Shown: positions 1 to 40,464 of the stretch, in pieces
Layout of the letters: every line of letters starts with the position of its first letter
How positions within the stretch are numbered: position 1 is the stretch's first letter
NCBI GenBank assembly: GCA_028288485.1
Contig: JAQBNO010000118.1
Location: 1 to 40,464, forward strand
DNA from: Segetibacter sp.
GTDB lineage: Bacteria > Bacteroidota > Bacteroidia > Chitinophagales > Chitinophagaceae
Reading direction: 5' to 3'
Length of the DNA: 40,464 nt
Made by a program: the position numbers and the translations under genes
Notes under the pieces: model-generated
Seen by the model: only the letters and a program-made list of their open reading frames with translations
What the model was told of the DNA's origin: nothing
Database searches by the model: none

Positions 1-64
1 TAATACTAACCCGCTCCTGCTAATGTGGATTTAATTTCTTGCTTTAATTATGGCAGCGGGCCTG

Positions 65-355
65 TTATCTCTTCCAAATATCCTTATACACTTCGGGGTG
101 ATGAGTGAACTGCAAATGAACGTAAGGACAAAGAGGTGACACTTTCAAATGATTATTTCTTGCGTAGTCTGTCATTGCCAACAATAATTTTTTGGCCAGC
201 CCCTTACCTTCAGCTTTTGGCAAAACCCCTGTATGATAAACGGTTAGAAGGTCTTTTCTAATTGCAATTACCATTTCACCCAATTGTTCATCGCCTTCCA
301 TTATAACAAAAGCGCCTTCTCCCTTTTCGCCGAGGTTTAGTTTTACAGGATCCAT
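65..355 (-). CDS. GNAT-family N-acetyltransferase, small YjdJ-like type
   Basis: This 96-residue protein has the compact single-domain build of the COG2388/YjdJ-type acetyltransferases, which are about 90-100 residues long. A central beta strand (VYHTGVLPKAEGKGLAKKLL) carries the acetyl-CoA pyrophosphate-binding loop, here E-G-K-G-L-A, and the C-terminal part has the family's conserved Cys-Pro-Y-V segment (SPLCPYV) followed by H-P-E-V-Y. The substrate is unknown; members of this group are cytoplasmic and mostly uncharacterised. The gene ends near the left window edge and its start faces the R1 repeat at 395-450. No Bacteroidota -7 box is obvious upstream. Family assignment is confident; function beyond acyl transfer is not. 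Confidence 0.85.
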   Translation of the reverse strand: MDPVKLNLGEKGEGAFVIMEGDEQLGEMVIAIRKDLLTVYHTGVLPKAEGKGLAKKLLLAMTDYARNNHLKVSPLCPYVHLQFTHHPEVYKDIWKR

Positions 356-394
356 GACGAAGCTTAATTTAATTTTGCTGATTTCTTTGGTTTA

Positions 395-450
395 GTACAA
401 GTGTGCGACGCAACGATGCTCGATAGAAATTCTTTCGCCCGCTACAAAAC
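395..450 (+). repeat. R1 dispersed repeat, copy 1 (short form)
   Basis: The core GTACAAGTGTGCGACGCAAC begins at 395 and is followed by GATG. The copy lies between the start of the GNAT gene and the end of the DoxX gene. The distal end, read on the minus strand, begins TTTTGTAGC, matching the T-rich GGTACCGGC-like end of better copies. Forward orientation is defined here as GTACAAG reading on the plus strand. Nothing else is recognised between 356 and 556. Confidence 0.8.
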
Positions 451-556
451 AATTGTCCTTAATATAATGTAAACCAAACTTCTATTTTCCATACCTGTTC
501 TTTTACTTCTGTTTCTATTAATGTTCTCTTCCACCGGTTCGGCAGTATTTATTAAA

Positions 557-1021
557 CTATAATCTCGGGCTATTGTTTGCATTATTCGAAATTCCTGCAT
601 CTACACTTGCCTTTCCACCTCCTGTTATTAAAAGAATAATTGCGAGTCCAAACAGCAGGATGAAAAATTCGACCCCTTCACCTTTTTGTGTGCCGGTCCA
701 ATTCATAAAGAACCCGTGTTGAAGATGTACTTTAAGAACAACTCCCGTAAAGAGTCCAACAAAACCCAGAGCGGCTACACGGGTAAGAAAGCCGAAGATT
801 AAGAGCAAGGATGCAAAGAATTCGATCAGGATCACGAATAAGGCTACAACATAGGGCAAACCAACCTGGGTTGTTAAAAATCCCATTGTTCCGGTAAACC
901 CATAGCCACCGAACATGCCCAAAAGTTTTTGTGCTCCATGCGGCAATATTGTAATACCGAGGGCCAAACGTGCAATTAAGGGTGCCCAGTTATTTGCGTT
1001 GGTAGCGATAATCTTTTTCAT
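557..1021 (-). CDS. DoxX family membrane protein
   Basis: This 154-residue protein has four hydrophobic segments, at about residues 15-35, 50-75, 80-100 and 118-137, and begins in the DoxX manner (WAPLIARLALGITILPHGAQKLLG, where the HGAQK motif in the first helix is characteristic). DoxX-family proteins sit in the inner membrane; some are subunits of quinol oxidase-like systems, but most have no assigned role, and a specific electron-transfer role cannot be claimed here. It is on the same strand as the Rossmann-fold protein at 1114-1626, with 92 bp between them, so co-transcription is possible. The start at 1021 (MKKII) gives a normal length and a charged N-terminus. Confidence 0.88.
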   Translation of the reverse strand: MKKIIATNANNWAPLIARLALGITILPHGAQKLLGMFGGYGFTGTMGFLTTQVGLPYVVALFVILIEFFASLLLIFGFLTRVAALGFVGLFTGVVLKVHLQHGFFMNWTGTQKGEGVEFFILLFGLAIILLITGGGKASVDAGISNNANNSPRL

Positions 1022-1113
1022 ACTATTTATTGTTTTAATTGAAAATTAAATGTAGGATAAGCAAGTTGTTCATTTGTTGAAGCGCAATAAAACTTGCTTT
1101 TTTCTCAAACCTT

Positions 1114-1626
1114 CTACAGTTCGTTCACGGGCAACCGGTTATGAAGGGTTAGGGAGAAGCCGGCTTTGACCATCATTGCCGCAATTGTTCGAACCGCTTC
1201 TTCATTTTCTCCAACTATTGAAACCGCGTTAGAAGGATGGTTAAAACATGCTGAAATGACACAGGAATGAGGTAATACATACTGTATTTCTTCCACTATT
1301 GCCCTATCGCCTCCAGCATTTAAGATGACCAGCACTATTTTTTGGGTCGCTACTTCTTTTATCTTACCGGCTATTTTCTTTTGTTGATCAGAATGATTAG
1401 CAAGAATGATGATGTCGGCTTCCCAGCAACCTTCCCTGGTACAATCAATTAATTCTGCATCTATGCCTGCAGTTTTTCTTTTTTGATCATCTAAAATACG
1501 GGCAAGACCAGCTTTATTTTCACCCATTAAAAGAAACCGGTAATCCAATAACAGTAGTTGACCAATAATGAGCTTCGATTGTTCCTCTGCCGCACCAGCA
1601 ATTGCTATTGTTTTCTTTACCGCCAT
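1114..1626 (-). CDS. NAD(P)-binding Rossmann-fold protein, NADP oxidoreductase-like
   Basis: This 170-residue protein starts with a beta strand and loop (KTIAIAGAAEEQSKLI) resembling the dinucleotide-binding turn of the coenzyme F420-dependent NADP oxidoreductase / NAD-binding-2 group. It continues with an alternating alpha/beta pattern, including a strand ending in an acidic segment (EADIIILANHSDQ) and a later VLVILNAGG strand. The usual G-x-G-x-x-G is degenerate here (G-A-A-E-E-Q), so cofactor binding is uncertain. It is shorter than full reductases of this class and has no C-terminal helical substrate domain. An exact TAnnTTTG -7 box lies 20 bp upstream. The DoxX gene follows on the same strand. 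The reaction is unknown. Confidence 0.6.
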   Translation of the reverse strand: MAVKKTIAIAGAAEEQSKLIIGQLLLLDYRFLLMGENKAGLARILDDQKRKTAGIDAELIDCTREGCWEADIIILANHSDQQKKIAGKIKEVATQKIVLVILNAGGDRAIVEEIQYVLPHSCVISACFNHPSNAVSIVGENEEAVRTIAAMMVKAGFSLTLHNRLPVNEL

Positions 1627-1645
1627 CTTGGTTTCTTTTGTTACA

Positions 1646-1653
1646 CAAAGCTA
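1646..1653 (-). promoter_or_regulatory. Bacteroidota-type -7 promoter element
   Basis: The minus strand reads TAGCTTTG, an exact match to TAnnTTTG, 20 bp upstream of the start codon at 1626. It would place transcription initiation close to the start codon, as is common in this phylum. No clear -33 TTG was found at the usual distance. Confidence 0.45.
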
Positions 1654-1897
1654 CAAAACACGCTAGCCTTTGTACATTACGATAGGATAATAAATTGTAT
1701 TGATATATGTCACATAAAATGTCGTACTTAAGGCCCTTGGGAGCTACGTCTTTATAGAATTATTAAAGCTCCAAACGAGGTTCGTGTTCACCGGCCTCTC
1801 CTTGGGAGTCTTTAATATTTTTTATTTTTTCTCTATAAACACGGTGCCCTTCCACAGCAGCTACAATCTTAATTAAACCACATTATATATCACATAA

Positions 1898-2482
1898 CTA
1901 CTTCCGGCCGGCCATTAGGCCACGGATGCGGCTTAAAGTTTCACGTGTAATACCAAGGTAGGAAGCGATCATATGCTGCGGTACTCTTTGAACGCAATCA
2001 GGAAACGACTTCATTAACTTGATGTATTTCTCTTCTGCCGTTTCGGTCATAGAACCCATTAAGCGGCGTTGGGTGGCAATAAGATTATTTTGAATGAGAA
2101 TACGAAAGTAACGTTCGAAAGCCGGGATCTTTTCAAGTAAGATATCCCACGAAGGTTTTGTGATTAGTAGCAATTCGCAGTCTTCCAAAGCCTCCATATT
2201 ATATAATGAAGGCTCGTTAGTGAGGAAACTATAGAGGTCAGCCATCCACCAACCTTCGAGTGAAAACTGAAGAATATGTTCGGTTGCTTTTTCATCAACT
2301 GTATACGTTCGTAAAATTCCTTTTTCTACAAAGGCGGTGTACTTACATACATCGCCTTCCTGCAGCAGGTATTGCCTTTTACGAAGCTTCTTCGGAAGAA
2401 ACAGTGTTTTGCAGAACTCAAATTCATCTTCTGTAACCGAAATGTTTTCGGTAACCTTCTTAAACAACAACTCGAACATCAA
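1898..2482 (-). CDS. Crp/Fnr family transcriptional regulator
   Basis: The 194-residue protein has an N-terminal cyclic-nucleotide-binding beta-barrel fold (about residues 25-120; LLQEGDVCKYTAFVEKGILRTY is typical of the barrel entrance) and a C-terminal winged helix-turn-helix (about 150-190; VPQHMIASYLGITRETLSRIR, a classic Crp recognition helix with E-T-L-S-R). It lacks the Fnr cysteine cluster, and the cAMP-contacting Arg-Ser pair is not evident, so the ligand is unknown. Bacteroidota carry many such short regulators, often next to genes they control. Here the neighbouring DoxX and Rossmann genes lie downstream on the same strand. An alternative start at the second Met changes the product by one residue. 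Confidence 0.9.
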   Translation of the reverse strand: MMFELLFKKVTENISVTEDEFEFCKTLFLPKKLRKRQYLLQEGDVCKYTAFVEKGILRTYTVDEKATEHILQFSLEGWWMADLYSFLTNEPSLYNMEALEDCELLLITKPSWDILLEKIPAFERYFRILIQNNLIATQRRLMGSMTETAEEKYIKLMKSFPDCVQRVPQHMIASYLGITRETLSRIRGLMAGRK

Positions 2483-2627
2483 TAAAGCAATTAATTAATG
2501 CTGCAAGGTAATATAGTATAAGATAAATCGGTAAGGTTGCGAGGTTATCAAATATTAAAGGATAAATTGATTTCGAAAAACCAGTAATAAGAAGAATAAT
2601 TCGAATTTTTTAAAAAGCAGGGTATCG

Positions 2628-2960
2628 CTATTTCACAGCCGGTGTTTTAGACTTTTTATATTTATTAGTTCGTGCATCACTGATCACTCCTTTCCAGCTT
2701 AGGCCATAAGCGAAATCATATTTGTTACCTTCTGAAGCGAAATGGGGCTCCATGTCGTGCGGGACGTCTTCAAATTGCATTTCAACAGTCTGCATATTAG
2801 CAGGCATTTGAACCGGTAAAAGACCAGCCGGTTCTGCTGCACCGGAAAGAATGTTGAACATTGCGTGGTGCTGCGTTCCAAAACCTACAACAATACCATT
2901 TACCTGTTTTTCAAATTCAGCAAATATCATAGGCTTCGAAGCTTCAACAATTACAATAAC
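2628..2960 (-). pseudogene. C-terminal remnant of a GH3 beta-glucosidase
   Basis: The reading frame is open from an in-frame TAG at 2961-2963 to the stop at 2628. It reads as the last ~110 residues of a glycoside hydrolase family 3 enzyme: a strand V-I-V-I-V-E-A-S-K-P, then GIVVGFGTQHHA, then AEPAGLLPVQMPANMQTVE, and finally a NKYDFAYGLSWKGVISDAR stretch. The proline-leucine rich PAGLLPVQMP segment and the DFAYGLSW ending are hallmarks of the GH3 C-terminal domain. The roughly 600 residues that would carry the catalytic domain are absent; upstream sequence to 3018 shows no further GH3 signal. The Met at 2930 makes it look like a 100-residue gene, but it is a fragment and probably not functional. 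Confidence 0.85.
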
Positions 2961-3018
2961 CTACTGAATATTGATTTTATGCTCTTGTGCCACGCACTAA
3001 AGCCAGTCTGGCAAAAAC

Positions 3019-4524
3019 TCACCTTATAAATTTCCCTATAACCGGCAACTTCTGAAATTCCTTTTTCTCGACAAACAGAATAAACCGGGTATAAATAAAA
3101 AGCAGGATGGAAGCCATGATAAGACTGAAATAAAGGTTCGGTAACAACCAGGTAGCGCCTTTGTGTATAAAAAACAATATGACCACTATTACAATATAGG
3201 CTACCAGTTTTTTCCAGGCGTAAGGGATCTTGTACTCTTTCTGACCCCAGACAAAACTAATGACCATCATACTGCCATAACAAAAGAAAGTGGCCCACGC
3301 ACAGGCTAAATACCCAAACCTCGGAATGAAAAGCCAGTTAATGACAATAGTAACAACTACTCCCGTTATAGTTATGTATGCACCGGCTTTGGTTTTATTT
3401 CCCAACTTATACCAGATGCTAAGATTGTAATAAATGCCCAGAAAAATGTTTGCGAGCAACAGGATTGGAACTATGCCCAGGCCGACCCAATATGTCTCCC
3501 CTACAAAATATTTAAGAACCGGAAGATAGAGGCTCACAAAAAGGAACATTAGCGTTACGGTTATTACGAAAAACTTCATCACTCTTGCATACGTACGCTG
3601 CGGGTTTAACCCTTCTGCCTGTTTAAAGAAAAATGGTTCGGCCCCCATACGGAACGCCTGTATAAACAAACTGATCAGTAACGATAGTTTGTAACAGGCA
3701 CTATAAATACCCACTTGTTCTTGTTTAAAAGTATCGCTTCCGGGAACCCAGGCATGTAGCATGAGCCGGTCAACAGTTTCGTTGATCATTCCGCCCAGGC
3801 CAACAATTATCAGGGGCATTGCGTAGATCATCATTTCTTTCCACAACTTACTATTGAAATTAAGTTTTATTGACCCGATTTGACCTGCCAGTAATAGCAA
3901 CGTTAGTCCTGATGACAGAAGATTAGCGACGATGATATAGGTAACTGGGTTGACATCGGTACGATACAAAAAACTTATCCAGCTATTCGGATTGTCTTGC
4001 AGGATTTTCGGACAATAAGATAAAAAGAAGACGGTGGCGGCAACATAGGTGAGTATACTGCAGATTCGTACAAAAGCATATTGTACCGGTCTTCCGTCGT
4101 GCCTTAGTTTTGCAAAAGGAATGGTGGTTAATGTATCTATTGCGATGATAAGAATGCTTAGTTCTATCAGTTGCGGCTCATCTGCAACTCCGGCAATACC
4201 AGCCAGCTGTGTTCTAAAGATCCATAGCAGGGAAGACAGGATGATGGAAGAAGCAAAAAGAGAAATGGATGCTGTACTATAGATGGTATTCTCATACTCC
4301 TTTCGTTGCGAAAAGCGGAAATAAGCTGTTTCAAAACCGTAAGTAAACAGTACATTAAGCAATGGAATGGCGGCATACACCATACTCATTTTTCCATAGT
4401 CGGCAACCTGTAAAACGGAGGTTTGTGTTAAATAAGGTGTAAGCAGGTAACTGATAAAGCGGGCAGCAATAGAACTCACTCCGTACCACATCGTTTGTCC
4501 CGCCAATTTTTTAATTCCGCTCAA
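3019..4524 (-). CDS. Wzx-like polysaccharide flippase (MOP superfamily)
   Basis: This 501-residue integral membrane protein has about 12-14 hydrophobic helices spread along its length and the N-terminal signature of oligosaccharide flippases (KKLAGQTMWYGVSSIAARFISYLLTP). The GMINETVDRLML segment near residue 250 is the start of the second half repeat. Family members flip undecaprenyl-linked oligosaccharides across the inner membrane for O-antigen, capsule or exopolysaccharide assembly. No glycosyltransferases adjoin it, so this is an orphan flippase and the glycan cannot be named. The length is normal for the family. An exact TAnnTTTG element precedes the start codon by 17 bp. Confidence 0.9.
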   Translation of the reverse strand: MSGIKKLAGQTMWYGVSSIAARFISYLLTPYLTQTSVLQVADYGKMSMVYAAIPLLNVLFTYGFETAYFRFSQRKEYENTIYSTASISLFASSIILSSLLWIFRTQLAGIAGVADEPQLIELSILIIAIDTLTTIPFAKLRHDGRPVQYAFVRICSILTYVAATVFFLSYCPKILQDNPNSWISFLYRTDVNPVTYIIVANLLSSGLTLLLLAGQIGSIKLNFNSKLWKEMMIYAMPLIIVGLGGMINETVDRLMLHAWVPGSDTFKQEQVGIYSACYKLSLLISLFIQAFRMGAEPFFFKQAEGLNPQRTYARVMKFFVITVTLMFLFVSLYLPVLKYFVGETYWVGLGIVPILLLANIFLGIYYNLSIWYKLGNKTKAGAYITITGVVVTIVINWLFIPRFGYLACAWATFFCYGSMMVISFVWGQKEYKIPYAWKKLVAYIVIVVILFFIHKGATWLLPNLYFSLIMASILLFIYTRFILFVEKKEFQKLPVIGKFIR

Positions 4525-4540
4525 TTGTATCTTATTTTCA

Positions 4541-4548
4541 CAAAAATA
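4541..4548 (-). promoter_or_regulatory. Bacteroidota-type -7 promoter element
   Basis: The minus strand reads TATTTTTG, an exact TAnnTTTG match, 17 bp upstream of the flippase start at 4524. Initiation would fall just upstream of the start codon. Confidence 0.4.
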
Positions 4549-4661
4549 GCTGTAAGAGTTTAGCCTGCCATCCTTTTTATAAGGCCAATATAAAATATAG
4601 GAATATTACAATCCAACTAGTAGAAACGCAACTTCACTTTAGTTTTCTCAAATACATCTTT

Positions 4662-5069
4662 CTAAAAGTGATCCGGGCCAACTTTACGCCGGTTTCCTTT
4701 TATCTCCGATTTATTTTTCTTTGCCTGCACCCTTCTTTCTTTAGACGCTTTCGATGGCCTTGTAGCTATTCTCGCTTTCTTTTTAACCAGTGCATGTTCT
4801 ATTAATTCGTTTATTTTTCTAACCACTTCATCCCGGTTTCCCAATTGTGTTCTTGCTGTCTGTGATTTTACCAGCAGGAATCCTTCCAACGTAATTTTGT
4901 TGGCTAATCTTTCTGTAATTACTTGTTTTTGTTCGTCTGTAAAAAGAGTAGAGTTTGCTACCGGCCAACGGCCTTCAACCATCGTCTCTACCTTGTTTAC
5001 ATTCTGGCCACCTTTACCTCCGCTTCGTGCTGTGCTAAATATTATTTCGTTGTAAACGTCTACCTTCAT
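4662..5069 (-). CDS. arfB: Alternative ribosome-rescue factor, peptidyl-tRNA hydrolase ArfB (YaeJ)
   Basis: The 135-residue product has the release-factor catalytic domain: STARSGGKGGQNVNKVETMV contains the GGQ tripeptide that hydrolyses peptidyl-tRNA, followed by the short alpha/beta domain and a very basic C-terminal tail (SKASKERRVQAKKNKSEIKGN) that in ArfB enters the empty mRNA channel of stalled ribosomes. It lacks the codon-recognition domain of RF1/RF2. The frame is open further upstream to 5249, but that extension overlaps the divergent dtd gene and has no family match; MKVDVYNEI at 5069 is the conserved start, with Met at 5075 possible. The dtd start lies 27 bp away on the other strand. 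Confidence 0.92.
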   Translation of the reverse strand: MKVDVYNEIIFSTARSGGKGGQNVNKVETMVEGRWPVANSTLFTDEQKQVITERLANKITLEGFLLVKSQTARTQLGNRDEVVRKINELIEHALVKKKARIATRPSKASKERRVQAKKNKSEIKGNRRKVGPDHF

Positions 5070-5096
5070 AACCATAAAATTACAAGGAAAAATGTT

Positions 5097-5549
5097 ATGA
5101 GGGTGGTTATACAAAGGGTAAGCCGGGCTTCGGTAACAGTGGAAGAAAAAATCTGCGGCAAAATAAACGAAGGGTTGTTGGTCTTTATAGGAGTAGAGGA
5201 TTCCGACACTGAAGAAGACATAAAATGGCTTAGTAATAAAATTGTTCAAATGCGCATTTTTAACGATGAGAACGGTGTAATGAATAGAAGTGTGCTTGAA
5301 ACCAGCGGGAACATATTATTGGTAAGCCAGTTCACCCTACATGCAAGTACAAAGAAAGGAAACCGTCCATCTTACATAAAAGCTTCTAAAGGTGATTTTG
5401 CCATTCCTATGTATGGAAAAATGATCGAACAACTACAGGCTGATATGGGCAAACCAATTGAAACCGGAATTTTTGGTGCAGATATGAAAGTTGAACTGTT
5501 AAACGACGGCCCGGTAACGATTGTGGTGGATAGTAAGAATAGGGAATAA
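5097..5549 (+). CDS. dtd: D-aminoacyl-tRNA deacylase
   Basis: The 150-residue protein begins MRVVIQRVSRASVTV, the conserved N-terminus of DTD, and carries both active-site motifs: the S-Q-F-T-L segment (residues ~77-81, LLVSQFTLHA) and the C-terminal N-D-G-P-V-T segment that holds the cross-subunit Gly-Pro dipeptide. The enzyme removes D-amino acids, and glycine mischarged on tRNA-Ala, in the cytoplasm. The frame is open back to 4923, but the conserved start is the ATG at 5097; the longer form would overlap arfB on the opposite strand. The pairing of two translation quality-control genes back to back is suggestive of shared regulation. Confidence 0.95.
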   Translation: MRVVIQRVSRASVTVEEKICGKINEGLLVFIGVEDSDTEEDIKWLSNKIVQMRIFNDENGVMNRSVLETSGNILLVSQFTLHASTKKGNRPSYIKASKGDFAIPMYGKMIEQLQADMGKPIETGIFGADMKVELLNDGPVTIVVDSKNRE

Positions 5550-5640
5550 TAGAACCAGGATTTGTGAGATTGCGTAAGATTAAAGTGAAATGAAGACTTT
5601 TTGTAATACCGGCTAATCTTTTTACAGGAACAGTTGTTGC

Positions 5641-5790
5641 TTACGATGTACTCGAACCCATTGAGCAATAGTTTTCTTGGCTTCTAAATCCCCGCACGAT
5701 TTCCCTTGTTTCCTCAAACATCGCTAAATAATTATCAGGGCGCAAAAAAGGATGAATAAACCTGTCGCCTCGCAGCCAGTACAACCAAAA
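5641..5790 (-). pseudogene. Possible gene remnant abutting an R1 repeat
   Basis: On the minus strand a frame without stops runs from the R1 copy at 5791 to a TAA at 5641-5643. It has a protein-like composition, including RGDRFIHPFLRPDNYLAMFE and then ETREIVRGFRSQENY. There is no start codon at its left end: the frame enters directly from the repeat. It looks like the C-terminal end of a lost gene whose 5' part ended at the repeat, but no family was recognised, and 50 open codons could occur by chance. The rest of 5550-5861 shows no gene. Confidence 0.25.
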
Positions 5791-5836
5791 GTACAAGTGT
5801 GCGACGCAACGAAGTTTAATTAAAGGCCCCGGTGCC
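5791..5836 (+). repeat. R1 dispersed repeat, copy 2 (short form)
   Basis: The core GTACAAGTGTGCGACGCAAC starts at 5791. The 3' part is diverged; on the minus strand it reads GGCACCGG near the end, in place of GGTACCGG. The copy ends about 25 bp before the MazG gene and adjoins the possible gene remnant on its left. Confidence 0.75.
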
Positions 5837-5861
5837 TAGTACATAAAAAATTAATCACACC

Positions 5862-6194
5862 ATGGAAATTACTCTCGGAGAAGCTCAACAAAAAGTGGAT
5901 GAATGGATCAAAACGGTTGGCGTAAAATATTTTGGCGAACTGACCAACCTGGGGATTTTAATGGAGGAAGTGGGAGAACTAAGCCGGGTAATGGTTAGAA
6001 AATATGGTGAACAATCGTATAAGGAATCAGATAAAAAATATGAGTTGGCCGATGAAATGGCCGATGTTTTATGGGTCCTTTTATGCCTTGCAAATCAAAC
6101 AGGAGTAGATTTAACGGAAGCACTTTCAAAAAATTTCGAAAAGAAAACTGCCCGCGATGCTTCACGCCATAAAAAAAATGAAAAACTAAAATAA
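5862..6194 (+). CDS. MazG-like nucleotide pyrophosphohydrolase
   Basis: The 110-residue single-domain protein shows the all-alpha NTP pyrophosphohydrolase pattern. A first acidic motif lies in ILMEEVGELSRVMVRKYG (E-E-V-G-E, metal binding) and a second in ELADEMADVLWVLLCLAN (D-E-x-A-D, metal binding). Such proteins hydrolyse (d)NTPs to NMP and pyrophosphate and help sanitise the nucleotide pool. The length fits the short MazG-like form, half the size of E. coli MazG. Many Bacteroidota carry this gene close to dtd, as here, with the R1 repeat in between. The start at 5862 gives MEITLGEAQQKVDEWI, a good family start. Confidence 0.9.
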   Translation: MEITLGEAQQKVDEWIKTVGVKYFGELTNLGILMEEVGELSRVMVRKYGEQSYKESDKKYELADEMADVLWVLLCLANQTGVDLTEALSKNFEKKTARDASRHKKNEKLK

Positions 6195-6342
6195 ATTTTA
6201 TTGTTATACGGTACAGATTAAAGTTACTCACCGGTTTCCATTTTAGGGAAAATGCTTAAATTGGCACTCCACATGCAACCAAATCGTATCTACTCAGGTC
6301 TTTAAAGAGGAACTAAATAATAACAAATAAATTCGTTTTCCT

Positions 6343-6588
6343 ATGTTTTCACCTTTACTAAATATCGTTATGCAGTACGGTGGTGCTGTTATGGCGGGAA
6401 TTGTGGTCAGCTTGATCTGCAAAGCCTATTTTGCTTCTCAACTTCAGGGCAAGATAAAGGGCTACCAGAGTGACATTGTAAAAAGCCATTCGAAAATTCT
6501 TGAACTGGAAGCCAAAAATGATCAATTGGAAAAACGCCTGAAAGAATTGGAAGGCACTTTCAATAAAGATAGAATTTTCATGAATTAA
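6343..6588 (+). CDS. Small membrane protein with coiled coil, unknown function
   Basis: This 81-residue protein has one transmembrane helix at about residues 7-28 (MQYGGAVMAGIVVSLICKAY) followed by a heptad-rich, charged stretch (residues ~40-72; SKILELEAKNDQLEKRLKEL), which predicts an anchored coiled coil. No family was recognised. The gene lies between mazG-like and glyS on the same strand. A weak purine-rich AGAGGAA lies about 35 bp upstream, too far for a ribosome site. It is most likely real because of its composition and position, but it has no assigned role. Confidence 0.6.
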   Translation: MFSPLLNIVMQYGGAVMAGIVVSLICKAYFASQLQGKIKGYQSDIVKSHSKILELEAKNDQLEKRLKELEGTFNKDRIFMN

Positions 6589-6780
6589 ATAGTCAGGTTG
6601 AAGGTGCAGGGTTGAAGATACAGGATAAAGTGCTAAGGTGGTTCTTTCACTCTTCCTGCTTCTCGTAATCTTTCTCCTTCAACCTTATACCTCCGTCTTT
6701 CTATCTTCGTTATACCTTTCACCTAAACCATCCACCCTTTTTCTCCAACATTTTCTCCATTTCATTTTACATTTTTCGTG

Positions 6781-6788
6781 TAGGTTTG
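6781..6788 (+). promoter_or_regulatory. Bacteroidota-type -7 promoter element
   Basis: TAGGTTTG matches TAnnTTTG exactly and ends 8 bp before the glycyl-tRNA synthetase ATG at 6797. If used, the mRNA would be almost leaderless. Confidence 0.4.
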
Positions 6789-6796
6789 CCGTCATT

Positions 6797-8260
6797 ATGA
6801 CGACAAACGAAAATAAGTTTCAGGAGATTATATCTCACGCTAAAGAATATGGCTTTGTTTTCCCAAGCAGCGAAATTTATGATGGGTTAAGCGCTGTATA
6901 TGACTACGGACCATATGGCAGTGAATTAAAAAAGAATATACGCGACTATTGGTGGAAGTCGATGACCCAGATGCATGAAAACATTGTAGGCATTGATGCT
7001 GCTATTTTTATGCACCCCACTACCTGGAAGGCAAGTGGCCACGTAGATAATTTCAGCGACCCAATGATTGATAACAGGGACAGCAATAAGCGTTACCGGG
7101 TTGATCATTTAATAGAAGGCCTCGCAGACAAGTTGAAAGAAGCAGGAAAAACAAAAGAAGCAGATGACCTTATTGCAGAAATGGATCGGCTGCTGGCGGC
7201 AGATGATTTTTCAGCATTAAAAGAATTGATTGCAGCAAACAATATCGTTTGTTCTATCAGCGGCACTGGCAACTGGACCGATATCCGGCAGTTTAACCTG
7301 ATGTTTTCTACGCAACTTGGCAGCGTTGCTGAAGAAGCAGATACTATTTATCTACGTCCCGAAACAGCCCAGGGCATCTTCGTGAACTTTCTGAATGTTC
7401 AAAAAACCTCCCGGATGCGTATTCCTTTTGGGATTGCACAAACAGGAAAAGCGTTTCGAAACGAAATCGTGGCGCGCCAATTCATTTTCAGAATGCGCGA
7501 ATTTGAACAAATGGAAATGCAGTTTTTTGTTCGGCCGGGCACAGAAGGCGATTGGTACAAGTACTGGAAAGAAGCCCGCCTTCAATGGCACCTAAGCTTA
7601 GGAACTTCTCCGGAAAAATACCGTTACCACGATCATGTTAAATTAGCCCATTACGCGAAAGAAGCCTGTGACATTGAATTTGAATTTCCGATTGGTTTTA
7701 AAGAGGTAGAAGGCATACACTCCCGTAGTGATTTTGATTTATCGCAGCACCAGTTGTACAGCAAAAAGAAGATGCAGTATTTCGACAACGATGTTGATCC
7801 TGCTACCGGCAAACCTTTTGGAAATTATATTCCTTATGTAGTGGAAACCTCAATTGGTTTAGACCGAATGTTCCTGCTCATCTTAAGCGAAAGCTATGAA
7901 GAAGAGACTCTAACCAAGGAAGACGGAAGCACAGACAAACGGGTAGTGCTGCATATTCCTGCTAAAATTGCGCCGGTAAAACTGGCTATTTTGCCTTTGG
8001 TTAAAAAAGACGGTTTGCCTGAAATTGCGCGGGAGATCATGAACGACTGCAAGCCGCATTTCCGTTGTTTTTACGAAGAGAAAGATGCAATAGGGAAGCG
8101 CTATCGCCGCCAGGATGCAATTGGTACTCCATTCTGTGTTACCATCGACCACCAAACAAAAGAAGATCAAACCGTTACTATACGCTACCGCGACTCGATG
8201 CAGCAGGAGCGAGTTCCTTTAAGCACCGTCAGAGATGTTGTGTTGAAGAATATCAGTTAG
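6797..8260 (+). CDS. glyS: Glycyl-tRNA synthetase, dimeric class II type
   Basis: The 487-residue enzyme joins glycine to tRNA-Gly in the cytoplasm. It is the single-chain alpha2 type, also named glyQS, not the alpha2beta2 form of E. coli. Visible features are the N-terminal SEIYDGLSAVYDYGPYGSEL, class II motif 2 around FRNEIVARQFIFRMREFEQME, and motif 3 around VVETSIGLDRMFLLIL, ending in an anticodon-binding domain (PVKLAILPLVKKDGL to TVRDVVLKN). The frame is open upstream to 6638, but that extension is low-complexity and MTTNENKFQEIISHAKEYGF at 6797 is the conserved start. The 6589-6796 stretch holds 10-bp inverted arms AGGTTGAAGG (6595) and CCTTCAACCT (6676), of no clear meaning. Confidence 0.95.
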   Translation: MTTNENKFQEIISHAKEYGFVFPSSEIYDGLSAVYDYGPYGSELKKNIRDYWWKSMTQMHENIVGIDAAIFMHPTTWKASGHVDNFSDPMIDNRDSNKRYRVDHLIEGLADKLKEAGKTKEADDLIAEMDRLLAADDFSALKELIAANNIVCSISGTGNWTDIRQFNLMFSTQLGSVAEEADTIYLRPETAQGIFVNFLNVQKTSRMRIPFGIAQTGKAFRNEIVARQFIFRMREFEQMEMQFFVRPGTEGDWYKYWKEARLQWHLSLGTSPEKYRYHDHVKLAHYAKEACDIEFEFPIGFKEVEGIHSRSDFDLSQHQLYSKKKMQYFDNDVDPATGKPFGNYIPYVVETSIGLDRMFLLILSESYEEETLTKEDGSTDKRVVLHIPAKIAPVKLAILPLVKKDGLPEIAREIMNDCKPHFRCFYEEKDAIGKRYRRQDAIGTPFCVTIDHQTKEDQTVTIRYRDSMQQERVPLSTVRDVVLKNIS

Positions 8261-8300
8261 TAGTAGTAGAATTCAGATTTCATCATTTATTCTTCATTAT

Positions 8301-8771
8301 TTACTCCGGCCTCTCGCGCCTCTGGTGCGAGCTCTCGCCGCGTGTACTTGATCTGTCACCACGAGTCTCGTCCCTTAACCCGGATGGCGAACTTCTTCGC
8401 CTTTTTTTCCGGCGCGACTTGTTCCTGCTGGGCATATCATTATTAAGTAAAATACTCACAAGAGCAAAGATTACAAATACAGCTCCCGCTATGGCCATGC
8501 CAAAGAACATAACAGTATGTCCTTTGTTACTGTAGTCCCAGGCAGCATAAAACATAATAACGGCTTCTAAAAGAAAAAAAGCAACATCGCCCTGTAAAAA
8601 CTGCTGAGTAATGGACTTGTGCCAGCCGGCTAATAACATAAATAACACTGCTACGCCTAAGTAGCCTGCAGCAGGTTTATAGTCGCCACTTTCAAAAGAA
8701 TCAAAACCGTGTATCATTACAATGAGGCCTGCGAGCAAATGCCCTAACTGTTGCAATTTTTCTTTATTCAT
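8301..8771 (-). CDS. Four-helix membrane protein with arginine-rich tail, unknown function
   Basis: The 156-residue protein has about four hydrophobic helices (residues ~8-22, 35-52, 62-80, 86-108), then an abruptly different C-terminal tail of ~45 residues rich in Arg and Ser (SRNKSRRKKRRRSSPSG and onward). The tail is encoded by GC-rich sequence with short dyads such as ACGAG-A-CTCGT and GCGAG-AG-CTCGC, unlike the AT-richer body. It may be a repeat that has run into the end of the gene. The gene converges on glyS, whose stop is 40 bp away. No family was recognised. Confidence 0.65.
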   Translation of the reverse strand: MNKEKLQQLGHLLAGLIVMIHGFDSFESGDYKPAAGYLGVAVLFMLLAGWHKSITQQFLQGDVAFFLLEAVIMFYAAWDYSNKGHTVMFFGMAIAGAVFVIFALVSILLNNDMPSRNKSRRKKRRRSSPSGLRDETRGDRSSTRGESSHQRRERPE

Positions 8772-8889
8772 AAGTAATGCCTTTTTAAGCTACGATCTGC
8801 CTACCTGATCCAATACAAACGTCAAAGGTGAGAAGAATATTTTCGCATTTCACTTCTCGCGTTCCATATATAACAGACCTGACTTTACT

Positions 8890-9618
8890 CTAACCATATA
8901 GTTCAAGATGAATATCCTTTTTATCGTAACCTAAGGCGAGAATCCTCTGTTTCGCCTCGTCAATCATATTCTTCCAACCGCATAAATAAAAATAAGCCGG
9001 CAATTTTTCCTTAGAAAGAATTTCTTCATATACCGCATGTACATAACCTTTTCGTACGCTCGTATTGTCTTCTGCCTCCCTCGAAAAAGTGGGGATATAA
9101 AAATAATTTTCTATCTCCTTTTCAAGTTCCTTTAATTCCTCGTAGTATAAACAATCTTTTATCAACCGGGTGCCAAACAGCAGGTAAAGATTTTTATGGG
9201 GAGTTTTATATCGGTTAATATGATGAAGCATACTTCGGAAGGGAGCCACACCGGTACCTGTACAAATAAGGAAGATGTCGCGGTCAAGGGTTTGAGGTAA
9301 AACAAAAACGCCTTGCGGCCCCCGAAGTAATAATTCTGAACCTTCTCTTACTTCATTAAATATATACGTGGTTCCTGCACCTCCTTCAAGGTAAACGATC
9401 ACCAGCTCAATTACGTTTGTTCCATCGGGTGTTGAAGCGATAGAATAACTCCGCCATCTCTTGTTCTTTTTTTCATGAATAGGAAGATCAAGTGTAACAA
9501 ATTGACCGGGAATAAAATTAAAAGTTTCAACTTCAGGAATTTGAATCCAATAACGACGGGTAGAAGCTGTCTCTTCAGTAATTTTTATAACAATTCCTTT
9601 CCGCCAGGGTTCTAACAT
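8890..9618 (-). CDS. Ferredoxin--NADP(+) reductase-like flavoprotein
   Basis: The 242-residue protein has the two-domain FNR fold. The N-terminal FAD barrel includes the flavin-binding R-S-Y-S-I-A motif (~residues 56-61) and a G-G-A-G-T-T segment; the C-terminal NAD(P) domain includes CTGTGVAPFRSML (~118-130), LLFGTR (~147-152) and YFYLCGWKNMIDEAKQ. No plant-type [2Fe-2S] domain is fused, so it resembles single-domain reductases that pass electrons between NADPH and ferredoxin or flavodoxin. The terminal residue pattern E-L-Y-G lacks the aromatic C-terminus of plastid FNR. Cytoplasmic and apparently monocistronic. The exact electron partner is unknown. Confidence 0.88.
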   Translation of the reverse strand: MLEPWRKGIVIKITEETASTRRYWIQIPEVETFNFIPGQFVTLDLPIHEKKNKRWRSYSIASTPDGTNVIELVIVYLEGGAGTTYIFNEVREGSELLLRGPQGVFVLPQTLDRDIFLICTGTGVAPFRSMLHHINRYKTPHKNLYLLFGTRLIKDCLYYEELKELEKEIENYFYIPTFSREAEDNTSVRKGYVHAVYEEILSKEKLPAYFYLCGWKNMIDEAKQRILALGYDKKDIHLELYG

Positions 9619-9734
9619 GCTCTATTTTTTGTGAAAAGTATCAAAAACATCTAAACCGTGAATATATAAACTCCTTTTAGAATTGAAGTTATAAAATGAC
9701 TTTATTTAGCAAGGGAAAAGGTAAAAACAGTTGA

Positions 9735-9795
9735 TTTTTTTGGGGGAGCAGCAGTAGTTTTTCATGGAGTCATCGTTGTGTCACTCTCTTGTACT
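9735..9795 (-). repeat. R1 dispersed repeat, copy 3 (short form, GTGACAC subtype)
   Basis: The plus strand reads a T-run with GGGGGAGC, then CAGTAGTTTTTCATGG, then CATCGTTGTGTCACTCTCTT followed by GTACT. It belongs to the subtype in which the core dyad GCGACGC is replaced by GTGACAC. It lies in the 621-bp gap 9619-10239, which otherwise holds only R1 copy 4 and the mfd promoter; no gene is seen there. Confidence 0.75.
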
Positions 9796-10071
9796 GTAAA
9801 TCATTGTTCTTCAGTTAACATATTTACTGGAATGTGCAAATACTAAGAACGATACCGAAAAGACAATAACAAAAGAACTACAACAACTCATGCAAAATTT
9901 GATAACGACTTTATAACTACTTTTCAGATTCCAAGAAATATGTAGAAGATTGCAGGAACAAAGAGTTTTGCACTAGAAAAATTACCTTTAAAACGGAAAT
10001 CAAGAGTTTTCTGCTATTAAAGACTAGCTATGTCCAATTTAAGTAGGTGGAGGCAGACATAAAAATATACC

Positions 10072-10131
10072 GTACAAGTGAGTGACACAACCAAAGCCTC
10101 ACAACGAAATTCAGCTGGTAACATACATTTC
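10072..10131 (+). repeat. R1 dispersed repeat, copy 4 (short form, GTGACAC subtype, degenerate)
   Basis: The core GTACAAGTGAGTGACACAAC starts at 10072. The distal part is diverged but ends in GCTGGTAAC, similar to the GCCGGTACC end of other copies. Copies 3 and 4 are inverted with respect to each other, with their GTACAAG ends facing inward across 276 bp of non-coding DNA. The distal end is approximate. Confidence 0.6.
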
Positions 10132-10182
10132 CCATACAAAATCTTAACAATAACTCATTTTACAATTCTCACCCTTACCGGT

Positions 10183-10190
10183 TATCTTTG
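10183..10190 (+). promoter_or_regulatory. Bacteroidota-type -7 promoter element of mfd
   Basis: TATCTTTG is an exact TAnnTTTG match 49 bp before the mfd ATG. It implies a leader of about 40 nt. Confidence 0.5.
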
Positions 10191-10239
10191 CCAACCTTAA
10201 TAAATAACAAGTGTTATACTATTAAGGCCAGAAGAGCGA

Positions 10240-13200
10240 ATGAACCTGCAGCATTTATCAGATAAATTTCAAAATAACCCCCGCCTTTTTCAAGTTGCGG
10301 ACAGGCTTTCTTATTCCCAACCTCAACGTATTTACCTTAAAAACCTGCACGGAAGCAGTATTGAATTTACCGTTTCCGCTATCTTTAATCACAAAGCAAC
10401 AGAGAGTTTAAACCACCTGATCGTTTTAAATGATGCAGAAGAAGCGGCTTATTTTCACAACACATTAGAGAGTTTAACCAGTGCTTTAGACCTTTTTTAT
10501 TTTCCGTCTTCTTTTAAAAACCGAAAGAATTTTAAGCTGCTCAACAGCAGTCATGTCATGCTTCGAACTGAAGCTTTAACGAGGCTTTCTGCAGGTGGAA
10601 ATAAAAAGCTGATTGTAACGCATCCTGAAGCGCTTTTTGAAAAGGTGGTGCTTCCGAAAACACTCTCAGGTAACATTATTTATATAAAAACAAATGAAAC
10701 CATTAACCTCGACGGGTTACTGGAATTATTTGTGATGTATGGCTTCGAACGCACAGACTTTGTTTACGAGCCCGGACAATTTGCTCTACGCGGCGGTATT
10801 CTTGATATTTACTCTTATGGCAACGAGAAGCCGTACCGTGTAGAATTATTCGGAAATGATGTAGACAGTATTCGAATTTTCGATCCTGAAACGCAGTTGA
10901 GTGAAAGGAGGCTGATGCAGGTGAGCATAATACCGAATGTAGATACGCAATTTGCGACAGGCGATAAAGTATCGATCTTAGAGTTTTTACCTGAAAATAC
11001 TGTCGTTTGGATCCAGGACTGGCAGTTTGCCAAAGAACGGATCCTGACACAGGAAGAAGACCTCGATTTTTTTCTGGAACTACAGAAAGAAAGCAGTAAC
11101 AAAAAACAGCAGATCGAAGAAGATGATGATACAAAAGTATTAAAAGATGTAAACCCGGGAGATTTTGTAAAGGCAGAAATTATTGAACAACAGCTTGCAT
11201 CGAGGCATATAATTGAATTCGATAGGAGTAATTATTTTAACGGAGTTGAAGTTGAATTTAATACGAAAGAACAACCGTCTTTCAACAGGCAATTCGACCT
11301 TTTAATCAAGGACCTGAAGCAATGGGAAAAGAAAGGGTTCGAACTTTTCATCTTTGCCGAAAATCCTAAACAACTTGAAAGACTTCATAGCATTTTTGAA
11401 GACCTTAAAGCTGAAATTCAATTTACACCGCTTGCAACTGATATTCACCGCGGCTTTATAGATGAAGATGTAAAAGTGGTTTGTTATACCGATCACCAGG
11501 TATTTCAGCGGTACCATAAATACAAGGTTAAACAGGCGTACAATAAAAACAAGGCGCTCACACTTCGTACCCTTCGTGAACTTCAACCGGGAGATTATGT
11601 AACGCACATTGACCATGGCGTTGGCACTTACAGTGGTTTACAAAAGCTGGAAGTGAACGGGCGTTTACAGGAAGCTGTCAGGATTATTTACAAAGACAAC
11701 GACATCCTGTACGTGAACATCAATTCGCTTCATAAGATAAGCAAATACACCGGCAAGGAAGGAAGTGTGCCTAAGGTGAATAAAATTGGAAGCGACGCAT
11801 GGCAGAAGCTGAAAGAAAAAACGAAATCGAAGGTTAAAGAAATAGCCTTCGACCTCATTCAGTTATATGCTGAAAGAAAAGCGCAGCAAGGTTTTGCCTT
11901 CAGTCCTGATAATTACATGCAAACGGAGCTTGAAGCATCTTTTATCTACGAAGACACTCCCGACCAAAGCAAGGCAACAGCCGATGTAAAAAAAGATATG
12001 GAGAGCCCCGCGCCAATGGACAGGCTAGTGTGCGGCGATGTCGGTTTCGGTAAAACGGAAGTAGCAGTAAGAGCAGCCTTTAAAGCGGTTGTTGATGGAA
12101 AACAGGCTGCAATACTTGTTCCTACAACCATCCTTGCTTTTCAACACTATAAAACTTTCCAGGACAGGTTAAAAGACTTTCCTGTTACGGTCGATTATGT
12201 CAACCGTTTTAAATCTGCGAAAGAGAAAAAAGAAACGCTTCAAAAGTTACAGGAAGGAAAAGTAGATATTATAATAGGAACACATTCGATATTAGGCAAA
12301 GAGGTAAAGTTCAAAGACCTGGGCATAATGATTATTGACGAAGAGCAGAAATTTGGTGTCGGCTCTAAGGAAAAACTCAAGACGTTAAAAACTAATGTGG
12401 ACTGTTTAACGCTGACTGCTACGCCAATTCCCAGGACCCTCCAGTTCAGCCTCATGGGGGCACGAGATCTCAGCATCATCAACACACCGCCACCGAACAG
12501 GCAACCCATTCAAACGGAAGTGCATGTGTTTAATGAAGACTTTATTCGCGACGCTATTTATTACGAAACGGAAAGAGGCGGCCAGGTTTTCTTCATCCAC
12601 AACCGCGTGCAGGGATTACACGAAATGGCTGGAATGATACAAGGTCTGTGTCCTGATTTGAGTATTGGTTATGCTCACGGCCAATTGGAAGGTCATGAAT
12701 TGGAGGAGCGGATTTTAGACTTTATCGAGAAAAAATACGATGTGCTGGTGTGTACCAATATTGTTGAAAGCGGCGTCGATATTCCAAACGTAAATACCAT
12801 TGTGATTAACAATGCACATCATTTTGGTTTAAGCGACCTGCACCAGCTTCGCGGTCGTGTAGGACGAAGCAACAAAAAAGCATTCTGTTATTTGCTTGCG
12901 CCGTCTTTAAGCACTTTACCTAACGACAGCCGAAAACGTTTACAAACATTAGAACAACATAGCGAGCTGGGAAGTGGTTTCCAGATTGCTATGAGAGACC
13001 TTGATATTCGTGGCGCCGGAAATATGCTTGGGGGCGAACAAACCGGCTTCATGGCCGAAATCGGGTTCGAAATGTACCAGAAGATTTTGAACGAAGCTAT
13101 CCGCGAATTGAAACGCAGCAAATTCAAAGACCTGTTCAAAGAAGAGATTCAGAAACAGGATGATTTTGTTGCAGATTGCACCATCGATACCGACCTCGAA

Positions 13201-13653
13201 ATACTAATCCCGGATGCTTATGTAGACAGTATTACTGAGCGCCTCTCTTTGTATACCCGGCTTGATAATTGTGAAACGGATGCTGAGCTGGAAGACTTCA
13301 AGACCGAGATGCTCGACCGGTTTGGACCTATTCCACAACCCGTTGCCGATTTATTTACTACAGTTCGCTGCCGTAAAATCGGTGTTCAATTAGGTTTCGA
13401 AAAAATGTCTTTAAAAGACAATACCCTTCGCTGTTACTTCATCAATCGGCCCGATTCTCCCTACTTCGAGTCTGAAACTTTTAAAAATATTTTAGCCTAT
13501 TTACAAAAGGGAACCAATAAAGCAAAGCTTAAACAAACCGGTAAAATGTTTTTATTGGTTGTTGAAGGTGTAAAAAATATGGAAGAAATGCATCGGTTTC
13601 TGCAACGAATGCATAAGGAAGTCAGGGCTGAAGAAACGGTCGAAGCTGTCTGA
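10240..13653 (+). CDS. mfd: Transcription-repair coupling factor Mfd
   Basis: The 1137-residue protein is a full-length Mfd. It displaces RNA polymerase stalled at DNA lesions and recruits UvrA. In order it shows the UvrB-homology module (about 1-350; FVYEPGQFALRGGILDIYSYG), the RNA polymerase-interacting domain (about 450-530; TLRELQPGDYVTHIDHGVGT), and RecG-like translocase lobes. Walker A is GDVGFGKT at about 599-606, and the DExx box is D-E-E-Q at about 700-703. Later come TATPIPRTLQFS, SGVDIPNVNTIV and QLRGRVGRS, followed by the C-terminal inhibitory TRCF domain. No key motif is missing. It is monocistronic, with its own -7 element upstream. Confidence 0.97.
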   Translation: MNLQHLSDKFQNNPRLFQVADRLSYSQPQRIYLKNLHGSSIEFTVSAIFNHKATESLNHLIVLNDAEEAAYFHNTLESLTSALDLFYFPSSFKNRKNFKLLNSSHVMLRTEALTRLSAGGNKKLIVTHPEALFEKVVLPKTLSGNIIYIKTNETINLDGLLELFVMYGFERTDFVYEPGQFALRGGILDIYSYGNEKPYRVELFGNDVDSIRIFDPETQLSERRLMQVSIIPNVDTQFATGDKVSILEFLPENTVVWIQDWQFAKERILTQEEDLDFFLELQKESSNKKQQIEEDDDTKVLKDVNPGDFVKAEIIEQQLASRHIIEFDRSNYFNGVEVEFNTKEQPSFNRQFDLLIKDLKQWEKKGFELFIFAENPKQLERLHSIFEDLKAEIQFTPLATDIHRGFIDEDVKVVCYTDHQVFQRYHKYKVKQAYNKNKALTLRTLRELQPGDYVTHIDHGVGTYSGLQKLEVNGRLQEAVRIIYKDNDILYVNINSLHKISKYTGKEGSVPKVNKIGSDAWQKLKEKTKSKVKEIAFDLIQLYAERKAQQGFAFSPDNYMQTELEASFIYEDTPDQSKATADVKKDMESPAPMDRLVCGDVGFGKTEVAVRAAFKAVVDGKQAAILVPTTILAFQHYKTFQDRLKDFPVTVDYVNRFKSAKEKKETLQKLQEGKVDIIIGTHSILGKEVKFKDLGIMIIDEEQKFGVGSKEKLKTLKTNVDCLTLTATPIPRTLQFSLMGARDLSIINTPPPNRQPIQTEVHVFNEDFIRDAIYYETERGGQVFFIHNRVQGLHEMAGMIQGLCPDLSIGYAHGQLEGHELEERILDFIEKKYDVLVCTNIVESGVDIPNVNTIVINNAHHFGLSDLHQLRGRVGRSNKKAFCYLLAPSLSTLPNDSRKRLQTLEQHSELGSGFQIAMRDLDIRGAGNMLGGEQTGFMAEIGFEMYQKILNEAIRELKRSKFKDLFKEEIQKQDDFVADCTIDTDLEILIPDAYVDSITERLSLYTRLDNCETDAELEDFKTEMLDRFGPIPQPVADLFTTVRCRKIGVQLGFEKMSLKDNTLRCYFINRPDSPYFESETFKNILAYLQKGTNKAKLKQTGKMFLLVVEGVKNMEEMHRFLQRMHKEVRAEETVEAV

Positions 13654-13764
13654 TTTATGCAGGCATTGCCATCCCACTACACCTGGCACCACTCATAAAG
13701 TTCCTGCCTGTATATTATGAGATATTAAAAGGATTGACTTATTTTATACCTAAATCATTCCTTT

Positions 13765-14124
13765 ATGCAACAGAACAGTTTTCTTGGAGCAGATGTCCAA
13801 CCCGATTATGTACCTACAAGCGATGAGAGAACCTTAGCTACTCTATCTCACATTCTTACATTGGTAGCCCCTATTCTGGCCCCATTGATCATTTATCTTA
13901 TAAAGAAAGACGAATCGAAATATGTTGCCTACCATGCAAAGGAGTCACTGAATTTTCAAATTACTATGATAATCGTGATTATTGGCCTCTTTCTTACCAT
14001 CGTTGGTATTTTGTTGGTATGGATAGTAGGTATAGTAGCGCTTGTTTTAGTGATTATAGCAACTATTAAAGCAAACGAAGGTAAATTGTATAGATACCCG
14101 CTGTCGTTAAGGCTAATAAGGTAA
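13765..14124 (+). CDS. DUF4870 domain membrane protein
   Basis: The 119-residue protein has the DUF4870 pattern: a short hydrophilic N-terminus, then DERTLATLSHILTLVAPILAPLIIYLIKK, a conserved YVAYHAKESLNFQ loop, and two tightly spaced C-terminal helices (about residues 70-105). It is an inner-membrane protein with roughly three to four helices and no known function. It follows mfd by 111 bp on the same strand. Imperfect arms ATGCAGGCA (13656) and TGCCTGTAT (near 13707) lie between them but make no convincing terminator. Confidence 0.85.
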   Translation: MQQNSFLGADVQPDYVPTSDERTLATLSHILTLVAPILAPLIIYLIKKDESKYVAYHAKESLNFQITMIIVIIGLFLTIVGILLVWIVGIVALVLVIIATIKANEGKLYRYPLSLRLIR

Positions 14125-14261
14125 CCGATCAGTTAAAGTTGTTTAAGAGGAAGAACTTTTGGTAGCCATCGTGGGGAACAATGATTAAACTTTGCTTGCG
14201 ACGCTCCGTTTGTCGTTTGGATGTCTATTGAACCTGGCTTAAAATCAGGGAAAAAATATGG

Positions 14262-14819
14262 AGATCCAGAACTCAAATGAGGTATCGAGCAACAAGCGCA
14301 GGTCGAAAGTGTAGCTTTCCAGCGCGTCTTCTCCTGGTAAAATATTATTAAACCCGTCCACTTTTGTAATAGTCCCATCTTCACGGTAAATGTAAGCAAG
14401 CTTCTTTTCAGGGTAAATCAGCCATCCCAGCCTTACCCCTTCTTAATCCATTTCTGCATTTTATCCTGGTTGTGGAAGGTAATCTGAAGGTGACATTACC
14501 CCTGCGATAAAATCAGGTGCAACATGACCGAAAGTCTGCTTTTCGTGTTGAGGTAAAGAAGCCCATTTTTCCCTTCAAAGCAAGGCTACATCAGGTGAAC
14601 GGACAGAACCATCGGGCAACGTAAAGCCAGCAGTGGATGCAAAGCATTTACCGGCATGAGAAAAACTATCCACTTACCTAACTCTACTGAAATACTTAAA
14701 CTTTGACCATTAGATCTTAATCCGGCAGGAGGCATAATTAATATTTGTTTGTTTTCATCTCTTTCTATCTTGATATGCTTGTTAGCTACACAAAACCGGC
14801 AGAATTCTTTTTCGCTCAT
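14262..14819 (-). pseudogene. Decayed Uma2-family nuclease gene
   Basis: The minus strand starts as a normal Uma2 protein (MSEKEFCRFCVANKHIKIER, then QILIMPPAGLRSNGQS) from 14819. After V-E-L-G-K-W the frame is lost, but the rest can be read by switching frames: AGFTLPDGSVRSPDVALL followed by an in-frame TGA, KQTFGHVAPDFIAGVMSPSD, then after another shift D-K-M-Q-K-W-I-K-K-G and after another VRLGWLIYPEKKLAYIYR and DALESYTFDLRLLLDTSFEF. At least three frameshifts and one nonsense codon are present. Uma2 proteins are PD-(D/E)xK nuclease-fold proteins often found in multiple copies. An exact minus-strand TAnnTTTG lies at 14882-14889 upstream. The 14125-14261 stretch shows nothing recognisable. 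Confidence 0.8.
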
Positions 14820-15063
14820 GCTGTCCTGCTACGCAATTCAATTGGTTTATAAGTGCTCCAGCCCATATTAAATAATAGATTCAAATATAAGTTTTTCACA
14901 AAAAATTATTCCTGCTTCTTATTACATCAGGAAATTGATACGCGACTGATTGAAAAGCTCGCGGCCAAAATTATTTCACTCATTCAATATGTTTTTACAT
15001 TCACTCAGTAAGTTCTGCCGCCCTTGCTGTACGAGAGGAACCTGGGAACAGGTAAATATTTCT

Positions 15064-15071
15064 TACATTTG
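15064..15071 (+). promoter_or_regulatory. Bacteroidota-type -7 promoter element
   Basis: TACATTTG matches TAnnTTTG exactly and lies 16 bp before the Uma2 start codon at 15088. The rest of the 268-bp stretch 14820-15087 is AT-rich and shows no gene. Confidence 0.45.
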
Positions 15072-15087
15072 AAACAAAGCAGGTGAT

Positions 15088-15663
15088 ATGGAAACAGTGA
15101 TCTCAAATACGAAAGTTAGTGTGACCGAGTTTCGTAAAATGTTGTTTGACGATGACGATGATTACTATTACGAAATCATTAATGGAGAAATGATACAGAA
15201 ATCAGCGCCCACATCAATGCACCAACGAATTTCCCGAAGGCTGGTTGTAATACTTGACAAGTTCGTAACTGAAAACAAATCGGGAGAAATTTTTCAATCT
15301 CCAACAGATGTTTACCTTGACGAATACAACAAGCCTCAACCAGATTTAGTGTTTGTGTCCAACCAAAAGAAAGACGTCGTTACAAATGATGGTATTATCG
15401 GCACTCCTGATTTAATTATTGAAATCGTTTCTCCGACATCCATAATAAGAGACAGGATTGAAAAGAAAAATTTATATGAGCGTATGGCGGTAGGCGAGTT
15501 TTGGCTGGTCGATCCTCAAAATACTGCGATAGAAATTTATACGCTCAAAAACAACCGCTACGAATTGTACAGCACAGCAACAATATTTGAAGGCGAACTA
15601 AAATCTGCTTTGTTTGAAGGCCTCGCCATTAATCTTGCCGATATATTTGCTGCGACAGAGTAA
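15088..15663 (+). CDS. Uma2-family PD-(D/E)xK endonuclease-like protein
   Basis: The 191-residue protein is an intact Uma2 member. The restriction-endonuclease-like fold is marked by an N-terminal YYEIINGEMIQKSAPTSMHQ, then the conserved YNKPQPDLVFVS (first catalytic Asp region), GTPDLIIEIVSPTS (catalytic Glu) and KKNLYERMAVGEFWLVDP (Lys/Tyr). Uma2 proteins are abundant in cyanobacteria and some Bacteroidota and often occur in many copies, with an unclear biological role. It sits where ureA would be expected, directly upstream of ureB, and next to a decayed relative on the opposite strand. Start ATG 15088 follows a -7 element and a weak AGCAGGTGAT purine stretch. Confidence 0.88.
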   Translation: METVISNTKVSVTEFRKMLFDDDDDYYYEIINGEMIQKSAPTSMHQRISRRLVVILDKFVTENKSGEIFQSPTDVYLDEYNKPQPDLVFVSNQKKDVVTNDGIIGTPDLIIEIVSPTSIIRDRIEKKNLYERMAVGEFWLVDPQNTAIEIYTLKNNRYELYSTATIFEGELKSALFEGLAINLADIFAATE

Positions 15664-15750
15664 AACCTTGATCGATTCCTTTTCTTCTACGATTGCAATA
15701 AAAGCCATAGCTCATTTGTTACTGCAAAACCTACATCTATAAATGAAGCC

Positions 15751-15790
15751 CGGCCTCCTTCTCCTTAAGGAGAAGGATCGAGGATGAGGT
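15751..15790 (+). repeat. R2 palindromic dispersed repeat, copy a
   Basis: It contains the perfect 20-bp palindrome CCTTCTCCTTAAGGAGAAGG at 15757-15776, followed by ATCGAGGATGAGGT. A second copy lies at 18161-18197 in the same orientation. It lies between the Uma2 gene and the R1 copy upstream of ureB. Confidence 0.75.
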
Positions 15791-15810
15791 TGCTGCGCGG
15801 ATAACAAAAT

Positions 15811-15870
15811 GTACAAGAGTGCGACGCAACGAATGCCTCATGAAAATCCTACAGATTGGTCCACAAAAAA
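15811..15870 (+). repeat. R1 dispersed repeat, copy 5, ending 10 bp before ureB
   Basis: The core GTACAAGAGTGCGACGCAAC starts at 15811. The remainder, read on the minus strand, is a T-run with GTGGACC, then GTAGGATTTTCATGAGGCAT, aligning with the CAGTAGTTTTTCATGG segment of copy 3. The T-rich end points at ureB. An ATG formed at 15809 by the repeat opens a frame continuous with ureB. Confidence 0.8.
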
Positions 15871-15880
15871 TACAAGCATT

Positions 15881-16255
15881 ATGATACCGGGAGAATACAT
15901 TTTAGCACAAGGAAACATAGAATGTAATGTTGGAAGGCCAACTGTAACCGTAGCGGTCGTTAATACAGGCGACCGTCCCGTTCAGGTTGGTTCTCACTTT
16001 CATTTTTTTGAAGTGAATAAACAAATGGCTTTCGACAGGGCAAAAGCATTTGGTATGCGACTAAATATAGCGGCCGGCACAGCAGTTCGCTTTGAACCGG
16101 GAGAGGAAAAAGAAGTAGAGTTGGTCACATACGGCGGCGATCGCAAAGCTTTTGGTTTTAGCAATCTTACCAACGGCGATACCACTTCTTCGGCATTAAA
16201 AGAAGAAGCATTGTCAAAAGCCTCCACTCAAAACTTTAAAAATACGCGAGCATGA
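15881..16255 (+). CDS. ureB: Urease subunit beta
   Basis: The 124-residue subunit starts [19 protein letters not shown], the usual beginning of UreB, and contains [19 protein letters not shown] and the [17 protein letters not shown] ending of the beta domain, plus a ~20-residue tail. It is a structural, non-catalytic part of the cytoplasmic (UreABC)3 urease. The frame is open upstream to 15809, but that extension is encoded by the R1 repeat and would add a spurious M-Y-K-S-A-T-Q-R start, so ATG 15881 is chosen. Met at 15833 is also possible in principle. The stop overlaps the ureC start by 4 bp (ATGA). No gamma domain is fused, and no ureA lies upstream. Confidence 0.93.
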
Positions 16256-17973
16256 GCCTTTACATAAACAGGATCAAATATGCCAATATGTACGGCCCTA
16301 CGGTTGGAGATAAAGTGCGCCTGGCAGATACCGACCTCATCATCGAAATTGAAAAGGATCATACTGTTTACGGCGATGAAAGCAAGTTTGGCGGGGGTAA
16401 GACGATACGGGATGGAATGGCCCAATCATCAACTGCCATGCGAAAAGATGGGGTACTTGATTTTGTAATAACGAGCGTAATGATCATCGATCACTGGGGC
16501 ATCGTAAAGGCGGACATCGGCATTAAGGATGGAAAAATTGTAGGCATCGGAAAAGCAGGCAATCCTGATACGATGGATGGAGTAGATGCAAACATGGTGA
16601 TAGGTGCATCAACTGAAGTGCACGGAGGTGCCGGTTTAATTGCAACTGCGGGCGGAATAGATACACACATTCATTTTATTTGTCCCCAGCAAATCGATCA
16701 TGCTTTGTTTAGTGGAATCACCACCATGATTGGTGGTGGCACTGGTCCTGCTGATGGAACTAACGCAACGACAGTTACTCCCGGCGCCTGGAACATTCGT
16801 AAAATGCTTGAAGCTGCCGATGCTTTTCCTATGAACCTCGGCTTTCTTGGTAAAGGTAATTGCGCAACAACAGCACCATTAACCGAGCAGATTGAAGCCG
16901 GTGCTTTAGGACTTAAAATTCATGAAGACTGGGGATCAACGCCTGCCGTAATCGACGCGTCGCTAAAGGTGGCAGATGAACTGGATGTGCAGGTTGCAAT
17001 ACACACTGATACACTTAACGAGTCAGGTTTTTTAGAAGATACCATTAATGCCATCAACGGCAGGGTAATTCATACTTATCATACCGAAGGTGCCGGCGGC
17101 GGCCATGCTCCCGATATTATCAAGGCGGCTATGTATCCAAATATTTTGCCGTCTTCCACTAATCCTACCCGTCCTTACACGGTTAACACAATCGATGAGC
17201 ATTTGGATATGCTTATGGTTTGTCATCACCTTGATAAATCTGTTCCCGAAGACGTTGCTTTTGCCGATAGCCGTATCAGGCCCGAGACCATTGCTGCCGA
17301 AGATATCTTACACGATATGGGTGTTTTTAGTATGATGAGTTCCGACAGCCAGGCTATGGGCCGTGTTGCTGAGGTAATCATACGCACGTGGCAAACAGCA
17401 GACAAGATGAAAAAGCAAAGAGGCTTTTTGCCGGAAGATAAAGGAAACAACAACGATAATTTCAGGGTAAAAAGATATGTAGCAAAATATACCATCAACC
17501 CTGCAATTACCCACGGCATCAGCGAATATGTTGGTTCTATAGAAGCCGGAAAGCTTGCCGATCTCGTTCTCTGGAAACCTGCTTTATTCGGTGCGAAGCC
17601 CGAAATGATCATTAAAGGCGGGATGATAATAGGCAGTAAAATGGGCGATCCTAATGCATCTATTCCAACACCTCAACCGGTAATTTACCGGCATATGTTC
17701 GGCGCTTATGGCAAGGCTCTATTTAATACTTGTGCAACCTTCGTTTCCAAAATTTCACTTGACAACAACGTTGTTCAGCAATACGGGTTACAGAAGATGC
17801 TGTTGCCGGTAAAGAACTGCAGGAATATCAGCAAAAAAGACCTTATTCACAACGATGCAACGCCGGAGATAGAAGTCAATCCGGAGAATTATGAAGTGAA
17901 GGTAGATGGGGTTCACATAACGTGTGAACCGGTAAGTGTTGTTCCGATGGCGCAAAGGTATTTCCTGTTCTAA
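16252..17973 (+). CDS. ureC: Urease subunit alpha (catalytic)
   Basis: The 573-residue catalytic subunit hydrolyses urea to ammonia and carbamate at a bis-nickel centre. Visible residues are the H-I-H of [13 protein letters not shown], the carbamylated Lys222 in [12 protein letters not shown], His ligands in [16 protein letters not shown] and [17 protein letters not shown], the flap [20 protein letters not shown] with the catalytic His, and the Asp ligand in [12 protein letters not shown]. All active-site positions seem intact and the length is standard (566-573). It begins [20 protein letters not shown] inside the ureB stop. R1 copy 6 lies just after its stop, so the link to ureE (258 bp away) is interrupted. 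Confidence 0.97.
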
Positions 17974-17978
17974 AGGGG

Positions 17979-18031
17979 TTTGTTTTGATACCAACATCCC
18001 GTTTCATAGCATCGTTGTTGCGTCGCAATCC
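17979..18031 (-). repeat. R1 dispersed repeat, copy 6, just after ureC
   Basis: The plus strand reads TTTTGATACC, then CCCGTTTCATAG, then CATCGTTGTTGCGTCGCAAT. The T-rich end starts within about 6 bp of the ureC stop, and the core lacks the final CTCTTGTAC. It is inverted relative to copy 5, so ureBC lies between the two T-rich ends. Confidence 0.65.
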
Positions 18032-18160
18032 GTTCATCGCCAAACCAATGTGCAGCTTCAGTTTGAATTTCAAAGCTGCTTATAATTTCAAAATACCTTA
18101 TCTCTAATTGTACGTTTTAAAAAATCAGCATATCAGATATCTTCAACATGCTGCACTGGG

Positions 18161-18197
18161 CATCCTTCTCCGCAGGGAGAAGGAACGAGGATGAGGT
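18161..18197 (+). repeat. R2 palindromic dispersed repeat, copy b
   Basis: CCTTCTCC-GCA-GGGAGAAGG at 18164-18183 keeps the arms of copy a, with altered central bases, and is followed by the same ACGAGGATGAGGT tail. It lies 33 bp before ureE. Confidence 0.75.
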
Positions 18198-18230
18198 AAA
18201 ACTTCGTGCCTTTGTGGCAAAAAATAAAGC

Positions 18231-18746
18231 ATGATCATAAAACAGAAAATAGGCAACATTAAATCGTTTGACCTTGGTAGCCGGAGTATCGATATTGTCT
18301 CACTGGAATGGTATGAAACCAATAAACGAATAATACATAAGAAAGCTAAGTCAGGAAGAGAGATTGTGATGAAGTTTATGAATGAAGGCCAGGCTTTGAC
18401 TGAAGGAGATGTTTTATGGCAGGACGAAACAAGCCTCGTAGTTGTTGAAATCTCTCCTTGTGAGGTTATCAGCATTCAACCTTCTTCCATGTATCATATG
18501 GCCTCATTGTGTTACGAGATAGGTAACAAACATTTGCCATTATTTTACCACCAGGACGAAATAATGGTTCCTTATGAAGCTCCGCTATTCAACTTATTGT
18601 CAGCAGCAGGACATAAACCAGTACGACAGAACAGGAAGCTATTGAACGCATTAAAAACAACAGTATCACCTCACACGACTACAGACAACAAACAATCGCT
18701 GTTTTCTAAAATTCTTCAACTCACAACTTCATCTCCTGATGTTTAA
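18231..18746 (+). CDS. ureE: Urease accessory protein UreE (nickel metallochaperone)
   Basis: The 171-residue protein delivers nickel to the UreDFG-apourease complex. It has the N-terminal peptide-binding domain (about 1-75) and the metal-binding domain with YHMASLCYEIGNKHLPLFYH, which contains the conserved interfacial His of the G-N-K-H segment, and VPYEAPLFNLLSAAGHKPVR. There is no His-rich tail; the C-terminus is Ser/Thr-rich, so nickel storage is unlikely. It overlaps ureF by 8 bp, indicating translational coupling. R1 and R2 repeats separate it from ureC; a TGCCTTTG sequence near 18208, one mismatch from TAnnTTTG, might serve as a local promoter. Confidence 0.92.
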   Translation: MIIKQKIGNIKSFDLGSRSIDIVSLEWYETNKRIIHKKAKSGREIVMKFMNEGQALTEGDVLWQDETSLVVVEISPCEVISIQPSSMYHMASLCYEIGNKHLPLFYHQDEIMVPYEAPLFNLLSAAGHKPVRQNRKLLNALKTTVSPHTTTDNKQSLFSKILQLTTSSPDV

Positions 18747-19428
18747 TACAAACCTGTTAAGTCTCTTACAGCTTTGCGACCCTACCCTGCCAATTGGTGG
18801 TTATGCACATTCAAATGGGTTAGAAACGTATGTTCAGCAAGGCATTGTAAAAGACGCAGCAACTGCAAAAGAGTTTGTTACCGAAATGCTTTCTCAAAAC
18901 CTTCAATACACAGATGCGGCTTTTGTTTCCCTTGCCTATAACGCAGCAGCAGATAATGATCTTAAAAGGCTGTTGGAATTAGATGATGAATGTACAGCCG
19001 TAAAGTTGCCAAGGGAAATTCGCCAGGCAAGCCAGAAACTGGGAATGAGACTGATAAAAATCTTTCAGCCAATATGTGATAATGAAATTGCAGGTAAGTA
19101 CAAAGAATTAATACAACAACAAAAAGCAGTTGGACATTATTCAATTGCTTTTGGAATATATGCTTGTGCATTACAAATATCCAAAGCACAAGCGCTGACA
19201 GGCTTTTATTATAATGCTGCTGTTGGTATGGTTACAAATAGTGTTAAACTAATCCCCCTTGGCCAGCAGGACGGGCAGGAATTGTTGTTTTCGTTGCAGC
19301 CAGTAATTAATGAACTGGTACAAAACTCACTTGAGCCAAACAGGGAATTGATAGGTTTGTGTTGTACGGGTTTTGATACCAGGTGTATGCAACATGAGCA
19401 GTTGTATTCGAGGTTGTATATGTCGTAG
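18739..19428 (+). CDS. ureF: Urease accessory protein UreF
   Basis: The 229-residue, all-helical protein begins with the diagnostic LLSLLQLCDPTLPIGGYAHS and continues with NGLETYVQQGIV. UreF bridges UreD and UreG and acts in GTP-dependent activation of urease. Later parts (GHYSIAFGIYACALQI; GMVTNSVKLIPLGQQDGQ) also fit, and the length is normal. It overlaps the end of ureE and starts the part of the cluster that is broken by the hicBA pair before ureG. Confidence 0.93.
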   Translation: MFNTNLLSLLQLCDPTLPIGGYAHSNGLETYVQQGIVKDAATAKEFVTEMLSQNLQYTDAAFVSLAYNAAADNDLKRLLELDDECTAVKLPREIRQASQKLGMRLIKIFQPICDNEIAGKYKELIQQQKAVGHYSIAFGIYACALQISKAQALTGFYYNAAVGMVTNSVKLIPLGQQDGQELLFSLQPVINELVQNSLEPNRELIGLCCTGFDTRCMQHEQLYSRLYMS

Positions 19429-19525
19429 ATGCCCGAACTGGAAAAGTGATATTTTTGAGATGCGTGGGAGAATTGCAAAGAGAAGTGAAGCGGATGTTAA
19501 TAGATTTTATAGTTAATTTTAAAAC

Positions 19526-19735
19526 ATGAAAGAAATTACGTTTTTAGTTAAAGAGGCCGAGGAGGGCGGATATTACGTTGAAACGGCGGGTATTGGAATT
19601 TTTTCTGAAGGTGAGACGATGGAGGAATTAAAGGAAAATATTAAAGGCGGAATTGTCTGCTACTTCAATAAGGAAGAAGGCGCTCCTGCTTTTCGACATT
19701 TGCATTTTGTTGAAGATGAAATATTGGCTTTATGA
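19526..19735 (+). CDS. hicB: HicB-like antitoxin
   Basis: The 69-residue protein has the partly degraded RNase-H-like fold of HicB: KEITFLVKEAEEGGYYVETA, then G-I-G-I-F-S-E-G-E-T and MEELKENIKGGIVCYFN. It ends after that domain, with no C-terminal DNA-binding domain, which is a known short HicB variant. It normally neutralises the HicA mRNA interferase. The gene lies between ureF and ureG, genes that usually follow each other directly, and overlaps hicA by 4 bp (ATGA). Family identity is good; activity is uncertain because the partner is short. Confidence 0.8.
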   Translation: MKEITFLVKEAEEGGYYVETAGIGIFSEGETMEELKENIKGGIVCYFNKEEGAPAFRHLHFVEDEILAL

Positions 19736-19866
19736 AAATGCAAGAGAATCCAGGCAAAGAGATTATCAAAGCCTTAAAGATATATGGCGATGAAATCGTA
19801 CGACAGAATGGGAGTCATATATTGATTACAACCACGAAAAATGGAGAACATCATTTAGCTCGATAA
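19732..19866 (+). CDS. hicA: HicA-like toxin, apparently truncated
   Basis: This 44-residue frame shows the HicA double-stranded RNA-binding-like start: P-G-K-E-I-I-K-A-L, then EIVRQNGSHILITTTKNGEH, which includes the catalytic His of the R-Q-x-G-S-H motif. A stop follows at 19864 just after H-H-L-A-R, where HicA proteins usually continue for another 15-25 residues (a loop with a conserved P-x-H and a final helix). The missing part suggests an inactive or weakly active toxin, caused by a nonsense or frameshift change. It overlaps hicB in the antitoxin-first order. The following 294 bp up to ureG have only short, protein-like scraps in changing frames. Confidence 0.65.
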   Translation: MKMQENPGKEIIKALKIYGDEIVRQNGSHILITTTKNGEHHLAR

Positions 19867-20160
19867 ACAAGAGTAATAGCAACCGTAAGCGAAGGTCATT
19901 ATACAGAAGTGAAAGGATAACGGTAGAATTTTATATACACGATGTGCTTTTAACCGACCACATTGCAAAAATTTCGAGTTAAGTTGAATTTTGAATATGA
20001 TGCAGTTGAGGCAGATCCGAAATTTGCGCGGTTGCAATGAATTTAAAGGAAATAAATTTTTCACTTCTAGATTGTCATTTTACACTTGTATCCCTGGTGC
20101 TAAAAAACATTTTTTACTTCCTGTGACTATCCTTCGATAATAATTGAATTTTATGAATAA

Positions 20161-20799
20161 ATGACTGACAGAAATTATGTAAAAGTAGGTGTTGCCGGAC
20201 CGGTAGGTTCGGGTAAAACTGCGCTGATAGAACGCCTATCGAGAAGTATGATGAACGACTATAGCATTGGTGTCATTACCAACGATATTTACACGAAAGA
20301 AGATGCAGAGTTTTTAACACAAAATAGTCTGCTACCTGCAGAAAGAATTATTGGGGTTGAAACAGGCGGCTGTCCTCACACAGCAATTCGTGAAGATGCA
20401 AGTATGAACCTGGAAGCCGTAGAGGAAATGGCGAACCGCTTTCCCGATATCGAAATCATTTTTATTGAGAGCGGTGGTGACAACTTGTCCGCTACATTCA
20501 GTCCCGACCTTGCCGATGTTACCATTTTTGTAATTGATGTTGCAGAAGGTGATAAGATACCTCGTAAAGGCGGGCCTGGTATTACCCGATCCGACCTTTT
20601 GGTTATCAATAAAATTGACCTTGCTCCTTATGTAAATGCAGACCTTGCAATCATGGAGCGTGACGCAAGAAAAATGCGGAAAGGAAATCCTTTTGTATTT
20701 ACCAATTTGATGACATTAGAAGGATTAGATAGTGTGATAGGCTGGCTGCAGAAGTATGCATTGGTAGAAGACGTGGAAGAAGTAAAGCTTTGGCGATGA
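20161..20799 (+). CDS. ureG: Urease accessory protein UreG (GTPase)
   Basis: The 212-residue SIMIBI-class GTPase provides GTP hydrolysis and nickel transfer in urease maturation. It has the P-loop [18 protein letters not shown], the nickel-binding C-P-H in [19 protein letters not shown], Walker B-like [19 protein letters not shown] and the guanine-specificity [13 protein letters not shown] (N-K-x-D). All key residues are present. The start at 20161 gives a standard length. It overlaps ureD by 4 bp (ATGA). The hicBA pair and a non-coding stretch cut it off from ureF, so ureGD may have its own promoter, though no exact TAnnTTTG was found. Confidence 0.96.
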
Positions 20800-21581
20800 T
20801 TGCAAAGCTCCATATTAAAGCCGCTTTAAGGGAAGGTAAAACTTTCCTTAAAAGATCCTTTTTTACTCATCCTTTTAAATTGGCTAACGTAACCGAAGAT
20901 AAAAGCCAAAACCAATTACAGTTGATGTTAATGAGCTCCTCCCCCGGAGTCTTAGATGGTGATGAATACGAGATTAAGATAGAATTGGAAGAAGGTTGTT
21001 CACTGCAGCTACAGACTCAATCTTATCAAAGGTTGTTTACAATGAAGAAAGGAGCTTCCCAAAATATGGAAGTAAATATGTGTAAAGGTTCTTCATTTTG
21101 TTATTTGCCGCATCCTGCTGTACCACATAAAGCTTCAGACTTTGTGGCTGCTAATAAAATCAACTTGTCAGATAACTGTACGCTTACCTGGGGAGAAATT
21201 GTCACCTGCGGAAGGAAGCTAAGCGGCGAAGAGTTCCAGTTTACAAGGTTTCAAAACCACACTGAAATATTTCTGAATGGAAGACTGGTAGTTAAGGAAA
21301 ACCTTTTAATAAAACCGTCAGCAATCAATGTGATGGCAATTGGACAGCTAGAAGGTTATACTCACCAGGCAAGCTTAATTTTCATTGATGAAGGAGCAGC
21401 AGTGAATGAGTTGATTTCAAAAATCAATGATACACTTATAGGCGTCGAAAGTATTTGTTTCGGCGTATCTGCTTTGTCGGTTAAAGGAGTTATCATTCGT
21501 TTGCTTGGCTATAAAGGCGAACAATTGTATAATTGCTTACAGCTAATTTCAAGGTTTCTTCCTGCTAAAGCGTTTGTTTAA
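20796..21581 (+). CDS. ureD: Urease accessory protein UreD
   Basis: The 261-residue protein is the scaffold that binds apo-urease and, with UreF and UreG, guides nickel in. It has recognisable UreD segments: [56 protein letters not shown] and [20 protein letters not shown]. The ATG at 20796 overlapping the ureG stop is chosen; a TTG six bases upstream would only add two residues. It is the last of the classical ure genes here; an R1 repeat separates it from the nickel permease gene. Confidence 0.93.
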
Positions 21582-21640
21582 AAACTATAAACAGCCTTTG
21601 TTTCGAAAGCCGAAGTTGCTTGACCGTTTGCCGATGAAGT

Positions 21641-21760
21641 GATTGCGACCCTTCGGCAAGCTCAGGGTAAACTGCACGCTGCTATGGAAAGCTACCCGCG
21701 AGAGGTTCTGATATATCGGAAGCAACGATGATGCGGTGTACTGAAGTTGGTATCCCAACA
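21641..21760 (+). repeat. R1 dispersed repeat, copy 7 (long form)
   Basis: The long form is in forward orientation. It starts GATTGCGACCCTTCGGCAAG, has a 72-bp insert (21651-21722), then CAACGATG (21723-21730), and ends at the dyad GTTGGTATCCCAAC. The insert contains a CAGGGTAAACTG segment that on the other strand reads CAGTTTACCCTGAGC, shared with copies 10 and 13. It lies between ureD and the UreH-like gene. Confidence 0.75.
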
Positions 21761-21835
21761 CATTTAGCACGGGCGTACTGGCGGTCATTAACCTGCCACT
21801 CGTATTAAACATCAACCGAAAAAATAAATAAATAA

Positions 21836-22537
21836 ATGCAGGCTGAATTAGGAGTTTTAATGTTGACTGCTATGGGCATTGCATGCCTGCATACAGTAAC
21901 AGGTCCCGACCATTATATTCCTTTCATTGCTTTGTCCAAATCGAGGGGTTGGTCGTTTACCAAAACTATCGGTTGGACTCTCTTATGCGGCTGCGGACAT
22001 GTGTGGAGCTCGGTAATACTTGCTTTAGGTGGCGCGGCTGTCGGTTGGTCTTTATCGAAAGTAAGCTGGCTCGAAAACGTAAGGGGAGGGATGGCAGGTT
22101 GGGCATTGGTTGGGTTTGGCTTAGCTTACAGCATCTGGGGTTTGATTAAAGCAAAAAAAGGTAGCCGGCATAAGCATTTTGATGTGTACGACAACGGGTC
22201 TATATACGTGTATGAACATCGGCACGGACAAGCTGTGGCCCCAAAAGAAAGACATGCAGTTACCCCATGGGTCATGTTCCTGATTTTTGTATTGGGGCCG
22301 TGCGAACCTATGATACCGTTATTGTATTTCCCAGCCGCCAAAAACTCTTTTGAAGGAATGACGCTTCTGATCATTATTTATACCATTTTCACTTTAGCTA
22401 CTATGCTTGTAATGGTAACGTTGGGGTATTACGGGTTTGCTTATTTCAATTCGCAAAAACTCGAAAAATATGTGCACGCCTTTGCAGGTTTTACGATATT
22501 AACCTGCGGCGCAGGTATGGTATTTCTTGACTGGTAA
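21836..22537 (+). CDS. UreH-like nickel permease (TauE/SafE-related membrane protein)
   Basis: The 233-residue membrane protein has about six helices and a first-helix signature GIACLHTVTGPDHYIPFIAL, equivalent to the H-x(4)-D-H metal-recognition motif of nickel/cobalt transporters; a second motif is CGCGHVWSSVILALGG. Histidines in a central loop (SRHKHFDV, EHRHGQAV) are also consistent with metal handling. UreH-type permeases supply nickel for urease. The location downstream of ureD, on the same strand, supports this role. UreH as a transporter name is established for Bacillus; here it is inferred from family and context. Confidence 0.82.
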   Translation: MQAELGVLMLTAMGIACLHTVTGPDHYIPFIALSKSRGWSFTKTIGWTLLCGCGHVWSSVILALGGAAVGWSLSKVSWLENVRGGMAGWALVGFGLAYSIWGLIKAKKGSRHKHFDVYDNGSIYVYEHRHGQAVAPKERHAVTPWVMFLIFVLGPCEPMIPLLYFPAAKNSFEGMTLLIIIYTIFTLATMLVMVTLGYYGFAYFNSQKLEKYVHAFAGFTILTCGAGMVFLDW

Positions 22538-22856
22538 TTCTAATAACCACGTGTGACCACGGCTCATAACCTTACTTGGCTCAAATGTTATGTCAAACGT
22601 GAAACGTCAAAGGTCAAAACGAGAAAGTCTTTTTCAAATTTCACTTTTGAGGTTTCACAAGCGACTGTTTTAACCTGACTTGTCACTAGTTTCGTGGCAT
22701 CAAAAAAAGCACTGCGCAAACTGCTAAAAATTGGGGCAGCTATCGAGGGTCCATCTGTAAAAATCCACTTACCTGTTTCGCCGCCTTTTAACGAGTTGGC
22801 ATTCAGGCATTGTTTTCGCTTACGATAAGACTCCTTATTAATTTATTTTAGTATAA
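22538..22856. other. Intergenic region without a gene (319 bp)
   Basis: No coding region was recognised. The part around 22590-22660 contains ACGTCAAAGGT (22604-22614) and, further on, ATTTCACTTTTGAGG. A similar pair, ACGTCAAAGGT then ATTTCACTTCTCGCG, occurs at 8819-8860, so this may be a third, degenerate dispersed repeat. No exact TAnnTTTG precedes the histidine kinase gene. Confidence 0.5.
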
Positions 22857-24878
22857 ATGGAAATACCGGTTCAAAACTATCCTTACAAATTCATCGAAGG
22901 CGGGGGGGAAATGGGAGCATTAGCCCGTTCTTTCGACTGGTCAAAAACAAGTATTGGCACTCCTGATAAATGGCCGCAAAGCTTGCGCACTACGCTAAGT
23001 ATTATTCTTAATTCCCCATTCCCGATGTTTTTATGGTGGGGACCGGAGCTAATTCAGTTTTACAACGATGCTTATAGGCCAAGCCTGGGTCATAATGGTA
23101 AACATCCCGCAGCTTTAGGTCAAAAAGGAGAGGAATGCTGGCCCGAGATCTGGGACTTTTTGAAACCCAACATCCAAGAAGTATTTAACGAGGGTAAATC
23201 GGTCAAATACGAGGACCAGTTGGTGCCTATATTTCGGAACGGGAAAATAGAAGATGTGTATTGGACCTTTAGCTATAGCCCTGTAAAAAATGAAGACGGA
23301 AACGTGGTTGGCGTACTGGTGGTATGCAATGAAACCACGCGGCAGGTATCGCGATTTAGAAACCTGATAGAGCAGGCATCCGGCCCTATATTAATATTAA
23401 AGGGTGAAGACATGGTGCTTGAAGTGGCAAACCAGTCGACACTCGACCTTTGGAACGTCGGCCCCGACGCAATAGGAAAAACTTTCCTGGAGATTTTACC
23501 CGAAATGAAAGACCAGGTGTTCTTAAAGTTGCTTCAGGAGGTTTACATTAATGGTACAACACATTACGGCTATGATACGCCTGCCGTCTTTCACAGGAAG
23601 AACGGGGAGAAGGAAACTTGTTACTTCAACTTTGTATATCAGCCGTATAGGGAAGCGAACGAATCAATTTCGGGAGTTTTGGTTATAGCTACCGATGTAA
23701 CGGAAAAAGTGAATACTTCACGAAAAGTGGAAGAAAGTGAAGAAAGGGCAAGGCTTGCAGTAGCATCGTCGGAACTTGGAACTTTTGAAGTAAACCTGCT
23801 AACAAATGAAATTGTTGTATCTGAGCGTTTCAAACAGATCTATGGCGTTTCTGATCCCACAAAAAGATCAAATTTCATTTCCGCTATTCACCCCGACGAT
23901 TTACGAATAAGAGACGAGGCGTATAAAGCAGCATTCAAAACAGGCAAATTAGAATATGAGGGAAGGGTTATATGGGAAGATAAATCGGAGTATTGGGTAA
24001 GAGTTAAAGCCAGTATATTTTTTGATGAGAACCGCATACCTGTAAGACTGATCGGCGTAGCCCAGGATATTACAGAACAAAAGCTGTTTGCAGAAGAGTT
24101 AACGAGGAAAGTAGAAGAAAGAACAAAAGCGTTCGAAGATGCAAATAAAAAGCTCAAACGATCTAACGAGGAATTAGAGCAGTTTGCGTATGTAGCTTCA
24201 CACGATTTGCAGGAGCCATTAAGAAAAATCCATCTTTTCTCGCATGAGTTATTAAAGCATTTTTCGGCAAATGATAACGCAAGAAAGTATGCAGAAAAAG
24301 TGTGCGAGTCGTCTACCCGCATGGCAGGCCTGATTAAAGACCTGTTGGAATATTCACGTATTAGTGAAACCGAAAAGAGTGAGGGTGAGGTAAATCTAAA
24401 TACCATTATTAAAAACGTGCTTTCGGATTACGAAATATTGATCGCCCACAAAAAGGCAGTAGTACAAATTGGTGAACTGGAATCAATAATAGGAGTTCCG
24501 TTACAAATGAACCAATTGTTTTATAATCTAATTGGTAATGCATTGAAATTTTCAAAGGAGGACGTCCCCCCGCTAATTCGTATAAAAGGTGAAAAACTAA
24601 GTTTAGAAAAAAGAAGAAGCTTAAACGAATTACAAGAGCTGGAAGACTATTATGAAATAACGGTGCAGGATAACGGCATAGGGTTTAACCCCAAGTATGC
24701 AGACAGGATCTTTACTATTTTTCAACGTCTAAACCATAGTACTACATATGGTGGTTATGGTATAGGACTGGCCCTTTGTAAAAAAATAGTGGATTCTCAC
24801 AAAGGGTTGATATACGCTGAAGGAAAAGTATTGGAAGGTGCCACCTTTACTATTATACTTCCCTGTCAGAGAGATTGA
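22857..24878 (+). CDS. PAS-domain sensor histidine kinase
   Basis: The 673-residue protein is a soluble hybrid-less sensor kinase. PAS-like domains occupy roughly residues 15-160, 165-280 and 290-410 (the last ends in LIGVAQDITEQKLFAEEL). A short coiled coil (about 415-440) leads to a HisKA domain with QFAYVASHDLQEPLRK, in which His449 is the phosphorylation site. The ATPase domain has the N box QLFYNLIGNALKFSK, G1 DNGIGF and G2 GGYGIGLALCKKIVDSH. No transmembrane helix is visible, so the sensor is cytoplasmic. There is no adjacent response regulator; the nearest is 11 kb away at 35567. The ligand is unknown. Confidence 0.93.
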   Translation: MEIPVQNYPYKFIEGGGEMGALARSFDWSKTSIGTPDKWPQSLRTTLSIILNSPFPMFLWWGPELIQFYNDAYRPSLGHNGKHPAALGQKGEECWPEIWDFLKPNIQEVFNEGKSVKYEDQLVPIFRNGKIEDVYWTFSYSPVKNEDGNVVGVLVVCNETTRQVSRFRNLIEQASGPILILKGEDMVLEVANQSTLDLWNVGPDAIGKTFLEILPEMKDQVFLKLLQEVYINGTTHYGYDTPAVFHRKNGEKETCYFNFVYQPYREANESISGVLVIATDVTEKVNTSRKVEESEERARLAVASSELGTFEVNLLTNEIVVSERFKQIYGVSDPTKRSNFISAIHPDDLRIRDEAYKAAFKTGKLEYEGRVIWEDKSEYWVRVKASIFFDENRIPVRLIGVAQDITEQKLFAEELTRKVEERTKAFEDANKKLKRSNEELEQFAYVASHDLQEPLRKIHLFSHELLKHFSANDNARKYAEKVCESSTRMAGLIKDLLEYSRISETEKSEGEVNLNTIIKNVLSDYEILIAHKKAVVQIGELESIIGVPLQMNQLFYNLIGNALKFSKEDVPPLIRIKGEKLSLEKRRSLNELQELEDYYEITVQDNGIGFNPKYADRIFTIFQRLNHSTTYGGYGIGLALCKKIVDSHKGLIYAEGKVLEGATFTIILPCQRD

Positions 24879-24904
24879 CGAACATTGCACGGTTCCGAAA
24901 AAAG

Positions 24905-26251
24905 TTATTTTTTCACCTTCGCCGTCACTACCCTCCATAAAATACCGGGATAAAACAGGGAAGCCGGCGGCTTTAACAACCCCATTACTTTTAAAAAAGC
25001 AGCACAAACCACTTCATCTGTAATACTGGCCAGGTGTATACGTTCAATATATTTATTTACCAGGTTTATCCCGAATGGCCGGTTACCGGTTGTTTCAGGA
25101 AACCGAAAATCTTCCCCCGTTGCCATCAGCCAAATCCGGTCAATTATTTTTGCTGTCCTTTTAAAATACGTTTTCGTCAACTCCCTTCCGGCTATTTTTT
25201 CATTCAGTAGTTTATCCAGCTCTACCGACTGTAAAGCTGCAGAAGTCATTCCCTGGCCGTAAATAGGGTTAAAACTTGTAATCGCATCGCCCAAAACGAG
25301 GTAACCTGAAGGAAATCGTGAGAACCTTTCATAGTGCCTTCTTACGCTCGATGAAAACTTATACTGAATTAATTCAGATAAAGGCTCACTTCTACTAACA
25401 ATGTCATAGATATCCTTGTGCGGCAGGCTATTCACAAACTCCAGGTAACCTTTTTCATCCAAAGGAGCATTTTCGCCATGCCATCCACCAACAGTTACCA
25501 TCCACCTGTTACCTTCAACCGCAAAGACTGCCCCCGACCGCTTTTCATGTGGAGGTCGGGGTGAGCAATAGATCCAGTTTTTCCCAAGAGGATCATCGGG
25601 GTCGCGTTTGTATAACCTTGTCGTATACCCTACATTAACCTTCACTTCACTCGCCTGTGTTTCTCCGTATCCCATTTCTTTCAGCCACTGCGGCGAGCGC
25701 GACCCGCGACCGGTAGCATCAACAACCAGGTCGCTGGCGATGAATGAAGTATCACCCCTTCCCTTTCCTTCTGCAGTAACCCCTGTTACTTCAAGCCGGT
25801 CTTCAGAAGTTATTAGTTGCTTTACACTTGTATTATCAACCAGGTTAACATTTGGTAAAGCAAGTACCCTTTCCCTTACGAGATGCTCCAATAATGGACG
25901 GGTTATTCCAATAGCTTCAATACCTATTACAAATCGCTTTTTAAATCCTCCATACGAATACCAATTCATCGATTCTGCAAAATCAACCACACTTGCCCCA
26001 TGGTCAACCATTTCCTGTTGCAGGCCCGGAAAGTATTTTAAAATGATCTCAAGTCCGGATGGAAGCAATCCGTGCAGGTGGCTGGTATGACCTTGCCCTT
26101 TCCTCGATCCGGCAACCCTGTGAACCACATCTTTCTCAATAATAGTCACCTTTTCAAAATGATTACTCAGCACCCTTGCAGTTAGTAATCCACCCATGCT
26201 TGCACCTACTACAATAGCATGTTTCCTTTTATTTACACCAGGTGAACGCAT
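24905..26251 (-). CDS. FAD-dependent monooxygenase-like oxidoreductase
   Basis: The 448-residue flavoprotein has an N-terminal Rossmann motif for FAD (KHAIVVGASMGGLLTARVL, G-x-S-x-G-G form), the strand-end acidic residues in VTIIEKD, a G-R-G-S-R-S segment after LVVDATG, and the second FAD motif YLVLGDAITSFNPIYGQGMT. This combination fits the group A monooxygenase / geranylgeranyl reductase-like class. The substrate is unknown. Its gene converges on the histidine kinase, with 26 bp between stops; a weak A/T hairpin (24897-24914) overlaps its end. Start MRSPGVNKRKHAIVV at 26251 is reasonable. Confidence 0.87.
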   Translation of the reverse strand: MRSPGVNKRKHAIVVGASMGGLLTARVLSNHFEKVTIIEKDVVHRVAGSRKGQGHTSHLHGLLPSGLEIILKYFPGLQQEMVDHGASVVDFAESMNWYSYGGFKKRFVIGIEAIGITRPLLEHLVRERVLALPNVNLVDNTSVKQLITSEDRLEVTGVTAEGKGRGDTSFIASDLVVDATGRGSRSPQWLKEMGYGETQASEVKVNVGYTTRLYKRDPDDPLGKNWIYCSPRPPHEKRSGAVFAVEGNRWMVTVGGWHGENAPLDEKGYLEFVNSLPHKDIYDIVSRSEPLSELIQYKFSSSVRRHYERFSRFPSGYLVLGDAITSFNPIYGQGMTSAALQSVELDKLLNEKIAGRELTKTYFKRTAKIIDRIWLMATGEDFRFPETTGNRPFGINLVNKYIERIHLASITDEVVCAAFLKVMGLLKPPASLFYPGILWRVVTAKVKK

Positions 26252-26431
26252 AAATACTGTTTAAGGTGATCTTTAAATTTATGCATTAAAAATTGCTATT
26301 CTATCAACAAATATTTTTACTCCCTCCAATAATACTATTACGGCATTACCAGCGTGTTTGAATAGAATTTCGACTATTCAATTTTAAAAAAGACGCAGAT
26401 TAACTTTTAAAACTTACTTTTAAAATAAAAA

Positions 26432-27355
26432 ATGCATCCAGATATAACCAGGAGAAAGTTTTTATTCCAGTTCGGTTTTACGATAGCTGCAATCCCTTTT
26501 TTTTCGTGTAAGACTACAAAAAATTCCGGCTCCGGGGCAGTTCCGGGTTTACAATTAGGATACTCTGCAATTACGTGGGGCGGCAACGATGTGCAGGCTA
26601 TTAAAGACATTGCCGCGTTAGGATTCAAAGGCGTTCAACTTCGATCGAATATACTTAAGGAATATGGTTCGAAGCCCCAGGAAATCAAGGCGCTGCTCCG
26701 GCAGTATCATTTAGACGTACCTATGTTCTCCAGTGGAAATGCGAACATCAACACCGGCAACGATGAAGCCGTCATCAAAACACACGTTGACAATGCTACC
26801 TTCGTTAAGGCGATTGGTGGCAAAAATATGCAGGTGACCAATTCTTCCCGTCCAAAACAAGGCAATCCAACCACAGAGGACCTTCAAAAGTATGGCAGGT
26901 TAATTAACGAGGTTGGAAAAAGGACCCGTGACATGGGAGTACAAACACACTATCACAATCATATGGGGCAATTAGGGCAAACGACTGAAGAAGTTCAGAT
27001 CATACTTGAAAATTGCGACAGCAATAATGTCAGGCTGTTGTTAGATGTTGCACACTACCACCAGGGTGGCGGAGACGCAGTAAAAGCAATTGATCAATAC
27101 AAAAGTCGTATTGATGCTTTGCATTTGAAAGATGTGCGTCCTAAACCAGGTGCCGATCCTGAAGCTTATACGTTTGTAGAATTGGGCCAGGGAAAAGTCG
27201 ATCTTCCCGGTATTTTTAAAGCTCTCAGCAATATCAATTTTAAAGGTTGGGGCATTGTAGAACTTGACTCCGTTCCCGCCAAAGAAAAATCTCCGGTACA
27301 GTGCGCCAACATTTCCAAATCATATCTTACCTCGCAGGGTATTGAATTTAATTGA
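26432..27355 (+). CDS. Exported sugar phosphate isomerase/epimerase-like TIM-barrel protein
   Basis: The 307-residue protein has a Tat-type N-terminus (T-R-R-K-F-L at residues 6-11, hydrophobic stretch, then F-F-S-C at 23-26), so it may be a Tat-exported lipoprotein anchored at Cys26. The mature part is an AP endonuclease 2 / xylose isomerase-like barrel: LQLGYSAITWGGNDVQAIKD, GVQTHYHNHMGQLG, VRLLLDVAHYHQGG and LHLKDVRPKPGADPE contain the likely metal-binding His, Asp and Glu. Family members isomerise or epimerise sugars or inositols; the substrate is unknown. Nearby carbohydrate enzymes are consistent with a sugar role. The gene is divergent from the FAD oxidoreductase. Confidence 0.85.
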   Translation: MHPDITRRKFLFQFGFTIAAIPFFSCKTTKNSGSGAVPGLQLGYSAITWGGNDVQAIKDIAALGFKGVQLRSNILKEYGSKPQEIKALLRQYHLDVPMFSSGNANINTGNDEAVIKTHVDNATFVKAIGGKNMQVTNSSRPKQGNPTTEDLQKYGRLINEVGKRTRDMGVQTHYHNHMGQLGQTTEEVQIILENCDSNNVRLLLDVAHYHQGGGDAVKAIDQYKSRIDALHLKDVRPKPGADPEAYTFVELGQGKVDLPGIFKALSNINFKGWGIVELDSVPAKEKSPVQCANISKSYLTSQGIEFN

Positions 27356-27399
27356 GCAAAGACGCTGCAAGGACCTGTTTAGCAGATCTTTTTTGAATA

Positions 27400-27460
27400 T
27401 TTTTTGGTACCCGGCAGTTGTAACTCCGTTGATACTAACGTTGCGTCGCACTCTTGTACT
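27400..27460 (-). repeat. R1 dispersed repeat, copy 8 (short form, best preserved)
   Basis: The plus strand reads TTTTTTGGTACCCGGCAGTT, then a variable 17 bp, then AACGTTGCGTCGCACTCTTG followed by TACT. It shows the full short-form layout with both ends intact. The remaining intergenic sequence 27461-27854 shows no gene; a small GGCCTG-AAAGAA-CAGGCC hairpin lies at 27621-27638. Confidence 0.85.
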
Positions 27461-27854
27461 GATTCAATAAACTGAACGACCACGCGATGCGAACAGCTAC
27501 ATTCATTGAATGTTACGGTAAAATGTTACAGCAAATTACAGCCGCCGTGGTCTATAAAAAGGGACTGTCAGGATTGACAACTGAAAAATCTGCTGAAATT
27601 TAAAAGATGTATAACCTGAAGGCCTGAAAGAACAGGCCGCGCGATGTTGTAATGATTGTATTTTAAACAAATACTACTTCGATTCCAGCTTCAACGCAGC
27701 ATGTTCGCGGAATTGTAACTGCTTTTATTAAATCTTGTCCGCACAATCCCCAAAGAATTTTTGCTTCTTTTTATCCATCAGTAGCTCGTGCGGACAAGAA
27801 AAAATAAAAAAAATATTCCCATTATTAAAACCTGGAAACTGGAAGCTTTCGGCA

Positions 27855-28103
27855 TTAATTGATGGGACTGTATTCGTTATCTGCTATTGTATTGTGAACA
27901 TCCATACTGATCTCGTCAAACCAATTAGGCAAATCCTCAGTCTTCTTTACTCGCCACATGTTTGTTTCATCCCTCGCCAATAGAAATTTCTTCCCTTCGG
28001 CTTTTTCTCCATCCTTCGTGATAACATTATAATGCACGGGATACAACAACCGGTTAAATTCTAGTTTGTGGCCGTGAAGTGTTTTATAAAACGTTTGTTT
28101 CAT
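27855..28103 (-). CDS. Small conserved-looking protein, unknown function
   Basis: The 82-residue, hydrophilic protein starts MKQTFYKTLHGHKLEFNRLL and later has the aromatic MWRVKKTEDLPNWFDEIS. No signal peptide or membrane segment is seen. It has the composition of a real soluble protein, with balanced charged and aromatic residues, and no competing frame. No domain was recognised. The 28104-28544 region beyond its start is AT-rich with no gene. Confidence 0.55.
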   Translation of the reverse strand: MKQTFYKTLHGHKLEFNRLLYPVHYNVITKDGEKAEGKKFLLARDETNMWRVKKTEDLPNWFDEISMDVHNTIADNEYSPIN

Positions 28104-28544
28104 AAGAAATCGTTTTAGTTCATAGAAAATAGAATTGGAGACACAAGATTTAAAAAAGAAATTAAAAAGTCAACAACGGGAGAACATTAATTTGACTTTA
28201 AAATAATAATGTGGAACAATTAGAAGGCTGGAATCAATTGACATATTTGTTTGTTTTAAAGTTGAATTAAAATATCAATATGTAACAATCGCTCGCTGTG
28301 GGGAATCGAGAAATCAAATATAATATTTCCATTGAAGCCTACATAATTTGCAGACTGATTTTTTTAAAACCCGTTTAATTATATTAACTTTTTTAACAAT
28401 CTCTTAATCGGGCAAGCTTAGCCTTAAGGTTAAACAGTTGAACACCGGGATAAGAGAAAAAGGTGTGGTCTACCCGTCGAAAAAGTAGCGGTGAAAGTAG
28501 TTGGCTTACTTTTTTAGCTCCAGGTAAAACATATAAATCAGACA
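28104..28544. other. AT-rich intergenic region without a gene (441 bp)
   Basis: This is the divergent gap between the 82-residue protein gene and the aldo/keto reductase gene. Six-frame reading shows only short open stretches. TACTTTTT near 28507 is one mismatch from TAnnTTTG and might be part of the aldo/keto reductase promoter. No repeat of the R1 family is present. Confidence 0.5.
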
Positions 28545-29591
28545 ATGGAATACAGACAATTAGGAAATGCGGGTTTAAGGGTGCCGGTATTAAGTTTTGG
28601 TACAGCAACCTTTGGGGGCGGAAATAAATTTTTTAAAGCCTGGGGAAACACCGAAGTTAAAGAAGCCTCGCAGATGGTAAATCTTTGCCTCGATGCCGGC
28701 GTAAATCTTTTCGATACTTCCAATGTATATTCCGATGGAGTTTCAGAGGAAATACTGGGAAAAGCAGTTTCGGAATTAAGGGATAAAGTATTGATCTCCA
28801 CCAAGGCTACTTTCCCCATGTCTGACAAAGTAAATGATTATGGCTCTTCACGTCTTCACCTGGTTAAAGCCTGCGAAGACAGCCTGAAGCGACTGGGAAC
28901 AGACTATATTGACATTTACCACATGCATGGCTTCGATGCCAACACGCCGGTTGAAGAAACCCTGAAAGCACTGGACAACCTGGTGCAAAGCGGGAAGGTG
29001 CGCTATATTGCCTGCTCCAACTTTTCGGGCTGGCACTTAATGAAATCACTTTCCGTTTCTGACCGTTATGGCTGGTCTAAATATATTGCTCACCAGGCCT
29101 ACTATTCGCTGGTTAACCGCGACTTCGAATGGGAACTAATGCCTTTAGGTATAGACCAGAAAATTGGCACTATTGTCTGGAGTCCTTTAGCAAGTGGAAT
29201 GCTAAGCGGCAAATACCGGCGTGACCGACCAATGCCTGAAAATGCAAGAGTAGCGCAGGGAGGAAGCCCTGTTCCAGCGGATACAATAGACAAAGAACGG
29301 TTGTATAACATCGTTGACAAACTGGAGGAGGTGGCAGAAGAAACCGGGAAAACAGCTGCGCAGGTATCGCTTAACTGGCTTTTGCAGAGGCCTACTGTTG
29401 CCAACATTATTGTTGGTGCCAGAAACGAAGAACAGCTTAAACAAAACCTGGGTGCAGTAGGCTGGAATTTAACGTTAGAACAGGTGAAAAAACTGGACGA
29501 GGTTAGTGAAGTTTACCCCGCTTATCCTTATTGGCACCAACGACAGTTTCCTATGCTCGGAGCTGCGCCGAAATTATATGGTAACAGCTAA
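28545..29591 (+). CDS. Aldo/keto reductase
   Basis: The 348-residue TIM-barrel oxidoreductase has the AKR tetrad: Asp and Tyr in NLFDTSNVYSDGVSEEILG, Lys in VLISTKATF, and His in DIYHMHGFDANTP. The NADPH-binding C-terminal region (IIVGARNEEQLKQNLGAVGW) is intact. It resembles the YajO/general stress protein 69 branch (MEYRQLGNAGLRVPVLSFGT start). These enzymes reduce carbonyls with NADPH in the cytoplasm. It lies at the left edge of the rhamnogalacturonan enzyme block and could process released sugars, but this is inference from position. The CE12 gene converges on it. Confidence 0.93.
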   Translation: MEYRQLGNAGLRVPVLSFGTATFGGGNKFFKAWGNTEVKEASQMVNLCLDAGVNLFDTSNVYSDGVSEEILGKAVSELRDKVLISTKATFPMSDKVNDYGSSRLHLVKACEDSLKRLGTDYIDIYHMHGFDANTPVEETLKALDNLVQSGKVRYIACSNFSGWHLMKSLSVSDRYGWSKYIAHQAYYSLVNRDFEWELMPLGIDQKIGTIVWSPLASGMLSGKYRRDRPMPENARVAQGGSPVPADTIDKERLYNIVDKLEEVAEETGKTAAQVSLNWLLQRPTVANIIVGARNEEQLKQNLGAVGWNLTLEQVKKLDEVSEVYPAYPYWHQRQFPMLGAAPKLYGNS

Positions 29592-29738
29592 ATGCTTAAA
29601 AAGCAGCAGATAATCATCATTTTTCTAGTAATCCATGGTGTGCCATCTGCTGTTTTGAAGTTAATCCGAATCTTGGCGCCAGTAAGTGATAAGGGCCGGT
29701 TTTTCTCTTCAATTTTGTTGCACTATCTCAATACCAAC

Positions 29739-30536
29739 TCACCTTACATACCTATCCAGTTTACCTGGTTTGATTCTTTTTAATTCAGCTACTACCAGCG
29801 CGGCATTCAGCTTTGCTCCTTCCAGGTTGGTATGTGTATGGTCGGCTGGGAAGAAAGGCTTCACAGCCGGGGTGCCCAAACCTTCATATTTAGCAGCAAC
29901 TATATTATTGAGGTCAATAAAGAAAGCCCCTTCAGCTTTTGCGGTTTGCTGTGCCCACGTGGAGTAGCTTCCTTCAGCCCGTTCTACTTTTCCATCTTTC
30001 CATTCATTCCGCGGTATAGGTGAACAAACAATAGGAATAGCACCTTTTGACTTCGTATCCCTGATATACTTTCTCATATAATACCCAAACGTATATACCA
30101 CTTCCTGCTTTTTAGTTATTGGGTTATATATTTCTTTAAATTCATTACCGATACCTTTTATTGAACCGCGGGCACGGGCAGTATCGTCTAAAGCTCCTCC
30201 ATCGTTGTGGCCAAACTGCATGATGACATAATCTCCTTTCCTAAGGTTTGCCATTATTTTATCCCATCGCCCTTCTGTAATAAACGTTCGGCTGCTACGT
30301 CCTCCGATTGCATGATTTTGGACAGTAATTTTTGCTGTGTCAAAATAATCAGCAATAAAACTACCCCAACCCCATTGCTGGTTCTTGCCCGTACCGTCGC
30401 CATTTTTCACTGTGGAGTCTCCTATTATATAGAATACCGGCCTTTCAACTTCGGTTACGAGCTTAGTTGTAGTACAGGAGGCAAGCAAAGTAAGCAAGGT
30501 ATATAGCCCGATCTTATTATAGTTTCTCTTCTGCAT
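29739..30536 (-). CDS. Rhamnogalacturonan acetylesterase (CE12, SGNH hydrolase), lipoprotein
   Basis: The 265-residue protein has a lipoprotein signal with lipobox L-A-S-C (Cys21) and an SGNH hydrolase domain. The nucleophile block YIIGDSTVKNGDG has Ser41, block II is HAIGGRSSRTFITEGRW, block III is YVIMQFGHNDGG (G-H-N-D), and the catalytic Asp/His lie in FPADHTHTNLEG. This arrangement is that of CE12 enzymes, which remove acetyl groups from rhamnogalacturonan I. It follows the PL11 lyase gene on the same strand (36 bp gap), so the two probably form an operon and act together at the cell envelope. Confidence 0.92.
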   Translation of the reverse strand: MQKRNYNKIGLYTLLTLLASCTTTKLVTEVERPVFYIIGDSTVKNGDGTGKNQQWGWGSFIADYFDTAKITVQNHAIGGRSSRTFITEGRWDKIMANLRKGDYVIMQFGHNDGGALDDTARARGSIKGIGNEFKEIYNPITKKQEVVYTFGYYMRKYIRDTKSKGAIPIVCSPIPRNEWKDGKVERAEGSYSTWAQQTAKAEGAFFIDLNNIVAAKYEGLGTPAVKPFFPADHTHTNLEGAKLNAALVVAELKRIKPGKLDRYVR

Positions 30537-30572
30537 ATTGTAAGTATTATTTTTCGTACACTTTTCGTCAGC

Positions 30573-32435
30573 TTATTTTCTTCTTGCCCCCGACTTTTGG
30601 ACAGCGGGGACAATTTTTGGTACTGGTGGTTGTTTCATATCTTCTCCCATGTAAAAGCTCAGGTGCGGTGGCTGATTATATCCAACATTCTGCCAGGCTA
30701 TGCTTAACCGGTACTGGGGATCCTGCATCAGGGTATGCAAACGGTGGTGGGTGGGAATGGGGGTAGAGAATATTCTAAGTTCCTTATTATTATCTGCTCT
30801 AAAAACAACTTCTTCCCGCCAGTCTCCGAACAGATCTGCACTTAAAGCAGGGGTAGATTTAGTGCCATTATTTGATGTACAACCTTCGGCTGTAAACAAC
30901 CTCCCCCCGTTGTACTTGTCTATGTGGTTACCATCTAACAACTCCCTCGTAAGGTCGTCGTCCCACCAAATCAAAAAATTAGTGGAAACCGGGCTTTCAC
31001 CAATTCTTTTACCCTGCATATTGTACAATCCTTTCGAATCTGACCACCACATTTCAGCTCCCGGATTGTGTGCATCAATATTTTCTGCAACTCCTCGTCC
31101 CACATCGTGTTCCGGTGAGCCGCTGAAATAAACTTCTCCGGTTTTAGCATTATACAAAGCTACTCCCGGGCCTTTTGTATGTTCTTCTATTTCATGTACG
31201 CCAAAGACTTCGAGCCCTTGCCTTGACGGATCAAGATCACTTACATGCAATGCATCTCCGTGCCTTAAGCCCGTTGTAAATAATCCCTGCCCATTGTCAT
31301 CAACTACCATTGAACCGTATACAATTTCATCTTTGCCATCAGCATCAACATCTGCGACTGTCAGATTGTGATTCCCCTGTCCGGAATATGGATTTTTACC
31401 ATCCTTACTATCGAATACCCAACGCGAGGTAAGCTTTGAATCTCTCCAGTCCCAGGCGGCTAAAACACTTCTTCCGTAATACCCGCGGCACATAATAACA
31501 CTCGGCAACTTCCCGTCGAGGTAAGCAACACAAGCTAAAAACCGGTCTACCCGGTTGCCATTATTATCGGTTCCACCATTGCCGCCGGCACCGCCCCATC
31601 CATCTGTAGGATATCTTGAAGGAATGTAATGGGCGGTAGCCATGGCTGCACCTGTTTCACCACTAAAAATCGTAAAAAATTCAGGGCCGTCCAGTATCTT
31701 CCCATCCTTGTTCCTGTAGTCTTTCGAAGAGTCTCCAATCACCTTTCCTTTGCCGTCAATTGTTCCGTCTGCTGTTTTCATGGCCACTTCAGCCTTACCA
31801 TCGCCATCGAGATCATATACCACGAATTGAGTATAGTGCGCACCTTCACGTATGTTTTTGCCTAAGTTTATGGTCCATAGTATTGTGCCATCTAACTTAT
31901 ATGCCTGGAAAATGGGAGGATCAGTATAACCAACAGAACCGTTGTCACGCGACCTACCGGTTTGGTGCAATACAATTTCGTATTCTCCATCACCATCAAG
32001 GTCACCTGGCGAAGCATCATTCGGCGTGTAACCAACAGGCGTTTGCAGGGGAATAGACAAATATGGGAAGGTGCGAGGTTCGAGCATAAAAGGTTTGCTT
32101 GCTTTACCTTCCCTGCCATTTGCAACCGTTGTTACGAAGTAGGAACGCGCTGAAATTGTATCAGCAAGATCATCTGTAAAGTTTGTTCCTTTATCGAGTG
32201 GTTTTGTATTTAGCTTAACCGGTTTATTTGTAGCAATCGAACGATACAAGTTGAAGGTTATACGTGGCGATTCAGTTGCTAATAATCGCCAGCTTACAAA
32301 TACTTTACCTTCACCGGTGCGAATGGCTACCACTCCCCGGTCAAGATTCTCCATTACCCGTTGGGCAGTAGCGGGATGCATTAACAGCAGGAAAATAAAC
32401 AACAGATAACTTCTACCTATAAATGGCAAACCCAT
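30573..32435 (-). CDS. Rhamnogalacturonan lyase, PL11 family
   Basis: The 620-residue enzyme has a signal peptide (hydrophobic residues ~8-24, cleavage near T-A-Q) and then the PL11 start RVMENLDRGVVAIRTGEGKV. The fold is an eight-bladed propeller; several D-x-D-x-D-G calcium loops are visible (DLDGDGEYEI, DLDGDGKAEV, DVDADGKDEI). It cleaves the rhamnose-galacturonic acid backbone of pectin by beta-elimination. The final ~20 residues (QPPVPKIVPAVQKSGARRK) are a basic tail. The length fits the family. It is the first gene of a likely operon with the CE12 esterase. Confidence 0.95.
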   Translation of the reverse strand: MGLPFIGRSYLLFIFLLLMHPATAQRVMENLDRGVVAIRTGEGKVFVSWRLLATESPRITFNLYRSIATNKPVKLNTKPLDKGTNFTDDLADTISARSYFVTTVANGREGKASKPFMLEPRTFPYLSIPLQTPVGYTPNDASPGDLDGDGEYEIVLHQTGRSRDNGSVGYTDPPIFQAYKLDGTILWTINLGKNIREGAHYTQFVVYDLDGDGKAEVAMKTADGTIDGKGKVIGDSSKDYRNKDGKILDGPEFFTIFSGETGAAMATAHYIPSRYPTDGWGGAGGNGGTDNNGNRVDRFLACVAYLDGKLPSVIMCRGYYGRSVLAAWDWRDSKLTSRWVFDSKDGKNPYSGQGNHNLTVADVDADGKDEIVYGSMVVDDNGQGLFTTGLRHGDALHVSDLDPSRQGLEVFGVHEIEEHTKGPGVALYNAKTGEVYFSGSPEHDVGRGVAENIDAHNPGAEMWWSDSKGLYNMQGKRIGESPVSTNFLIWWDDDLTRELLDGNHIDKYNGGRLFTAEGCTSNNGTKSTPALSADLFGDWREEVVFRADNNKELRIFSTPIPTHHRLHTLMQDPQYRLSIAWQNVGYNQPPHLSFYMGEDMKQPPVPKIVPAVQKSGARRK

Positions 32436-32649
32436 AAAAATTATTTTTAGACTATTTATTTGTTAGTCACTTTACCTATTGATCAAACCTGGCTGACTGC
32501 CAGAAGTAATGTTCGGTTCTTATTTCAATGTTTCCTGCTACTGCGTGCTCAAAAAATAAAACAATAATTGAAAATAGCCTGTCGTAGTAAATGTTACAGG
32601 TGGCTCCTTTCCACTATTATCCCCGGAACCGCCCATACCCGTGTTAACA

Positions 32650-32708
32650 GTACAAGAGTGCGACGCAACGATGTTGCCAGTTGTTTTTAAGCCGGTACCC
32701 AAAAAAAA
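32650..32708 (+). repeat. R1 dispersed repeat, copy 9 (short form)
   Basis: The core GTACAAGAGTGCGACGCAAC starts at 32650, followed by GATG, then TTGCCAGTTGTTTTT and GCCGGTACCCAAAAAAAA. Both ends are well kept. It lies in the 346-bp gap between the sialate esterase end and the PL11 start. The remaining gap holds a protein-like minus-strand stretch (32538-32648; includes GMGGSGDNSGKEPPVTF) but no recognisable gene. Confidence 0.85.
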
Positions 32709-32781
32709 GGCGTTTTAAAAAGCGGACTCACAAACAGCATTCAGATATTCAACTTCAAAAAAAACTAAAAAGTCACGTTAT

Positions 32782-34308
32782 TTAATTCTTGCCTTCGGTC
32801 GCCAACTTCCAATTATCGGTTCTGAATGGTGATGCAGGCAATCCTTCTTTATTGTATAAGTTTGGCCTGGGAATATTTCTCCAGGCAAACCGAACGGAAA
32901 CCGGTTTGTTTACCATTGGACTTGAAACCACGACTTCATTTCCCTCAATTACAGCCCTTGCCGGAACAAAGTCCTGGTCTTCGCCGGCGATTGTAAATTC
33001 CCTCAACTGCCCTCCATCTTTGGCGATTAAGCCTGTGCCAGCGAAGTGGAATTGAATCCTTATTTTATCGCCTTCCGGTTTCATTGACTTGTATAACGGG
33101 CCGGAATAAACAAGCCCCTTTTGGCCATACTCGTTATGCAATGCCCATAAACTCAGCCGCTCACCAACCAGCTTTTTATTGCGTGGATGAATATCGAGCG
33201 AATCGCCGTTATCGGTTGTAACAACAATACCGGTATGAGGAACCGTTCGGTAAGTATACAATTGGGCGTCCCTGATCTCGGGATTTTGGCTTCGGTGAGG
33301 CGAGATCTGGACGAAGTAAAATGGAAGGTCTGGATTTTTAAAATCGTTTCTCCAGCTACTTATCATAGCCGGAAACAACCTCCGGTACTGGTGCGCCCTT
33401 GTTGCATTATTCTCACCCTGGTACCAGATTATACCTTTTAATGTATACGGCACCAATGGAGCTATCATCGCGTTATATAACCTGTACGGAGATTTATCGG
33501 GATTCGGTTTAACCGGCGTTACTGGTTTAGGCTGAATAGTGTCGTGTTTCCATTTATCCATCGCCGCCTTATGGTATTCGAGTGCTTTTGGATAATCATT
33601 CACCTGCGTTTCGTACCGTTCAATCAATACTTTAAAATCATTGTCACTTTCGATCACTTCCTTTTTTGTCCATGATTCTATGGTGGTTCCACCCCATGAA
33701 GAATTGATGATGCCGACAGGATAACCTGTGGCCTGGTTAATTTTTCTTGCAAAAAAGTAAGCAACGGCCGAAAATGTATCAACAGTTTGAGGGCTGCAGA
33801 TCTTCCAGTCCCCTTTAAAATCCTGTTTCGGTTCATCGGCGTTTTTATTAGCAACGTCAATTTGCCGTATGTTCGGATAATTCGCTTCCTTAATTTCCTG
33901 CTCGTAATCAATCGTTCCGGTATAAGAAGCATTTTTCATTTTCCCTACAAAGAATTCCATATTCGATTGACCTGATGCTAACCACACCTCCCCTAATAAA
34001 ACATTATTGACCTTTATTTCATTTTTGCCTTTGAAATTAATGGTATAAGGACCGCCGGCTTTAGAAGTGTTTACATAAGTCGTCCATTTGCCATTTCTGC
34101 CTGCTGTTATATTCGTTGTCTTATTGTTCCAGCTTGTGTTTATTGTTACCCTTTCACCTGCATCTGCCCAGCCCCATAAAGCAACTTTGCTGTTTTGTTG
34201 CAGTACCATGTTGTTATTGATAACAGAAGGAAGTTTAATGTCTGCATAACAATAACCGGTAAAGGAAATAAGAAAAATAAAAAGAATGACTCTACAACAC
34301 TTCTTCAT
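32782..34308 (-). CDS. Sialate O-acetylesterase family protein, secreted
   Basis: The 508-residue protein has a Sec signal peptide (residues ~1-22) followed by the N-terminal beta domain (IKLPSVINNNMVLQQNSKVA). The SGNH-like catalytic domain includes the nucleophile in GEVWLASGQSNMEF, GIINSSWGGTTIESW, the GIIWYQGENNATR block and the catalytic His in SLDIHPRNKKLVGERL. Despite the family name, Bacteroidota members deacetylate a range of plant polysaccharides. Its position next to PL11 and CE12 genes suggests pectin or hemicellulose. It diverges from the alpha/beta hydrolase gene across a gap with a perfect 24-bp palindrome. Confidence 0.93.
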   Translation of the reverse strand: MKKCCRVILFIFLISFTGYCYADIKLPSVINNNMVLQQNSKVALWGWADAGERVTINTSWNNKTTNITAGRNGKWTTYVNTSKAGGPYTINFKGKNEIKVNNVLLGEVWLASGQSNMEFFVGKMKNASYTGTIDYEQEIKEANYPNIRQIDVANKNADEPKQDFKGDWKICSPQTVDTFSAVAYFFARKINQATGYPVGIINSSWGGTTIESWTKKEVIESDNDFKVLIERYETQVNDYPKALEYHKAAMDKWKHDTIQPKPVTPVKPNPDKSPYRLYNAMIAPLVPYTLKGIIWYQGENNATRAHQYRRLFPAMISSWRNDFKNPDLPFYFVQISPHRSQNPEIRDAQLYTYRTVPHTGIVVTTDNGDSLDIHPRNKKLVGERLSLWALHNEYGQKGLVYSGPLYKSMKPEGDKIRIQFHFAGTGLIAKDGGQLREFTIAGEDQDFVPARAVIEGNEVVVSSPMVNKPVSVRFAWRNIPRPNLYNKEGLPASPFRTDNWKLATEGKN

Positions 34309-34391
34309 TTGCCTGTAATGTTTAATAAGGAAAGATAAATCATAAACGCAGAAGGCTATCCTGTAGCTTCTGTTGGGCCGACCTTTTTTAC

Positions 34392-34415
34392 TTCTTTTTT
34401 ACCGGTAAAAAAGAA
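34392..34415. promoter_or_regulatory. Perfect 24-bp palindrome, candidate operator
   Basis: The left arm TTCTTTTTTACC is followed directly by its exact reverse complement GGTAAAAAAGAA, with no spacer. It lies between the divergent sialate esterase-like (start 34308) and alpha/beta hydrolase (start 34493) genes, where a terminator is not expected, so a dimeric regulator site is the simplest reading. No regulator gene adjoins it. Confidence 0.45.
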
Positions 34416-34492
34416 AAAGAAAATATAATCCAATAACTTCAGCCTTCAATTTGCCCTGGCGAACTTTCAACCGGGTGGATAAATCACATCTA

Positions 34493-35416
34493 ATGATAAA
34501 GAAGCACCTTCTACTTACTTCCGTTATTGCTCTATCCGTTGTTGCATCTGCACAGGAATTAACATTACCGCTTTGGCCGGCAGGCAAAATCCCAAACGCC
34601 CAAAAAACGAGTGAAACGGAAAGAAGGGACAGTTCCAATATCATAAGTATAAGTAGGGTTCAAAATCCTGAAATAGCGATTTTCTTTCCTACAAAAAGAA
34701 ATGCAACCGGCCAGGCAGTTGTCATTTGTCCTGGCGGAGGCTACGGCATTCTTGCCTACGATTGGGAAGGAACTGATATAGCAAAATGGTTTAACTCAAA
34801 GGGTGTTACTGCTATTGTTCTTAAATATCGACTGCCGAATCCTAAAAGTAATATTGTTCCACACCAGTCCCCTTTAATGGATGCCCAACGCGCAATCAGG
34901 ATGGTTAGGGCCAATGCGAATAAGTGGAACCTGAAAACGGACAAGGTCGGAATAATGGGCTTTTCTGCTGGTGGACACCTCGCTTCTACTGCCGGTACAC
35001 ATTTCGATAATGGCAATACAAGTTCGCCCGACTCTGTGGAACGATTCAGTTCCCGTCCCGACTTTATGATATTGATGTATCCTGTGATTACGATGTCTAA
35101 AGCTACTATGCATTCTGGTTCAAAAAACAACCTGATTGGAGAAAAGCCAGATGCGCAGCTTGCGAATTTTTATTCTGCAGAATTGAATGTGACAAAAGAA
35201 ACTCCGCCCACATTTTTTGCCCATGCAACAGACGACAAATCGGTTCCTGTTGAAAACAGCCTGATGCTGTACCAGGCATTAAAAGACAAAGCTATACCCG
35301 CTGAAATGCATATTTATCCAAAAGGCGGACATGGGTTTGGCCTTGCCCTCGGCATTCCTGCAACCGAAAGTTGGACGGACAGGTGTATAGATTGGTTAAG
35401 GGCGTTGAACAAGTAA
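34493..35416 (+). CDS. Secreted alpha/beta hydrolase, acetyl-esterase-like
   Basis: The 307-residue protein starts MIKKHLLLTSVIALSVVASA, a Sec signal peptide with cleavage near A-S-A-Q. The catalytic fold shows the oxyanion region VVICPGGGYGILAYDWEG, the nucleophile elbow GIMGFSAGGHLAST (G-x-S-x-G), an Asp in FAHATDDKSVPVENS and His in YPKGGHGFGL. It resembles the BD-FAE / acetylxylan esterase-like group of Bacteroidota. The frame is open from a TTG at 34451, but the ATG at 34493 gives the proper signal peptide. It probably removes acetyl groups from plant polysaccharide fragments together with its divergent neighbour; the precise substrate is unknown. Confidence 0.9.
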   Translation: MIKKHLLLTSVIALSVVASAQELTLPLWPAGKIPNAQKTSETERRDSSNIISISRVQNPEIAIFFPTKRNATGQAVVICPGGGYGILAYDWEGTDIAKWFNSKGVTAIVLKYRLPNPKSNIVPHQSPLMDAQRAIRMVRANANKWNLKTDKVGIMGFSAGGHLASTAGTHFDNGNTSSPDSVERFSSRPDFMILMYPVITMSKATMHSGSKNNLIGEKPDAQLANFYSAELNVTKETPPTFFAHATDDKSVPVENSLMLYQALKDKAIPAEMHIYPKGGHGFGLALGIPATESWTDRCIDWLRALNK

Positions 35417-35566
35417 AACTGCGCACCTGACCATTTAATAAAGTAAGGAGAGTCGACACGACAGTGGACTACTTCTGGATTTTAACAAAACCAAAGATCG
35501 TCTTTAATCACTTTTTAACCTGCTAATCAAGGTGCCGGTTAAATTGTAGTTTACCTTTACCTTACA

Positions 35567-35986
35567 ATGAAAACAAAACATCCGATTTTAATTATTGAAG
35601 ATGATGAAGATGATTGCGAATTAATTCAATCGGCATTGGACGACATTGGAATCCAAAATGAGCAGAAGTGTTTCAGAAATGGACAAGAAGCCTTGAACTA
35701 TTTGCAGAGTACATCTGAAAAAACATTCTTAATACTTTCAGATGTGAACATGCCCATTTTAAACGGCTTCGAATTAAAGCGCATCATCAATGAAAGTGAT
35801 AAATTAAGGACCCAAAGTATACCCTTTGTTTTCCTTTCAACATCTGATACTAAAAGCGAAGTCAATAAGGCGTACGACATGCTGGTTCAGGGCTATTTTA
35901 AAAAGCCTCACACTTACAGCGATATAAAAGACCTGTTGAAAATGGTTACACATTACTGGGGAACTGCCCGCCATCCAAACTCGTAG
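35567..35986 (+). CDS. Single-domain response regulator (CheY/Rcp1-like)
   Basis: The 139-residue protein is one receiver domain. ILIIEDDEDDCELIQSALDD gives the acidic pocket, LILSDVNMPILNGFELKRI contains the phosphorylated Asp (D in S-D-V-N-M-P), VFLSTSDTKSEV holds the conserved Ser/Thr, and GYFKKP the Lys. The extended N-E-Q-K-C-F-R-N-G-Q-E-A-L-N-Y-L segment is that of Rcp1-type regulators that pair with PAS or phytochrome-like kinases. No output domain. Its kinase is not adjacent. A near-match TACCTTTA (35552-35559) lies just before the ATG. Confidence 0.94.
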   Translation: MKTKHPILIIEDDEDDCELIQSALDDIGIQNEQKCFRNGQEALNYLQSTSEKTFLILSDVNMPILNGFELKRIINESDKLRTQSIPFVFLSTSDTKSEVNKAYDMLVQGYFKKPHTYSDIKDLLKMVTHYWGTARHPNS

Positions 35987-36005
35987 ATCACCAAAAAAGC
36001 TCTTT

Positions 36006-36048
36006 AAATAGAAAGGCTGTTTCAAAATTTGAAACAGCCTTTCTATTT
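36006..36048. terminator. Bidirectional hairpin terminator
   Basis: Two perfect 21-bp arms flank a single A: the left arm (36006-36026) starts AAATAGAAAGGCTGTTTC and the right arm (36028-36048) is its exact reverse complement. A-rich and T-rich stretches at the two ends provide U-tracts in both directions. It lies between the convergent stops of the response regulator (35986) and peroxiredoxin (36061) genes. Confidence 0.9.
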
Positions 36049-36060
36049 TAGTGGTTTCCT

Positions 36061-36696
36061 TTATAGATCGGGTTGAGGTGTAAACCGTAAATATGGTTTC
36101 ACAACCTTCACTCCTTTCGGAAACTTAACCTGTGCGTCTTCCGTAGAAATAGTATTTGCAACAATCACATCATCTCCACTTTTCCAATCTGCCGGTGTAG
36201 AAATACTATATTTAGCAGACAACTGTAAAGCATCTATAACTCTTACGATCTCCTGGAAATTTCGCCCGATTGCAGCAGGGTAAGTTAATGTAAGTTTTAC
36301 CTTTTTATCTGGACCGATAATGAATACCGACCTTACTGTGGATGTAGCCGAAGCATTAGGATGTATCATATCGTATAGTTCCGATACCCGCCTGTCTTTG
36401 TCTGCTATCAAAGGAAAATCTACTACTGTATTTTTAATCTCGTTAATGTCCTTAACCCAACCGTGATGGTCTTCAACAGGGTCGACACTTACAACAAGAA
36501 CATTTACATTTCTCTTTTTAAACTCCTCGCCCAGTTCTGCCGTTCTCCCTATTTCTGTAGTACACACCGGTGTGTAGTCAGCAGGATGAGATAATAAGAG
36601 GCCCCAGCTATCTCCCAGGTATTCATAAAAGTCGAGCTCGCCTACTGTTGTTACAGCTTTAAAATTGGGTGCCGTATCCCCTAAACGTAATGCCAT
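36061..36696 (-). CDS. 1-Cys peroxiredoxin (Prx6 type)
   Basis: The 211-residue enzyme reduces peroxides through its peroxidatic Cys in HPADYTPVCTTEIGRTAEL (P-x-x-x-T/V-C). DPVEDHHGWVKDI and VFIIGPDKKVKLTLTYPAA are typical of the Prx6 group, and the C-terminal dimer arm (PKGVKVVKPYLRFTPQPDL) is complete. No second resolving Cys is seen. It is the third gene of a likely operon after the AraC regulator and DUF983, with a gap of 27 bp. Cytoplasmic. Confidence 0.95.
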   Translation of the reverse strand: MALRLGDTAPNFKAVTTVGELDFYEYLGDSWGLLLSHPADYTPVCTTEIGRTAELGEEFKKRNVNVLVVSVDPVEDHHGWVKDINEIKNTVVDFPLIADKDRRVSELYDMIHPNASATSTVRSVFIIGPDKKVKLTLTYPAAIGRNFQEIVRVIDALQLSAKYSISTPADWKSGDDVIVANTISTEDAQVKFPKGVKVVKPYLRFTPQPDL

Positions 36697-36723
36697 AAGT
36701 TTATCGAAGTTGATGATGAAGTA

Positions 36724-37215
36724 TTACCAGTTATTCTCCTGGTCTTTGTTTGTTCTTTCCAATGGTTGAGGCGGGTTCGTTCTCCAGTTTTTGTCGTACC
36801 TGACAAAGAACGCCAGCCATCCGGTTCGTGCTAATCTCATCAGGTAAGGCTGCAATCCTATGAGTAAAACTGCATTTAATACTAACCAGTAAACAATTCG
36901 GTTATCATATAGAGAGAAACCAATAAGAACCCACCAGGCTACAAATGTTGCCACGCTAAGTGCTACTGTAAAAGCATAACTCACATAGCTGGAACCGAAG
37001 TAAAAGCCTACTTCAATGTCTAAAGGCTGACCGCAAACAGGACATTCTTTATTCATTTTCATCGTGCTCTTCAAAATCCACGGGTTCTTAACCGCAAACA
37101 TATCGCCCTTTCTACATCTGGGGCACTTGCAGGCAAACAAGTTTAAAAAACCGGGGTTACTTTCGTTTGTCTTTATCGACATATCATTATTATTAAGGTT
37201 CGGAATAGAAGTCAT
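36724..37215 (-). CDS. DUF983 membrane protein with zinc-ribbon-like cysteines
   Basis: The 163-residue protein has the DUF983 pattern: C-K-C-P-R-C-R-K-G-D-M-F near the N-terminus, a second Cys pair in NKECPVCGQPLDIEVGFYFG, then two hydrophobic helices (about residues 75-100 and 107-125). The cysteines suggest a metal-binding ribbon facing the cytoplasm; the function is unknown. It begins 10 bp after the AraC stop and ends 27 bp before the peroxiredoxin start. Met at 37182 (MSIKTNESN) is an alternative start that leaves more space from the upstream gene. Confidence 0.87.
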   Translation of the reverse strand: MTSIPNLNNNDMSIKTNESNPGFLNLFACKCPRCRKGDMFAVKNPWILKSTMKMNKECPVCGQPLDIEVGFYFGSSYVSYAFTVALSVATFVAWWVLIGFSLYDNRIVYWLVLNAVLLIGLQPYLMRLARTGWLAFFVRYDKNWRTNPPQPLERTNKDQENNW

Positions 37216-37225
37216 AACAAAAATT

Positions 37226-38113
37226 TTACCGTACTAATAATTGCTTTCGAAATTCATCAGGGGTAACACCTACATTTTTCTTAAAAAAACGGTTGAAGTA
37301 GGAGTTGTCCTGGAAATTGAGATTATAAGCAATCTCTGTAATCGTCATGCCTGCATTGGTAAGTAATCGCTTTGCTTCCAGTAATACGCGATCTCTTATT
37401 AGTTCCCCGGCAGTTTTACCTAATAAATCCTGGCATAATGCATTAAGATGATTAGGTGTTACATAAAGCAAGTCAGCATATTCTTTCGGCAGCTTTATTG
37501 TCAAATAATGTTGATCGATCAACCGCCTGAAATTTCTTAGCAACACCTGCTTCTGCTGCGGAATGCTCTTCTTATTATTGCTCTTGCACGAGTTTTCAAC
37601 GATCATAAAAAGCTGCATCAGCAATAACCTGGTCAAATCATTTTCACCTTCCTTCCCCTGCGGCGTTTGCCCTACGATTTCATCGAACAGTCTTGTTACT
37701 TTGCCGTGTACTTCTATTGGTAAATAGCAAACACTTTCTTCGCTTATGCCGCTAAAAAACTGGAAGCGATCGAGGTAGTTCGGGTTCAATAAAAAGGAGC
37801 GAAAAAGACTTTCAGAAAAGTTGATAATATAACCATCTACTTCTCCTTCAAAATGCCAGCTATGTACCTGCCCGGGTATCATAAAGTAGATTTCGTGGGG
37901 CGCGACGGCAAATTGTGTGAAATCTATAGTATGTGTTCCTGCACCCTTTGTGAACATTACGAGGTGATAAAAAGAATGGCGGTGAGCATGATGTAAACTA
38001 TGCGAATGCCGGTTTAAATAGTCTCCAAATCGCTCAACCAGTAAGTCCTTCTGCTGAGGCTGGTCTTTCGATAAGCTACAGATATCATACACCGGAATTT
38101 TTTCCTTACTCAT
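37226..38113 (-). CDS. AraC family transcriptional regulator
   Basis: The 295-residue regulator has an N-terminal cupin sensor domain (about 15-160; HSLHHAHRHSFYHLVMFTKG and PGQVHSWHF) and a C-terminal double helix-turn-helix (about 190-292). The first recognition part is YADLLYVTPNHLNALCQDLL; the second, ITEIAYNLNFQDNSYFNRFF, leads into the classic KKNVGVTPDEFRKQ. The many histidines of the cupin loop may bind a metal or ligand, which is unknown. It is the first gene of an apparent operon with DUF983 and the peroxiredoxin, so it may control them and itself. An exact TAnnTTTG lies 20 bp upstream. Confidence 0.93.
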   Translation of the reverse strand: MSKEKIPVYDICSLSKDQPQQKDLLVERFGDYLNRHSHSLHHAHRHSFYHLVMFTKGAGTHTIDFTQFAVAPHEIYFMIPGQVHSWHFEGEVDGYIINFSESLFRSFLLNPNYLDRFQFFSGISEESVCYLPIEVHGKVTRLFDEIVGQTPQGKEGENDLTRLLLMQLFMIVENSCKSNNKKSIPQQKQVLLRNFRRLIDQHYLTIKLPKEYADLLYVTPNHLNALCQDLLGKTAGELIRDRVLLEAKRLLTNAGMTITEIAYNLNFQDNSYFNRFFKKNVGVTPDEFRKQLLVR

Positions 38114-38132
38114 ATCGCTTTCAATAACAACG

Positions 38133-38140
38133 CAAAGGTA
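38133..38140 (-). promoter_or_regulatory. Bacteroidota-type -7 promoter element of the AraC operon
   Basis: The minus strand reads TACCTTTG, an exact TAnnTTTG match, 20 bp upstream of the AraC regulator start at 38113. Confidence 0.5.
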
Positions 38141-38333
38141 CCTTATACCTTACACGTTATTATTATACGATTTATGGCAGTTATGGCACTTTTTACTGAT
38201 TCTTGTTAATCCACTTCCTGGCCGGCTTAATTAGATCAGGAGAATGTTTTAACGAAATTGCTGCATCTATTCCTCGAATTTTTATTGGCTGACACAACAG
38301 GTGTGTGAATAGCAATCTTCAGTTTACAGCAAT

Positions 38334-38466
38334 TGTTTTTTATGTTCCTGCCTGTAGCACTCAAAGAATCATCGTTGCCTCCGATACATCGTAGCGGTTC
38401 AAACGTAGTTTTTCATAGTGTCGTGGCAGTTTACCCTGAGCTGGCGAAGCGTCGCACTCTTGAACT
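38334..38466 (-). repeat. R1 dispersed repeat, copy 10 (long form)
   Basis: CATCGTTG (38370-38377) and CGTCGCACTCTTGAAC (38450-38465), adjacent in short copies, are separated by a 72-bp insert. The insert carries CTCCGATACATCG, GTAGTTTTTCATAG and CAGTTTACCCTGAGC, all shared with copy 13. The proximal T-rich end is diverged. Gap 38114-38854 (741 bp) holds this copy, the hairpin at 38528, a possible gene start at 38702 and copy 11. Confidence 0.8.
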
Positions 38467-38527
38467 TTTTATTCTGGTATTAATCGCAATCCGAGGTTTA
38501 CAGAAAACAATCACTATTTACCAAATA

Positions 38528-38560
38528 CCTTTATCTCCGCACTCTTTGCGGAGATAAAGG
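38528..38560. other. Perfect 14-bp stem-loop in an intergenic region
   Basis: CCTTTATCTCCGCA, loop CTCTT, then TGCGGAGATAAAGG form an uninterrupted 14-bp stem with a 5-nt loop. No U-tract follows on either strand and no gene ends nearby, so it does not read as an ordinary terminator. It may be a further dispersed element or part of a small RNA. Confidence 0.5.
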
Positions 38561-38720
38561 GTCCTATTATCCGCAGACCCCTGGTCTGATAAAAATGGCT
38601 GCAGAACTACCAGGAAGACCTTTTGCGACTTCAAGGTTTACGATAAGTGTGATCGTGCTATTCGGCTGAATTATGAAGAGCAGACTTCTACAAGTACAAG
38701 GATGACTAAAACCGTTGGAG

Positions 38721-38779
38721 GTTTTTTGTTACAAGCACTTGAATAATTAACCAACATCGTTGTGTCACTCACTTGTACT
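38721..38779 (-). repeat. R1 dispersed repeat, copy 11 (short form, GTGACAC subtype)
   Basis: The plus strand reads GTTTTTTGTTACAAGC, then CATCGTTGTGTCACTCACTT followed by GTACT at 38755-38779. It faces copy 12 across the DUF1080 gene, with the GTACAAG ends of both pointing inward. Confidence 0.75.
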
Positions 38780-38854
38780 GAAGCCTGTGGCCTCGGCTAT
38801 TTTCTTTAAAATTCGTACACATTATTCCTGAGATCCTTCACGATACAGCAGCCA

Positions 38855-39733
38855 CTATTTGCATTTGGACGGGTCGGATTTTATATAATACGACCTGTAG
38901 TTGGGCGACTTCGGATCCATACATCCTTCGAGATCTAAGATCACAACATTTCTAAAATCAACTGGCTGTCCTTCACTTTGAAGTGCAATAAATCCTTCCT
39001 TCAACAATTTTCCATCCTGTTTTATTGCAGGGTTGTAATTGTTGGCGACCCCGCCACCAATTTGGGGCTTGGAATATTGTAAAACCGTATCTCCATTAAT
39101 AATGTGAGTTACCAGCGAATCGCCAAGTACAATTAATTCTCCCTGCACCCATTCATTAACAGGATAGGTTTTGGAATTCGATTCGATACAATGCCGCGGA
39201 TCTATCTTTCCTTTAAATACAACATCTGTTCCCGGCGAGCACATATTGCCTGTTGGACGAGGTTTTCCATCATCGAGGCCTGAAAGCAATTGAAACTCTA
39301 CCGAAATCGGCCAGTCCTGTTCCTTCAAAATTGTCTTTGGATCTTGCGAGTGAAACATTACTCCACTATTTCGAATCGTATACGAAGGTGCATCTTTTCT
39401 CCATTCACCTGTAATGCGATACTCAAACTTTAAATGATAATAAGAGTAGGGTTGCTTATAAAACAAATGGCCGTATTGCTGGTTGAATGAATCATACTTA
39501 TCGTAACGAACTTTTATTATTCCATCTTCAACCCTAAACGTGTTAGCCGGGTCTTCTCCTACCTCGTGATGATAAATCTTTACAACCCAGTCTTTAATAT
39601 CCTTTCCGTTGAAAAGAGGCTTCCACTCCTGCTTGCCCGCGCTCTTCTGCGCAGTTACACAACTGCTGTAAGCTACGCCCAGGACAAGTATAACAACCCA
39701 TGCAAAAAATGATTCGAAAATATTCTTTCCCAT
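38855..39733 (-). CDS. DUF1080 (3-keto-disaccharide hydrolase-like) lipoprotein
   Basis: The 292-residue protein starts MGKNIFESFFAWVVILVLGV and continues to a lipobox-like A-Y-S-S-C (Cys25). The mature domain is a concanavalin-like beta jelly roll of the DUF1080 family: EWKPLFNGKDIKDWVVKIYH, TIRNSGVMFHSQDP, WPISVEFQLLSG and KEGFIALQSEGQPVDFRNVV. Related proteins hydrolyse 3-keto-glycosides in Bacteroidota sugar catabolism. A C-terminal appendage GCMDPKSPNYRSYYIKSDPS followed by K-C-K is a Cys-bounded motif seen in other exported Bacteroidota proteins. The frame extends to 39763, but the 39733 start places the signal correctly, with AACCTTTG (one mismatch to TAnnTTTG) just upstream. Confidence 0.87.
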   Translation of the reverse strand: MGKNIFESFFAWVVILVLGVAYSSCVTAQKSAGKQEWKPLFNGKDIKDWVVKIYHHEVGEDPANTFRVEDGIIKVRYDKYDSFNQQYGHLFYKQPYSYYHLKFEYRITGEWRKDAPSYTIRNSGVMFHSQDPKTILKEQDWPISVEFQLLSGLDDGKPRPTGNMCSPGTDVVFKGKIDPRHCIESNSKTYPVNEWVQGELIVLGDSLVTHIINGDTVLQYSKPQIGGGVANNYNPAIKQDGKLLKEGFIALQSEGQPVDFRNVVILDLEGCMDPKSPNYRSYYIKSDPSKCK

Positions 39734-39844
39734 TTTTATTGTTTGTGATTTTAACCGGAACAAAGGTTTGGATTGAGCTTTGAATGTATGTTTTATTATA
39801 CAATATTTCTCTCTTTTTTATTTACCGTTGCATAAAAACGAAAA

Positions 39845-39900
39845 GTACAAGAGTGCGACGCAACGGCGGCCGGAAGAAGTGCTTAAGCCGGCTACCAAAA
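39845..39900 (+). repeat. R1 dispersed repeat, copy 12 (short form)
   Basis: The core GTACAAGAGTGCGACGCAAC starts at 39845; the distal end reads GCCGGCTACCAAAA. It lies upstream of the DUF1080 gene. The 39901-40187 stretch that follows shows no convincing gene; a GCCCG-GCTGAA-CGGGC hairpin lies at about 39924-39939. Confidence 0.8.
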
Positions 39901-40187
39901 CCTTCTTTAAAAACAACTTAAAAGCCCGGCTGAACGGGCAGGCAAACGTTTTCCTATTAGGTTGTCTTTTAGTTCAACCGGCAATTGACACAAGCGGCAT
40001 CTATAGAAGTAATACCCGGATAATGTTCTGCTATGAAAAATTTCACTGACACCTTTGATTTGCGTATCAGTATTACAGTATACTTTAGCTACCACCGGAT
40101 TTCTAATAAGACACGAGTTGCTGTCGCTTCGTTTCAATAAGAAATTACAATGTTCCTGTACAGGTTGGTACCGTTTAAAGACGTTTT

Positions 40188-40331
40188 ATTTTTTTGGTGC
40201 CGGCAATAGTTTTTCCATGGCATCGTCGCTACCTCCGATACATCGGGAGCGGCTCAAAGGTAGTTTTTCATAGTCCCGATTAATCGCGAGCAGTTTACCC
40301 TGAGCGTGTCGAAGGGACGCACTCTTGTACT
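40188..40331 (-). repeat. R1 dispersed repeat, copy 13 (long form)
   Basis: The copy begins TTTTTTTGGTGCCGGCAATA, has CATCGTCG at 40221-40228, an 86-bp insert (40229-40314), and ends GGACGCACTCTTGTACT. The insert folds on paper: CTACCT pairs with AGGTAG around a CCGAT-AC-ATCGG stem, and CGATTAATCG is a further palindrome. It is the most complete long copy. The rest of the window to 40464 is AT-rich and shows no gene. Confidence 0.85.
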
Positions 40332-40464
40332 TTTCGCACTCGCATTGAACCGATAAAAAAATTTAAAAAAGACCCAACCAAAAAAACATCTTTGTACATC
40401 TTACCTATAACCAGAGAAACAAAACTTTTATTCATTCCTTTTAAAACGACTTTGTATCAGTAGA

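Follow-up and report, generated by a model that had tools for sequence, protein, structure and literature searches.

A polar, REP-like intergenic repeat family of Chitinophagaceae with a near letter-perfect 20-nt core

The 40,464-nt stretch of Segetibacter DNA analysed here (the window) carries 13 copies of a polar intergenic repeat which is present in hundreds of copies in its own genome, exceeds a thousand in some other soil bacteria of the family Chitinophagaceae and, in the samples searched, is restricted to that family. With middling confidence, we regard it as an old REP-like family of intergenic DNA whose 20-nt core is selected for recognition by a putative trans-acting factor. The near letter-perfect core amid drifting surroundings suggests that it is read by some factor of the cell and that the repeat is not plain junk.

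RESULTS

Copies in the window and architecture of the unit

Searched with a profile of 140 copies drawn from many genomes, the window yielded nine full copies, all with E ≤5.9e-11; four long composite copies complete the set (Table 1). Core sites with at most 3 mismatches numbered 8, against 0 in 100 dinucleotide shuffles. Three of the long copies were matched partly by the profile (17979-18027-; 38449-38476- with 38336-38378-; 40318-40334- with 40188-40219-). The fourth (21641+) was missed even at E up to 1; it is alignable with two other long copies, and in the congener G098 its place is taken by a short copy whose palindrome differs from the one found here. Profile and alignment thus bore out the first-pass annotation, which had counted about 13 copies at these places in mixed orientation (7 forward, 6 reverse). 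By eye, a degenerate inverted partner seems visible upstream of the copy at 5781-5850.

Table 1. Copies of the repeat in the window
Feature	Position	Strand	Evidence
Full copy, core type 1 (core 395-414)	381..453	+	Profile 48.6 bits, E 2.6e-14; core found in own-genome search
Full copy, core type 1 (core 5791-5810)	5781..5850	+	Core and profile matches
Full copy, core type 2 (GTGACAC palindrome)	9736..9807	-	Profile E 5.9e-11
Full copy, core type 2; paired head-to-head with the copy at 9736-9807	10056..10125	+	Profile
Weak, possibly decayed copy	14157..14206	-	Profile 12.6 bits, E 0.0045
Full copy, core type 1, directly upstream of urease beta-subunit start	15791..15870	+	Profile
Third subtype (GATTGCGACGCAAC core), tail adjoins urease alpha-subunit stop codon	17979..18040, end approximate	-	Partial profile match
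Long composite copy; DNA with a CCCTTCGGCAAGCTCAGGG hairpin interrupts the core palindrome	21636..21765, ends approximate	+	Alignment with long copies
Full copy, core type 1 (core 27440-27459)	27399..27471	-	Profile E 2.3e-13
Full copy, core type 1 (core 32650-32669)	32640..32707	+	Profile E 2.2e-14
Long composite copy; added DNA between core 38449-38476 and tail 38336-38378	38336..38476	-	Partial profile match
Full copy, core type 2	38722..38783	-	Profile E 1.5e-12
Full copy, core type 1 (core 39845-39864)	39830..39900	+	Profile E 1.4e-13
Long composite copy; added DNA between core start 40318-40334 and tail 40188-40219	40188..40334	-	Partial profile match

The unit is polar, about 85 bp long, and consists in order of a left block, the core GTACAAGwGTGCGACGCAAC, a variable right block, GCCGGnnACA and an A-run. 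GTACAAG, proposed earlier as one end, is not the end: a left block, previously undescribed, runs 20-25 nt further. The core starts mostly with GTAC (also GTTG, GCAC or GCTG, rarely GTAG or GTGG), followed by AAGN and a palindrome of one of two types, GCGACGC (type 1) or GTGACAC (type 2). The GTGAGTGACACAAC copies, which had been set apart as a subtype, represent this second type, found in 6 of the 8 genomes that could be labelled, while the long copies look like short ones with DNA added inside the palindrome.

Core positions 12 and 16 covary (C-G in 109 of 140, T-A in 29 of 140), with a score reached by 0 of 500 shuffles. Since the pair 10-18 is lost in core type 2 (30 of 140 rows unpaired), a hairpin is backed by a single covarying pair, 12-16, which is accounted for equally well by a two-fold site in double-stranded DNA. 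The palindrome would act as one or the other. A single unit has no terminal inverted repeats, though head-to-head pairs could mimic them; being polar and devoid of such repeats, it does not support the MITE reading offered at first. A coding role was rejected, with no consistent open frame through the core on in-frame reading by eye, as was an integron attC site, no R boxes being recognised by eye.

Copy number and taxonomic spread

In its own genome (Segetibacter group) the core was found at 470 sites with at most 2 mismatches, compared with 1 for the reversed pattern. The pattern is present in 79 of 147 Chitinophagaceae genomes, with a maximum of 1,570 sites (G141), and the 140-copy profile likewise found the repeat in many family genomes. 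In many of these, as in the own genome, copy numbers are far above those of the controls. A genome-wide dispersed family, as had been supposed, is supported. In a sample of the phylum, 6 of 296 genomes matched, every one of Chitinophagaceae. The repeat is dispensable, being missing from many family genomes (by pattern from 68 and by profile from 50 of the 147). Two species of one genus, G003 and G103, have 0 and 295 sites respectively, a contrast that looks like mobility. No variant core was detected by k-mer search in samples of 47-160 kb each from the zero-copy genomes G003, G085, G104 and G018; the G018 sample carries an unrelated repeat. Among viral_contigs, 11 stretches match the repeat. 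No description of it was found in the literature by title and abstract start, subscription papers and preprints lying outside this scope. The one article containing the 12-mer (PMC6515281) was set aside, its listed subject being plant transcription factors.

Gain, loss and retention at orthologous places

We observed that copies are gained or lost between congeners. With the core present beyond the window and with places that do not all keep their copy, neither result that would have disproved the earlier proposal of a mobile dispersed family came about. At the place of 5781-5850, the region measures 330 nt here; all 8 congener loci are shorter, at 15-204 nt, and none of them has a core match. 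A second copy-bearing place is also longer (636 nt versus 210-231 nt in three congener loci), and at the place of 10056-10125 a core match was present in 0 of 4 congener loci examined. Three window places nevertheless have a copy in common with congeners: that at 21641, described above, and the two urease places. Upstream of ureB, a copy is found in three congeners, with a near-identical core in G098 and G438 and a core split by added DNA in G439. Among three species the core there is identical at 19/20, 19/20 and 18/20 positions, whereas in the 45 nt upstream 22/54, 23/51 and 28/53 columns match. At the ureC place, 2 of 6 congener loci have a copy at the same position. The case for close retention of the core in place rests mainly on ureB, with ureC as second place; two low-copy genus pairs contribute little, having conserved flanks as well. 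More generally, the core may be selected at individual places. Two comparable places in G058 and G141 have opposite core types and unrelated right blocks, which points to replacement.

The longer copy-bearing regions, the range of 0 to 295 copies within one genus, the opposite core types just mentioned and head-to-head pairs as in REPINs all speak for a selfish family of the REPIN or MITE kind that is non-autonomous and still mobile, a transposase of another type acting on it in trans; its core would be conserved because a copy needs it intact to move. Such a family is nonetheless unlikely. No right-block pair exceeded 0.92 identity in samples of 102, 67, 46, 113 and 23 copies from five genomes, the core spectra described below have no tail of decayed cores, no Y1_Tnp hit is listed for G141, and among the recurrent proteins of 286 ORFs between 132 outward-facing pairs no transposase-like one was seen by eye.

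Transposase genes and the repeat

No transposase lies near the copies, as noted before, among the 20 window proteins scanned. Of the accompanying suggestion of movement in trans, like REPs, the form in which a RAYT/IS200 enzyme does the moving was not supported: G141, with its 1,570 sites, is absent from the genomes with a listed Y1_Tnp hit, G024 (265 sites) is listed with 0, near-identical copies were not seen in the samples, and copy number is not tracked by the Y1_Tnp counts of these 147 genomes, judged by eye. Nor did an intact transposase gene flanked by repeat ends emerge among the 32 Y1 loci examined, out of many more hits. Four of them had a profile match in their flanks; at one, L066, the match lay less than 1 kb from a Y1 gene that could be read, and on one side only. 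In the own genome, a worn Y1 fragment (L034) lies between two outward-facing copies, about 1 and 1.3 kb away. This counts against our reading, yet we attribute it to coincidence, since the fragment resembles an ordinary IS200-like gene and the surrounding DNA is rich in copies.

The core is kept while the blocks drift

In 440 kb of the own genome, 52, 23, 5, 10 and 12 core sites were counted at 0, 1, 2, 3 and 4 mismatches respectively; the control gave 0 up to 4, and background began at 5. Spectra for G058, G070 and G141 also peak at 0 (controls at 4 mismatches: 4, 1 and 0), and a tail of decayed cores was seen in none of the four. In contrast, right blocks within five genomes showed a mean identity of 0.62-0.65, versus 0.56-0.58 for shuffled letters.

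Copies occupy 51/74, 34/45 and 24/32 of the sampled intergenic regions of at least 150 bp in G058, G070 and G141 respectively, and their orientation relative to tandem genes shows no significant bias (67 versus 85, p 0.17). Together with the near-unchanged ureB core and the two symmetric core types, this speaks for a rival in which the element is purely a site bound by a chromosomal protein (nucleoid, gyrase-like or other) and multiplied by selection, not by transposition. We find this rather improbable: a skeleton of about 85 nt (left block, GCCGGnnACA, A-run) is a great deal for point mutation to have produced a thousandfold, and at two places the copy-bearing region is longer than its copy-free counterpart.

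Intergenic regions with a single copy numbered 175, and 30 of the 39 two-copy regions were head-to-head. Among one-copy regions, 33 of 99 have the tail at -6 to +9 nt relative to a stop codon (expected 12.7); for the head the count is 3 of 77 (expected 9.6). This abutment is carried mostly by G058 (19/34, expected 4.9), followed by the own genome (8/43, 4.7), G070 (4/14, 1.9) and G141 (2/8, 1.3). Convergent regions of at least 150 bp carry a copy more often than divergent ones (37/58 versus 39/85, p 0.04), a weak excess; for regions with exactly one copy, p was 0.17.

RNA structure and terminators

RNAalifold returned no consensus structure in 3 of 5 genomes and the core hairpin alone in the other 2. 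Rfam models matched no window copy at gathering score and, with the E limit relaxed to 2, no copy in three 20-kb stretches of G058/G141. Pairing of the left with the right block reached z -4.5 against shuffles pooled over genomes and z -0.7 within genomes, and was dropped because the signal vanished there. Whole-unit folding was slightly better than in column-shuffled controls (-15.22 versus -14.37, genomes pooled). A terminator hypothesis was rejected: of the 46 genes that a tail abuts, 0 have a strong intrinsic terminator in the stretch inspected, versus 30 of 373 others, a deficit that is trivial because the element itself fills the space. A transcribed RNA element acting on adjacent mRNAs (terminator, stabiliser or riboregulator) would fit the tails abutting stop codons, the short palindrome and the added hairpins of long copies, but is highly improbable given these structure, Rfam and pairing results and the absence of significant orientation bias to tandem genes.

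The alternative first envisaged, a protein-binding or RNA element, fits better than MITE or RAYT mobility in its DNA form: orientation bias to tandem genes is not significant, and the ureB core is nearly unchanged beside a diverged spacer.

DISCUSSION

According to the preferred reading, an old REP-like family with a selected core, a putative trans-acting factor would recognise the 20 nt centred on GCGACGC or GTGACAC. Copies would arise when DNA is added to an intergenic region, frequently as a head-to-head pair, and the spot directly behind a stop codon would be preferred. Once seated, purifying selection would keep the core, and left and right blocks would drift under weak constraint. The reader of the core is presumably a protein, although no partner was found in the analysis, and the benefit may lie at the DNA level, in transcription-unit boundaries, supercoiling or nucleoid binding. 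More speculatively, and we put this forward as a tentative possibility, a REP-like population whose RAYT was lost or never present became fixed as chromosome punctuation, its core selected per place and marking the majority of longer intergenic regions in some Chitinophagaceae; two parallel core codes would be read by paired factors.

If the preferred reading is right, one bacterial family has very dense intergenic elements in which only a 20-nt core is constrained, two core codes exist and the position behind stop codons is preferred. They would offer a testable case of a repeat family that its host may have co-opted in the absence of the usual RAYT. The repeat explains part of the intergenic DNA in Segetibacter and related genera. 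It also warns that mobility is not shown by repeat density alone.

Comparison with known systems

The BOX elements of pneumococcus are modular and intergenic with a variable middle, as is this repeat.

GTAG REPs, REPINs and BIMEs, as outlined in PMC6006769 and PMC3733652, have a GT[AG]G tetranucleotide at the foot of the hairpin and are associated with RAYT (TnpAREP) transposases. Going by these outlines, our repeat shares with them a short imperfect palindrome, an extragenic location, hundreds of copies, a patchy distribution among relatives and an occurrence as single copies or as common inverted pairs (30/39 two-copy regions). However, it has no GT[AG]G foot as a rule, mostly GTAC then AAGN, and is a longer polar unit with an A-run; the Y1 loci examined (32) do not carry it on both sides, and the richest genome is without a listed Y1 hit.

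The TnpAY1 subclass 2.6, mostly of Bacteroidetes, is characterised in the relevant part of PMC6006769 by atypical secondary structures and non-canonical repeats with copies elsewhere in the genome. These belong to the same phylum, and identity with our repeat, compared by description only, is possible. Except for the worn fragment of the own genome (L032/L034), the 32 Y1 loci do not have our repeat on both sides.

CGTC-tagged REPs are presented in the corresponding section of PMC3733652 as mostly head-to-head dimers with no dedicated transposase, in which the tag, often changed to TGTC, precedes a stem of 8-9 bp and a CCA tail. Compared with that account, the palindrome here is 7 bp with the tetranucleotide inside it, and neither an 8-9 bp stem nor a CCA tail was seen by eye. 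Like these REPs, however, our repeat is head-to-head in most two-copy regions and showed no dedicated transposase, and the reverse strand of its core reads CGTC (type 1) or TGTC (type 2).

Distribution of the repeat

The core of the repeat, GTACAAGAGTGCGACGCAAC, was found at eight sites of the window at up to three mismatches and at none in 100 shuffles. A sequence-only search profile of 140 copies drawn from many genomes recovered nine copies in full and three long ones in part; the fourth long copy (21641) could be aligned to the long ones at 38466 and 40331. The copy positions and mixed orientation (seven forward, six reverse) proposed in the first-pass annotation were hence borne out. Its remark that no transposase lies nearby also held for the 20 window proteins scanned with Pfam: these were enzymes, urease subunits and accessory proteins, a TRCF-type helicase, a kinase, a regulator and one protein without family, and none was a transposase.

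The source genome (6.4 Mb in 220 contigs, the window being C26) carried 251 forward and 219 reverse core sites at up to two mismatches, with 0 and 1 sites for the reversed-pattern control. The core pattern was matched in 79 of 147 family genomes, reaching 1,570 sites in G141, 1,471 in G070, 1,096 in G063 and 848 in G058. These searches upheld the proposed genome-wide family. By profile, with at most 30 candidates scored per genome under strict filters, 97 of the 147 matched. In a phylum sample, six of 296 genomes matched at up to one mismatch, all six Chitinophagaceae. A scan of named records gave at least 114 matching stretches; titles of 80 loci named Chitinophagaceae, Chitinophagales, Sphingobacteriales or Bacteroidota/Bacteroidetes, and genera among the matches listed were Segetibacter, Foetidibacter, Pinibacter, Paracnuella, Lacibacter, Limnovirga, Flavisolibacter and Niastella.

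The exact core also occurred in eleven stretches of viral contigs (L424-L434), which could be host flanks of proviruses. Other features are collected in the table. The 5_ureB_sRNA match probably reflects conserved urease coding sequence, and the CCTTCTCCTTAAGGAGAAGGATCGAGGATGAGGT-type repeat had more matches in the congener G098.

Positions of other features
Feature	Sequence	Position	Strand	Remark
Rfam 5_ureB_sRNA match	window	16405-16701	-	83.3 bits; antisense to urease alpha gene
Second short intergenic repeat, CCTTCTCCTTAAGGAGAAGGATCGAGGATGAGGT type	window	15752-15790		87% alike with the next
Second short intergenic repeat, CCTTCTCCTTAAGGAGAAGGATCGAGGATGAGGT type	window	18159-18197
CCCTTCGnc...GCTCAGGG modules	window	21641, 38336, 40188		in palindromes of some copies, elsewhere one after another; also L117, L119, L134, L135
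Different dense repeat, GGATGCACCGTAGCCAATGGATGCAC type	G018, family genome without element match	C1:1000001-1120000		L182-L187
Worn Y1 gene, IS200-like	source genome, L034	5057-5490

Anatomy and core types

Column profiles of 116 copies from the source genome, together with copies from G058, G070 and G141, gave this order: first a left block, 20-25 nt long (about TTGCTGmATAnnnnTTCnnCA), then the core, which takes positions 1-20, and a right block that is variable but keeps a faint skeleton; GCCGGnnACA follows near 44-53, an A-run reaches about 58, and a G-poor stretch comes next. The same skeleton was seen in four low-copy genomes, where the right block was individual to every copy. Position 8 of the core is free, and positions 10, 12 and 16 change in concert, TCG versus ATA; each resulting core type holds a 7-bp odd palindrome, GCGACGC in type 1 and GTGACAC in type 2. 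Type 2 was present in the source genome, G098, G058, G070 (one copy), G141 and G103; none was found in 23 copies of G024 or six of G004. Of 140 aligned rows, 109 had C-G and 29 had T-A at pair 12-16, and 30 had lost pair 10-18. The switch of pair 12-16 supports a symmetric site, which may act either as a hairpin or as a double-stranded two-fold site.

Long copies carry extra DNA within the core palindrome (four in the window, several in other stretches of the source genome), usually with the CCCTTCGnc...GCTCAGGG hairpin. Upstream of ureB the form was long in the congener G439 and short in the source genome, G438 and G098; the 21641 copy is long in the source genome and short in G098, with another palindrome there. 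Since two places are thus long in one genome and short in congeners, the long form is read as a short copy whose palindrome has received additional DNA. The CCCTTCGnc...GCTCAGGG modules resemble another REP-type repeat that is nested inside the element.

Position relative to genes

Gene positions were taken from crude calls, in which starts are less certain than stops. The core lay within a gene in four of 112 copies of the source genome. Samples covered 440 kb of this genome, 200 kb of G058, 120 kb of G070 and 80 kb of G141, in which 82 of 192, 51 of 74, 34 of 45 and 24 of 32 intergenic regions of at least 150 bp, respectively, held a copy. By gene arrangement, any copy was present in 37 of 58 such regions between convergent genes, in 115 of 200 between tandem genes and in 39 of 85 between divergent genes (convergent versus divergent, p 0.04; one-copy regions alone, p 0.17). 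Orientation relative to tandem genes showed no significant bias (67 against 85, p 0.17). One copy was present in 175 regions, two in 39 and three in one, and 30 of the 39 pairs were head-to-head.

In one-copy regions, 33 of 99 tails (expected 12.7) and three of 77 heads (expected 9.6) lay between -6 and +9 nt from a stop codon. Towards start codons the values were two of 69 for the tail (expected 5.6) and none of 91 for the head (expected 8.8). The stop-codon effect came mostly from G058 (19 of 34, expected 4.9), with a weak lean in the same direction in the source genome, G070 and G141.

Conservation, gain and loss

In four genomes the core mismatch spectrum peaked at 0 and reached background at 4-5 mismatches, which leaves no extended tail of cores in decay. 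Within five genomes (102, 67, 46, 113 and 23 copies, a minor part of each genome chosen by near-perfect core), the closest right blocks were 0.82-0.92 identical, and therefore no fresh duplicates were found among these copies.

The places that hold a copy differed between congeners. The 5791 copy lies in a region of 330 nt; the eight congener loci, all of 15-204 nt, had no core match. The pair 9794/10072 was absent from all four judged congener loci, one of them long (857 nt), a fifth having been set aside for its length. G098 and G440 in turn carried copies at other places of this stretch that are empty in the source genome. The copy behind ureC was found also in G098 and G438 and was absent from four other congener loci. 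The 21641 place was common to the source genome and G098, and that upstream of ureB to these two, G438 and G439 (long form). At the ureB place cores were identical at 18-19 of 20 positions, and upstream DNA at about half of columns. Two low-copy genus pairs retain the copy, yet their flanks are conserved as well. At two comparable places, G058 and G141 had opposite core types and unrelated right blocks, a pattern that favours replacement, or separate arrival of copies beside the same stop codon.

Candidate mobilisers and interpretation

Y1_Tnp was present in 107 of 147 family genomes and, by reading of the counts, did not track copy number: no hit is listed for G024, and G141 is missing from the genomes listed with one. 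Profile matches occurred in the flanks covered for four of 32 Y1 loci (L032, L055 in part, L058 and L066); at L066 alone the match is less than 1 kb away from a readable Y1 gene. Classification with RAYT-associated REPs was rejected on this missing link to copy number and the single close match among these 32 loci. A worn Y1 fragment of the source genome, between two outward-facing copies (L032; longer form L034), is held to be a chance placement.

We give about an even chance to an old REP-like family: a putative trans-acting factor would read the core, the core would be retained at its place, and rare new copies would be added after stop codons and in head-to-head pairs. Ongoing selfish movement, by a putative transposase other than those examined, is unlikely, set beside copies present in one congener and missing in another on one side and the lack of fresh duplicates in the samples on the other. 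Slightly less probable is a pure chromosomal binding site. An RNA element is improbable.

The repeats of TnpAY1 subclass 2.6 in Bacteroidetes, described in PMC6006769, are the closest candidate relation.
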